Part shown: piece after piece, positions 1-64,000 of the stretch
Layout: each line of letters opens with the position of its first letter
Position numbering within the stretch: the stretch's first letter is position 1
DNA from: Plicaturopsis crispa FD-325 SS-3
Lineage: Eukaryota; Basidiomycota; Agaricomycetes; Amylocorticiales; Amylocorticiaceae
DNA: 64,000 nt
Assembly: GCA_000827205.1 (NCBI GenBank)
Contig: KN832555.1
Coordinates: forward strand, 918,893-982,892
Reading direction: 5' to 3'
Notes under the pieces: generated by a model
The model's input: the letters and a program-made list of their open reading frames with translations, nothing else
Told to the model about the DNA's origin: nothing
The model's database searches: none
Position numbers and translations under genes: made by a program

Positions 1-845
1 ATTACACTGATGTTATTATTAGTATTATTAGAACCAAGAGCCCTTCACCTTCATGTTTCCGAAATTCATACGCGTCGCGCGCGAGACGCAGCCGGTCGCG
101 TCCTGGTCGCGTCCATCGTGCGACATCAAGCTTAGTGTCGGACGCGTCGAACCGTAGGTTCTCGGGGCTACTGCCTACTCAGTGCCTACTTGAGGGAAGG
201 TGTCATTGTAAAGGCGAACATTACACTATGAGCTCAGGACGCTGCGGGAGTGTCCATTTCAAAGACTTGAAGGATCGGACTCGCAATAGGTTTGGCTGAG
301 CTAGATTTTCTTGGACAAAAGGGACTCGTCCTCATGAAGGACTTCAGAGAAATTTTAGCCTCAAGAATATGTGCTGGAAGGTCTGCAGGTACGGGTAAAA
401 TGAGACCATCGATACAACGTCCTCTTGGAGGTCCTGAAGGTCAAAGCAAATTCATCGTGTCGCCGGATCCGCCGGATCCGCCGGATGGGAACCACGCAGA
501 CGCGATGTTCTCGTTCATATAGCTTGGCTGTAGGCAGATCGGCGGGATGAGCGATAACTTGAATCTGTGAGGTCGAAGTATCTAATGCCACGTGTGGCAA
601 AGCTCTCTTGATCGCTGGAAATTACGAACGCTTATGACCTTGCAATTACCGATGCAGATATGCGGGCCCCGTTCAAAAGGTCCGTTGCGAGCTCGAGGAG
701 TGCGGGTGCTGTGATGCCAGTAAGCATGCCTCTGTAATTAGATGCGCAGTGGAACCGGACACACTGACGCATCCCACAGAACCGGCACAAGTACACCGAC
801 TGGTATTCAACAGCAGGTGCACTAATGTCGCCGAACAGAGGGACC
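1..845. other. intergenic, no gene seen
   Basis: I see no supportable gene in this stretch. Short open frames occur on both strands but none has splice-compatible neighbours or recognisable motifs. The only local structure is a small perfect tandem repeat of about three 9-bp units (GCCGGATCC) near 465-485. The right part is presumably the promoter of the P450 gene. Confidence 0.5.
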
Positions 846-852
846 TATATAT
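846..852 (+). promoter_or_regulatory. TATA-like box upstream of P450
   Basis: The string TATATAT lies about 50 bp upstream of the P450 start codon at 900. That spacing fits a core promoter with a short 5' leader. This is seen in the sequence; its use is inference. Confidence 0.4.
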
Positions 853-899
853 CCAGTATGTTTGCAACATAGCGTTCACTGTAAACCACTCCCGCCAGC

Positions 900-3302
900 A
901 TGGTCGAAATCCCGCCTGGTCCAAGATATCTAGTAACAAATCTCCCTCGCATTCTCCTACCGCCCGTTGCCACGTATGCCCTCCTCACGCTAGCGTGGCC
1001 GACACTGCCAATCTGGATCAGCGTGCTCGTGTCTCCACTCTCGCTGCCTGCGTTGGTGTATTTCAACGTTACATGGGAGGAATGGTATAATCAGCGCGAG
1101 GCAAAGAAGCTCGGTGCCGTGTTGGTTCCCAAAGTCACGGACACCAGGCTGGGGGGCCGCTCGATTCTTTCAAGGCTCCTTTCGAACTCTAAGACTGGTT
1201 ACATTGGTGCAGTCCTCCGCTGAGCTTCCGGTGCTGTGATAAGTTCTGACATATATCGGTGTCAACAGCTGAAATGTTCAGAGTCTGGGCCGATGAATAT
1301 GGCCATACCGTCAGGTTTAGCGTCATGTTCGAAGAACGCGTTAGTCTGCTTCCCGGCGTAGTATAACTATGCCTTGAAAGTCTAACGCCATTATTTTAGT
1401 TGTTCACGACTGAGCCTGAGCATATCAAGGCAATTCTGGCTACACAATTCGATGTCTTCGACAAAGGTCCGGTAGTAAACTACCAGCTTGACTCTTTGCT
1501 CGGAACGGGTGTGTTCAACAGCGACGGTATGTCCTTGCGTGCGCTGCTAGTCTGACTTTTGGTTTATGATATTCACTCCTTAAGGTGACATGTGGAAGTG
1601 CGTTTCCGGTGGAATACTCAGTTCTGCCTAATTGACTCACACTGCGCATAGATTCCACCGCTCGATGACGCGCCCTTTCTTCTCCAAGGACCGTATTGCG
1701 CACTTCGATATCTTCGACGAGCATGCCGAGCACACTGTCACGCTCCTTCGTCAACGGCTGCGCGAGGGTTGGCCTGTTGATATCCAGGTACGTAGATATC
1801 TCGCCCTCATACCTGCCAGCCGGTCTCAACGTTTCCTTTCTCCAGGACGCTGTGTCCCGCTTTACGCTCGACTCCGCCACGGCCTTCCTTTTCGGACACA
1901 ACGTCAACTCACTCTCTGCCGGACTCCCCTACCCGTCCTCCTCGCTTATCCCTTCCTCTCCTGACTACCTCAACAACCCCGCACACCCCGCCAATGCCTT
2001 CGCATACGCCTTCGCCGAGGCGCAATTTATCGCCTCCCTGCGGTCACGGCGGGGCCCAGCCTGGCCGCTCGCCGAGTTCTGGGGCGACAAAGTCAAGGTT
2101 CAGATGAAGGTAGTGGACAGCTTCATCGAGCCTATCGTAAAAGACGCTATCAGCAAAAAGCGGGCGGAGGGCGGCGCGAAATACGGCGGTGCGGACGCGA
2201 AGGCTAGGGAGGTAGTCGACGGTGAGACTCTCCTGGATCACCTGGTAAATTACACGGAAGGTGCGTATCATGGGACGCTCGATGTTGTCGCCCAATGTCC
2301 CTGCTTATACCGCGCGGGGATGTAGATAAGAAGATTCTCATGGACGAGACCATGAACATCATGATCGCCGGCCGGGACACTGTACGCTCTTTCCCTCTTT
2401 ATGCAGTCCACCATCCCGAATTGACGGGTGCCTGAATAGACTGCTACGACCCTTACATTTGCGATCTACATGCTCGCCGAGCACCCGCACTTCCTTGCCC
2501 GTCTGCGCGCGGAGATCCTCGAGCACGTCGGCCCCGACCGACGGCCCACGTACGACGACCTTCGGCAAATGAAATTCATGCGCGCAGTCATCAATGGTGC
2601 GCCCACTATGCATATTTTTACTTACGCGCCGACGACCCTAATGCGCCCCCGCCGCACCAAGAAACCCTCCGGCTCTACCCTGCCGTGCCTTTAAACTCGC
2701 GCACCGCGATGCGCCCGACCGTGTGGGCCCCCACCGCCTCGACGCGCTCCTCCCAGCCATACTACATCCCTAACAAAACCCGCGCCGCGTACTCCGTGTT
2801 CCTCATGCACAGGCGCAAGGACCTCTGGGGCCCCGATGCAGAAGAGTTCGACCCTGACCGGTGGCTGGACGCGCGTGTAGCGCGGGTGACGAAGAACCCG
2901 TTCATGTTCACGCCGTTCAACGCCGGGCCGCGCATTTGTCTCGGCCAGCAGGTAACGTCGTGTCTCGCTAGTGTTTCGAATGTTGAATGGCAGTGTGCTG
3001 ATTACTGTCTTCACTGAAGTTCGCGTATAACGAGAGCTCATTCATGCTCGTCCGATTCTTCCAAGCGTTCTCAGGCGTCAAGCTCGCACCGGAGGCCGTC
3101 CCCGTCGAGTCGCGTCCGCCGAAAGAGTGGAAGGCTTCCGGCGGTCCCCAGGCGAGGGAGAAAGTGTGGCCTCGCAGCCATCTCACCCTGTATGCAAATG
3201 TGCGTTTTCCTCACCGCTCGGTTATGTCGTCCGGTACTGATGTACTTGTAGGGCGGTTTGTGGGTGACCCTCGAGGAAGCGAGTGCTACGGATGCAGTTT
3301 GA
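900..3302 (+). CDS. cytochrome P450 monooxygenase, CYP63-like
   Basis: A membrane-bound haem-thiolate monooxygenase; the CYP63 family of white-rot fungi is known for oxidising alkanes, fatty acids and aromatic compounds. The N terminus ([11 protein letters not shown], then two hydrophobic stretches) resembles CYP63 proteins and would anchor it in the ER. The spliced product carries the I-helix AGRDTTAT, the K-helix ETLRLYP (ExxR, assembled across an intron that splits the Glu codon), and the haem loop [10 protein letters not shown] with the Cys ligand. I read about eleven exons (first introns 1207-1268 and 1340-1399), including a 13-nt mini-exon near 1587-1599 inside GDMWK. All junctions keep frame, so the gene looks intact. 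It ends with LWVTLEEAS before the stop at 3300-3302. The P450 call is very secure; the CYP63 assignment is from memory of family members. Confidence 0.9.
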
Positions 3303-4230
3303 TCACTAGGCCTGTCGACTGAAAGGATAAGTATCTATCTGTACTCTCTACCGTTTAGTTGTGCACCGTTCGTGCCAACGACGTATTTAAATGGACATTA
3401 TCGTATGCAACTTTAATATGCGGTCATCGCGAAGCGTGAGGCTTGTCTAGGAGCTCAGACTTTCAGTCACTGTTGCACATTCAGGTGGGCAGCAGCGTGT
3501 TCGATTACTTGTATACTCTGGGCCTCGTCTGTAGGATGGGCGGGATGAGCGGGACCGCCGCGGGGCCGCGACGCCTCGGCTCAGGCCACGTGGCTTAGTT
3601 AAAGAACCAAAGCTCTGTCCAATCTTCGAACTCGAATATGCACATATGCACTGCGATATTTCACCGCGCTGCTCTCCTCTGACAGCTCCTTGGCATCGAT
3701 AACGTCCATGAGACCGCGCCATTCTGGGCAGGCCCAGAGGCTTGCTGCACACAAGATCGCCCAGCCTGTACTGTCCACTGTATTGCCTGCGAGGAAGGGA
3801 CATTGCATGCGAGGCACTCGTCCAAAAATACGTTCCGGCTCGGAGCGCCCAGTGTACACCGGTGACCAGCAGGTGCAATGTTTAGCCCTGTCGGGCGCCG
3901 CCTGCGTGCGTAATAGAGCGGCTGCGAGCCTTCCCAGCTGCTCCCAAGACCAAAGGTGGATCAAGGAACGCCTCGACGAGCACACGGGCAGAGCGTCCAA
4001 GCCTATGGGGGCCGCGAGCACGTCGCTGCCAAGCAGATCTCTCTGAGAATCGCCCACGCGAAAAATAGCACGGTTGCTGTAGCCTGTAATACGCGCATCA
4101 TCGATCAGACGAAGGGCCAGTGGGCACGAAAATAACACTAAGTAGGGTAGATAGAGTACATATGTGGGACAACACGAATAGCACGGCGAAGACAGGGGGA
4201 GTAGTGCTTGAAACAGGCTTATGTGTAAAG
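3303..4230. other. intergenic, convergent 3' ends
   Basis: This lies between the 3' ends of the P450 (+) and the Pro/Ser-rich gene (-), so it holds two 3' UTRs. Long minus-strand open frames cross it but they lack motifs, and one of them overlaps the real gene in another frame. I see no further gene. Confidence 0.45.
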
Positions 4231-5125
4231 TTATACTGAATGGCCAGAAGAATTCGCAGAGCGGCTGCTGCCACTGTGCGTGGACCGCTCGTTTCTGCCA
4301 CGGTGGTGATTCCTCTCTGCGCTGATCTGCGAGTGCGTGTCCTCCTCCGCGGCGCGTGATGCGCCCGAGCCCACCGTAAGAAGCGAGCCGATGGCCATGG
4401 ACGCGCGCGAACGCGGGGAGTATTCGAGCGAGTCGCTGCGCGGCGAGGGCGGCAGCTCGTGCGTAGACGAACGCGACGAATGCGAGCGTGCGGGCGAGCG
4501 CGAGGAGCGGCGGCGCTTGCGCGAGGGCTGCTGCGAGGACCGCGGCGGCTGGTCGCGCATCGGCGGCATGGAGTGCGGCGGTGATCGCGGCGGGTGGCTG
4601 AGCGGTGGCGTCTGGTACGGTGCGTGATAGTGATGGGGCGGCGGGGGGATGTGCAAATGAGGGAGATGTGGTGGGGGGATATTTTGTGGATGAGACGGGG
4701 GACACGTTTGGTACAGCTCGATCACTTGGCGGTGGAGGGCGGCTACGGATGCGAGGCGCTAGACGACAAGAGCGGCCGATCAGAGCTGTATTTTTGACGG
4801 GATATATAGGGAGCCAGACTGACCTGGTCCTCGGCACTCTTGGCATTGAGCATTGCGATGAGCATGTCGCGGTCACCGTCACCCTTTGCCTTGTACGCTC
4901 CTAGGATTTCGCGCAGACTGGGTGGGGGTGATTGAGCCTGCGAGTGGCCGACGTCAAATACAGTATTCAGTGCGCAAATAGAGCACTTACCTGCTCGAGG
5001 ATTTGGCGAGTAGAGGATAGCACACTCCTCATTTCAACATCTGCGTTGTACGACTGTGCATGTCGATAGCTGTCTGGATATGGGGCGTCGCTGGAGTTGG
5101 CGTAGGATGCAGAGGTGAGAGACAT
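4231..5125 (-). CDS. Pro/Ser-rich hypothetical protein, likely nuclear
   Basis: No function recognised. Three exons on the minus strand join in frame: a start exon (MSLTSASYANSS...ILEQ), a middle exon with SLREILGAYKAKGDGDRDML and AKSAEDQ, and a long last exon beginning RLASVAALHRQ. The middle segment looks like a short conserved helical block, followed by a low-complexity tail rich in Pro, His, Ser and Arg with the basic run RKRRRSSRSP, a plausible nuclear localisation signal. Donors GTAAGT and GTCAGT and the acceptors are good. I infer a nuclear regulatory or scaffold role only from composition. It is convergent with the P450 upstream and divergent from the exonuclease downstream. Confidence 0.65.
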
Positions 5126-5977
5126 GGCGGTATGGGGAAGAAAGAGGGAGGGGGGAAGAGACGGGGTATAAAATAGGCCATTACGGACGGGGTTTTGCAC
5201 ACCACAGGAAAGCCAAGGAAGAGATTGAAGTAAATTTAGATGAGTGCCAAGACTTCAAGACGCTCGGGTGTGTGATTAGCGGCGCTGTCGTCGCGCGTCT
5301 GCTTTGCAGTGCCGTCCGCTGTGTAAACATGTCTGCTCATCGTGCACGACGACGAGCTCGACGTTGCCGACAGCGAGCAGGAGGAGGATGTGGTCGAGGA
5401 GAAAGAGAGTGAAGCAGTGGACTCGTCGACGACGCCCGGAATTAGACAAAAAGGCTTGGCAGTCGTCGGGACCAAGCCTAAAATAAAACTCGTTCCCGGT
5501 GGCGCGGATCGGTTTGGCGCCAAATTTAGCAGATTGCGCCAATTTGCGATTGTTTGTCCCCAAATTTATTTTTGTCCTTTCCATGACAGCTGCGCCACTT
5601 TTGCTTGTTTCGTCCGTACCACCACACCAACTGCGCTAGTTTTTGTCTTTGGCGCTCGGAGTCGCTGCGGTGCACAGGAAAAGACTGTGTTATTTCTGTG
5701 TATAGGTGCACCCAGCTCCAATACACGAGGTGCTCTGTCTTGGCTCATCGAATCCTTTCTCCGGAGAGGCGACTCGAACCCACAGGCCGAGACTAATCAT
5801 CTTTGGCTCTCCCGCCCGGAACAAGGTCCTATTATTACGAGTCCAAACTACACATATTACGCGCTGCACGGGTGCGTCAAACGCGTGCCATCCCAAACCT
5901 GCCTACACAGGCGCCTACAGCGGCTGCTTCGTTTATATCTCCAAACGGAAGCTTCGCCTCGCCCCAACTTTACTGTC
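5126..5977. other. divergent intergenic region with odd open frame
   Basis: The region separates the divergent starts of the Pro/Ser-rich gene (-) and the exonuclease (+). The plus-strand frame of the exonuclease is open upstream from an ATG at 5342, and its first 50 codons are acidic and protein-like (DDELDVADSEQEED). The later part looks like untranslated sequence and includes a tRNA-like patch, so I keep the exonuclease start at 5978. The acidic segment could be an exon of an unrecognised gene. Confidence 0.35.
5752..5830 (-). other. possible tRNA relic or tRNA-derived element
   Basis: On the minus strand there is a perfect B-box-like string (GGGTTCGAGTC) with an anticodon-arm-like AGA-TGATTAG-TCT about 10 nt upstream. 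The T-stem and acceptor stem do not pair properly, so this is not a good tRNA gene. It could be a decayed tRNA or the head of a SINE; the evidence is weak. Confidence 0.2.
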
Positions 5978-7364
5978 ATGTCCTCGTCTCAGTATCCACC
6001 TGCTGCTGCTACTGCCGCAGGGGCATCTGCGACTCCCGCTCAACGAAGACAGAAGACGCCCGAACTAAATTGGCCGCCCTACTCGTACCGCACGCACCTG
6101 TGTACGGTCGGAAACCCTGCCCCCGCGCGCTTAGTGTATATCCGCGACTACGATGAGGCCGAGCGCGAGGTGGAGTGCCTCCCCGCGGGCCCGCTCGGGT
6201 TCGACCTCGAGTGGAAGCCGATTTACGTGAAGGGCCACAAGGAAAACCCTGTGGCGCTTGTCCAAATCGCGAACGCGCAGACGGTGCTGCTGATTCAGGT
6301 CAGCGCGATGGAAAGTACATAACCCCCATCACCCGCCCGCACACGAACTGTAAATTAAATAGACGGCGCTGTTTGCAGGATTTCCGGCTAAGCTGGCGGC
6401 CGTTCTCGAGAACGACGATATTCCGAAAGCGGGTGTCGGTATACAATGTCCGTACCTGTCAAAATCAATGCAGTCGTTTAGCTCAATCGTACTCATCAAT
6501 ATGCGAATGATTTATTTTGTTACGGCCAGACGACACGAAGAAGTTGTTCACGGACTTTGGAATTTCCATGCGAAATTGCGTTGATCTATCGATGCTTGCG
6601 CGATGCGTGGACAACGCCCGCTGGAAAGGCCGCTACCACAATCCGATCGGACTCGCGAGGCTCGTCTCAACTTATGAGGAGCTATCGCTGCCCAAAGGAA
6701 AAGTCCAGCGAAGTAACTGGGAGGCCGTACTCACTCCGTTACAACAAGAATGTGAGTCTCAGAGGATCGACTATTGTAGAGTGTCACTAATAAACTATGT
6801 ATCTATTCTCGCCGTGCAGACGCAGCAAACGACGCGCATTCCGGATATGCAATATATGCCCGCTTAGTCTCCATGCTACCGGCCCTTCCTCGCATACCAA
6901 GCAACGTCTGCTACACCTTCAACTCGATCAACGGGACCCTCTACGAGCCCGGGTGCGGCATGCTCTGGGCACCACACAATCCTGACTACGACCCCGGACC
7001 TATGCCGCCCCCTGCGCCCCCGAAGGAACGCAAGCCGAGGCCACCGAGGGACGAGGCGAACCGAGGTGGTGCTCGCTTGGGTAGCCCGCCCGTATCATCC
7101 CGCCCGTTTATCAGCAACCACACCATGTCGATTCTTGCCGATCAACCCGCAAGCTTCGTCACCAGGAGTGGGTCTTTATCGGGGACGTACAATGGAAGAG
7201 GGTACGCACGGGGCGGACGCGGCGGGGGTGCGCCTGTGCATGCTGAAGGAGCTTACGAAGAGCAGTCGGCCGATGCGGCTGCGTTCCATGGATTTCTGCA
7301 GCGCATGCAAGCGCGAGGTAGGGGCCGTGGCCGTGGCCGGGGTCGGGGTCGGGACTACAATTAG
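5978..7364 (+). CDS. DEDDy 3'-5' exonuclease with RG-rich tail
   Basis: A ribonuclease-D/Werner-type 3'-5' exonuclease. Four exons join in frame. Exo I is FDLEW (Asp and Glu metal ligands). Exo II lies in the block IQYDDTKKLFTDFGI followed by CVDLSML. Exo III is YAANDAHSGY, giving the Tyr and Asp of the DEDDy class. Introns start at 6299 (after LLIQ), after GIQ, and after LQQE. After the nuclease domain comes a Pro-rich linker and an arginine/glycine tail ending in repeated RG units at about 7315-7357, typical of RNA-binding tails. There is no RecQ helicase part, so this is a stand-alone nuclease. The start MSSSQYPP was chosen because the upstream in-frame extension is not protein-like just before it. 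The substrate (RNA or DNA) cannot be told from the sequence. Confidence 0.85.
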
Positions 7365-7743
7365 GTAGTGTGGCGGCTTGGTTTCGGGCACTGGGCACGT
7401 TGTGCGTGTACTAGATTCCACTTGGTGGGTAGTGTAATACCCTGAGTTATGTTGTACTTCATATATATCCCCCTTCAAGAATTGATTACAGTCTGTACAA
7501 TGCCTTCCCAAAATGTGTTTTTTGATCATGACTTCAGAATACTTGACGCCGTTCCGCGTCAGGCCTCGAGAATGGCAAGAAATCGGTCATGGTAGTATTG
7601 ACTTTCGAACATAGATACGGACATGACATGACATTGAAAAGTGCTACTGTTACAAAATATTGATTCCGAGTAGGCGGTGAATTCAGGCTATATGAAACCA
7701 CTACTAATAACCACCGCGAGTGCCCTGCATACCCCGCAGCCCT
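7365..7743. other. intergenic, convergent 3' UTRs
   Basis: This AT-richer stretch lies between the converging 3' ends of the exonuclease (+) and the first chitinase (-). I see no gene in it. Confidence 0.5.
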
Positions 7744-9663
7744 CTACAATCCGCGAAACATCGGCGAACGCGGGCGCCGCCTGTTCGCATTCGGATTCAC
7801 GCGCAGACCCGGGCCCGTGCGCTCTATCTGCGTGTCCTTCTCCGTGTATTTAGGGATCGCGAAGTGGTGGTTCGGCGATTCTGGGGCGGGGAAGGCGTCG
7901 CTGGTCGTCGGAGCCGGTCTCGATGTGCCTGTGCTGCTGGCTCGCGGTTTCGCCGTGCTGCTAGCTCTCGGCTTCGCCGTGCTGGAGGCCTTGCTCGACG
8001 CGGTAGAGCTGGACTTGGGCTTCGGCTTGGCCTTGGAAGAACCCGCCGTCAGTGTGTTCTTCACGGCCTTGTCATAGCGGTTGTTCGCTATGAGCCGTAC
8101 ATCAGCTTCTTCTCCACGAAAGCCGGAATGACGGGATGGACGCACTGTACGCTTCGGATGCGTCCCAGAGCATCACGCCGCCAAAGCTCGAGTATTTGCT
8201 CTGGGTCTCCGTGATGTAGTTCTCTATCGACGAGGCGTTGACGTAACCTTCGCCGGCCGCGTTAGCGGATGCGGCTGCTCCTATGAAGACTTTGACGTCC
8301 GGGTTGGGCGAGGTATTTTTCGCCCAGTCGTCCCTGATAGAAAAAAAAAAACCGAGCATGAGCTCCCGCTATCTTGGGATGGGCATGCTGTGGGGTCTCG
8401 TACCATGTATCGAAATTGAAGTCCTATCACAGATCGCACTCATTATTAGCATGTGAGTTCTCGTGGAGTTGTTTCTAGGACTCACGGAAGGTTGATCTAG
8501 GCCACAGTAATTGTTGTCTAAAAACAAACATCAGGACCAAATTTGCATGTGGTTGCCAGCGCTAGACGCACAGAACTGAACGTAGACGGCGTCGAATGGG
8601 GCAGCGTTTAGTGCGGCGCCTATGCTAGCATCTGGGAATGGACATTGCGGAGCGGCTAATGAGCGTCAGTTTGTTAGCTTGAAACCAAAGGTAATAGGCG
8701 TCATTAACGGTCACCAGTGATGTAGTATCTGGAAATAATCATGAACACCAAAACGTGTATCTGGCAGCAGGAAATGAAACCTCACTTCTTGCTAGCGCCC
8801 TCCGCTAGGGACTGGATTTTTGTGACAAACGTAGCATAGTGTGCGGGAGACCCGCTTTCGATGTCCAAGTCGACCCTAGACGCACTAGTGAGGACAACTC
8901 TGATACGAAACACCTAGCACCTACCCGTCAAGAACAGCACTACCAAATGGGCGCGTCGAGCTGCTTCCACCGAGGAATAAATCCCATATCTGACCGTTTG
9001 AGATGTGCATTCAACCCTCTTTTATTTCATGCGTTCGGGCTTACCTGGACTGCGAAATCTGTCGCCTGCGTGTCATTCGCAAATCCGACCTGACCTGTAC
9101 CGCCGCCAATAGAAAGCGTGACGATGTTTCCCTTAGCCTGGCATGCCTCTATGTCATCCGCAAGACCTTGGCAGTTCGCAAGGTCAGTCCCGGGGAATGT
9201 AGAATTGTCGTATTGATTGCAGGTCTACCATAGTATCACGTTCAAAGTAAGCGTCACGCCGGATATGAGATGCAATACGTTTCAGACGCACGTTAGCGAA
9301 GTCGATTACGGGCGCTCCGCCTTCACCAAAGAAGATGTAGAGGAAGGCTAAAGGGAATGCGTTGATGGTGTCATCTGCACAGTAGTACTGTAACGTCTGC
9401 TGATTCCCCGCGGAGTCCTGTCCCCAATATCTGGATGAAATGCGGGTCAATGTCGGCACTCTGCTATGTCGGTGTATGCGTACACTGCAAGCTGTACGCG
9501 CGAGGGTCAACTGGATTTTGTGTGATGTATGACGTTGGCCAACGCTCACATTATCATTCCTGCTGTTGTCGTAGGCGTTAACGCCGCTTGCCGCCACAAT
9601 AAAGGCAAAGAAGAAGGGAATGACCCGGGAAATGAACGGGAGTCTAACGCTTGCACTAACCAT
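7744..9663 (-). CDS. GH18 chitinase (class III-like), secreted
   Basis: A secreted endochitinase hydrolysing beta-1,4-GlcNAc polymers, probably in wall remodelling or nutrition. The start exon encodes a signal peptide (MVSASVRLPF... ending near GVNAYDNSRNDN). Later exons give YWGQDSAGNQQTL, the sheet motif NIVTLSIGGG, the catalytic motif DGVDLDIE with the acid Glu, and FGGVMLWDASEAY near the barrel end. The C-terminal exon adds a Ser/Thr/Ala/Lys-rich tail with internal repeats and a basic end. I read about nine exons. All junctions fit except the first: the exon 1 donor after NDN does not join YWGQ in frame at the obvious acceptor (9437), while a further acceptor keeps frame but inserts about 27 unfamiliar residues. 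The gene may therefore carry a defect or a first intron I have misread. Confidence 0.8.
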
Positions 9664-10253
9664 GGTGGGCACAGGCGCATGCCTCTTCGTATGTATCAAG
9701 CCCTCTTATCTAAAGAGGGTTGAGGGTAAAGGAGAGCTGACGATATCTCTCCGACAACGTACAGAATGGGTGCATCGGAGCACCACCTGGTCATGGAAAC
9801 CTCATTCTGACGAGTACGCGGCGATGTAGCTGGCAGGAAGCCTTGTTCCTCCTATCCAGAGTTCGAAAATCAGAAAGACATGGACACCAGAATTTAGAAT
9901 GGTTGCCAGTGGAAGTAAGAAATAGTTCAGGTGACGTACAGGAGATAAAACATGGGAGCGGGGCTCATGTGTCCAGATGCAGTCGCAACTGAGGAAGAAC
10001 CTGCAAGAATACATATTCGTGAGAGGATGAATACTGGAATCGGAAGACCTCTTCGCTGGCAATGCGCCAGACCTGTGTATGAATTGTCGGCTGGCATATG
10101 TTCTCGCACATCGTTCTCTGACAAGACTCAATATATTTCGACGCCGATACACCTGCAACCCCATAAAAACAAATTGAAACCCGAAAGTGAGTGCGTTCGA
10201 ATGATAATGCATAAAATTAAAAATCGGTGGATCACCAGCCCTTGTCGGCGAAA
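9664..10253. other. intergenic between the two chitinases
   Basis: This is the promoter side of the first chitinase and the 3' side of the second. I see no gene and no clear TATA box. Confidence 0.4.
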
Positions 10254-12392
10254 TCATCGGGAGCTCTTCGCTCGTGCACTGGCAGATGCAGTAGCTTTCG
10301 ACGGCTGGGAGGTCGCTTTCTGGACGGCTTTCTTGAGGCTGGCACATGGCCCATCATCCGTCCATACTCCGGCAGCGCCTGAGACACGCATGTCAGCAAG
10401 TAATATGAGATACATGTAGGAAATCATTCACCTCCAGGAACGTCGTCCTCTGTCCACCATTTCGCCTGAAAGATAGAAATCGGTTAAATGACTAAATGCT
10501 TTTGCTCTCAATCTACTGACCGTCCAGAGGTCGCCACTGATAGTGCATGTCAGTAAAAAAGCCTTGCACAAATAGGTGGAGGAATGACTGACTTGTATGT
10601 GGCTTGCATCCCGCCGGTATACACTGCACTGCTATCCCACGCAGCCACTCCTGAGCAACTTCCCGATGTCGGCGTGGACGTCGGCGAGGTGGTCGTTGTC
10701 TTGGTGGAGGAAGTCTTAGTAGACGTGGTCTTAGTAGTAGTGGACGTGGCTGTTACCGTTCCCGTGGAACCGCTAACAGGCCACGAATCCGATCGTACGG
10801 TAGCGATCCACGAAGCAGCAGCATCGGGGAACTGAAAATGAGGAAACCGAATTAATATGATGCTATGGGTAGTTGTTAACGGTGATTGTACCTCCCAAAC
10901 CATGGCACCACCCGCTTTGAATGCAATCAAAAGTCAGCGATTGTTTTGCCACCAAAATTAGACAATTAAGGACGCACTCCATCCCTGAGATTTAGCCTGT
11001 CCTAAGCAGCCAGCGAGTGTCGATGGATCGATATAGCCATTGTTTGCATCTCCCGTCGTGCCTGGCTTCCCGATGACGAGCTTGTCTAGCGAAACACCAG
11101 AAGCTGCGATCTGGAAGAGTGCGGATTGAGGCCATGTGCTTGACGAGGTGGTGAGGAGGCCATCGCAAGTGGTGTACTCCGAGGTGCCCTCTGTATAAGA
11201 TGTCAGAATCCAGAATTGAAATTCGGTTTTTGAACACGCACGGTTGTAGAACTGGATATAAAAGACGAGTATCATGATCAATGACGATATGTTGTGGGTA
11301 CACTATATATTTACCTGGATGTTGTACTGGAAACAATGCGGTTAGCAAATAGATGAATGGCAGAGAATGAGCGCATACCCAATCGATTAGCGACCCAACC
11401 TTTTGGTCAACGGTGAGGTATGCACCGCCACCAAACTTTCCGGGGGAGAACCAGGGCGCGACAGCTGTATTGCCCAGATTAGACACGCGAGAGCCTTTTT
11501 TCTGGACCAACACAGGAACTTACGGGCATGAGTGAGGATGTACTGTCCTTGCGGAAGGCTGCTGCGAAGTTGCGTGGTGAATGACACAAGCCACGCTTCT
11601 GCTTTGCCATCTCCGGCATCAATGGCATTGAAATCTTCATAGTCAACGTCAACACCTAGAACCCGAAAAAAAACATAAACACGGTTCAGCACAATGATAG
11701 TAATATAGTATTCATACCGTCGAGATCGTATTGGATAACCCAGGCTGCCACGGTATTCGCAGTCGCAATGGGATCGGCACCGCTAGAAGTAGGGACATCC
11801 GTAGAGCCTATTCCAACGAATGTATTAGACCATTTTGGAGGCTCTAAACGAGAGTCACCGCATACCGAAGACAGAAACGATCAGGCTGATCCCAGCTGCC
11901 GCATACTGAGATTTTACAGATGAGCGCTCGGCAGCCGTGAGTTGTGTCCATTCTTCAGCCTTGTCGAACGGGCCTTCAGTCAAAAGGAATGAAAGTGCAC
12001 TTTGCAACCGCACGTCAACTCTCGCATATATTGCACTATGATCGCAAGTACTCACAAAACATTGAATCCCTTCATGTGAGAGTCTGAGTGTAAGTGATGC
12101 GCAAGAACGGTGACATCGCGTGACTAACCGCGACCGCGGAGGCTGCAGGAGGGCCAGTAGTGCCAGATACAAACTAGATCCTTGTAAGCGCCTCGACGAT
12201 CAAGTTCAGGACGAGCGAATCACTTACTTTATCACTGTACACAACAAAGTGCGGTGAAGCAGGAGTCGCCCGTTCGAGGATTCTGCGAGCCTGATTATCA
12301 AGCCCGCTCAAAGGGGGCTCGAGTGGAGAGGCTACCACGTAACTAAGGGTGCAGAGTGCAGCGAAAAGGCGGGCAAAACTCGGATACAACAT
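10254..12392 (-). CDS. GH18 chitinase with C-terminal CBM5, secreted
   Basis: A secreted modular chitinase. Exon 1 encodes a signal peptide (MLYPSFARLFAALCTL... AS). The GH18 barrel follows, with the catalytic motif DGVDVDYE reconstituted across an intron, and GAMVWEFPDAAASW near its end. A Thr/Lys-rich linker (TSTKTSSTKTTTT) leads to a CBM5/12 chitin-binding module containing CSGVAAWDSSAVYTGG and LWTAKWW, then a short Lys/Ser/Ala tail ending KSSR before the stop at 10254-10256. Every junction I tested keeps frame. The module order (GH18, linker, CBM5) suits action on insoluble chitin. It sits head to tail with the first chitinase, but the catalytic domains belong to different GH18 groups, so this is probably not a recent tandem duplicate. 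Confidence 0.88.
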
Positions 12393-13735
12393 CCTAAGAG
12401 TAAATGAGCGGTACCGAAAGTGAAGCGGTTAATGGACAGCAATGCCATCCTGGCCGTTTTATACAAAGCCCAAGCCCCCTGGATATGCCGTATGCGTGCA
12501 ACATCGGGAGGACATGCGAGTAGGCACATATCTCTTCCAGTGATCAGCCAAGATGACCGGAGGCGGTCGAAAGAGAAATCCGTTGGCAATAATACCCTCA
12601 GGGCAGTTTGGCCAGGCTGTTTAACATAGATCAGCGTGAAGAGCAAGTATAACACAGCAGACCTTATGCGGACGATAAGCGTTGCACAGCGAATCAAGCG
12701 TACTCTGCAGAGCATCAAGCATGCGCTGGCAGACATAATTGTTTTTAAATCAGGGGCGGAGGCAGAGGAGGGAAGCGCGACACCATGCGGCATGCAACGC
12801 TTGAGAGCCATTATTGAATGGAAGTTGTCGGGATTGCTGCGTTGTCCAATCTACGCAAATAAGGTACAGCGGTATCCTCGTGGTGCCAAAAGAAAGAAGT
12901 GAGCATCCGGAAGAAGAAGTGACGAGCGCAGAGCGGCCTTGCGATTGATCGCACATAGACATGTCTCTAGACATCAAGTGTCAAAGTAAACGTGTACGAA
13001 GGATGCCCTTACACGACCGTGGCAAGGGTTTATGCACTGACTGAACTTGAATCAGTATGTTGTGCACAGTAGACAGGCTCGGAGCCAAGCGATGAAGACT
13101 CTCACGTATATCAGCCACTGAGCGGGTCCGCGAAGCTTCACGTCTGGGTCCGCATGGAACCAAAACTTTAACGTCCTCAAAGAGGTACAGTGCATTCCGT
13201 AACATCCTCGATGTTACCGCGCGGCGCGTTCCTCACAAAGAGTACGAGAGGCAAGCAGGCTTGACCATCTCGTCCTGGGAGCAGAGCTCGCGGCCGTACT
13301 CTGACTTGCCCTGGGAGTCTTGCAACCCCTGACAGTCGCGTATCTCGTGTTGTCCTTGTGCGGCTGTTGTTGAAGTTAGCGATCATCTGGTCATCCCAGC
13401 TGTCGATTTAAGGCGATAGATGAGGAAGAGGTGTTCATATGTTCGTTCCCGCAGGATGAGATGCTGAGAGTCCAGAAACGGTTTCGGACGCGTAGCGTGC
13501 TGCCATTTGCGTTTCAAACTCAGCGACGATTAGTTCTGTACTACAGCCGATACTGCGCCGATATCCAGTGCGATTACAGCTCGAGCGCTAACGATTTGAG
13601 AAAAGATATTAGGCATCTAATACACGCAAGGAAAAACAACGAGACAAAACATGACGACCAAGAACAAAGAGCTACCGACGCGTGTCCGACTATTATTCGG
13701 CATAGTGTATAACCTACAATAGTATGAGCACCACG
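12393..13735. other. intergenic, chitinase promoter side
   Basis: This 1.3-kb stretch lies between the start of the CBM5 chitinase and the 3' end of CK2 alpha, both on the minus strand. Open frames exist but are short or lack motifs. I see no gene. Confidence 0.4.
12457..12463 (-). promoter_or_regulatory. TATA box upstream of CBM5 chitinase
   Basis: TATAAAA on the minus strand lies about 65 bp upstream of the chitinase start codon at 12392. This placement is usual for inducible fungal secreted enzymes. Confidence 0.45.
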
Positions 13736-15152
13736 TCAAGCATCCGACGCGACAGAACCCTCGCTCTCCCCTTCGGCGATCCGTACCGGGTCTAATATCG
13801 GCGAAACGCCAGGTCAACGACGCTGAAAACAGGTAGGTTACGACGATCTCACCGAAGAAATTATGACCCTGGGCTTCCCGGGCGGTGAGACGCTCTTGAT
13901 GGTCATAGCGCAGCAGTTTGTCGAGGAAATCGATAGCCTCATTGGTTATGTACCGCTGATTTTCAGAGGTGATGAATCGCGTCCACGGTCTTCTCGGGTA
14001 TCTGGATAGCGTCGAGGTTAGTGGAAGTTATGTCATGTAAGGTTGAGTTTTACCTCCCAAGGATCTCGTCGTACTGTGGATCAAGCCGGATGTTATATTT
14101 GTCGATGTAGGCGTATAGTTCGTCAGTGCCGAGGACCTTGGTGATCTTCACAAGCTGGTCGTAGTTGTCGTGCCCATGGAAGAAGGGTTCCTTTCGGAAA
14201 ATCTTTGCGGTGAAACAGTGTGAGAATCGCGTCGAGGAGGCCAATGAAAATATGGGGACACACCATCGACGCAAACATGCACCCATAACTCCATAAATCA
14301 AGACTGTAGTCGTACTCCTGGAAATCGACCAACAGCTCAGGCCCCTTGAAGTATCGCGACGCGACGCGAACGTTGTATTCCGTTTTCGGGTGGTAGAATT
14401 CAGCCAGTCCCCAGTCGATTAATCGAAGCTGTGATGATGCTAAGACACGATGCCAACATGAAAGGAGGTTGCCGGGAACGTACTTTGCGATGCTCGTGAT
14501 CTATCATGACATTGTGGGGTTTTACATCTCGGTGCATTATGCCTTTGGAGTGACAGAAGTCCAGAGCCTGCGTCGGTTCGTGTCAAAGGTGCACTAGCGT
14601 GAAGGAGAGGAGCCTGACCTTGAGCAGCTCAAGCATGTAGAATCGTACGTCCATGTCTGTGAAACGCGGGTACAGGACCTTGAAATCAACATTGTGCACA
14701 TATTCCGTGATCAGGGATGGGATTTTTGAGGACTGGTCGCGAACGACATCGAGGAGCGAGACGACGTTCGGCCCTCCCGCTAGATTTTGCAAGATTTTGA
14801 TTTCGCGCTTGATCTTCTTCTTCTTGACGGGTTTGAGGACCTTGATGATGCATTTCTCGTCGCTCGCAATATTGACGCCCTCAAACACCTAGCATACACG
14901 TCAGGACCATTTTACCCGTATCCCCAAGGTATTTACAGCGCACCTCAGAGTATTTTCCACGGCCAACTTTGCGCACTATCTCGTAGTGGTCTTGCGAACC
15001 CCATTGTACCTGCAGATTGTCTGTCTGCCGGTGAGAAATAGAGCTTCGAGACATGAAATTAATATCGCACCGTATTCATGCCACGAAGGACCTAACCGCG
15101 CATTGACATCAGCATATACGCGTGCCACCGATTTGGGGGAAGAGCGACCCAT
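13736..15152 (-). CDS. CKA1: casein kinase 2 catalytic subunit alpha
   Basis: The acidophilic Ser/Thr kinase that forms the CK2 holoenzyme with beta subunits. The spliced protein shows the start [20 protein letters not shown], the glycine loop GRGKYSEV, the CK2-specific basic cluster [11 protein letters not shown], the catalytic loop [10 protein letters not shown], and DWG in place of the usual DFG, which is diagnostic for CK2. The C terminus ([12 protein letters not shown]...) is assembled by a last intron with TTAG acceptor. Eight or so exons all join in frame and the length of about 340 residues is normal. The start codon is only 141 bp from the divergent SET gene. Confidence 0.95.
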
Positions 15153-15293
15153 GAAAAGTGAAAGCAAAAGGAAAGTTGGAGCGATCGTGTTGACGAGCCT
15201 GCAGCAGGGGCCAAAGCTCTAAACGCGTGTATCTCGCGTGCGCACCGTCCGTGGGACATTTGGCCCCCCGCGTTTCTCTTTAGCACCACCACC
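15153..15293. promoter_or_regulatory. bidirectional promoter, CK2 alpha / SET gene
   Basis: Only 141 bp separate the two divergent start codons, so the genes must share this control region. It contains ACGCGT at 15223-15228, the core of the MluI cell-cycle box bound by MBF in yeasts. The motif is seen; its function here is inference. Confidence 0.5.
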
Positions 15294-15905
15294 ATGTCCG
15301 CAAAACCATCGCATTGGCCAAAAGATATCGAGTATATAAAGTCTTCTCGTTTTCACGCCTCTGTCTCTCCTGAGGTGCGGGCACACATATTAGGTCAAGT
15401 GAATGGCGGCCAGCGCGATGTAGATACCGGCGTGCGGTCGCTGGCTGTCATTCGACCTATTCCCCCATCTGCACATCCAGCTGCCGGACAGTATGGCTTG
15501 TTCGCAGCGAAAAAAATACCCCCGCGGACTCGCATATTGGATTACATCGGCGAGGTCCACTGTGACGATCGTCCCGCCTCGGATTATGATTTATCTCTCT
15601 ATCGGCTGCAGGACGGTACAAGCGTGGGCGTGGATGCTAGCAAGGCGGGTAACGAGGTAGCGAGTATAGCATAGCCTCTCCAGGTTCGACGTACATGATG
15701 ACATCTATGCCCGCAGGCGAGATTTATAAACGACTACCGGGGAATACGTGATAAACCCAACGTGCTGTTTACGGACGGGAGAACGGTGTCAGGCGAGCTA
15801 CGGATGAGCGTTTGGAGTGGAGGCGAAGCCATAAAGAAGGGTGATGAGCTCCTGGTCTCGTACGGGAAATCCTGGTGGCGTGAGCGGTCCGTCAACCTAG
15901 TCTAA
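15294..15905 (+). CDS. small SET-domain protein
   Basis: A compact protein of about 180 residues that is mostly SET domain, the fold of lysine methyltransferases. Two exons join at a single intron (donor after GNE). Seen motifs: the SET-N GxG-like YGLFAAKKIPPRTRILDY, the cofactor/substrate block ARFINDYRG, and the C-terminal KKGDELLVSYG. The canonical NHSCxPN is replaced by NDYRG...PN, which occurs in some fungal SET proteins but weakens any claim of histone specificity. There are no post-SET cysteines. The substrate is unknown. Confidence 0.8.
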
Positions 15906-16056
15906 AGTAGACGGCGTCTTGCCTCAGTTCTCCGCCGGTGTGTCTATTCCATCATTCACCCCGATTCCCTCTCTCTGATAAGTCGCGTGCATACTCTTCA
16001 GCTTGACAAAAACCGCTGCTCATCTACGAATATTACTATTGGGTCGGCAGGTTTTC

Positions 16057-16625
16057 ATGGCGTCCCGCTTTTCCCGGACGGCTTCCCTCGCTGCAAGTAA
16101 CAAGACGTTTCGAAGCGGTAGGATCTTATTCCCTCCTGATGCCCTAGCAAACGTTAATACACGTTTGAAAAACCCGAGTAGGAGCGAAATTAAGGATCCA
16201 CATGAGTGACAGCGTGTATATCCTATGCTTTGCGTTGATCCACGCTGATCATCGTAATTGGGCCTATCAACTCACAATCGGCGCGGTGAACATTTCCTGC
16301 TCTAACAGCATGCAGACGTCACAGGATTAGTTCATGCTGAAGAACTCCGTTGCCTCCGCAAGGCGATTCCGAACCTCAACTGATCCTCCAAGGAAGATGG
16401 CTTGTCGATAACTACACGATACGGTCACCTATCAACTTGCCAGCTGCCCCAGCTGAGGTCTCGAACTACTAAGGCGTGTGTCCTTCGTTGTAGGTCCATA
16501 ATGAAGATTTGATTCGATCACTAATGGAAGAAATAGAGCAGAGGCATCTCGGAGAAGAGAACGTCCCCGTGGAGAGAGAAATTATTGTGACCTACCAAGG
16601 ACGACCTACAGGACCCGTCGCGTAA
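16057..16625 (+). CDS. small predicted mitochondrial protein, unknown function
   Basis: I do not recognise the family. Three exons read in frame on the plus strand: MASRFSRTASLAASNKTF... to DPHE (donor GTGACA at about 16207), then TPLPPQGDSEPQLILQGRWL to LPAAPAE (donor GTCTCG), then VHNEDLIRSLMEEIEQRHLG to GRPTGPVA and a stop. The N terminus is rich in Arg, Ser and Ala with no acidic residues for over 40 positions, as in mitochondrial presequences. The first intron is long for this region (about 135 nt). A GTAAGT at 16622 could splice past this stop into a further exon ending at 16805, so the 3' end is uncertain. Coding quality of the exons is good; function is unknown. Confidence 0.5.
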
Positions 16626-17314
16626 GTCTGGCAGTTCCTCTTCCACGGTGGCCAGGACACGAGGTACGTCTCCGTCCCCTTGCCTAGAGCGCAATACCGA
16701 AGGAGATAACACCAACGGTCTTTTTTCAGGTGTCGACGCAGAAGTGCTTTTAGGGCGTTTAGCAGCGCAGGGATCCTGAGAACATTCTGGACTATCCTAA
16801 TCTGAGTGGGAAGTATACTGCAAGTGCCCATTGCGCAGCACAAGTAGGACAGTACTCCGCAAATGCAGGCACGCGAAGACAGGAAGAAGATCAGCTGCAA
16901 AACCTGCGACCATCGCGCCGCGAATTTATACCGCTTGATACCAGTTCTTGACAGGATGCACGTATGTGTTGAGGCTGTTAAGTGGTCGCAGAAGACGCTT
17001 CATTACAGCCTGCACAGGACGACTACTAGACTTGACTAGACCTGTGATGATCGTAGCCGATTCTACTGAAGAATAAAAGTGCTTTCCATTCTTTGCCGAA
17101 GAATTGCCCAGGATATGCGACGCAGTGAGCCTCGAGGATGGCACGCCACAGAGAACATATGTGCAGATTCGCCGAAAACCGGAATCCTCTCGAAAACACG
17201 AGAACACGTAATACTTTGGGACAAATATTGACAAATTTCTGAAATTTCCTCCGCGTCACTGAGAAATTGCAAGTTGCAAGCGTGTTTCCTTACCACAGCG
17301 ACCTCGCGCATTCG
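16626..17314. other. intergenic, Mdj1 promoter side
   Basis: Apart from the possible extra 3' exon of the preceding gene (up to 16805), I see nothing supportable. The right part should be the Mdj1 promoter. Confidence 0.4.
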
Positions 17315-19141
17315 ATGTCTATTCGCCTATCCTCGCCACGGATATCTACCTTCATTTTGTTTCACGCGTGTCCTCGCGCGTCCTGTAGCGCTAGTGCGCG
17401 GTCGCTGTTCACGCAGCAGGCACAATGGCTGCAAAGCCCTAGGTCGAACAGACGTCTGATTCGTCCGAGTGCAGGAAAACGGGCAGTAGACAAGGTATGT
17501 GCACCATCAAATCGAGGATGACTCCTCACTCACTTCCTCCGGTTTAGCGTGAGATACACGCATCTGCACCCCTCTCTGCCGCTCCCAAAGACCCATACAA
17601 GGTTCTCGGAGTCGCGAAAGACGCGTCGGCGGCAGATATCAAGAAGGTTTACTTCTCGGTGAGTATTGCAGCCGGAATTTGTTCAAAACTATACCCATTC
17701 AATCCATTCAGCTTGCTCGGAAATGGCATCCCGACACGAATCCGGACAAGGGTGCTCAGGATAAATTCACGGAGATTCAGGAGGCTTATGATGTACGTGT
17801 ACAGGCTCATACAACAGCTTGCCATCTCACGCTCTAATTTGCCCGTGAACAGACTTTGAAAGACCCAAAGAAAAGACAAGCGTACGATCAATATGGTGCA
17901 ACGTCGCAACAACCGGGATTCGATCCGGATGCTTTCGCAAATGCACAGGGTGGATTTGGCGGAGGGTTCGACTTCGGTTCTGCCTTTAGAGCTGGAGGAT
18001 CCGCAGGACGTGGACAGTCCGACCTTTTCGATCAGCTCTTTGGCGCCTTTGGCGCTGGCACCGGTGGCGGCAGAGGTAGTGGTCCTTTTGCCCAAAGCAG
18101 ACGGGGAGAGGACATACATGCCGCCATCGGTGTCTCGTTCATGGAAGCATGCAAAGGCACGTCGCGGCTCATCAACGTCAACCCTGTCACGAACTGCTCG
18201 ACTTGCTCGGGAAGCGGCTTGAAACAAGGGGCAAAACGGTCTACTTGCTCTGCCTGCGGTGGCTCCGGCACTAGGACTTTCGTTATACAAAGTGGCTTCC
18301 ACATGGCGAGCACTTGTCCGAGTTGTAACGGTGAGGGCTCGACCGTTCCCCGCGGCGGTCAGTGTGGTACTTGCGACGGTGTTGGGAAGGTCAGGACAAA
18401 GAAAACCGTCAAGATCGACATACCTCCAGGCAAGAAATTTGTTTCGTCGGCGTTTAATACGTCATTACTGACGGTCAATTCTTACCATATAGGCGTCGAG
18501 GACGGGATGACTGTCCGCGTCCCGGATGCTGGTGATGCCCCAATCTCTGGGTCGGCAAACGGTGACCTGCTGGTCCGCGTCAACGTGGCTTCCTCGAAAG
18601 TGTTCAGGCGACAGGGTGCCAATCTTCATCATGATGCCCGAATACCCCTGCACACTGCAGTCCTTGGCGGAAAGGTTCGGGTGCCCACGTTAGACGGCGA
18701 TGTTGATGTTCGTGTGCCTGCTGGGACTCAACCGGGCGAGGAGATGGTTCTGAAAGGTCGCGGAGTACCACCGGTTTTCGGAGGCGTTAAGGGGGACCTT
18801 TTCGTCGCGTTTTCAGTTCAGCTGCCGCGGTGCGTTTTATGTATTTGCCGAGCATATTGAAACTGACAACGAACTTCTGCAGAACTCTGACTAAACGGCA
18901 GAGGGAGATCTTGCAACAGTACGCGGACGATGTCGAGGGCCGAGTTCCTGCTCAGTCTAAGACATCGTCGACTGAAGCGAAGGTTGATCAGTCACAGTCG
19001 ACTTCAAGCGAACGGCCAACGGATGGTCTAAAACACGAGGATAATGGTACGGATGCTTCCTTTACCCCTCCATCACCCTCTCAGGAGGGTGGTTGGATGT
19101 CTCGCGCATGGCAAAGCATACGAGGGCTCATTGGTATCTAA
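17315..19141 (+). CDS. MDJ1: mitochondrial DnaJ/Hsp40 co-chaperone Mdj1
   Basis: The matrix J-protein that stimulates mitochondrial Hsp70 (Ssc1) in protein folding. A basic Ser/Arg-rich presequence (MSIRLSSPRIS...) precedes the J domain, which has HPDTNPDKGAQDK with the HPD triad. Next come a Gly/Phe-rich linker (GGFGGGFDFGSAF) and four zinc-finger repeats: CSTCSGSG, CSACGGSG, CPSCNGEG and CGTCDGVG. The two beta-sheet client-binding domains follow (VEDGMTVRVPDAGDAP, GDVDVRVPAGTQPGEE). The tail is acidic/Ser-rich and ends in WMSRAWQSIRGLIGI. Six or so exons join in frame; the first intron starts at 17495 and exon 2 at 17548. The whole architecture is that of Mdj1/DNAJA3. Confidence 0.95.
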
Positions 19142-20126
19142 TTTTTTATCTCCCTATCTTATCGCAATGCCGCCGCCAAACCTTGATTACGGACGTTTCT
19201 TCATCGCCCACTTCGCTGTTTGCAGTTTCGCACGAGACACAGGGCCACGACACGACGGAACCCGCTCAGGATGAATCGGAGCAAGATCAGAAGAGGAGAG
19301 CGACTGCCTAGTAGAACGAACCTCATTGCAGCCCACTCGGCAATTAATCATGATATTTACAGTATGTATCTTTACTATCACCCTTATTGACTAGCCCAAA
19401 TTGTCGCGTTCTGGAAGACACTTCATTGGCGAGACTATGCCGGGGTGCAAGGAGGTGATCGGGACATGTACCCAAAGTCATTCGTCGGAAAAATGGACTG
19501 CAGGCATTTTGCTCCGAACCATCATGACTCCCAAAGGGACTTCGCCAGTACCATGTCAGTGCACCGTTCTCTCTGTGCCTCACGGCGATCTCTTTGGCCA
19601 ATCTTGGGGGGAGCTCTTCGTCTGCAATCCCTAGATCGCTAATGCGTTCTTTACTTACAGGTTCTTTACCAAATGTCGCACAACGAGGCATAACGAGGCA
19701 TGCTCTTACTTCCAAGCCGCCCTTCCGTGACCCCCTTTTGACATTATTTGACGACACATCGCGCCCCGATCTCAGGTGCAATCAAAGCCCAATGTTGGAC
19801 ATTGAAAGGGCTCCTTCGTTGGGCTGGACTTGAGAGAAGTGTCGCAGAAACATGACACAAAGGTTCGGTGCATATCGTCATTTGTAGATCTAAAAGCTAA
19901 ACAAGATCTCGAGCAGTTACCCCGTCAATCTCTTTACTGAGGGACGTTTGTAATCGTACCCGTACAAGGCCACAGCTGATACGGAGCCACTTGTAAAAGT
20001 TTAGGGTCCGTGGTGGACTCGTGGTATAAAGAGTCCATATACTTACCATGTCGCCTCAACGTTATTCGTGTTCCCCCTGCCCGCCTCTGCCCCCACTTTC
20101 GATCTATCTACGCGTCTACGACTTCC
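19142..20126. other. intergenic, no gene seen
   Basis: This lies between the 3' end of Mdj1 and the start of the MFS gene. A minus-strand frame (19344-19781) has a patch that looks coding, but it would need a 31-nt intron and shows no motif. I do not call a gene. Confidence 0.4.
20035..20040 (+). promoter_or_regulatory. TATA box upstream of MFS gene
   Basis: TATAAA lies 87 bp upstream of the MFS start codon at 20127. A usual distance for a fungal core promoter. Confidence 0.4.
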
Positions 20127-22583
20127 ATGTCTTCCGTCGCAGCCCCTCCGAGCACCTACCCATCCCTCGATTCGCGGTCTTCGGAGTCGACGGTGACCAA
20201 CGAAAAGCTCACAGCAAACACCAATCCTCCTCTCGGTCTTGTGCCGGAATGGTTGGACGAAAAACGGGCGCCAAAGCTGTCGATATTTCGGCTTTTAATG
20301 GCGCACATAGGGTAGATACATCCAATTGACGAGGCTGGACCGTCGTTGATCATGATATTACAGCGCGGCTTTGGCGTTATTCCTCGCTACAACAGATGCA
20401 GTAAGCATATCATTCAGTTTTGTCAAGATTCGCAGGTTCGCTAACCCATACGTCACCTGTGAAGACCATCGTCTCCACCAGTCTTCCGACCATCACCAGT
20501 GACCTCGCAGCTTCTGAAACTCAGTACACTTGGGTCGGAGTATCCTATATGCTTACGCAGACCGCCTTCCAGCCGCTTTACGGGAAGATATCGGACCTGG
20601 TTGGCCGCACGGTTCGTTTGACGTTAATTTGATCTCACCATCATTAATGCTGATTCGTCCTTGTAGACAGTCCTGTACGGCAGTATGGCTATGTGAGTCT
20701 AAATGTTTAGTTGTGAGAACGTTATGCTTATTTCTTCTACAGCTTCGCGGCTGGGTCACTTCTATGCGGGGCAGCCCAGACGATTACTTGGCTTATAATC
20801 GCACGAGCGGTAGCCGGCATAGGTGGTGGTGGCATTGTCAGCTCCGTTTGGGTGATAACCTCAGAAATAGTCGAAGTCCAAAGCCGCGCAAAATGGAGCC
20901 AAGCATTGAGTGTCACCTGGGCATGCTCTGCTGTCGCTGGGCCGCTCCTGGGAGGCTTTTTTAGTAACACAAAGTCTCTCAGCTGGCGATGGGCATGTAC
21001 GTGTCTGATTTGTCCGACCACGCATCAACTCCTAACCCTGCATCTAGTCTATCTCAACGTGCCCGTGTGTTTCGTAGCCCTCGTGGTACTCTTGATATCG
21101 CTTCGTAACGTACACTTGGGAAGGCCCAAGAGTGCGTCGTGGAGAGCGCTCGGCCAAAAGTTTGATTTCATTGGACTGTAAGTGCGGTTGACTTTACTAC
21201 AAGGCACCATCTCTCACACGCTTTTTTTTGTCACTATAGATTACTCTTCATGACTGGAACCAGCAGCATTGTCGTTGGCTTTAGTTTTGCCGCTGATTAT
21301 GGCTGTAAGTTTGCTCTCTCGTCCTGTGGAAGATTACGTCTGGACGCACATCACAGGGACTGCACCCTTGACGCTGACGCTCATAATACTGGGCATCGTT
21401 ATCCTGATCTGCGGCGGATTCTACGAGTTACGCACGAAAAGAGAAGCACTCTTTCCCCGCGCTATTTTCAACAATTTGACAACCGGTAAGAAGATGAAAG
21501 CTAAGTTGCGGGAAACTCAGCTGAGATTTTCGACAGGTATAATCCTGGTCGTCACCTTCCTCCATAACTTTGCGTTTAACGCCGGGACATTCTATCTTGC
21601 CCTCTATTTCCAAGTACGTGAGGCCCGCGTGATAACGGACGTTGGCTAATGTTGTACACAGGCGGCTAATGGGTCCACGCCGCTCCAGGCAGGCTTGCTG
21701 ATGCTACCTTATTCCCTCGGGTCGTCATTGGCCTCTATGCCAGCCGCATGGTTTATTGGATTATGGCAAAAGAAGACCAAGGACATGAGTGGCCAAAAAT
21801 GGGTGATATGTACGGGGCTTATCTTAGCGGCCCTGGGATTCGGTACGTCTCGGTGCTAATTCCTTCTAGTGATTGCACCTGAACACCTTCGCTCACTAGG
21901 TCTACTCATCTTGCTTCATGAGAACTCCCCCAGCGCATTGCAAGCAGTATTTCCCCTTATCGCTGGCGCTGGGCTGGGGATGCTGTTCCACGCCCCATAC
22001 CAAGTCTTCACAAAAGCTCTCAAGCCCCAAGAAATTGCGACCGGCACGAGTGCCTTTTTTCTAGTCCGCTTCACCGGAGCAACTATAGGTTTGGTACGTT
22101 TGAAATTATGCCCTGATTCACCATGCGCGAATTGACGTGTGCGTAGTCCGTTGCCGGAGCAATATTCTACGGAAGGCTTCAGTCCCATTTGCCAGCGGAC
22201 TACCAGTTTACTGGCTCGTCGTCTTCGATCGACTGGCATTCCCTGCATGACCTCGAACCGTTGGAACTGCGATCACAAGTTTTGCACGTTGTATCGTCAG
22301 CAATTCAGGTAAGCTCAAGCGATCTTGATGTTTATTCTTCTACAGCTAACTGTTTAATCACAGGCTGTTTGGCTAGTGTGCGCTCCCTGTCTTGGCGTTG
22401 CGTTGGTGCGAATGTTCTCAGACTCAAGTATGGGATACAACTCATATTTCTGCCTCTCTCTAGGCCATATCGGCCTTTCTCAGGATCCACCCTATGGACA
22501 ATCATACCGACGATTCTACATCGTCGCAAACAAAAGAATCTCCTCGGACGGAGTTTCAGTCTGCTCAGGCAGCAACCGCATGA
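20127..22583 (+). CDS. MFS multidrug exporter, DHA2 (14-TM) type
   Basis: A proton-driven plasma-membrane exporter of the drug:H+ antiporter-2 family. The soluble N terminus (MSSVAAPPSTYPSL...) is followed by membrane segments. TM1 onward contains STSLPTITSDLAASETQYTW, then the family motif A loop PLYGKISDLVGRT and the motif C-like SAVAGPLLGGFFS. Further hydrophobic segments run to VCAPCLGVAL. I count about ten exons, all phase-consistent. The last junction is easy to misread: the donor GTGCGA follows GVAL, joining AISAFLRIHPMDN and a Ser/Thr-rich cytosolic tail that ends FQSAQAATA at 22583. There is no biosynthetic cluster next to it, so the substrate is unknown. Confidence 0.88.
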
Positions 22584-24439
22584 CCTTGTAATGAATGCAT
22601 TCTCTCTTTCCTATCACTGGACATTATTATCGGACTCAACGCACTCGTGTTTTACAAAAGATCACTGCACTTACTATTAGACATCATGTATTTGCGCCAC
22701 TGTGTGTGTATTAGACGGAATTGGATAGAGAGCTTTCCCCCTCCCCGTGCGTCTTCTCGATGCGGATGGCGACGGCGTTCCGGCGTCCTCAGGCCACGTT
22801 CCTCGACATGTAATCCGACGAGCGGTTTTCTTTGCAGCGGTACAACAAATGTATAGGCCCAGATTGCGCAGCAATGAACACAATACTGGACAGATTGCGT
22901 CAATGGTATTGATTCATTTCGGCGATTTTGCCAATGGAAGCTGGATTTGACTTGAACTTGACCATCAACGGAAACAGCCTCGTTTAATTGCAACAGGCCA
23001 ACTGTATCGACAGAAGATACGGCGACGGCTTTCGCAGGCCTGTGACTGGACCTCGCTTGCGGCAGCATCTCGCGAAGCACCGTCCGGACCAATCAGCAGA
23101 AAGGCAACGCTGGGAATGGTGGTAATGAGGACTTGCCAAAAGCGAATCTGCGTGAGCGAGTGCCCATGCCTAGTCACAGAAAACGGACTCGATGGAGTAG
23201 ACATTGTCTCGCAGATCCTCCCACAGGACCCTGCATCACGTACGCGGTCCCCCCGCCGTGACCTGGATGCTGCAAACAGTCGCGTAGACCCCTCGACAAG
23301 TGTCTCGTGCTCTGTCGAAAATGGACGTCTCGCCTGCGGACTTTTGGCTGGGCGGAACTTGACCTGTTCTTCTGGGAGGCTGGAATCACGAACCACGAAG
23401 CGGCCTGAGCGATATAGTGCGTCCGGTGAGAAAAGACGCGCCTGCCCTCCAATGACCGCCCGTGGAAGGAGCGGTGCTTCTGCAACTCAGTATCGAGGAC
23501 GGAGAGCAATGCTATGTGGGTCCATTAGCGAGGCACCGTGAAAAATATCAGTCTTTACGTACCTGTGCATTTGTAGTCCCGGACTTTGGATGAGTGGGCA
23601 TTAGGTGGATGGTCAAGAACTTATGCAAAAAGGGCATAGTGCAAGCTGTCAACCAATGCAAGTCTTCAGGTGACAGTGCAAGGCTGTAGACAGGAGGCTC
23701 TGAAGGAGAAGGCTATGTTCCGGGACGGTGTCTGCTATAAAAAAGATGCATCTTGATGGCATAACCGTTAGAGCGCATTTCGCGGGAAGGGCTCAGCCTC
23801 CGAGTCAAAAGAGACAACCTCGCTATGCGCCCGAGCTGCCAGGTAGCGTATGTCCTGGGATTTGCCTTATTTTAATATGCATCATGATCCAGCAGACAAT
23901 GACGATACTTGCCTTGCGAAGCGGTCAACACAACTTGAAGTTCGTGCCACCTTGAATACATACGGTAAGTCCGCGTCACCGTGGCACGACAGACAGCGAC
24001 AGGTAGTCTGGGAACAGCCTGAGGCCCGATGATTATCGCATCGTACAGTTATGTACACCATGGAAGAGCACTGCGCAAGGTGATTTCCTGATCAGCGTCC
24101 GTGCTTGAATAGGGTAAAAGTGCGATACTTTGCGGCACGCACGATTCGGCTTCCCATGGAGGGCCCAGGGTCTTCATATCTGCATCGCTATGGAGGTACG
24201 TATCTGTGTACCCGTCCCAGACGTTTCCTGTGCGATTCAAAGAGGAATGAAGACGGTCAATGGTGTCTATCTTGACTGCCAGTATTTTGGTCGCAAATTT
24301 GTTAGAGTTTTGAGTCCGATAAACTGATATGATCTTGCTTCCGCCCACTGCCGTCTTGCAGCGCTCCTTGCTCACACGACCTTATCTTGCAAAGTCTTTC
24401 TTCGCTCTTAGGGCTATCCGAGAACGCTATCGGTTTAGT
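22584..24439. other. 1.9-kb stretch without a resolved gene
   Basis: No recognisable gene. On the minus strand between about 23560 and 22700 there are overlapping open segments, one with a hydrophobic helix (FWQVLITTIPSVAFLLI) and a plausible start exon with donor GTACGT near 23560. They might be an unrecognised or decayed gene, but I could not assemble a consistent reading. The right third is the promoter of choline kinase. Confidence 0.35.
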
Positions 24440-26037
24440 ATGATATCTCCTAGCAATGCCCTTCATTTACCAACTACGATGACCACCGCAGGAGAGATAC
24501 CACCTTTCCTTGCAAACCAGTCGTCGACCACTTCCTTGCGATCTGGTCGTTTGACAGCGACGGTTCCGTCTACGAATTCTCGCTCGTCATCTACGTCGTC
24601 GATTCCGTTTGCAGATGGAGAAGTCGACGTTGTGACGGAGGAGGGCTTGCGCCATTCGCCAATAAAATTGGAAGCACGGTGAGGTTTTTCACACTGTCAT
24701 ATCTATCGCTTTATAGCCCCTGATGCTAGCCATGGCAAGTTGACGGGAACATCGGCCATGGCATGTACATTGGGATCACTAGACATTCAGAATCTGGCTA
24801 ACGTACGCTCTTGCTTTTTGAAACCAGGAAATACAAGTCACTGGGCTTTGCTACCAATCTATTGGACATAGTCGGTGGGCTGCAGATATCCTCTTGGAGG
24901 AATGCGGGCATCGAGGCATCTGAGGTCAAGATCGTCAAAGTCGCTGGGTCTCTCACCAACGCTGTCTTTTTTGTCTCCTGCTCCAAGCCTCATACGCCCA
25001 CTCTCCTCCTTCGGATATACGGACCATCCTCCGGAGAACTCATATCCCGGCCACGAGAGCTCCATACCCTCCATGTACTCTCGTCCCAGTACCACATCGG
25101 CCCAAAGGTCTACGGCACCTTCGAGAACGGCAGAGTCGAAGAATACTTCGATTCGACCACCCTGACAGCCGCTGACTTGCGGAATCCGCAAATAAGTCGG
25201 TGGATCGGTGCGCGGATGGCAGAACTGCACTTCGTTGACATCGAAGCGGTCGAGGAGACGTCTCCGGAAACGCAGGGAGAAGGAAGGGGCTGGGAAATTG
25301 GTGCGACGAAGAATGTCAGATCCTGGGTCAAAGTGGCTCGGGAAGTTCTTGCGCTGCCGGCGGTCTCAGCAGCCAACCGGAAAGCGTTGGATTTGGATGC
25401 GTTTATTCTCGACTGGGAGAAATACACGCAATGGCTGACGGCGTTTGAGCGCGCCAACGGTGTCAGCCCGCGCGTATATGCGCACAACGACGCGCAGTAC
25501 GGCAACCTTTTGCGGTTGACGAACGTCAAACCTGGCACCCCTGAGCACCGTCAGGTTCGGCGTCCAACTCATCTTCCCTTTTGTTTCACCTCTAACTCTT
25601 CCCCCCTTACATAGATCATTGTCGTCGATTTCGAATACGCCTCCCCGAACCCCGCTGCGTTTGACATCGCGAACCACTTCCATGAGTGGACCGCGAACTA
25701 CCACTCGTCGACCCCGCACATCCTTGACGCGGCCCTATACCCGACGCCCGCAGAGCGCAGCAACTTCTACGCCGCATACCTAGAGCACTCGCTCGCGCCC
25801 CCGTCCCTGGGCGCGGTCGCCGTCAGCGGCGAGATGCTGGCGCAGGAGGCGCAGGTGCTCGAGGCGCGAGTGCGCGCGTGGAGTCCTGCGTCCCACGCGA
25901 TGTGGGCTGTGTGGGGCATCGTGCAGGCGCGGGAGGACGTAGAGGGGGCCGTGAGCGAGCCCGAGTTCGATTATATTGGCTACGCTAAGTGTCGGATGGA
26001 GGGGTTCAGGCGGGAAATTAGCCTGCTTGGGTTATGA
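24440..26037 (+). CDS. choline/ethanolamine kinase
   Basis: Phosphorylates choline (or ethanolamine) with ATP, the first step of the Kennedy pathway to phosphatidylcholine. Three exons, with introns 24679-24827 and 25555-25614. Exon 1 encodes a Ser/Thr-rich N-terminal extension. The kinase core shows the nucleotide-binding VAGSLTNAVFFVS, the Brenner motif HNDAQYGNLL with the catalytic Asp, and the choline-kinase motif VVDFEYASPNPAAFDIANHF. The C terminus has the Trp-rich helices (SHAMWAVWGIVQAR) and EFDYIGYAKCR common to this family. The start is MISPSN at 24440; a second Met at 24479 is possible. Choline versus ethanolamine preference cannot be told. Confidence 0.92.
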
Positions 26038-26754
26038 TTCTAACGACGCAGGCTACGATTTTAACGACGCATTCACTAACATTATCCTGGTATAGACTGC
26101 AGTTGGAATTTATCATGTACTTATGCTTTATTCCGATAAATCATCGTCTTTTAAGGGCTTTACAACCTATGACACTCTGACGCACCAGTGACGTGGACGA
26201 CCAATATGCTATACCGACAAGCTCATACTGTGTATCCGCATGCGACATAGGGAGCAGGATGTTATGCTCATACCGCCTCACTTTCAGATGTGTTGTAAGT
26301 ACGACCACCAAGCTGTGTTCCAAGTCACCGAATATATTGAATTGAGATGAAATAAAAACATGTTTGCGGTTGACGACGACAGATGCGATGCAAAGAGGTA
26401 GCTGTATGGTACCCCGGTATTGACAATCAAGAGAATAAGTCAGAGAAACAGATTGAAGCCCTGAAAGATTTGGGGGTGTTCGTTAGGGGGAAAGGGACGA
26501 TGAGGGCGGACGATTAGAATTCGGGATAGAAAACAGCGGGCAGAGAAAGTGGCGAAAAATGCATGACAGAGATCCTGGAATGATACAAAAACAAGGGGGC
26601 AGTCGGGGTGAGAGAGGGGATGACTAGAATGTCCGGCCAGGCGGCAGCAGTCAACGAAAAATCAAGAAAGCCCGAAAGGAAACTCGGCACGTCCGCGTTC
26701 CATGGTCATCAGCAGTGTGGAAACCATGATAGTTAGTCGGTGGTCGGTCGGTGA
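26038..26754. other. convergent 3' UTRs
   Basis: This lies between the converging choline kinase (+) and CCCH protein (-) genes. It is AT-richer and has no coding signal. Confidence 0.5.
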
Positions 26755-29192
26755 TTAGACCCACGCCTTCTCGTTGAGGCGGGAGGAGCCGACAGCGAGC
26801 TCAGAGGTCGACCACGGCGAGTTGTTGTGCATGGCTTCGCCACCCGGGCTCGAGGTGTTCGGGTAGGGGGAGGGCGCGGCGAGATGACTGCCCCGAGCGA
26901 TGCTACCCCAGTTGCCAGCGCTACCCGATCGAGCGTGACCACGCCCGACTGAGGACCCACTCAGGCTGTTCTCGTTGGAGGAGTGCGGGAACGCCGACTG
27001 GATCGACACATTGGGGGAGGTGTTGTAGTTGGCGTTGACGTTCGAACCATTCGACGGCGTCTTGTTGTGCAGACGCTGCTGCTAGAAAGTCGCTTTCAAC
27101 ATGGGGAAGCATCAACATAGCGACTCAACGTACCTGGTTATACCCGACGATGTCTACCCTCGAGTTGTTGTACCGACCCAGGTCGGGGCCAGCGGTTACT
27201 GGCGCAGGGGACTTGGCAGACGCCTGCTCCTGGTTCGGGAGCATCAAGCCGTTGTTGCTAGCAAAGGACGGGTACGCCGACTTGTTTTGCTTGACGGACG
27301 CCTTGTCGAGGGCGGAGGTGTCCACCCTCAACGATCCAGTCGGGGGACGCGCGTTGAACTGGAAGCCGTTCGATGGCGGGCTCATGTCTACAGGAGTATT
27401 GTTATTAGTGCCGGTGCCAGCGGTCATATCCTGGCTGCGCCGCGCAGAGATCCGTGCGAGCAGAGAGATCGATGCATCGGGATCGCTGTTAGTGCTCATC
27501 GACCGCGCACGGCCATCAACTTGAGGAGGGGGAGGAGCACCGTCGGCGCCGGGGGGAGCACCGGATGCCGGAAGCTCCGTATGGATGAAGCAGCAGCGTT
27601 TGCCATAGGGGCACGATCCAGACACCCAGAACGTCTGCAAAGAGCAACAAAAGTTAGACGCAGACCATCCAGGCGATCACCGCACTACGCACCCTGCAGA
27701 TCTCCGTCTTGTATTTGGGGTGACGGGCGACTTTGCGCAGCTCTTCCTCGCCGTGGGCGAACTGGCACTTGGCGCCGTAGCGGCATGTGCCCTTCTCTTC
27801 CCAGCTCCTGCACAGCTCCGTTTTGTATAGCCCCAACTTGCGATTGTTCGCGCTCGGCCCATTGCCCGTGGGACTTCCGGATCCGACCTGAAGGCCGGGG
27901 CCACCCATAGCGATGTCCATGCCCATGGACTGCGGTACGACAGCATATTGTCCAGTGTAGGGGGACTGAAGCCGAGCCATAGGCATATCGGGTGGATACC
28001 CTTCACGCGCCCCATAGAATTGGTTCGCGTACAGCGACATTGCCTGAGGCGGGCCCATAGCGGGGCCGAACATTCCTGGTCCCGGAGGACCAAAAGCCTG
28101 CATGTTCCCGCTCAGCAGTGCCATGGCTGTGGCGTCGCGGATGTTGGAGGGGTCGGACGCAGAATGTTGATGACCTGCCCGGAACACGTTGTGCTGCTGC
28201 TGCACGCGGGTGACCGCGGGATGATGACCCTCGTGCGGGGGAGCGAGCATCATGTCGTACAATTGCTGCGTGTTCCCCAAGGACAAGTGCGGGGTGTGGC
28301 CAACGGGGTAGCCAAGGTTTGTCGGACTCGGAAGAAGTCCCTGCGGGGCGAAGCCGCGAGCGGGCTGACGGTAGGGTAGGCTGGGAGCGATATTGGCGGG
28401 GCGGCCGGGTACAAACGCCGGCGCGCCTCCCCCTACGTTCTGCTGCCCGGGAGCGAGCGGGTTATAGTTCCTCTGTTGGATGTTGTAGTCTACCTGGAGC
28501 TCGTCGCCGCTGGGCGTGGGACCAGTTGCATGACCAGAGCGGTAATCATACTGCTGCTGCTGGACACGATTTTGATTCTGGTTCGAGAGCGAGGGATACG
28601 TCGGCTGGTCCGACGGGAACTGCTTGTCGTTGAGCCCTATGGTGTCGCGATACTGCGTCGACGACCACTGCTGATTCTCCACCTGGGGGGAGTTGCTGAC
28701 CGGGCCCTCACCAGCGTTCTGCAAGCGCCTGAGGTCCGCGGTCGACAGTCCACCGCTGAACGAATGGGGCCGTTCCTTGGCCTCGCCGTTGCCGACTTTG
28801 AGCGGAGAGTGCGATGGAGCACGCAGGGTGTTGCCCGTGGCGGAGTCATTGTTACTCGAGGCAGTAGTGTCCGTCGAGGAGCCGCGCGAGTGTGAGATGG
28901 TGATCTGGTGATCAGACGGGTGCTCAGACGAGTCGATACTGGTATCAGACGCCGTCTCGAGCGGGCTCGCCTCGTTGACCTGCACAACGGCCATCTTGTT
29001 TTTCGGCGGGGTGCGGATGGGTCCGCGCCCGTCGTCTGCAGAGTCGCCGTTGATCTTCAGTTTTACGATCTCGTCCGCGAGATCCCACTCAGGTGCAGCT
29101 GCCTCAGAGTCGACGAGTTGGCCGGTGCCGTTGAAGCGCCAGCGGGGCGCAGAGCTGTTGGTGCTCTCGGGCTGGGTAGTACGCGAAGGCAT
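26755..29192 (-). CDS. tandem CCCH zinc-finger mRNA-binding protein (TTP/Zfs1 type)
   Basis: A homologue of tristetraprolin, yeast Cth1/Cth2 and fission yeast Zfs1, which bind AU-rich elements and promote mRNA decay. A long first exon of about 500 codons carries a low-complexity N terminus rich in Gln, Asn, Pro and Gly. It ends inside the first finger pair. Finger 1 begins YKTELC and has Cys-x8-Cys-x5-Cys-x3-His spacing. Finger 2 begins YKTEIC, is split by an intron right after its CR, and has the same spacing. The fingers are 18 residues apart, the canonical TTP distance. The C terminus is Ser/Asn-rich and ends NEKAWV at 26755. Three exons. The fingers are complete, so RNA binding is expected; the targets are unknown. 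Confidence 0.93.
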
Positions 29193-30400
29193 GGTGCGTT
29201 TTGGAATGGGAGCTCTACGAATTGCTTCTGTAGGCGTGGGTAAATGCCAGAGCTAAAATGGATAGCGGCATGGTTAGCGCTGGAAAGGGCGATGCGTTAG
29301 CTGTGTGCGACGTACTTGGGGAACGTCTGCCTTGTTTGCTTTGGCGCTCGGTGTGAGGGCGATGGGGGAGAGGAGGAAGTCTTCCGAGTCTGTTGTCGTA
29401 GAGAAGAAACTTTTCGTTGCTGTCTGTGGAGTCGTGACTGCTTCGTGCATTTAAAACTGGGATGAGATGAGGATGAACATGCATACGAAGAGAGGCGACG
29501 CAGTCGCGACAAACACGTACCAGGATTAAAAAGTTATGATTTTTGTGTCCGGCGACGCTGGATGGATGATAAAGAAAGCGAGGATTGATGCACAAAGTAT
29601 GAGAGAATAATCAAGATGATGCAGGGCCGATGGTCGACGACGTTGAAGTGCAACGACGATACAGACTAGAGCGACGTTAAAGACGGATAGATAGCTGGGG
29701 CCGTGAACCGAGTTCTAGCACGCTTGTAGTCCGTTTTCGAGGAGAAACAAGACGGTGAAGCGGAAAAAGGCGCAAGATAGGTATAAAAAGTAGGAAAGCA
29801 GAGAGACGTGGGGCGTGAGGAGGTCGTGAGGAAGCGTGTAAGCTGGCTGGCTTGGTGCTTAGTGCGTGGCCAAAGCTCGACTGCTTTGTGCAATGTGACG
29901 GGCGAGATGATGGTGGTGAAGAGAGAAGAGAGATAGAGCTGGTGCGAGGCAGAGGGGAGGCCTGGCGGAACTTCGAGCTGACGGCCTTTTTGATGTGCAG
30001 CAACGTGTGCGGCGATTGCCAATTATTAATTAGATTGCCCCTCCGTTTTTCTTGCACGCTGAACAGGCGTGGGCCCCGAGTCTTCCAACGTATCGATGGC
30101 CTGGATAATTCTAGTCGAGCTGAGAGCGCTGAGAACAAGGGAATATGCGACCAGCCCTCCAAAAACCCAAGCTTTTTATGGCGCCAGCGGAGGATAGCCA
30201 CAGTTTCGTAACTTCGAAGTCTCCATTTCTGGCTAAGCACCGGCACACGACGACAGCGACAGCGACGAGGAGCTCGGACTCGTACAATAAATATACCACC
30301 TACAGCACCTACTACGAGTCTAGGGCCGCCGCAACACTCCCTCAATTTTGCTATGTTTTTTGTGTCCATTTACTACCGATTTTAAAAATCTGCTCTACAC
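29193..30400. other. upstream region of CCCH gene
   Basis: This is the promoter and probable long 5' leader of the CCCH gene. A 230-codon minus-strand frame (29677-30369) is open but Ser/Arg/Pro-biased and without motifs, so I do not call it. No other feature seen. Confidence 0.4.
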
Positions 30401-31440
30401 GTGTCAGAGGTGTATCATGGATGATATCAACAAACCGGTGTCGATTGATTTACCCTTGCTCGTTTGTTTTGACTCTCATATACGATCCTCGGCCCAGTGG
30501 AGCCCCGCAGTTTACCCCTCGACGGCGGCGGTGTTCGCATCGTTCTCGCAGGCGAGCTGCATCCTATGCGCTCGGGTCACGTCAGTATCAATGTGCCTTT
30601 GCGGCGTCGCCGTTTGTGACTCTCTGTGTGTCTTTCCAGAAGACAGACGTCAAACACGGAAGGCCAGCCTCAGAACGGCCGGGACGTCCTAACCCCAAAC
30701 TGCCGCACGTGTGACTATTCTGTCAAGGTCGCCTTTTATCCTCGGTTCGCCGATTTCACCCCGTCCGGGCCCAGCTCATCAGCCTCAGGCTCTCCTAGAC
30801 AATTCGCTTGCGGATCCCCTTGCCATCGACGTGGTATACAATGCACTCCATTTTTGTCCAGCCAACAAAGTCACTGACGCCTATCGTCGTCTGCGAGAAT
30901 ACAATTATAGCCTGCCATTCAATGTCGCCGTCGTGGGGTAAACAACAATATGCTTCCGTCGGCGTTCATCTAACTTCTTCGGCCTCGATGCCCATATCTG
31001 ATGTGATTTCGAGCCAGTGCTCATAATCATGTACAAGCCGCCCAGATCGCTTATGTCTTAGTACCGGCGCCTATGGGGCTTTGGGGCGCCTCCCCCTGCA
31101 CCCTGCATACCGTGCTCACACACTGCAGCCTGGCAATCAGAAACCCGCCTGGGTTAGACCCGCAACACGCACCCCCCCTCGATTTACGGAGTGTCGGCAG
31201 TGATGAAGCAAGACCGGCGCGGCTGCCTCGTGTTGACCACTGATCCGATGGGCATCCTGAGTTCCCAACATGGGAACAGAGAGGCGCCGGAGCGCTCGGG
31301 GACCATCTCAATTGTCTGCTTCGAGGCAACGACGCTGTCACCGGTAAAAAAATCCTTCGCGGGACATCCAGATCATCTCAGGCTCTCTGCCAGGCAGCCC
31401 GTGTATAGGCCTAGGACAGTGTCGGGATGAACGCGGCGGG
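30401..31440 (+). other. unresolved coding-like stretch, possible multi-exon gene
   Basis: Several plus-strand pieces look like protein but I could not join them. Near 30473-30580 a frame reads YTILGPVEPRSLPLDGGG and ends at a good GTCAGT donor. At about 30780-30935 another reads LADPLAIDVVYNALHFCPAN and ends PFNVAVVG at a possible GTAAAC donor. Near 31190-31342 a third reads KQDRRGCLVLTTDPMG. The stretch is GC-richer than the AT-rich 31.5-32.4 kb to its right. I recognise no domain. It may be a real orphan gene, a decayed gene, or chance. Confidence 0.25.
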
Positions 31441-32456
31441 ACGAGTTCTATGCTGTAGGCATGAATTACCGCCCGGGACGAGCGAAAACCGCGTAACATA
31501 TTCACCCCGGCAAGCGCGCGCGCCCGGCTAGCGCGATTACACTTCTATGCCAGGGACTGCGCTAGTATTGACGCGAATTAGACACAAAACAAAGCAAGCT
31601 GAGTGCGTGCGGGACACGCGAGGCAGGCGGCAAGAAAATAAGCTTCCTTTGTTACCTTGCCTTTTAAGGAAATATGTGTTTAACATTCAAAGTCCGCGAA
31701 CATGCAACGTCGGGGGAAATCTACTCACCTCTGCCTCGCCGTTTGCGACAGACGACGGCCCGACAAATATACTCATAGCTCTCCTGTGCATTGTTTCCGC
31801 TGATATATCTAGCCATGGAATAAACTGTTACTGAGTTTTATCGATTTTTATCACTGTGCTGCTGTATTTCTACCGCAGGTCCGCACTCAGCGGCGGCACA
31901 GAGCGGGCGGCTTGAATCGCTATACGAGACCAAACTCATCGGCGGAATAAATCATCAAGCCGCTAAAACGATGCAAAGCATCTCATATCGATATCAGATA
32001 TAATTCTTGCGAGGATATGTAAGTTCTCCGAGTCATCTCATCAGAGGCCGTATCGATCTCACGCTATGTATGCATGTACGTTCTATGTAACGCAACATCC
32101 GGATAAATCGACCCAGTATGCAACGCGGAAACACATAGAAGAGCTGTGTATGTTCTGGAAACCCACATTTATACCAATCTGGACAACATGCGTTGGACAT
32201 GCGACTGCACGAGTCACCATCCGATAAAACCATGCATCGCGACGCCACTCATCTTGAGCGTGTCTGCCCGAGGGACGCTGATTAATGATTGCCCGAGAGT
32301 AGAATGTATTCTATTGTGTAGCGCTCTGCTAGTACAAAATATTCGATTTGGTTCACTAATTACAGTCAGCTAAAGATACAACGATGGTGAGAGGGAAAGA
32401 AAGCTATAATGCCAACGGTGCATGTGGTCGGGAGATGAACAGGCTTGCGAGTACGG
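31441..32456. other. AT-rich intergenic region, no gene seen
   Basis: AT-rich sequence between the unresolved stretch and the 3' end of BLM10 copy 1. I find no coding pattern, RNA gene or repeat. Confidence 0.45.
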
Positions 32457-35400
32457 TCATGCGTCTATCGGAGAAAGTAAACATAAGCAAAATATCGCAC
32501 AAGACCAAAGAGGCAGGAGACGCACAGTACGACGTGCCGACGAGCATGGTTCCGAGGGCTTGTATCTGATCTTCATCGAATGCTAGCTGGTCTTTATGCC
32601 AAGTGTCCTACATAATGAAGACGACGTCAGCTCTTCCGTTTCTCAATGCCAGAATCATTACTGCTTAGCATAGCCAGCAGCGTTATATCTTAGACAGAAC
32701 GGATATGCACCTGATGTGTCTGTAGGGCAGCAAAGGAAATGATGAGCCCGATTCACCATGTCCACAGGCAAAGAATAGCCCACCTTCTTGAACTCAGAAG
32801 CACACTTTCGGATCGTCGTCGATATAGGTGGGGGGTCCGTGGCGTGCGGGGCTAGGACTGTGGAGAGATTGAAAGTCAAAATCATGGCTCATGAAGTTAG
32901 ATCTCATATCGCAGATCAGATACGCGTCTTTCGCCTCGAGCCAGAGATGGAAGAGACAGCGAGGAGGAGGAACGGACGCTGAAGTGCTCGGGACGTCATA
33001 GCAAGACAACATAGACATACCTTCTGTAAGACTAGGCATCCACGGCTCCACCGAATATGGGAAACTTTCGATAAGCGCGCAGATCCCAAGGATAGCACTA
33101 TGCAGGGCCCGCAGGGCCTCTGCGTAGCCGGCCTGCGTTCGCGGTGGAAGCTTCACCTTTCGCGCAAGCGCCACGAAGCGATTCTACATAGACGTTTGTT
33201 AGCATCGTGGTAGAAATTAGGCTGCAGGGGCTCAGTACCTTGAGTGGTACAATGCTCTGCCTCTGCGAGCACCGCACGACCCCCGAGAGTGCCTTCGATG
33301 CCATCTCCCGTACTTCAACGTTCTCGTCTGCAAGACACTCCAGGAGCACGTCCATCACTCGCGAGACACCATCTGGCGTGATGGTCAACAAATTCCGGTA
33401 AAAGAACACGACGAGCGCAGGCAATGCATGCAGACGGATGCGCCAAGACTGCGTGTTCTTGTGGTCAGTAATGCTGCATAAAATTGAGAGGCATATACAG
33501 GAATCGAAAGAGGGCTTACAGTAGACGACTTGATCGCGTTCGCAAAATTTCCAAGGATGACGTGGACGTGCTCGGGTGGGGGTGTGACAGCAGAAATCAC
33601 GTACAACACAGCGGAGCTGTATGCTTGCAGGTCAGAGCTGTCGTTTAGTTCAGACATCTCTAGGATCTCCGGCCTGCGGAAGAAGCGATCAATAACGCAG
33701 TTTACTTTGTATGAAGTGTAGCCACGCACATCAAAGGTACGACGTAAGGGAAAACCAGACATGCTTGCGCGCTATGCGAGGACACCCAGATCCATTGCAG
33801 AACTAACGGAAGAAGGATAGGAAATGAGCACAACAATGGCCTTCGGTATGAAAAGGGTGCACATACGGGTAAGCCCGACTTTGTCGTACTGCCATGAAAT
33901 TTAAGTGACCAACCAAGAATATTCTGGACGGACGTTGACTCACCTCGGACTGGCTGACGCGGGGAGGAGGAAGTCGTTCGTCCTTCCACTTGGGCAGCTT
34001 GCGTTGAATCTCATTTATCCGATCGATGTATGGTGCCTCCCTGAGATCTTGTAGGTCAACTCATGGCCAGAATCAGAGAAATCATACGGGGGGCGAACCG
34101 AATATGCAGGGGATCTTTCTCGTCTTGGCACGCCAACAGGAAGGCCTCTGCAGACGGATACCACGGCTGCCATTGGCCACTGATAATCATGGATAGATTT
34201 TGCGCAATGTGCGCCCGAATCTGTTCAGGCGCCGTTAGATGGCAATGCCACCGATTTCTAATACACTATGCGCACCTCGGCATAGGTAGTGTCGGCGTTG
34301 TCCAAGAACAGGTTGACGTATTTGCTGGCTTGAGGATTGATGCGGATGCCGACGCAATCGACGTATATCGCAAATATCGAGAGCGTCTTGCTCACTGAAA
34401 AACAGTCATCAGCCTTCTGGTGCAGCAGTTGTCTTGCATCACTTACTTGCAAATGCGGAGTCACCGTTGAACTCGAGGGGCAAAGCCAATATCCAGTCTA
34501 CGAGCGCTGGCGTGCGTCGGGGATCACGGTCGGAGAGCTGATACTGTATTGAATGATCAATACAGTGAACATGTATTGCATCCATACAAACCTACACTGA
34601 TTAGGGTCTCCCAGAACATGATGGTGTCGGGCTTGATCTGGGCTAGAATGCGGTCTAGCCGTGCGGTAGTCCATGACCATAATTTGTCCGACAACTGCTT
34701 GGGCCAATGCTTTGACCCTTTATGCAGGCGGTCAGCGCGAAGAAAAAGGCGTATATGCACCATTACACACCACGTAGAACGCCGCCTAGGAATTCTGCAC
34801 CGGCTCGTTGCTTGAATCTGTCCGCGTCGAACAATAATGGTTCAGCTACGGCAAGCAAGTCCTCGAGGATTTCATCCTCAAATGTCTTGGCTATAAGATC
34901 ATTCAGCTAGTGTAAACCGCTTTTGAGTCGTCAAGTACTCACCTAATGTTCGAATGAAAGTTACGTTCTCGTTCCGTAACTCCGTCACACCACCATTCCT
35001 ATTCGATTCCTGCCCCCACAGGAGTGCCAGCCTCGAGAAGTAGCCCTCATGCTTGATGCCCTGCAAGGTCGCTTGTAATGAGAGTTGCGATTCTGGTTCC
35101 CACTGTAGAGGAGAAGCGCCCTCTTGCACATGAACATAAGCTTTGACGGTTGGCGTCCACGCAAGGAAACCTGTCGGTATCTTGTCAACATAAAGTTGTC
35201 TAAACAATACTCATGTTAGGCCTATACACTAACTGCATGTGCATAGCACTTACTCTGTGGCGTCGCTAACAGGGCGCTCAAGGCTTTTCAAGAACTCGGC
35301 GGGATCGCCGACGGGGATTTGGCGTTGAAGGGGGTTTTTCCATTCATCCAACCAGAGCTCGTCGTGTGTCTTTGCGTACGTTCTAACTTTCACGAATGCT

Positions 35401-38400
35401 AGCAACTTGGTGACAGCCCTGCAGGATGAGTTTAGATGTTATCGAGACGTGAATGTTATCTCCCCAAGAGGACATACTTCTGTGCGTAGACCCTGATCGT
35501 CGGCTGCGGACTAGTAGTGTGCTCCGTCAAAAACTTGGAGACCTCAGGTGACGCCGGAACGTCTCGCCGGAGCAGACCGTTCAAGAACCTGGTAGCCATT
35601 TGGACATAACGCCACTGTTACGGAGCCAATCGTTAGCATTGCTGCGTAAATGTTACGGAAAGAAACGTTACATGTGTCTGGGGCCGCGTTGCAATCTCGA
35701 GGATCGATGAGACCTGAGAACATTGATCAGTCAGGGGACAAGTCAAGCTATGGTTGTTCCGTTACAGTCTCAGCGTAAACGCGATTGCGTCTGGCTACGC
35801 GCACAGGTGCTTTGCTCAGAGCCTCATTGAGGAGGTTCTGATCAACGGCAGTATCTGAGAACTCTGACAGCAGGACGAGTAAGGCCTCGTCTACGCCAGG
35901 AGTCTCCTCGATGTAAGCATCAGTGTGAACAGCCTCCTCGGTGAGATGAACAATACAATCTTGAGCCAAGCCGCCAACGAGCTTTTGGACAGAAGGCTAT
36001 GAATGTGAAATTCGTATAATCAGCTGAGATAGATAACAGATCGTAAAGAGGCCTCACCTTCTCCTCGTGTTGGCATTCAAGTAGAGAGGTAAGATAGCGC
36101 CCGTGGAAGTTTTGATCTACACACATCTTTTAGTGCTGCCATAACATCGAGCAAGAGCGACATTACCGGCCAGCGCGTACGCCGCTAAGTCCTCCCGTAA
36201 GCATGCATCATATGATAGATGTATCTCCACGTACCGGTCCCTTTGTTCCATAACACGTACAGAGCGCCCTTCAACCGGTCAGGGTCATTCCCCTTGGCTA
36301 GGGCATCGAACAATGTTGGCAATGTGAATCTCGTCGATCGTACGTAGTACTATGGGAGTCATTAGTCGACGAACGTACATACTAGGAGCAGTGAATGACG
36401 CACTCCGCAGATGTTATGTAGAACAGCTTGGGTATGCCTTTCAAAAGTCCTTCAGCAATATCCGGGTCCGGATAACTTTTGCAGCTCACCGTCGGACCCT
36501 GGTGTATGGCGAAAGGGAAAACTCGACGATATCCTCAAGAAGCTTATCATCAAGAGCCGATCGACGACGGTATAGGGAATGCATATAAACACGGCCAGTG
36601 TGATACACCTGCGCGCGCTTGATGAAAACATATCGCGAATTGGTTTTCTGTCTCGACCAGGAGCGATTGAGGCTTGAACAAAGGATATTAGTACGACTCC
36701 ATTATACTGATATAGCAGTTGCAAAGCACTCACTCTCTGGCTTGAGTGTAATTTTTCTGCAGGTTAGTGAACGCAGCTCTTGTGCAGGCATACTCGAGCA
36801 GGTAAGTGTCGATAGCTTTAGCAACCCCCAACACCGCGTCTATATGGTCCTCACCCCCAGCACTAGTCCGTAACGTCGTAGCTGCACGATGGACTACGTT
36901 ACCAAACCGTGTGCGATGAGCGACAATCCGTTGATAGCGAGGGTCTTTCGGGTCAGTGAGCGTAAACCCGGCTTTCACGTCCAGAGCCTTGATAAGGAGA
37001 CCATCGGACTCCGTGTCTGCGTTCATGCACGGGTTGGCGACCTCCTTGTCCTGCTCCTTGTAGATGGTAGGCAGTCCGCTCCATATAGACCTACAGGCCA
37101 AGAGATAACTGCAGCACTGAGGTGTCAGACATTGGGATGAGATACAAAGGGAAAGAGAGCTCACCGACAGAAATCGTTACGAGCCACATTGTCCCACTGG
37201 CCCGGCACATCAAGTAAAGCCTCGATCTTGTCTAATGTCGGAGAAGCGACCTGGTCAAGAATCTCTAGTACAAATGCGATCTCCTCGTCGCTGGGGACTG
37301 CATGATCTTGGTCAGTAGGAAATCCCAAACCGAGGAGCCAACGCTTACCGTGCCACTCGACTTTGACATCTTTTGCTTCGTACAAATGACCCCAGTATGT
37401 ATTGTGGTCTTTATCGAAAGCTAGTGATGTTGAATGTGAGTCGCCCACAGCGGCAACAGCCTCTTCTCACTTACCAGGGTCATCCCACTCTTCGGTATTC
37501 ATGAAGCGATTGTTGAGGGGATAGATGCCCGATAAGATGTGCAGAATGCGACTGAGTAGCCGTCCTGTACCACTGTAACCTCTTTCGCTCTTCGTTTTGT
37601 CGATCAACAAAGTAACAAGACCCATTACCTCCGACTTGTGTTTCAATAACTATACAGGTCGCTCAGTAAGAAGACGACGAATCACGAGAAAAGGCTGCAC
37701 CATACCGAAGGGGAGGCGCCATCGCAGCCTAGACAACCGCGAAGAATCACCATATCTGAACGCACAGTCAGTGGTTGATGAGCGAAATCATCCCATAGGC
37801 ATACTCACTCCAGTGAAGGGTAGTGTCGGATGGAACGGCATCATGTGTGGACGTTGTCCTGATGCTCGAAGCACCGTGCTTCAGCTCTTCCTTGATCTGG
37901 CCCAAACAAAACGGCAGGAACCGCTCAATGGTCTGCTGTGGCCTCACGCGCGCTAAGCACGCCACGAGCTGCCCGAAAGCCTTCACCGCATTGGACTTTG
38001 CGTTCGTCGTCGCGTAGTCGTAGACGAGCTTGAGCACGAGGTCGAATAGCGCGTCAGAGAGATGGAGGCAGACAACGTCGAGCATGTGCTTAATCGATTT
38101 GAGCACGCTCTCTTCTTGCTTGCCACCCGTCTTGTTGTTCTTGCCGCCCTCCTCGGGAAGATTCTCGTAAAGCGCCAGAACACGGCGGAAAAGAGAGGTC
38201 ACCCAGTCTCCATGAAAAGTCAGCTACTAGTGCATCGGCGAATAAACACACTTACCCGCGAAGCTAGCGGTGCTATCCCTCACGAGGGTGCGTTCCTCGT
38301 CCCTGCTAAGTACGGGAAAGTTGCCCTCAGTGCCATCAGGCAAGCGGGTATCGTCCCCGTCGACCTCCATCATCTCCACAGCAGTCTCGTCCGAAAATGC

Positions 38401-40586
38401 CAGGCCGCTCTGGTGAATAGACAAGTCTCCGACCTTGATATGCTGCACGCTAGCGACGATGAACATCGTCGCGCATATGGTCTTCACCGGGTCGTTCAAG
38501 TCGATGCCGGGAATGCACAGCTCCAAGAGGGGGACGACGTGCTTCTGCCCGCCGACCCAGATCTTTTCGCTGACGAGCGGCAGGCTGATCCCGCTGAGCA
38601 TGCTGAGGACGGCGGTAGTGCGATGCGTCTCGTTTACGACCTCTAGGCCGCCATAGGCGCGCTCGAGGAGCTCGGGCATGATAAGCTTCGGCTCGAGGAC
38701 CGCCATGGCCCGCAGCGCCGCTTGTGCGTACCCCATGGAGAGAGGGTCCTTCGAGAACATGGCGAGAAGCGCCGGTGTTCGTAGGCAGGTAACAAGCGCC
38801 CGGCGGATCGTCGGCGTCAGTCGTTGCGTCTGAAATGTTTTAGCACAGATAGCTGCACCAGAATGACGAGCTTACGACGGGGGTCTTGCACGATGACTGC
38901 TCTTCCTCGTGCCATCGCTTAGTGAACTCGGTCACCAACCGGTGCAGAAAGCTTGTGAGCTGTGATAAATGCATCAGCGTCGGACTGATAAGATTTCTTC
39001 ACAAACGTACATTGAGGGTCCAGGGCCCGGAGTTCGATGGATGGAAGAAGTTCTCTGTGCTGGTGATGAGTCGATCCAGCGAGTCCAGCGATTTAGAGCC
39101 TGCGAGATATCCCGAAGCCTGTGCTAGTTTGCCGTCCGTCGACTTCGAGGACGATGGGAAGTCCTTGCGGACAGGCCCGTCGACAGACATCGAGTAGACG
39201 ATCATCTTTGCGATTGCGTCTTGATGACAATTAGTATGAATGGCCAAGTGGAGGGCAGCAGGAACATACTGTGTCGACTGATGGTCTTCTTGATTCGGCG
39301 AGACTCACTATCCGACATGGCGTCAGCATGGCCTGCAGTCGTGCTCGAGCCCTATGCAAAAAATTAGCAAGGAAACAAAATGAGTACAAAATCTCGTACT
39401 CTTGTCGCTCCCACAGGAACATCTGTAAGGTGTTAGAACGCCTGAAGTGCAGCGAGAGTGAAATTGCCTACTCATAGATGCCAGGCCTTTGCCGACTAAC
39501 ATCGTCCATTCGTCCTCGGACCATATTCCGACGTCCTTCCACGCTGTCCCGCCATCCTCGCCCGCATCACCTGCCTTGCCGGCAACGTGCTCCACCGACA
39601 GGTCACCTACAAGCTCCAACAGCCTGTCATCTATGACCGACGAGTTGAATGCCTCCCATAGCTTGAACAGGGCGGGCATGTAGAGATGCGTGTGAGTGGG
39701 CGGGAGGAACGACACGATCACCGGGACCATAGTGAGAATGGACTGCGATGTACTTTAGTATTTACTGCCGCAAGATCAAAACGCGGAACGCACCTCTTTC
39801 GTGAGAAGGGGCATGAACACGTCCAACATTGCCGGGATCTCGTCGGCAGGATAATACCTCCTGCACTGCTCCGCGACATACAGCAGGATATTCACCACAT
39901 TTCTGCTAGCGCAACCCGTAAGCCAGCCGTCATCACACGCATACACGAAATTCTTACGACGAGCTGCTGATGCGCTTCTTCTGCCAGAGCTCGCGCTGGA
40001 GGACGCGCCAGAGGGGCCGCCACGGCAGCTGCAGGTCCGCGACGTCGAGCTTGCGCTTGGCGCCGGCCTTGGACGAGAGCAGGCTCGTGAGGATGTCCGC
40101 CCAGTTGCGGATCACGCGCGGCTCGAGTCCGGGGACGAGGCACAGCTCGTAGTACAGCCGCACCAGCGCCGCGCGCGTCGTCTTCGGCATCGGGTAGCGC
40201 ATCAGCAGCCAGCTTCACGAGGCCGATGAGTGAAGGTAGGCAAAGGCACGGGATGGGGACGGGGGTGCTTACCACTGGAGCATGCCGTCCCAGGTCGTGA
40301 GCTGCAGCCAGCTGCGTGCCTTTGCGCACACGGCGATCTTGCCGACTATCTCCTCGAGCTTGGCGTGCATCTCCTCGATGGACTCGCATTCGTACGGGAT
40401 GGAGTCGAGGTAGGTCTGCAGCGTCGCGCGCTGCTTCTCGGCGTCCGAGAGCTCGGCGAGAGGCGACGGGGTCCCTCCGTCTTCAGACGAGTCCCCGATG
40501 GACATGTCGTCGTCGGCCATGTTTAGACCGTGTGTATCGGTGTTGCTGCCAACTGCTGAAGCATACATGTTGAGTATAGCGTCCAT
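32457..40586 (-). CDS. BLM10: proteasome activator BLM10/PA200, copy 1
   Basis: A giant HEAT/ARM-repeat solenoid that caps the 20S proteasome and opens its gate. The gene fills 8.1 kb with many short introns and would encode roughly 1,900 residues. Landmarks from N to C: YLDSIPYECESIEEM, LTTWDGMLQCWLLMRYPMPK, SFLPPTHTHLYMPALFKLWE, LITSTENFFHPSNSGPW, RAYGGLEVVNETHRTTAV, NLPEEGGKNN, YVDKIPTGFLAWTPTVKAY, GSKHWPKQLSDKLWSW, ENVEVREMASKALSG and ISTTIRKCASEFKK. The 3' end needs a 9-nt microexon (32711-32719, Thr-His-Gln) and an 8-nt last exon (32457-32464). Spliced, the protein ends SYYA, the HbYX motif that docks into the 20S alpha pockets. The start at 40586 is the first Met; a Met at 40520 (MADDDMSIG) is an alternative. 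The parts I read are open, so it looks functional. A diverged paralogue lies 17 kb to the right. Confidence 0.93.
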
Positions 40587-40878
40587 GAGTGCGATGAATT
40601 CTGTGTGATCCTGGGGGCTACGTACGTTTGGCCTTATATCTGGATTGCGATAGCTGACGAGTCCTTTAGCTTACGCGTCGTTTCGTTGTATGATACTATC
40701 AAGTTTGACGGAAAGCAGTATATAGCGGATGGAAAGCGGCGTGACTACGATTTCGACGACGCGTACGCTTTCTCGGTGTTTTTAGCGCACGCGTCTACAT
40801 CCGCGACTCAAATCCGACGTGCTGCGGTATTCAGTCATCCCGTCCACAGTGATAATGAAGCAGGCATTCATTATAGCG

Positions 40879-41965
40879 CTATACAAGGTGTCCACCAGAT
40901 CCCTCTAGTCTACCTACTACCGATTTCTTCAGCTGAAACAGGGCGGGAAACCATCAGCCACAGCTCGTGCTTCTCGGACTCAAATAAGCAGGAACTCACA
41001 GGGGGACTAGGCCCTTCGCCCTCAAAATACGACAGCATGAATTCCTCGGCAACCCACGTATTCTCCACAGTGCCCATGTCCCTGATCACGAGTGCCCGTG
41101 GGCGCGCGGGGTTCGGCGCAGTGAGCAGCACCTCCAGGGGCGCGTGCTTCGCCAGGGGGGCCGTTGGGAACATCGACTTGAACTGGCGCAGGGGGGATTG
41201 CACCGCGAGGGTCTCCTCGTCTGTTATGGTGTGGTTCTGGGTGGCGAGCCGGACGCGCGCGTGGAGGGAGCGGATGAAGGCGTCGCGGAGGTGGGTGTAC
41301 GATGTCGAGCGTGTAGGCACTGTGTCATAGCGTCAGAATGAGTGGGAAGCAGGGCTAGAGGGTGGAGACGCGCCGATTCGGATGACACATGCAGTGTTCC
41401 GGACTATGTACTCGATTTTCTCGTCTGGTGTTGCCGTTATTGGGATCTACGAGGAATTGAGGTGAGCACACTCTGGTAGACAGGTCTAAGGGACGCGCAC
41501 GTCGAGATTTGGGTTCGAGAGGTCCGCATAGAATCCAATGGAGTACACCTTAATCCCAAGGATGGACACCTTCCGCACACCAAGGCCCACCAAAGTAAAT
41601 TCCGGCAGTGGGAATTTCGACGCTATCCGCAAGGTTTTCGGAAAAGCTATCGACGTTTCGGGGTCGACAGATACTAGACATCATCCAATGCTGTTGATTA
41701 GATGTGAGGCCTTGACTGCAGTCGCAACAAGTATACACGCACCGTCCTCGCCGTCGATAGTAGCTTGGGGTGCATCCATGTAGATTTTGGAGTTCACGGC
41801 AATGCTCAGAGACGCCGACAGCAGGAAAGCGGCGCCCCATATCAGTGGTTTTACTGTTCGAGGAGGTGTCGGGGTCGACGCGTGAAGCATTCGGCGCGCG
41901 GAGAAGTTGACGGAACGACCGATAGCCAGCCTGCGTGCCGCGCATGGGCGCAAGACGGAAAACAT
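40879..41965 (-). CDS. AIM18: AIM18-like chalcone-isomerase-fold mitochondrial protein
   Basis: Resembles yeast Aim18/Aim46, mitochondrial proteins with a chalcone isomerase fold but no flavonoid role. The N terminus (MFSVLRPCAARRLAIGRSVNFS) is a clear presequence, followed by a membrane segment (LIWGAAFLLSASLSIAV). The fold is marked by FTLVGLGVRKVSILGIKVYS, IGFYADLSN, then TRSTSYTHLRDAFIRSLHAR and FMLSYFEGEGPSPP. The last exon, after a GTGAGT donor, encodes LKKSVVGRLEGSGG and a stop at 40879. About five exons. One intron (41320-41373) appears to use a GC donor (GCGCGT) rather than GT, since only that keeps IRIVPTRS in frame. Molecular activity is unknown. Confidence 0.82.
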
Positions 41966-42397
41966 GGCGACTGGGGAAAAGACCGCAGTAGCGCGAGAAT
42001 TTGAAGGGAAACAGCTGTGGTCACAGTGGCAAGCAAAGTATTGTCCGGTATCGAGGACAAGTCGAGGACGGAAGAGATTTGCCTTGGTCTCGTCGCGGTC
42101 GCGTCCAAGTCTCGTCCCGAGAACTTCGTAGCCGTTGTTTGGGTTGCCCGTGCTCAGCCACCGGCACCAAACAACGTCTCCGAAAGATCATGGAGGCGAG
42201 TCAGAAGTTCCTCACGACGACCTCGAACCTTGCACACTGGCTCAGGACACTCGGACGACGCAACTGGGAGATACGCATGGCTAGCTGCTGCATACATTAT
42301 GATAATCTAGAGAAAAGGCGGTACAACTACAACTGGTGCACAGTACGACAAACATAATCATAACGGACTCCGAAGCGGGATCGAGAACGGCGCACGC
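41966..42397. other. intergenic, AIM18 promoter side
   Basis: This separates the start of the AIM18-like gene from the 3' end of histone H3. No gene seen. Confidence 0.45.
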
Positions 42398-42990
42398 TCA
42401 GCTCCTCTCGCCGCGCAGGCGGCGGGCGAGCGCGAGATCCTTCGGCTGGATGGTAACGCGCTTCGCGTGGATGGCGGCAAGGTTCGTGTCCTCGAACAGC
42501 GACACGAGGTACGCCTCCGCGGCCTCCTGCAGCGCCATGACGGCGGACGACTGGAACCGCAGGTCGGTCTGCACACGGGTCAGCGTCGGTACCGAAGAGG
42601 AAGGCCTGGAGCGTGAGTCACCTTGAAGTCCTGTGCGATTTCACGGACGAGGCGCTGGAAGGGAAGCTTGCGGATGAGCAGCTCGGTCGACTTCTGGTAG
42701 CGACGGATTTCACGGAGGGCGACGGTTCCAGGGCGGAAGCGATGGGGCTTCTTCACACCACCGGTCGCGGTCTGCAACATGGGAGTCAGGAGTTGTGCTC
42801 GACGACGACGGGGGTCGTGGATGGCTACTCACGGCGGCGGTCTTGCGCGCAGACTTGGCAGCGAGCTGTTTACGCGGGGCCTTGCCTGAGGAAGACCACG
42901 ACGGTTAGACTGGGTGTCAGGAGATGGTGGCAAGTAGAGCAGGTACGCACCTCCAGTGGATTTGCGGGCTGTTTGCTTGGTGCGGGCCAT
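42398..42990 (-). CDS. H3: histone H3
   Basis: Core nucleosomal histone H3. The spliced product starts [14 protein letters not shown], with Lys4 and Lys9 in canonical contexts, continues [17 protein letters not shown] and [20 protein letters not shown], and ends RRLRGERS. Three introns interrupt it: after STGG, after KTAA, and after AQDFK (GTGACT donor). The length of about 136 residues is normal. Histone H3 is often paired divergently with H4 in fungi; no H4 is next to it here. A TATA box sits about 100 bp upstream. Confidence 0.97.
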
Positions 42991-43085
42991 CGCGAGTTAA
43001 GATGTGGGAAATGGGGGCAAATAAAGGGCAAGTGGGAGGCTGTTGGTGGTAAGGAAGAAAGCGCCGCTGCACGAACGGTGCGCTC

Positions 43086-43093
43086 TTTATATA
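43086..43093 (-). promoter_or_regulatory. TATA box upstream of histone H3
   Basis: TATATAAA on the minus strand lies about 96-103 bp upstream of the H3 start codon, fitting a strong S-phase promoter. Confidence 0.5.
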
Positions 43094-43319
43094 GGCGATT
43101 TGAGACTCAGCCACGGAGTCAACAAACGAGGCGCGTAACGCGCAAAGTACCAAACGCGGGGGCATGTGACTTTGTTTATCCCCCAGCTCGTCTACTTAGC
43201 GTACGCGTAGGCTCAGCGCTCAACGACAACAAGTGCTGAAAAAGTATTGTACATAGTATCCCAATAATTATAGCACTAAGTTATACAGCAATAAATTTTG
43301 GATGGAATCCCAAAGAATA

Positions 43320-44912
43320 TCATCCTCCTCTCCCTCGATTCCCCCCTCTCCTCCGCCTGTTTCTTCTGCGCCCTCGGGAGCCACTGGCATCAGCTACCGG
43401 CAGATAGCCGTACGCTTCCACGACCTGGTGCAGAGCAGCAGGTGGAGGACCGACAGCCGCTGGGACGACGGGCGCCGGGGGAGGCTGATAGTCGCCGTCG
43501 TCCTCGGAGTCTCCATCTGGCACAAGCCATTGCTCGTCCTCGTCGTCTACCCATACGACGCGATCCCGATGACGGGACTGCGGGCGCGTGGGCTTTGGTT
43601 TCGCTGCAACGCGTGCGGCGCTCTCCTTTTTCCACGTCCTGTTTTGCCAACATGAGCTGAGGGAGAGGGATAGCGGGGAAAGGCATACTCTTTCCGTTCA
43701 CTCCAGTCCTTCATCTTCTTCCCGCCATCGCGCCACTCGTTGTCGCCGTTGGCGACCATGGCGCGTATATGGCGCTCCACGGTATTGTCTACCGCAAAGT
43801 TCGGTATGAGGGGTGAGGAAGTGCTTAACTTGGCGCGGCATGTCGCGCAGGTTGGTGTGGATTTCTGTATAAAATGAGTGAGGGGCAAGGGGCGATGTCG
43901 TTCGACGAACATTCTGTGAGATCCAGGAGTATCCACAAGCGCCGCAGAAAGTGTGGCCACACGGGTTCCCTAGATGGGCGGCTACACTGAGTAGGATACC
44001 TATGAGTGTCATAAGAGGTCCCAAAATAATCTCGACTGACAAAATATCACAACATCTACATGAATGCACATTAGGAACACTCTAGAAGAAATTTTGTGCC
44101 GGGACACCCACATTGGACAAGTCATCTCATCTTCGAAGCCTTCTAACATCGTCCGCACGATGTCGCTATCGTTGGCCTTCATCTTCCCTTTCTTCACAGA
44201 CGTGGGCGATGGCGCAGCGGGGGATGTAGCGGAACGCTTGCGCGGCGAGCGTCGCGAGGTATCGGATTCATTTTCGATGTCCTTTAATTTCGAGGATATG
44301 GATTTGGGAGGTGGGGTCCTTGGGCGCACGGCTGTACGCCAATTCGTGTTGGACATCGCATTATTTCTACGGGGTTTATTACTCACCTAGTGGTGGCGGA
44401 GAGGGTAGCGTCTGAGCAGCAATGTGAGCTGTTTGTTGAGCATTGTGTGCAGCAGCAAAGTAGCGAGATGGTATGAAGCCAGAGGTTCCTACAGGCCCAG
44501 TACATTTCCGCAACACACAACATCTGGGGAAATTGACGCACCCATGCCTCCACTTGTAAATATTTCTGCAATTCCATTGCTCCCAGATGCACCTTTAAAT
44601 CCACTATAAAGCCCCAAACCAGACATCGACTACGAACCACTCACCATTCATATCTCCCCTGACCGCCCGATCCTCCAAGGCATCTACCTCGGCGAGGAAA
44701 TCAGCATCGAGCGTATCGTCCCCATAGTCCGACGACGCAGAGCTGTGTGTCTGGACACCAACCGCCTCGGACTCAGCTGGTAGGGCTGTTGGTGGTGGCA
44801 ATGATGATGTCGGCACCTCCGCCGCCGCCGCGAGATCTGGTACGGCGTCGAAATCGAACCCGGAAAAGTCGTCCGGGAGCGCGTCAAACTCGTCGTCGCT
44901 GGCCGTCGCCAT
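43320..44912 (-). CDS. RING-finger protein, probable E3 ubiquitin ligase
   Basis: A nuclear-type RING protein. The acidic N terminus (MATASDDEFDALPDDFSGFDF) is followed by several short exons, a basic Ser/Pro/Lys-rich region (RSPRKRSATSPAAPSP), and a C3HC4 RING. The RING is spread over three exons: EMTCPICCDIF, VAAHLGNPCGHTFCGACGYSW and TPTCATCRAKL. After it come VDNTVERHIRAMVANGDNEW, a Lys-rich stretch, and a C-terminal Arg/Gly tail ending in RGRGG. The intron just upstream of TWKKES is best read as about 50 nt, using the acceptor at ACAG. The RING ligands are all present, so E2 binding and ligase activity are expected; substrates are unknown. Its start codon lies 183 bp from the divergent V-ATPase gene. 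Confidence 0.82.
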
Positions 44913-45095
44913 CTCGTATATCTCCTGCGTATATAGATACCGATGCGACTCGAAGTCCGCAGTCTGTGTGCAAAGCAGTTGGTGGTTCAGAACGAAGGCT
45001 CGATTGAGCAGCGCGTACTACAGACTCCGCCACGTGAGCGTTCCCCGACCACGATTTCCTTTCCTGGCGACTGCTCCTCCTCGACACCGACAACG

Positions 45096-45680
45096 ATGGC
45101 GCAGAGCTTCAAAGACCGCAATTTAATCGCAGTCATTGGCGATGAGGTGCGTATTTGCGTATCTGCGGCCCTAGCAGACGGAAACTAATGCACGTACGAC
45201 GCTGTAGGACTCGATCACTGGTCTATTGCTCGCGGGCGTTGGGCACATAAATGAGCACCAGAAGAAGAATTTCCTCGTTGTCGATAGTAGTGCGTAGTCA
45301 GACCTATCTAATATGTGTACGAATCCGCTGACGTGACGCTGCAGGGACACAGGTGTCCACCATCGAGGCGTCATTCCAGGAGTTCACGGAACGGAAAGAC
45401 ATCGCCATCCTCCTCATTAACCAGCATGTATGTACATATGCGCCGGCTTACCGCACATGTTCTAACTATGCAGTAGATCGCAGAGAAGATACGGCCGACA
45501 GTGGACAAATACTCGCAAGCCTTCCCCGCTCTACTGGAAATCCCCTCGAAAGACCATCCATACGGTGCGCCCAGCCTTATTAATATATCCTCATGCACCT
45601 TAATATTTACATCGCCGCGCTCAGACCCATCCAAGGATTCGGTGCTCAAGCGTGTGCAGAAGCTTTTCGGAGACTCGTAG
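45096..45680 (+). CDS. VMA7: V-ATPase subunit F (Vma7)
   Basis: Subunit F of the V1 rotor stalk of the vacuolar proton pump. The spliced product of about 118 residues begins [20 protein letters not shown], continues [12 protein letters not shown], has [16 protein letters not shown] and ends RVQKLFGDS at the tag codon 45678-45680. Five exons with short introns (first donor GTGCGT after GDE). Length and motifs match the family over the whole protein. It is divergent from the RING gene and convergent with Tim21. Confidence 0.96.
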
Positions 45681-45928
45681 GGGCTCACTGCTGTCTTCCA
45701 CTGCTATTACTCGGACTATATTCAAGCACTGTAATTCATAATACATTGGCACGTCCATCGCCTGCCTCCATGGTTATCAGTGAGCGAACCTATCATGAGA
45801 ACCGCACAGTAGGCTCGTTTTCCCGCACGCCTGGTGCTCGCTCGACGAAGATTCGCAGTGGCGCTGTCCACCCTCGCGAGTCTTTAAATTGACGGTGAGT
45901 AACGTCGGATGCGGAGAAGAAGAGGATA

Positions 45929-47110
45929 TCACGCACTAGGTATGTCGATGAGGAGGTAACGGTATACGAAGTATCCTTCGTCATTCTGCACAATGTTAGT
46001 ATAAGCCCACAACTCTCGAGATTGAACGCACCCGGACCAAGTCTGCATGCACTTCGCCCTCAGTATACGTCTGTCCCTCCGCCTGCACCTCCGCATCCGT
46101 AGGCCCACCACGCACGCCCCGCAGCCCCGAGAACAGCCCAGCAAAGCTCCACCGACTACTTTCATTCCGCTTGCCACCATGCTCCTCTCTCACCGGCGCA
46201 GCCGTCGCAGGGTACTCCACCCTTGGCGCAGGGTCCCCACTCACATACCGTATCGCGCCCTTCGTCGCATCCCACGCGCCCCTCAGCTGCTCCCTTACAT
46301 CGCCCAGCGTCAGCTCGGACACTCGTATCGCGCCCTCGTTCACCCAGTCCAGCGCGGCGTCCGCGTACCCGCGCTCCCCCTGCGCGCGGCGGCGCTCGGC
46401 GTGCGGGGCGTGGCCCTCGACGAAGAAGTTGAGGATCATGTGCTCGCGCCCCGTCGAGTCGACCGCGATCTGCGAGGAGACGTGCCGGTTGCGGTGCCGC
46501 GGGCGCCCGGCGGAGGGGGCGTTGTTGTGGAACGTCAGCGGGCCGTGGAGGTACTTGGCCACCTACAGACGCGCTGGGGTGAGAGATGGACCGCAGACGG
46601 CTCGCAGGACGTACCTTGGGCGACGCTTTAATGCGTTCGCACGCATCACCGTAGAGGACGGTGGGGGAATTCCGCGAGAAGAGCTCGGAGGTGAGGGCGT
46701 ATATGAGCACGGCAGAGAGACCCGCGCCGAGGAGTATGACCGTCAAATTACTTGTACGCGCCGTCGCTCGCACAGCTGTATTCCCTGCGTCAGTCTCCCG
46801 CCAATAAATTATGGGCAAACGCACCCTTTCCACCGGGACTCAGTTCCGACCATTTTTTCTGCTTCACGCCGCCGCGTGCTGTCGGTTGGACAAGGCCAAG
46901 CTGGAAGGGTCCTACGGAGTCGTTTTTAGAGCGCGACGATGTGCGGCCGGCTTGATCGAGCGTCTGGGAGAGCACGGAGGATGGTATGGGGTCCCGGTGC
47001 GTCGCATAGCTTCGTGTGGACAGGAAGTGCGAGAAACGAATGCTTGGGCAGGTATGCGATACGCAGACGGCTGGCCGATGAAGCAGAATTTGCAGACGCA
47101 AGGAGCTCAT
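45929..47110 (-). CDS. TIM21: Tim21, TIM23 translocase subunit
   Basis: An inner-membrane protein that links the TOM and TIM23 complexes and couples import to the respiratory chain. The start MSSLRLQILLHRPAVC opens a basic presequence; 13 codons further upstream another Met exists but adds nothing presequence-like. A single membrane segment (LTVILLGAGLSAVLIYALTS) is followed by the intermembrane-space domain with LHGPLTFHNNAPS and HVSSQIAVDSTGREHM. After a last intron the protein ends EGYFVYRYLLIDIPSA. Four exons, all in frame. Long antisense frames across this GC-rich gene are shadows. Confidence 0.92.
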
Positions 47111-47329
47111 GGCGAACAGGTGCAGAAATGAGTTTTCTTGAAATTGCATCTTTCTCTTTACACGCGCGTGATTTGGACTACAAAACTTGGACTTTTGAGG
47201 CTGCTATGCTGCCTATCTCTCTACCTCGTGGGTATAACCTATGTAACACCATCGCTTTTGTAGACTAACTGGAGATGGTGAGCAAATTCCAGTGTCGTAT
47301 GAACCCCATAAATCTCACACCGTGTCTTG

Positions 47330-47332
47330 ACC
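47330..47332. repeat. left target-site duplication ACC
   Basis: ACC directly abuts the left CACTA terminus and matches the ACC directly after the right terminus at 52689-52691. Confidence 0.7.
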
Positions 47333-47502
47333 CACTATGGAACCCAGAATGGGTGGGAGTAGCTAAGTAATAAAGCGAGGTTTGTTGTTCACTCAGGAAA
47401 CGAGTGGGACCCTAGCTAAAGATGAAAGAGCCAATGTCGCTTGGGTGTACTGGGTGAAACCGATTCACTTGTACATCTAGTCAGAGTAGCCAATGTCAAA
47501 TT

Positions 47503-50500
47503 CTATGTATCAATACTGTCTAAGTCCTCATGATATGCGCGCGCTAAATCACCGCTGCGGTCGATGATCGCCCATCGGTTTCCCACCGGTACCCGTCCGA
47601 CAAGGCACTGCAAGCATGTAATGTCGACCACCTCCAAGCGCCCGTAGTGCGAGTAATAATGCATGTCCAGATCGTTGTGCGCCTCGACGTCACACGTGCG
47701 GATAGCGGCCAGTATAAGTGCGGTCGGGGTTGTAAGCCCAAGATCTGGCGAGGCCGGGAGGTTTACCACGAGAATGTGCTGCAATTGTCCGTAAAACGAT
47801 TCCGTGCGATAGACTGGCTGCACCCGCCGGCGTGATGCGTGTATATCAACAAGCATATCATACTGCGGGAGACAGTTCGGATGAGACCCAATAGTATAGC
47901 ATATACATGACTAAAACACGTACCCGAACATGGCTTGCGTCACGCCGATCCTCGGCATATGAACGTAGAGTGGAGGCGTTCATAGTGTCACCTCCATCGA
48001 GGCGGCTCACTCGACCCCACTGCTCGACATCCGTCGAGGAAAAGTGTCGACGGATAACAGCGGCGGTTGCGCCGAAACGGGTTGAAAGGCAGATCACAAT
48101 CTTGTTAAAGATGGTGTCGGGGATCGAGGATGAGGGCCTACGCGGGGGTAGCAGGACACAGGTCGGATCTTAATGCACATGCTTGTAAGCAAGAGCATCG
48201 AGAGGTACATAACTTTAGACCACTTACAAGATGGCAGTGCAAGGCTCCCGGGAGCGGAGCGCTTCGGGGGCTTCAACGATAGCATCTCCGCAAGATCATA
48301 CTTGATCTTGATGTGGGATAGACGTGCCGTTGCGACTACGTGCTCATCAATGCTTGCCCACGGGAAACGACGGCTCCGAATCGCTGGCTGCAAAAGGCCG
48401 CAGAATCGCTCCATGGGAAACGCCCACGATGCCCACATCGGTCCCGAGAACTCGATGCTGTCGGCAATGTGCAGCAGGGCGTGTATAGTAACCGGGCATG
48501 TTGAAAGGCGGTCCGGTGAATACTGATAGTAAAGTCTGGAGTGAAGAGGTCAACGATCCGCGGCAATAAAGATGAAATCGCAGGAGGAGGCTTACTGCTC
48601 GTATTTCTTAACCCAGCTTTGGAACCCCGTACGAAGATCGGATATGTCTGAGCGTGTAATTTCGAACTGTAGGCATTTGTTGATAAGCCGTACGAGGTCG
48701 ATGAAATGCTCATAATAGACCGGGCGTCTGAACTTGCGGTGCAAAAGTACAGGCCCAAGATAAAGCATCCAGAAGGACCATGCGTCTGCCGTACACGCGG
48801 ACTTGTCGTCCGCAACGTTCGGTGGTCTGGCGCCGAATGCACCGGGGATCGTTGAGCCTGAGTCTGCAGTAGCCTTTCCGATCGCTTCCCAGACCTTCGG
48901 CTGAAAATGGTAGGATCCGCTGCCTTCGTCAAGGCCCTTGAAATCCCCTGTCCACAAGAGCACAAGGTTCTTGAGGACGTTCTCGTAGATAAGGTGCATA
49001 AAATCATATGGAAAGCAGCCTGGAAACGAGAGCGACGAAAGACAAGATAGTACGGGGACACCTTTGATTCCGTATTTCATAGAAAGCCGGTTTTCATCGG
49101 CGGCGCTGAGCGTGTACTGGACCTCCCGAGCCTGGTGCATGAATTCGGAATGATTGCGAAGCGGGAGATTGGATGGATCATAAGTCTTGACTTTGTTGGT
49201 GTTTCGAACACTAGGATGCCGCGATCGATCGAGAGGCACGTAATGTGCAGGCGCGCGGCTGTCGGGGACACGAAGGCCAGTGATATTGCACATACGACAC
49301 GGTGTAAGACCATTATGGCCTTTCATGCGCATGATCATGGACATAGCAGGGATATCTCCGAAGACAAGAATTAGATACGCGCGCAGCGCGAAAAGCTCGG
49401 CGGTGGCGATATCGTAAGCACGAACACCCATGGCGAGTGTCACAAGCTCCTCGATGGCAGGCCAGAGGAAGGAGTCGAAGTCCTTGGGTTTCTTCGGGCC
49501 TGGAATGACACCAATGCACATGATGTGCTCGATATGGAAGCGAATCTCGGGAGGGAGGTTGTAGTTAAAGAGGATAAGTGGCCACGCGGTCTTCTTTCGT
49601 CGACGGAATGGCCCAAAGCCATCGGTAGAGAGACCGAGTGCGATATCACGCCGGTCGTCGAAGAACTTGTGTGGTTGACGATGACCGTCGACAACAACAT
49701 GCTGATCTGCAAGCGCACGATAGTGGCTAGCGTCAAAGGTGTCTTTTACAATGTTTGGGTCATGCACAAATTCGTGCCGGTAGCGCATCTGCTGTACGAG
49801 ACCTCGATTCTTGTAGTATGCGATTAGTCGGGGTGTGAAGGGAACGTAGGTAAACTTCTTCCGAGGAAAACCATCGTGGTTGTAACGCGGCTCTTTGCAG
49901 TACGGGCACTGTGTTTCGTCGGCATGGGGTCCCGTATAGCAGCAGCAAGAGTTGGGACAGCAGTCGTATCGCACCGGTTTCAAGGCCGCGAGAGACGCCG
50001 CCCGTGCTTTCGTTGCTTTGATCGAAGCTACGTCTGCGGTGGGAAATACGTATGGAAGTTTGTTGAATGTTGCATTGGTCATATGGGATTCCGTCTTGAA
50101 AGCAAAAGTACGCAAAAGCGCAAGGTCTTCCTCGGTGAGCTCGTCCGCTAATAGGTGGGCTATAAGACAGAAGAATCACCATAAGGATTGAGATTCACGT
50201 ACCCAGTTCAGCAGCTTCCCGCTCGAAGTTGTCATTGATGGCCTCCTCGAGGGTACGGCCGTCAAAGAGGAGATAGTCGTCCTCGTCGTCATCCCCGGAT
50301 CCATCCATATCATCACCGCTATCCGCTTGCCCGTCCTCGAAGTCATAACCCTCACCCTCGTCCTCACCCTCGTCCTCATCCTCCTCATCGCTGCAATCTT
50401 CGACAGTCGCTCGTCGGCTGCGCGGCCATGATTCGTGCTGCGCGCTCTCGGCGGCGGCAGCGGCTGCAGCAGCTCTATCTGCGAACACTTGAGGCATCCC

Positions 50501-50920
50501 GGACCCGGTATACGGAGCATCGCTGTGGTCCCCGTGCTCGTTACCGGCTCCTGGATCCTCCCCGTGCATCTCGTCGTCTCTATCCGGAGCGGGAATATCG
50601 GACTCCCCGCGCTCCTCGGAGAAATAGCGCATCTGCGTGCGACCGATGAGGTTATTGGGTGGGGCGGGAGCGTCCGCGACAAGATGTAGAGCGGGCGGGA
50701 GGCCATGCAGAACTGGGGCGTGATGCTGCGCGGGTTCGGCGCCCAGTGGCCGAGTCCGTGAGCGAGAATCTGAGCTCTGTGTCGCACGCGCTGCGAGGAC
50801 TACCTTCTCTATGCGGGGTATCGAGAGGCCTTGACGGTGTCGTCTCTCGGTGCGCTCGTCGACGGTTTGGCGGCAACACGGGCAGACAACCTTTTTCTTA
50901 GCAGTTTTAGTCTTCGGCAT
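47503..50920 (-). CDS. Tnp2-family CACTA transposase
   Basis: The transposase of the surrounding element. Five exons read in frame with no stops. Exon 1 begins MPKTKTAKKKVVCPCCRQ, with a CxxC zinc-ribbon-like start, and has a long acidic region. Exon 2 (about 500 codons) has the Tnp2 core: CCCYTG, CPYCKEPRY, ALGLSTDGFGPF, RFHIEHIMCIGVIPGPKKP, LVFGDIPAMSMIMRMKGHNG and FPYDFMHLIYENV. These hold candidate DDE/D residues. Later exons include FSGPMWASWAFPMERFCG and the terminal part ending at 47503. A Met 30 nt upstream (50950) overlaps a TATA box, so I chose 50920. The element's second gene diverges from this start. Confidence 0.88.
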
Positions 50921-50949
50921 GGTCTGGGTACGGTCGTGAGCCTTGAACA

Positions 50950-50956
50950 TTATATA
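50950..50956 (-). promoter_or_regulatory. TATA box of transposase gene
   Basis: TATATAA on the minus strand, 30 nt upstream of the chosen transposase start. It overlaps the upstream Met codon, which argues against using that Met. Confidence 0.4.
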
Positions 50957-51217
50957 GAAGGGAAAAATACATACAATATAGCTATTTCACGGGGTAAAAT
51001 GCACAGCTGGGTGTGAGGGAAGGACTGCGAGAGTTTGTGCAACGGGCGAGTGCAGCGCGATCACCTGACTTGCGGGTCCACGTTAGATTTGAAATATGGA
51101 TCTGCCTCCGAGGATAGCGACTTACCCTCATATATTGGCCATGCCGCTCTCTCCTTCGTTACGCCCACCACCACGCCCCCGTTGACCTTGAGTCTATCAG
51201 TACTCTCCCTGTGCACC

Positions 51218-52278
51218 ATGCCACCTAAGAGCAACTCACCATCTACGGCAGCCGCTGGTACGACTGTCTCAAGACGCACACGACGCACACAGGGCGGAGG
51301 ACGCGGACTCGGAGACCGTAGCAACGCGCGTGGAGGCGGAACCGGAGGAGGCGGAGGCGGGCGTGCAGCACTTGCTGGGCCTTCCAGGGCCGCGCAGAGC
51401 AATTCGGACCACGAAGAGGAGGGTGGAGAGGGTGCCGACGCGCACAGCGAGGCCCTCAAGAAGGCGCTTGCCGAGGTCGCGGAGCTTCGAGGTGCGGGGT
51501 GTCCCTTCTTTCCCTTACGAGTGCTAAGCTGGATCCTAGCACGATTGGACACCGAGGCGACCGCTAGGAGAGAGGCTGAAGAGAGGGCGGTAGAGATAGC
51601 CGCCGAGAAAGCTGCGAACAGCGCCGACCACGACGAGCCAGAAGTGATACAGGTGATCAAAAAACCGAAAGGCGAGGCAGGAAACTTGAAGAACGGCTAC
51701 CGCCTGATCACAGCGATGAAGTTGGATGGGTGCGAGAAGGACGAAGAGGAGTACGCGTCGATCTTGGTATGTGGGTCCTGGGAAGAAATCCTCGAGATCA
51801 ACGTCTGTTCCCCGTGACGTAACTTGGCTGATAATCAACGTTCAGCGTTCCATCCACACTCACGTTATACAAGCCAACTTGGACTTCACCGCCGAATATC
51901 GTAGCCAAGATGACGAAGCCCTCGTCAAAGTCTTCAAAATGGTGAGCAGAAACCTTTGATTTCATAGCTAGTACTTACCGATTACTGTTCTGACAGACGC
52001 GGAAGGTCCATCCGTACACGACAAAGCAGCGATTTCCCGCGTACTGGCCGCTCGCCGACATGGTCAAGCAATACCTGCGGAACCACCGCAAGTACATGGT
52101 TTCCGAGGGCCGCCTCGCACCCAGCGCCAGGTCAAGAAAGCGTCGCGCAACGATCGACGCGCGTGCGAGCGGGCGGAATGTCCGTAGGAAAACCAGGCAC
52201 ATCGACGAGGAGGAGGAAGGTGGCGAGGAAGACGACGAGGAAGGATCTGGTTCGAATGAGAGCGGTGGTGAAGCTTAG
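51218..52278 (+). CDS. accessory gene of the CACTA element, unknown function
   Basis: The second gene of the transposon, diverging from the transposase. Four exons join in frame from MPPKSNSPSTAAAG to NESGGEA. The N terminus is low complexity, rich in Gly, Arg and Ser. It is followed by a probable coiled coil (RLDTEATARREAEERAVEIA) and a short conserved-looking region (FTAEYRSQDDEALVKVFKM, HPYTTKQRFPAYWPLADMVK). The C terminus is basic (SRKRRATIDARA) and then strongly acidic. A nuclear, DNA-binding helper like the second protein of plant CACTA elements is a reasonable inference, but I see no homology that proves it. Confidence 0.7.
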
Positions 52279-52870
52279 AGTGTAATGTCTGTCATTTCTG
52301 TTATCTTTCTTGTGTTCCTACCCCTCCTGTAACGACTTTTAACGACCTCTAACGACCGTATACGAAATGTAATGATTTATAGCTCGAACCGCGAGGGGTA
52401 CCCGATTGTCCTTTACAGCCAGAGTAACTCTATTGAACCAATAGTTCGGGTGAAAATTCAATCACTCACGGACAAAGCTGAAAGCGCTATGTCAAAATGG
52501 CCGCTCAGGAGTGAGTCAAAACGGACATCCAAGGAGCTAAAGGCGCTTGGTTTTACATAGAGCCGATTCACTCATGTACATAGTGAATATTTTGAAATCA
52601 AGTCACACCTGCTATGCGCGAGAGTCACAGTAGCGAAGTCTCAGGGTGATTACCCCGGTCAAAATCGCTCTGTCTGGGTCGCATAGTGACCGTGTCTGAG
52701 GATTTCGTACTTTCGTAATTGTCAACGCCGCGTGTCTAGAATGAGCACCGAAGGTCATATCGCCGCAGGGCCTTCCTGTATCCAGCCCCCAAGGCTGTTG
52801 CGGTCTCAGACCCTTCAAAACTGTCCGATAGGACTGTGCATCTTGAATCCTCCTGTATAACTTCCCCCAG

Positions 52871-54815
52871 ATGCACATAACGTTCAACCCACCTCTGGGC
52901 GAGCACGTAGTGGCTGCGGTGCCGCCCGAGGCGGAGGATGTAGAGCTCCACTTCACGGCGACGTTCGGCTCCCGTAGAGACTACGACGAATTCAAGGGCG
53001 CTGGCGCAAGGCTTGAGGTGTGGACAGAGCTACAGGTCGGTGCGAAACCGGTAGGGCAGTGGGGGGAGCTGGCTTTCCCGTATGAGCCCCGTGCGGTAGA
53101 CGACCTAGGATCCACAGACATCGACATCGGAAATACGTTCTCTCTTTTACCTGCGGATGGCTTAGGCGGCACGAGCCCCGATGAACAGCTTACGCTGAGC
53201 CTGACGTTCAAGTCTCGCCTGTACGACCGCACGCAGGCCGGGTATACGTACCGATTGATATACCCCCACGGCGTAGAATGGTTGGGGGAGTTCGGGCGAG
53301 ACGGGGTGCTCCTGTTTAAGCGCGAGGACCCTCGCCTAGCTCTCAGCGAAGGCTGGCGGTCGCATTCAGGCGCATCTTATGAATGGCAGTCGACACCTGC
53401 TCAGGTCGGCCTGGACCCAGAGCATGAAGTAGCCAAGCTATCCACTGAGTTTGAGTGGTATATTTGGGCTGTAGGCGACAGCAGGTAAAGCCCATTGCCC
53501 GTATCTCCTCTGGCACTTGCTGATCGGGGTCTCTGAATTGTGCAGTGTTCCTCGCCTGCACACCCTGGCAGATCCGTTCAGTGCGTGCGCTGCAGCTACG
53601 TTTATCCCACGCGCTCGCCATGGCCAAGTAGCTATACCGCAGCCCTTCGTACTCTCGGCCAATGAATCAGACGACTTCAACATCTCGTTGAGGCCCGACG
53701 GAGTGGTTGTATATACCAAGGACCGTAGTGGCATCCGTGCAGGAGGCTTGCGTCTACGACCACCACGCACCTCCTCCGATGGGGGACTTTCAGAAAACCA
53801 GTACGAGGCATTCGTCGGGGGAGCTACCAGCGGGTGCGCTACCCATGCTTTCATCTACGATTCTGCGGATCCTTCGCGCGGGACGCTAGGGACAGGCACA
53901 GTCATACCCACATGTGCAGTGGAGGCACCTATCACTTTAGCCCGCGTCTCTCGTTGGACGCTGTCTGCTCTCATCCATCATACATCCAACTTTGCGATAT
54001 ACTCTCGGGCAGCGTCTACCTTCCGATTCCTCGACAGCACCGAACCCTCTGAGGATATCGTGTTCGCTGTCGGTCCAATAGGCAGCCAGTTCGTTGTATC
54101 TCCCGCTCACGTCCTGAGCGGTGAAGATGCTGCATGGCACATCGCCATCTTAACCCCTCACGAAAAGCCGCGCTTTGAGGGAGGCTCGCTGTCTGTCTCT
54201 AGTGCGGCGAGGCCTCCTACGCCCCCTCCCACGCCTCCCCCTCCCGTCGCACCCTCACAATCCACAATCCCCATTGAGACGACCCGAGCGGAGCCGCGCA
54301 CGAGCACTGCGCTGACTGTACGCCCTAGCGTTCCTAGGAACCAGGTGCTGCGCTATATAATGCATATCCTCTCTGCGCTTGTTGTATTCCTGCAATCCGC
54401 CATTGTCGGTGCCATCCTCTACCCCTACGCGTCGCTAGCCAGAACACCCCGCAACGAAACAAACACGACCTTTAACGATGATGACGACGACGACGATGAC
54501 ACAGCGATTCCTCCACGCGAGGCGAATAGATCGGAGGAGCCGGTGACAGTGGAAGAGGAACCAGACACCTCAGATGCCACCAGCGTCCTCACCGAACCCG
54601 CGGCGGAGAAACCTGCGCTCCTCGTAAAGATGCATGCCGGGGTTGCCACCGTACTCTTGCGGTCGGACAATGTGACTGCGTCCCTCCATGGCGTCAATAT
54701 CGAGCGCTATGGCAAGCCGGTCACCCCGCGGGTGACGAGGGGAGAGGGATCGACGTTCTTGATGGAGTTCGATTTCCCCGAGGGCGAGGGACTGTTGAAA
54801 ATATCGCTGGTGTAA
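52871..54815 (+). CDS. hypothetical protein with C-terminal membrane segment
   Basis: Family not recognised. Two exons: MHITFNPPLGEHVVAAVPPE to AVGDS, and VPRLHTLADPFSACAAATFI to the end, joined over a GTAAAG..GTGCAG intron. The N-terminal region is rich in beta-strand-like stretches (LHFTATFGSRRDYDEF, YTYRLIYPHGVEWLGEFG). A Pro-rich linker (PPTPPPTPPPP) precedes a hydrophobic helix (YIMHILSALVVFLQSAIVGA). After it come an eight-Asp run and a globular C terminus ending LLKISLV. It could be a tail-anchored membrane protein. It lies 183 bp beyond the right end of the transposon, so the insertion may sit in its promoter. Confidence 0.7.
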
Positions 54816-55045
54816 TCCAGGTAAAATAAGCGGAGGCAACTGTAGTCGTGGCTCTATCCTGCGGCTAAGGGTGGCCTGTAAAATGTAAGTGTTCTGTTCC
54901 AACACCAAATGATAGAAGATATGTATCCACGATCAACTGTTTGTCGTCACCAAAATACAATTGTTACACACGAGCTAGGACGATACATGGCGGCGCGGGG
55001 CCGCGCGGCACGATATAATGATACTTCAAGATGCTCTCTCTCTTT

Positions 55046-56120
55046 CTAGTCGATATCCATGCGTTCGCGTTCTCCGTCGTCGTCGTGTTGATGCTGCGTT
55101 CGACGATCTCGAGGAGAGCCGTATGCTGAGACAGACTGCGCGACGATATCGTCCAGCGCTTCCGGTGAAAGGTCGTATTCGTATCCACGAACGACTATCG
55201 CATATGCAGCTGGAACACGGACATCAACAAACCTGACACAACGGGGTTATAGAGCATGGAGGATTTACTGTCTTCGATTTTTTCTAGCGACTGGCCGGTG
55301 ACGGCCTGTTTCTTCGAGAGTTCTCGCACGTACGGCGTGAACCGCTCGAAATCTACGTCGTGGAATACGTTAGACATAATCGAGTCAAGTCCAGGGAGCG
55401 GCATCACCTGCTTTACACCGTCGGACAAATGCGCAAACATCGCTGGCTTTCGTGCGACCCCCTCTCCGAGCAATCCCTGTGATTGCGAACCGCATAAGCT
55501 CGCCAGTGAGGTCAGACAGCCCCAAGAGATAGTCGTCCATCGTTAGAGGGAAATACTAGAGCAGTCGCAATTAAGGTAAGCCGTCTAATTCAGCGCGAAG
55601 TCTCCGTGAGGCTGCTGCGCGTACGCACAGGGACGCCGTCCGTGTCTGCCACCGTGCTCTGCACATAGTTGAAAGGCACAAGGGATCCGTGTTGCAGATA
55701 ATATGCGAAACTCAGCGCTTCAATGTATTCCTGGAGGCCTGGTGAGACTTGTCTGTGGTGTCGCCAGAACCGATCGCCTTGCAGCTCTTCCTTCATCTCA
55801 GAGTAGAAGGTCTGAACCTCGCGTAGCTTTGCATACGCCTCGGAGGCTGCGCGCTCGGCAAGGACCTGATCAGATTCATCGCTTTCTGTGGTCACGATGC
55901 GATGAAGGAAAAATATGGTTTTCTTCGAGATGTTGGTGATATCCCGACTGGTCTGTAACAGCGTCTTCGTGAGCATGGAAGAAATGCCTCTGAGGTAGAA
56001 GCAGACCTTTATGAGTCTCTCTCTTCTGTCGTTGAACTCGTCTAATTCCTGGCGAAATCCGTCGAAAAAATCTAACACAATGTCCTTCGACGGTATTGCC
56101 TCAGATATGCCGGTCGACAT
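55046..56120 (-). CDS. TRAX: TRAX (translin-associated factor X)
   Basis: Partner of translin in the C3PO ribonuclease complex, which cleaves small RNAs and tRNA fragments. The start MSTGISEAIPSKD leads into FFDGFRQELDEFNDRRERL, then TSRDITNISKKTIFFLHRI. The metal-binding acidic residues of the TRAX active site appear intact: Glu-Tyr-Ile-Glu in LQEYIEALSFAYYLQHG, and Asp-x3-Glu in SDLTGELMRFAI. The C-terminal part has LSKKQAVTGQSLEKIED and RGYEYDLSPEALDDIVAQ, ending MDID at 55046. Six or so exons. An upstream in-frame Met (56183) is possible. Translin itself is not in the window. Confidence 0.88.
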
Positions 56121-56365
56121 GGGTACGCAGATATTTTTGAGTGCGGGACCCGCCGGGTACAAGATGGTTTGTTGAGAGATCAAGACTCAAGAGAGATATG
56201 AAAGTCAGAGTGAATTACATATGAAGTCCGCCGCAGACGGTAGACCCAGGCCGCATCTTACGCCCGTCGTCTTCTGAACCGTCGTTGTGCTGCCGTGCGT
56301 TTCGCCGTTCTACCCCTTCTGCGCCTTGTCTCTCTACTTGAACGCTCGGAAAGCTTGCTGCCATC

Positions 56366-57342
56366 ATGTCTTTCGCTCCTAGACCAGGCTGCCCCATGTG
56401 CGGCATAGTCTCGACGGCCGCACATGCGACTCACAATTCACCTCGCTCGCCATCGTTTCCAATAGGGTCTACACAACCAGAAGTGCTCTGGCGAGACGAT
56501 AATTTCACTGCATATCGAGAGAAATTGCACCCAGTGTCTAGCAAGGGACATATCATCATCGCATTCAAGTTTGTCTATTTCTTCGATGCGGAGGTAGAGT
56601 TTACTGACAACGTGTCCGCAGTCTGCACGTACCTTCAATATACACGCTTGTGTGTAGCCCGTAGTTTCGCGATATCTCTATAGTTATTGATGCATGTGCT
56701 TTCTTTCAGTCGTCCAGCGACCTGCCGCTCCTGGTGAACATACGGAACCTCGCCAACCGCCTCCTCTCTGGCTTAGCGACACGACCGACCCGCTCCTCAG
56801 ACCTAACGTCGCCAACAACACCCGTCCCGACTACGCAACTCACGCACTTACCTGTTGACTCCGAATTCCACATTGGCTTCATTACGCCGCCGTTCAAAGA
56901 TAGCAAAATTCCGGTGACAGACCATCTACACGCCCATGCCTACATTGGCCCAGGTGATCTAATGGGATGGTGGAGGGGCATTGCATACGGGCCCATGGCG
57001 TGGTATCCCATCGATGACCTGGTTGCAGAAATTCGGTGAGTCTGCGCATACCCTGTTGTTCAATATCTCCGGCTTACCTCCGTATACAGGGAATCCGTGT
57101 CGAACAATCGAGTAAAGTCGGGATACCAAAATCGACGCTCGGCGCCTATCGATTCAGTGCCTCATGCGGGAGCACGAGCGGGCACTGCGAGTGGCGTGGA
57201 AGTGACAGAACCTGGGCTGGCGAATCCTGACCTCGAGAGTGGCGACGGGAGTCCGACGAGCCTGCGACCACAAACGCCCGCCACGCCCGCCCGAAGCACT
57301 ACACCACTGAACCAAATCCCGGCACTCAACTTACGCGTATAG
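56366..57342 (+). CDS. HIT-like (histidine triad) protein
   Basis: A histidine-triad-type nucleotide hydrolase or transferase. Four exons: MSFAPRPGCPMCGIVS with a CxxC pair, through SKGHIIIAF; a short exon with NLHVPSIYTL; then SSSDLPLLVNIRNLANRLL to the triad DHLHAHAYIGPGD (His-x-His-x-His); then ESVSNNRVKSGY and a low-complexity Ser/Thr/Pro tail. The triad is followed by a Trp-rich segment (MGWWRGIAYGPMAWYP), seen in a fungal HIT-like subgroup. The short second exon was found because only it keeps frame between AF and SSSD. The substrate is unknown. It is divergent from TRAX, with 245 bp between the starts. Confidence 0.82.
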
Positions 57343-57602
57343 GTCACGATATAAATCGATGTTTTCTTTCACTCTTCTGCGGTTGTTTTCTTCTACTTTA
57401 CTGAGCCAACTCCGGGACTTTCACAATGCGCAAATTTTCATATACCTACTGCAGTCTCCGTAACATTGCTCCGTCGTACTGGTTGTGTGTGGAAAGCGGT
57501 GTATATTTATACAATGCGCACGCTGCGCGCGTACCCAGTGGTGTCCTTGTTTTATATCAGAGTATACATTATTATCCTTAGTATTAAGAGTCCCGCAGTG
57601 CG
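57343..57602. other. convergent 3' UTRs
   Basis: Short AT-rich stretch between the 3' ends of the HIT gene (+) and BLM10 copy 2 (-). No gene seen. Confidence 0.5.
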
Positions 57603-60600
57603 TTAGGCATCTAGAGTAGATAACAAGCGAGTCAGCTCGAGAGTGAGAAAGAGATGAACGAGGACACTGACAGTACGAGGAACCTGTCAGTAGGGTAGAC
57701 AGTGCAGCTAATTGATCTTCGTTAAAGCGTTTTGAGTCTTCATGCCAAGTGTCCTGGTGCGTCTTCTTGAAGTTACTAGCACACCTGCGCACTGTCGTAG
57801 ATATGGGCATCTAGAAACTGAAGTTAATGACGGATTGACTAGTGATACGAATACGGACGTACGGGATCGTAAGTATGGTTAGCTAGAACATCTGTCAAGA
57901 GTTCGGGCATCCATGTTTCGACAGTATATGGGTAGCTGTCAACTAGCGCGCAAAGGCCGAGAAGAGCAGCATGACGCTGGCGTATGGCCTTCGTATAGGA
58001 CGCCGACTGTCGAGGGGGTATACGACTATTCTTCGCTAGTCGGACAAACCGATCCTGAGAGCGATATATGAGCCCAATGAGACGTAACACCGTAATTACA
58101 AACGCACCTTGAGGGTGATGACGCTACGTTTTGGCGAGAGCCGTATAATTCCTGAGAGCGTCCTTTTTTCGGATAGCGTAAGTTATTAGACGCAGAAAGA
58201 AGCAACAAAAGAACTCACGTAGCTGCCATCTCACGAACCTCTACAATCTCATCGTCTAAACATCGGGACAGCACTTCCAATATCTCTATGACTTTACTCT
58301 CCGAAATGAGAGGCATTTGTCTAAAATAGAACACTGCATTGCGATCAGCCAGGAACGACGTGCTCAGTGAAAAGGGAAGATACCTTGAACGAGAGGTAAC
58401 GCCTTCAAGCGCACTCGCCACGACTGCAGATGCTGGTCAGCTTACAAAACCAAGGCTAGAAAAGTAAACAAATCATACAGATGATTTCCGAATGGACTCG
58501 AAAATTGCATCCAGCATCGGGTCCACCAGAGACCGAGGTGGCGTCACTCCACACATCCGTACAAGGAGAACATTAGCAGCGGAAACAAGCTCGTCGTTAT
58601 CGTTGACTGCATGCAAAGTGGTGAGCGAATATGCATCGGAGACATCTGCGACGAAGGAAATACCTTCAGTGAAACGGAAAAGCTCGGGCTACAACGGCAC
58701 TCATTTAGTCGAGGATAGACGTGAAGATTCGCAAATTAGCTTACCACCAGCGGGAGAATATAGTCATACGCAGAGATGGCTCGCGTGTGATGGATCAGCT
58801 GGAACAACCATTTGCAGACGGTGATCCCGACCCTATCGTAAGTCGATTGGAAAGCGCGGACGCCAGGAATACGCTCGGCTCTCCATGTCTTGAATTGGTT
58901 CACCAGCTTGAGCACTCTCCCCATGTGGTATGTGCCGTGCATCCCCATGATGTCGAAGTCGAGTGGGGAAGTGCGGCACTCCCTCACAAACACCCCCGCG
59001 ACGGGTTTTGAAGGGCGTGGGCACCACTGATAGACGATTCACGTACGCGCGCCATCGGCATGGGTGATCAAGGTGTAACGCTACAAAGGACGTACCTTGA
59101 CGGTGTCAGAAAATGCCAAGATATCTCCTACGGAGGCGCGAACCTGCATATGCATCCAGGTCAGTTCGACTGGTATCATAATGTTGACATTACTCACCGT
59201 GTCATGTTCGCCGTGGATTTCCGACCAACAACGTTCCACTGTTGTATCTGTCCAAGCAGAGAATTTCCAACCAAGCTCTTGGTAAAAGCTCTCGAACAAA
59301 GAAATGATCTTGGTAGCGTCAAAAGACAATTCGCTGTTATAGTCAGTGGCCAAAAATTCTTCCATAAGATATGTGGCCAACGGCTGCACTCGACGAGGAT
59401 CTGTATGATGGAAGACATACTGGTTGCGAATGCTCGAATGAGCGTCATGCTGGTAAACCTACTCAACTGAAACACACCTCCAGAAACGTCGACCATACCA
59501 GTGAGGTGTCCGGTTTGATATTTTGCCCGAGGACTTTCTTGATGAAGGGCGTGATCCACGACCATAACTTTTGTTGAGCATTTGTCGGCCAATGCTTTGA
59601 ACCTGTCGCGTTTGAATGTATTAGCCCTCCACAGCGCTGAAGTGTGCACTGTTGGTACCTCCGATCACGCCTGCGAGTAGTTCAGCAGCAGCACGTTGCT
59701 TGTCCTTTTCTTTAGATTGCAATAACATTTCGAGCGTGGGCCTCAGTGCTTCGAAAGGTGCGTCATCTAGAATTTGAACTATGGCATGCGCCATAATTAA
59801 GCAAAATATAACAAAGGCAGGGCCGAAAGACTCACAAATTGACTTGACATTGGCTATGTTATCATCTGTCACACCATTCTCGTGGTTTTCCTCCGACAAG
59901 TAAGTCGAGAGGGATGTCCAATATGACGCATCTGTGGCTGCTTCACGAAACACCGCGACAACGCTTTCAGAGGTTGGCTCCCAGGGCTGAAAGGTCGATT
60001 TGATGGGATAAGGAGGCAGAAAGAGTTCGAGTGTGCTGCTCCATGCAAGCCATCCGCTCGAAATTTTATCGCAGTACAAACTAATCGCACCGGCATGTTA
60101 GCAGTGGACATGCATTGGATAAATATACAGGCACTTACGGCTCCCGCTGCTGTATATTGGGAGGGATCTTGAATCCCTTCAAGAATTTCGTAGTGAGGGT
60201 GTGCAATGGTTCCACAGAAAGACTACATTTGAGAGGGTTCCGACACAATGCTTGAACCAAATCACTCGGTGTGTGGCATAATGTGCGGAGCTTTATGTTG
60301 CGACTCGCTTTCATGATGCCTCGTTGAGCATACTGTTCGCCGTAACAATCAATAAATATGCCTCGATCAAACTGAACCAGAAACATACATAGCGCTAATT
60401 GGAGAAGGAGAAAGTCAGCGCACAGCAAGGCAGAGATGCAAAGAGAGACGTACAATGCTAGGATGACTGTCGTGGGTCATTTTTAGAAAATAGCGCATGT
60501 GCGCCGGAGACGGCGGAACATCGCGTCGAAGAAGGGTTCTCAGGCATCGTATGGCGACGATACTATAACGCCAATGGGTGCGCGGTGATTGAGCGATATC

Positions 60601-63600
60601 CAGAAGGAGGGTCGTCTCCACGATGTGTAAGTAGGGAGTAGAATTGACTGAAACTTGAAAGACATACTGTCTGTTGAATGGCGTCGTTGACGAACTGCAG
60701 CCGTGCTACCCGTTTGGCTTGACATCGACGAACAAGTGAGATGCATTCTGTTGATGATGGATGGTCCATCAAATCCCGCGATGCCTTTGCAAGCGATACA
60801 TTTTCTATATCATAGACGAGGTAACAAGGCTCGACGAAATTACCTAGACCTGTGTAACATCAATAACCGGTGCCTCACAATACCAGCGTTTTACACGCAC
60901 AATTTTCGGAGACCACCGATACACAACCTTGAATGGATGGCTACGGAAAACGATAGATAAGCTAAGTGCTTATGGGAAACTCAAGACACACCACACCTTT
61001 TCATTGTGCTGCGACTTGAAGAGGTGCTTCAGAAGGTCCGTCGCCAATGTCGGTTCTTGTTTGTAGTCAGTGAATGCACGCATTACTGCGTACGAGTGGT
61101 TCTGGATATTCACCTGAAACGGCATATTTGGCTTTCCAACCGTCAGCAGATGAAGGAATATTGGCTTGTATTGTAAAACTCACCAAAAACGGGATAATTC
61201 AATGTCCACAGAGCACCTTTCATGCGGTCGTCTTCGGTTCCTGGCAATAACGCCTTGTAAAGCACTGGAAGTGCCCGCGTTCGTATCCCGTCGTAGACTG
61301 AACACATTGCCTCTATAAGGGATTGTGCGGCTCTTATGGGGGCGTAAATGACGGATTTAGCGAGAAATGGCGAAGGCTTACTCTCTCACTGTTACACCAC
61401 GACCGACGCTCAGTATGCATGCTTTAGAGGGGGGCTTAACCTTACCTGTCGCATAGTTCCACATTGACCATTCCACGAGGTCGTCGATCAGACTATCCTC
61501 CAGAGGCCCACGCAATCGCTCGACAGAGTTCCACCGAAGTCGAGCGGAATGATGCAGCCTACCATTGCACGTAAGTAATGAAGACTAACTGCATGCAGCA
61601 CTCGAATGTCTAACCTAGCTCGTCGGGTATATAATGCCCTCGGCCAGACCTTTTGGTTCGCATATAGTCGAGCAACATCGAGCTCTGAGCTATATTGATC
61701 GACATTGGCGGAGTAGCTTGAGATTACGTGTGAGATGCAGTTGTGACTGGTGCTGCCGCAGTGCTCACCTATCTTTACTGTCGCCATAGTCCAACATATA
61801 TGTCCGTAAGGCACGGATCTAGCAGAAGTTAGGCATCGTATTGACTTGAATGTCAAAATGCGGCACATACCAGCATGCGAACCGCGTCTACCGTGTTCTC
61901 TTCACCCTGCTGTCGCAGTGAAACTGATGCTCTGTGCAAAAAGTCCCCAAAGCGACGCCTGAGTGAGGTTATATACTGATATCGAGCATCTTCAGGATCG
62001 GTTAAACAAAAGCCGCTGTTCAATGGGTCAACAGATGGTATCATCTCTGCCAGTTCATTCCTAAGTATTGCTGCGTCAGAGTGCACTAAGAGCCGCCGTC
62101 GTATGAATCCACGCTCACAGAGTGTCACTTGTCTCAGTGGAAGCACTCCTCAGATGCTCGGGTATGATTTCCTTGACGAGCGTCGGGATACCTGAAAAGG
62201 CGTCGCGCACAAGACTCAAATGGCTGTGGTGGCATCTGGTTAGTGCTACTCTGATCTGAGAGAGACCAGAAGCTTACCGACAGAAGTCGTTTCGCCATAC
62301 AGCATCCCTCGCGATACCTGGAGACACACATTAAGATCAGCAATTCGATCTTGAAAGGTGAGTCTCACGGTTATCGAGGAGGGCATCCAGGGTAGCCAAC
62401 GTGGGCTCTATCAGCTCCTTGAATATCTGTAGCGTAAAGTCGATCTCCTCTACATTTGGCACATGCCAGGTTAGCTACGGAGTTGTCAAATGAGCCGTGA
62501 ACTGATTTTGCAATAACTAGGCGGCGTACTTTTACTTCGTCTGGCTTGTATAATTTCCCCCAGCGTTTATGGTGGTTCCAGCGGAACTCTGCAGGGAAGC
62601 GTAAATTGAGCTGAGCAATACGCATTGAGATGAGAACTCACCATCACTGGCCCACTCGTCTGGGTTGACGAATTTATTATCGAGCGGATAGGTGTGAGTG
62701 AGCGTCAAAAGTGTACTCGCTAGGAGTTTTCCACTCCAAGAGAATCCACGCTTAGACAGTGTCTTGTTGTGGAGTAAGGAGAACAACGACAGGAAGTCTT
62801 CCTTGAATGGCAGTAGCTGCGCGGAGCACGATGATGAGTATGACGAGGTGCCTATAAATGTGAGGGAGTCTTACAGCACGACCATCGCTGAGATCGAAGG
62901 CTCGTTTAGAGCAGGTATTGCACAGAATTGGAAATGGCTCACTTGTAAACACAGCCTCGTAACAGTGCCAGATCTATGATTGAGATGAGCGAACGCAAAC
63001 CGACGAGGATTAGAGGTCGGATGGAACATAACTAACTCCAGTGAAGGGTAGCATCGGAGGGCAGCGGCAGAGATGACATGGTCGTTCGAAGCGAACTGGC
63101 TCCGTTCTCAAGCTCTACTTGTATATTGCGAAAGCAAAAAGAGAAAAACTTGGTGACAGTTTTCTCGGGGTTGGCATTCGAAAGGCACCCAACCAGTTCA
63201 TGCATGCCGCGGACAGCGTTTGAGCGAACGTTTGTGCTTGCATAGTCAAAGACCATGTTTAGAGCGAGGTCAAACAACGACTCCGACAGATGGACACAAA
63301 TCTGGCTACACGCGCACGTCACAGCGCTGACGATTTGTGCTGAAAAGAAATTGTTAGTCCTGGGGTGGAATTGAATGGTAAATTGTACAACCTTCAGAGG
63401 TACCGCCTGTGGCTCCGTCGCTTCCTTCTTCGGGCAAGTTTTCCAGCAGTTGAATGACTCTGCGGATAAATTTGGCTACCCAGTCGGCAAAGTCTCCAGT
63501 GGTATCTCGGAGGATCGCATCCTCATCCTCGTCCGACAGTCTGGGTTCGACGCCGTCGATAAGCTCGTTCAACTCGTGCGGAGATAGTGTCGGCATGGTC

Positions 63601-64000
63601 GGAGCGCCGTTAGGAGGGGAGGCGGGTTCGATGGGCTCAGTATCCAATGTCGCGGACATCGGAGCATCTAGACTCGTCAGATCACCAAACTTGATGTATT
63701 GCGAGACCTCTATCAGAAAAGACGTGGTGCACAACTGCACCCGTATCAGCACGATGTATACCGCATTGTTGTACTTGAACTCACTGTCTTGGACGGGTCG
63801 TTCTAGAGTGTCGTCTTAATCAATTCTGATCGGTCTACCACAGACTGCACGTACCAAATCGATTCCTGGGATTAACAGGTGCAAGATTGGCACCAGATGT
63901 TTCGCGCCAGGATAGTAGATATCTCTGGAAACTATCGCCGGTACAACGGCTCCCAGCGCCTTGATCACAGCAGTCGTACGTTGCGTCTATGAAAGATGTA
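57603..64000 (-). CDS. proteasome activator BLM10/PA200, copy 2 (partial, runs off right edge)
   Basis: A second, diverged BLM10/PA200 gene; its 5' part lies beyond 64000. It is colinear with copy 1. Matching blocks are LLENLPEEGSDGATGG (copy 1 NLPEEGG), NVRSNAVRGMHELVGCL, DDRMKGALWTL, YCDKISSGWLAWSSTLEL, SWRVRLKALPLVQVF, VREMAATTLSGIIRLS, ALVDSYPYTVETWMPEL and MPISTTVRRCASNFKK. Over the last 130 residues I judge about half identical to copy 1. It likewise ends SYYA through an 8-nt last exon (57603-57610) after a 61-nt intron, so the proteasome-docking HbYX motif is kept. The two introns around Thr-His-Gln in copy 1 are absent here. The exons I read from 57.6 to 58.5 kb are open, so it is probably a working gene rather than a pseudogene. 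Confidence 0.88.

Follow-up and report, generated by a model that had tools for sequence, protein, structure and literature searches.

The cellular role of Blm10/PA200 is disputed, and PA200 acts on acetylated histones. The human protein has been described as a HEAT-repeat dome whose C-terminal YYA inserts between the alpha5 and alpha6 subunits of the 20S proteasome, with the gate partly opened, and a second contact with the 20S is attributed to the loop T562-K574; acetyl-histone binding is reported for N1716/F1717 in human PA200 and for other residues in yeast (Guan et al. 2020, PMC7077846). According to Burris et al. 2021 (PMC8039559), yeast Blm10 outcompetes the 19S particle in binding to the 20S when its level is raised. 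A filamentous-fungal counterpart, likened to ours by description, is FgBlm10 of Fusarium graminearum, for which the sections of the paper on which we draw describe one gene, a conserved C-terminal YYX required to contact alpha6 of the 20S, and a deletion strain that is viable, grows without significant change and makes fewer conidia; according to the same sections, deletion of yeast BLM10 causes no global proteasome defect (PMC9499325).

On copy number, the portion of Fort et al. 2015 (PMC4453063) considered here states that the PA200 gene is unique in each genome where it was identified, and on the basis of this uniqueness proposes PF11919 as an orthology signature; Basidiomycota is mentioned once in the main text, for PA28. 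The PA28/PSME1-4 family, an unrelated family of activators, was also duplicated in chordates with several copies kept, of which one is described there as conserved and the others as fast-evolving (PMC4453063). The window analysed here, a 64-kb stretch of the Plicaturopsis crispa genome, holds two PF11919 genes where the rule would have one per genome, and so departs from the published statement of uniqueness; that such genes are single elsewhere, as the initial annotation held for yeast and mammals, agrees with Fort et al. as far as the consulted text goes, which counts a single gene for yeast Blm10 against the two found here. Our literature search, whose coverage left out most subscription journals, found no paper describing two Blm10/PA200 genes in one genome. 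The two genes and their C-termini are as follows.

32457..40586, minus strand: copy A, a Blm10/PA200 gene; complete-looking spliced model of 40 exons encoding 1932 aa
57603..63986, minus strand: copy B, a second Blm10/PA200 gene, of which the window contains the C-terminal three quarters; spliced model with 38 exons in the window
32457..32532, minus strand: C-terminus of copy A, S-Y-Y-A-stop, read from the DNA across the intron 32525-32465
57603..57678, minus strand: C-terminus of copy B, S-Y-Y-A-stop, read from the DNA across the intron 57671-57611

The gene models were made with a splice-aware gene finder and a protein-to-genome aligner, and doubtful joints were settled by reading the three frames. 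Copy A runs from an ATG at 40586-40584 to a TGA at 32459-32457 without an internal stop; its 39 introns measure 46-163 nt, with a median of 55. Copy B ends in a TAA at 57605-57603 and runs past the right edge of the window at 64000; its 1447 aa within the window are likewise free of internal stops and are split by 37 introns measuring 49-69 nt, again with a median of 55, and since its first residue matches residue 517 of copy A, about 516 residues should lie beyond the window. Its short, densely placed introns and a tnp2-type transposase, features typical of basidiomycetes, give the window a basidiomycete-like look. Every intron of both models is GT-AG, a result partly built in because the finder permits only GT or GC donors and AG acceptors. 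An ab initio run that made no use of homology recovers 29 of the 39 introns of copy A and 20 of the 37 of copy B; borders outside that run lean on the comparison of A with B or on reading by eye. The models also contain three probable micro-exons, one of 9 nt in A and two of 7 and 6 nt in B. That of copy A encodes Thr-His-Gln and lies near the 3' end of the gene (32608-33020, minus strand), between two of three introns of 163, 64 and 103 nt; the matching stretch of copy B has one intron, of 52 nt and in a different place. Along the 5' part of copy A (38256-40586, minus strand), GC3 starts at 0.88 (first 600 coding bases) and declines to about 0.57 mid-gene.

The models and Pfam agree with the initial annotation in placing two colinear BLM10-type genes on one strand. 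When reading-frame fragments of copy B were compared with the copy A region by tblastn, with opposite-strand rows discarded by script, 19 of the 25 same-strand rows listed were collinear along B; among the others, one fell in a collinear place but in another frame and five were off-diagonal (E 0.002-0.007). In a self-tblastn with fragments of at least 45 aa (E 1e-5), all 12 of the listed rows join A and B.

Judged by sequence, A and B belong to the Blm10/PA200 (PSME4) family and each is an ordinary member of it; what is novel is the retained old pair, not the individual genes. Copy A matches HEAT_PSME4_mid (PF16507) at 609.7 bits, HEAT_PSME4 at 51.1 and PSME4_C (PF11919) at 109.7, and copy B at 418.7, 89.9 and 116.3 bits, respectively. 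All of these exceed the curated Pfam cut-offs (22.5 bits for PF11919 and 25.2 bits for PF16507), and a HEAT character of both proteins is predicted from these matches. The PF16507 match covers positions 1-523 of the 524 in the profile for copy A and 119-523 for copy B, the remainder of which lies outside the window. PSME4_C is also matched by two C-terminal exons of each copy, and a phmmer search of the PDB with a single copy A exon leads to human PA200. Family members are single chains of about 1850-2150 residues (the PDB chains have 1843 in human and 2143 in yeast); copy A is modelled at 1932 aa, and 1447 aa are visible for copy B.

Human PA200/PSME4 (PDB 7naq, 8cvs, 6rey, 6kwx) has the same domains, and its YYA is kept in both copies. 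It is matched at 163 bits by the C-terminal 689 residues of A and at 191 bits by the C-terminal 701 of B, with about 26-27% identity (240 and 248 of 925 columns). Against yeast Blm10 (PDB 4v7o, 9d0t, 10gx), which also ends in SYYA, the C-terminal piece of A scores 84 bits and that of B 89, with about 23% identity (112 and 109 of 481 columns). The fungus differs from the human case in carrying two genes in one window, and N1716/F1717 of the human protein are kept in neither copy.

The shared SYYA, noted in the initial annotation, could be confirmed at the DNA level: given each model's last intron, the YYA (HbYX) motif stands at the very end of both proteins. That intron is in phase 1 and lies at the same place in both genes, splitting the codon of the second Tyr (T|AC in A, T|AT in B).

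Over the whole overlap the copies are identical at 540 of 1402 aligned residues (38.5%). Identity per 150-column block ranges from 24 to 44%, except in the final block (110 aligned pairs), where it rises to 62%, so that the earlier description of the C-termini as about half identical was roughly right. At fourfold sites (n=257) agreement is 0.237, against 0.252 by permutation, i.e. at chance level. A dN/dS comparison had been suggested; of its two terms, dN was obtained (0.64 by the Nei-Gojobori method, from pN 0.431), and pS stood at 0.795, a value from which dS is not computable. Synonymous sites without a trace of common descent, in proteins that are still alike, point to selection on both lineages. 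With human as outgroup, 83 changes are unique to A and 75 to B over 925 columns (p=0.52; 4/8, 18/15 and 61/52 in the separate segments), and with yeast as outgroup 39 and 42, respectively, over 481 columns. Among 99 positions at which human and yeast agree, A keeps 58 and B 61, with 50 kept by both and 30 by neither. Unlike the PA28 copies of chordates as described in the text at hand (PMC4453063), A and B show no difference in the relative-rate test. The best reading of these sequence comparisons is that both copies have long been retained under purifying selection.

Sixteen intron positions are exactly shared, among 31 in the overlapping part of A and 37 in B, where 20,000 random placements gave a mean of 0.29 and a maximum of 4. 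The homology-free run finds just 5 of these 16 in both copies, and the count of 16 is therefore partly model-dependent; even 5 is more than in every random trial. The chance-level fourfold sites and the shared introns uphold the old duplication proposed in the initial annotation, and from the sequences this duplication most likely took place inside fungi. Distances under LG+G are 1.25 for A-B, 2.42 for A-human and 2.32 for B-human; A-B is about half of A-human, but saturation and sparse taxa keep us from giving a date.

The 17 kb between the copies contain the following.

40587..57602, no strand: interval that separates the copies and contains unrelated genes (Pfam on model pieces, coordinates)
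41965-40919, minus strand: piece of a chalcone-isomerase-like gene beside copy A (Pfam), presumably AIM18-like
42398-42990, minus strand: histone H3, complete-looking, with three apparent introns (one piece scores 148.9 bits with Pfam Histone; frames read)
44912-44111: gene-model piece without a Pfam match
47110-46182: TIM21 (Pfam)
49201-50920, minus strand: reading frame of a tnp2-type (CACTA) transposase (Pfam Transposase_21, 90.6 bits)
53517-54815, plus strand: open frame of 432 codons, a model piece without a Pfam match at E 0.01
56108-55270: translin-family gene (Pfam)

Because unrelated genes lie between them, A and B are not a fresh tandem pair; their origin would be explained most simply by duplication of a single gene, with insertions or rearrangement afterwards. 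A recent segmental duplication or unmerged haplotype, which should show high DNA identity reaching the flanks, was considered and rejected, the 12 listed self-tblastn rows all lying within A and B. The initial annotation had named an assembly artefact as the outcome that would undo the pair, and such an artefact, or a pair of unmerged haplotypes, is scarcely conceivable given the 38.5% protein identity, the differing flanking genes and the finding of no direct repeat of at least 40 bases in 31000-64000; saturation of the synonymous sites argues specifically against unmerged haplotypes. Acquisition of one copy from another fungus by horizontal transfer would fit the difference in GC3 (0.63 in A and 0.54 in B, overlap only), an RSCU correlation of only 0.44 and the 21 of 37 introns of B that have no exact positional match in A. 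It is very improbable nonetheless, since the two genes agree in intron GC (0.461 in each) and in median intron length (55 in each) and have 16 intron positions in common. More weight, though still little, is due to the idea that one copy, B or else A, lacks its upstream part, has lately been silenced or goes unexpressed: the 5' part of B lies outside the window, and the GC3 of B is not only lower than that of A but just under the lowest of the other measured gene models (0.56-0.85, several of them rough), which may reflect lower expression. Against this, 1447 codons of B are open across 38 exons and unique changes are equal in number in A and B; open frames and equal changes are at odds with a long-dead copy in particular.

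A duplication that greatly predates the phylum, dating from before Ascomycota separated from Basidiomycota or fungi from animals, with losses elsewhere, is improbable but the most plausible of these other histories. It draws on the modest bootstrap of the A+B grouping in four-taxon trees (A, B, human, yeast), 65% with 676 columns and 69% with 468, and on p-AU values of 0.33 and 0.10 for the two alternatives with 676 columns, where the program warned of too few replicates. On the other side, A+B comes out as the best tree and bp-RELL (0.018) rules out A+human; the A-B distance is far below that of either copy to human, the introns are shared, and neither copy stands closer to yeast (of 676 columns, A has 157 identical and B 153). 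Counting against an equal rate in A and B, the branch of A is the longer one with 468 columns (0.82 and 0.60), though not with 676 (0.63 and 0.62). We favour a window that carries two complete-looking, anciently duplicated Blm10/PA200 genes, each most likely encoding a single-chain 20S cap, and give this reading a probability of roughly 0.75.

By analogy with the family, each protein would form a single-chain HEAT-repeat cap seated on the 20S alpha-ring, with its C-terminal Tyr-Tyr-Ala inserted between alpha5 and alpha6, and would help gate opening for ubiquitin-independent degradation or 20S traffic. The fungus may thus make two kinds of proteasome cap. Since Blm10 and the 19S particle compete in yeast, the two caps would be expected to compete with each other for the same 20S ends, much as the single yeast Blm10 does with the 19S. 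Whether they do different work is a weaker inference: that they are not interchangeable, and serve different conditions (the initial annotation gave growth stage or tissue as examples), compartments or substrates, we would put at slightly less than an even chance. The sequence differences between A and B are compatible with specialisation but no proof of it. One candidate for a difference in docking is the segment aligned to human T562-T572, which in A reads PEEGGKNNKTG, with two lysines, and in B PEEGSDGATGG, with none (weak profile alignment, hand-counted numbering). The main rival to separate roles is redundancy, with A and B making equivalent caps kept for dosage or by drift. The docking motif kept in both, the C-terminus as the most similar part of the proteins and the absence of a rate difference would all fit, but 24-44% identity in every other block together with saturated synonymous sites implies a long time for pure redundancy, and the charge differs in the segment aligned to the 20S-inserted human loop, weak as that alignment is; we regard redundancy as unlikely on balance.

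Put forward as a doubtful extension is a reading in which a whole basidiomycete clade has a pair of ancient PA200-type caps with distinct functions, which both dock by YYA but differ in the second docking loop and in the solenoid. The A and B caps would then sort substrates or compartments between two 20S-cap complexes, possibly with mixed A-20S-B particles. The pair may be restricted to one species or be clade-wide. Searches for relatives covered viral and prokaryote collections, so that their zeros say nothing on fungal distribution: part of B gave 6 pattern matches in viral contigs, and an alignment of the A and B C-termini gave 62 matches in genome contigs and 53 in viral contigs, none of them a relative. 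A fungus that keeps two diverged caps under long selection would offer a natural separation of Blm10/PA200 functions, the importance of which would be greater if the pair were clade-wide and functionally split.

A histone link through the H3 gene between the copies was considered and set aside, as proximity by itself is no proof and neither copy retains the acetyl-lysine residues of the human protein. At the positions of N1716 and F1717, which are residues of human PA200 and not a family-wide feature, A has S and Q, B has S and P, and yeast has K and E; acetyl-histone recognition cannot, for this reason, be transferred to A or B.

No tRNA was found in the window by ARAGORN (bacterial settings), and an Rfam scan of the window gave no match at gathering scores. 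Downstream of copy A lies a CCCH zinc-finger gene with two fingers (26517-29450, minus strand). A rough merged model at 7747-15054 (minus strand) contains a casein-kinase-2-like protein kinase (Pkinase, 167 bits) and two glycoside hydrolase 18 stretches, of which one is above the Pfam cut-off of 29.6 bits (43.5 bits) and one below it (26.2 bits, with a hand-joined query). Rough models on the plus strand correspond to a cytochrome P450 (900-3299), a major-facilitator transporter (20127-22580) and a choline/ethanolamine kinase (24329-26092).
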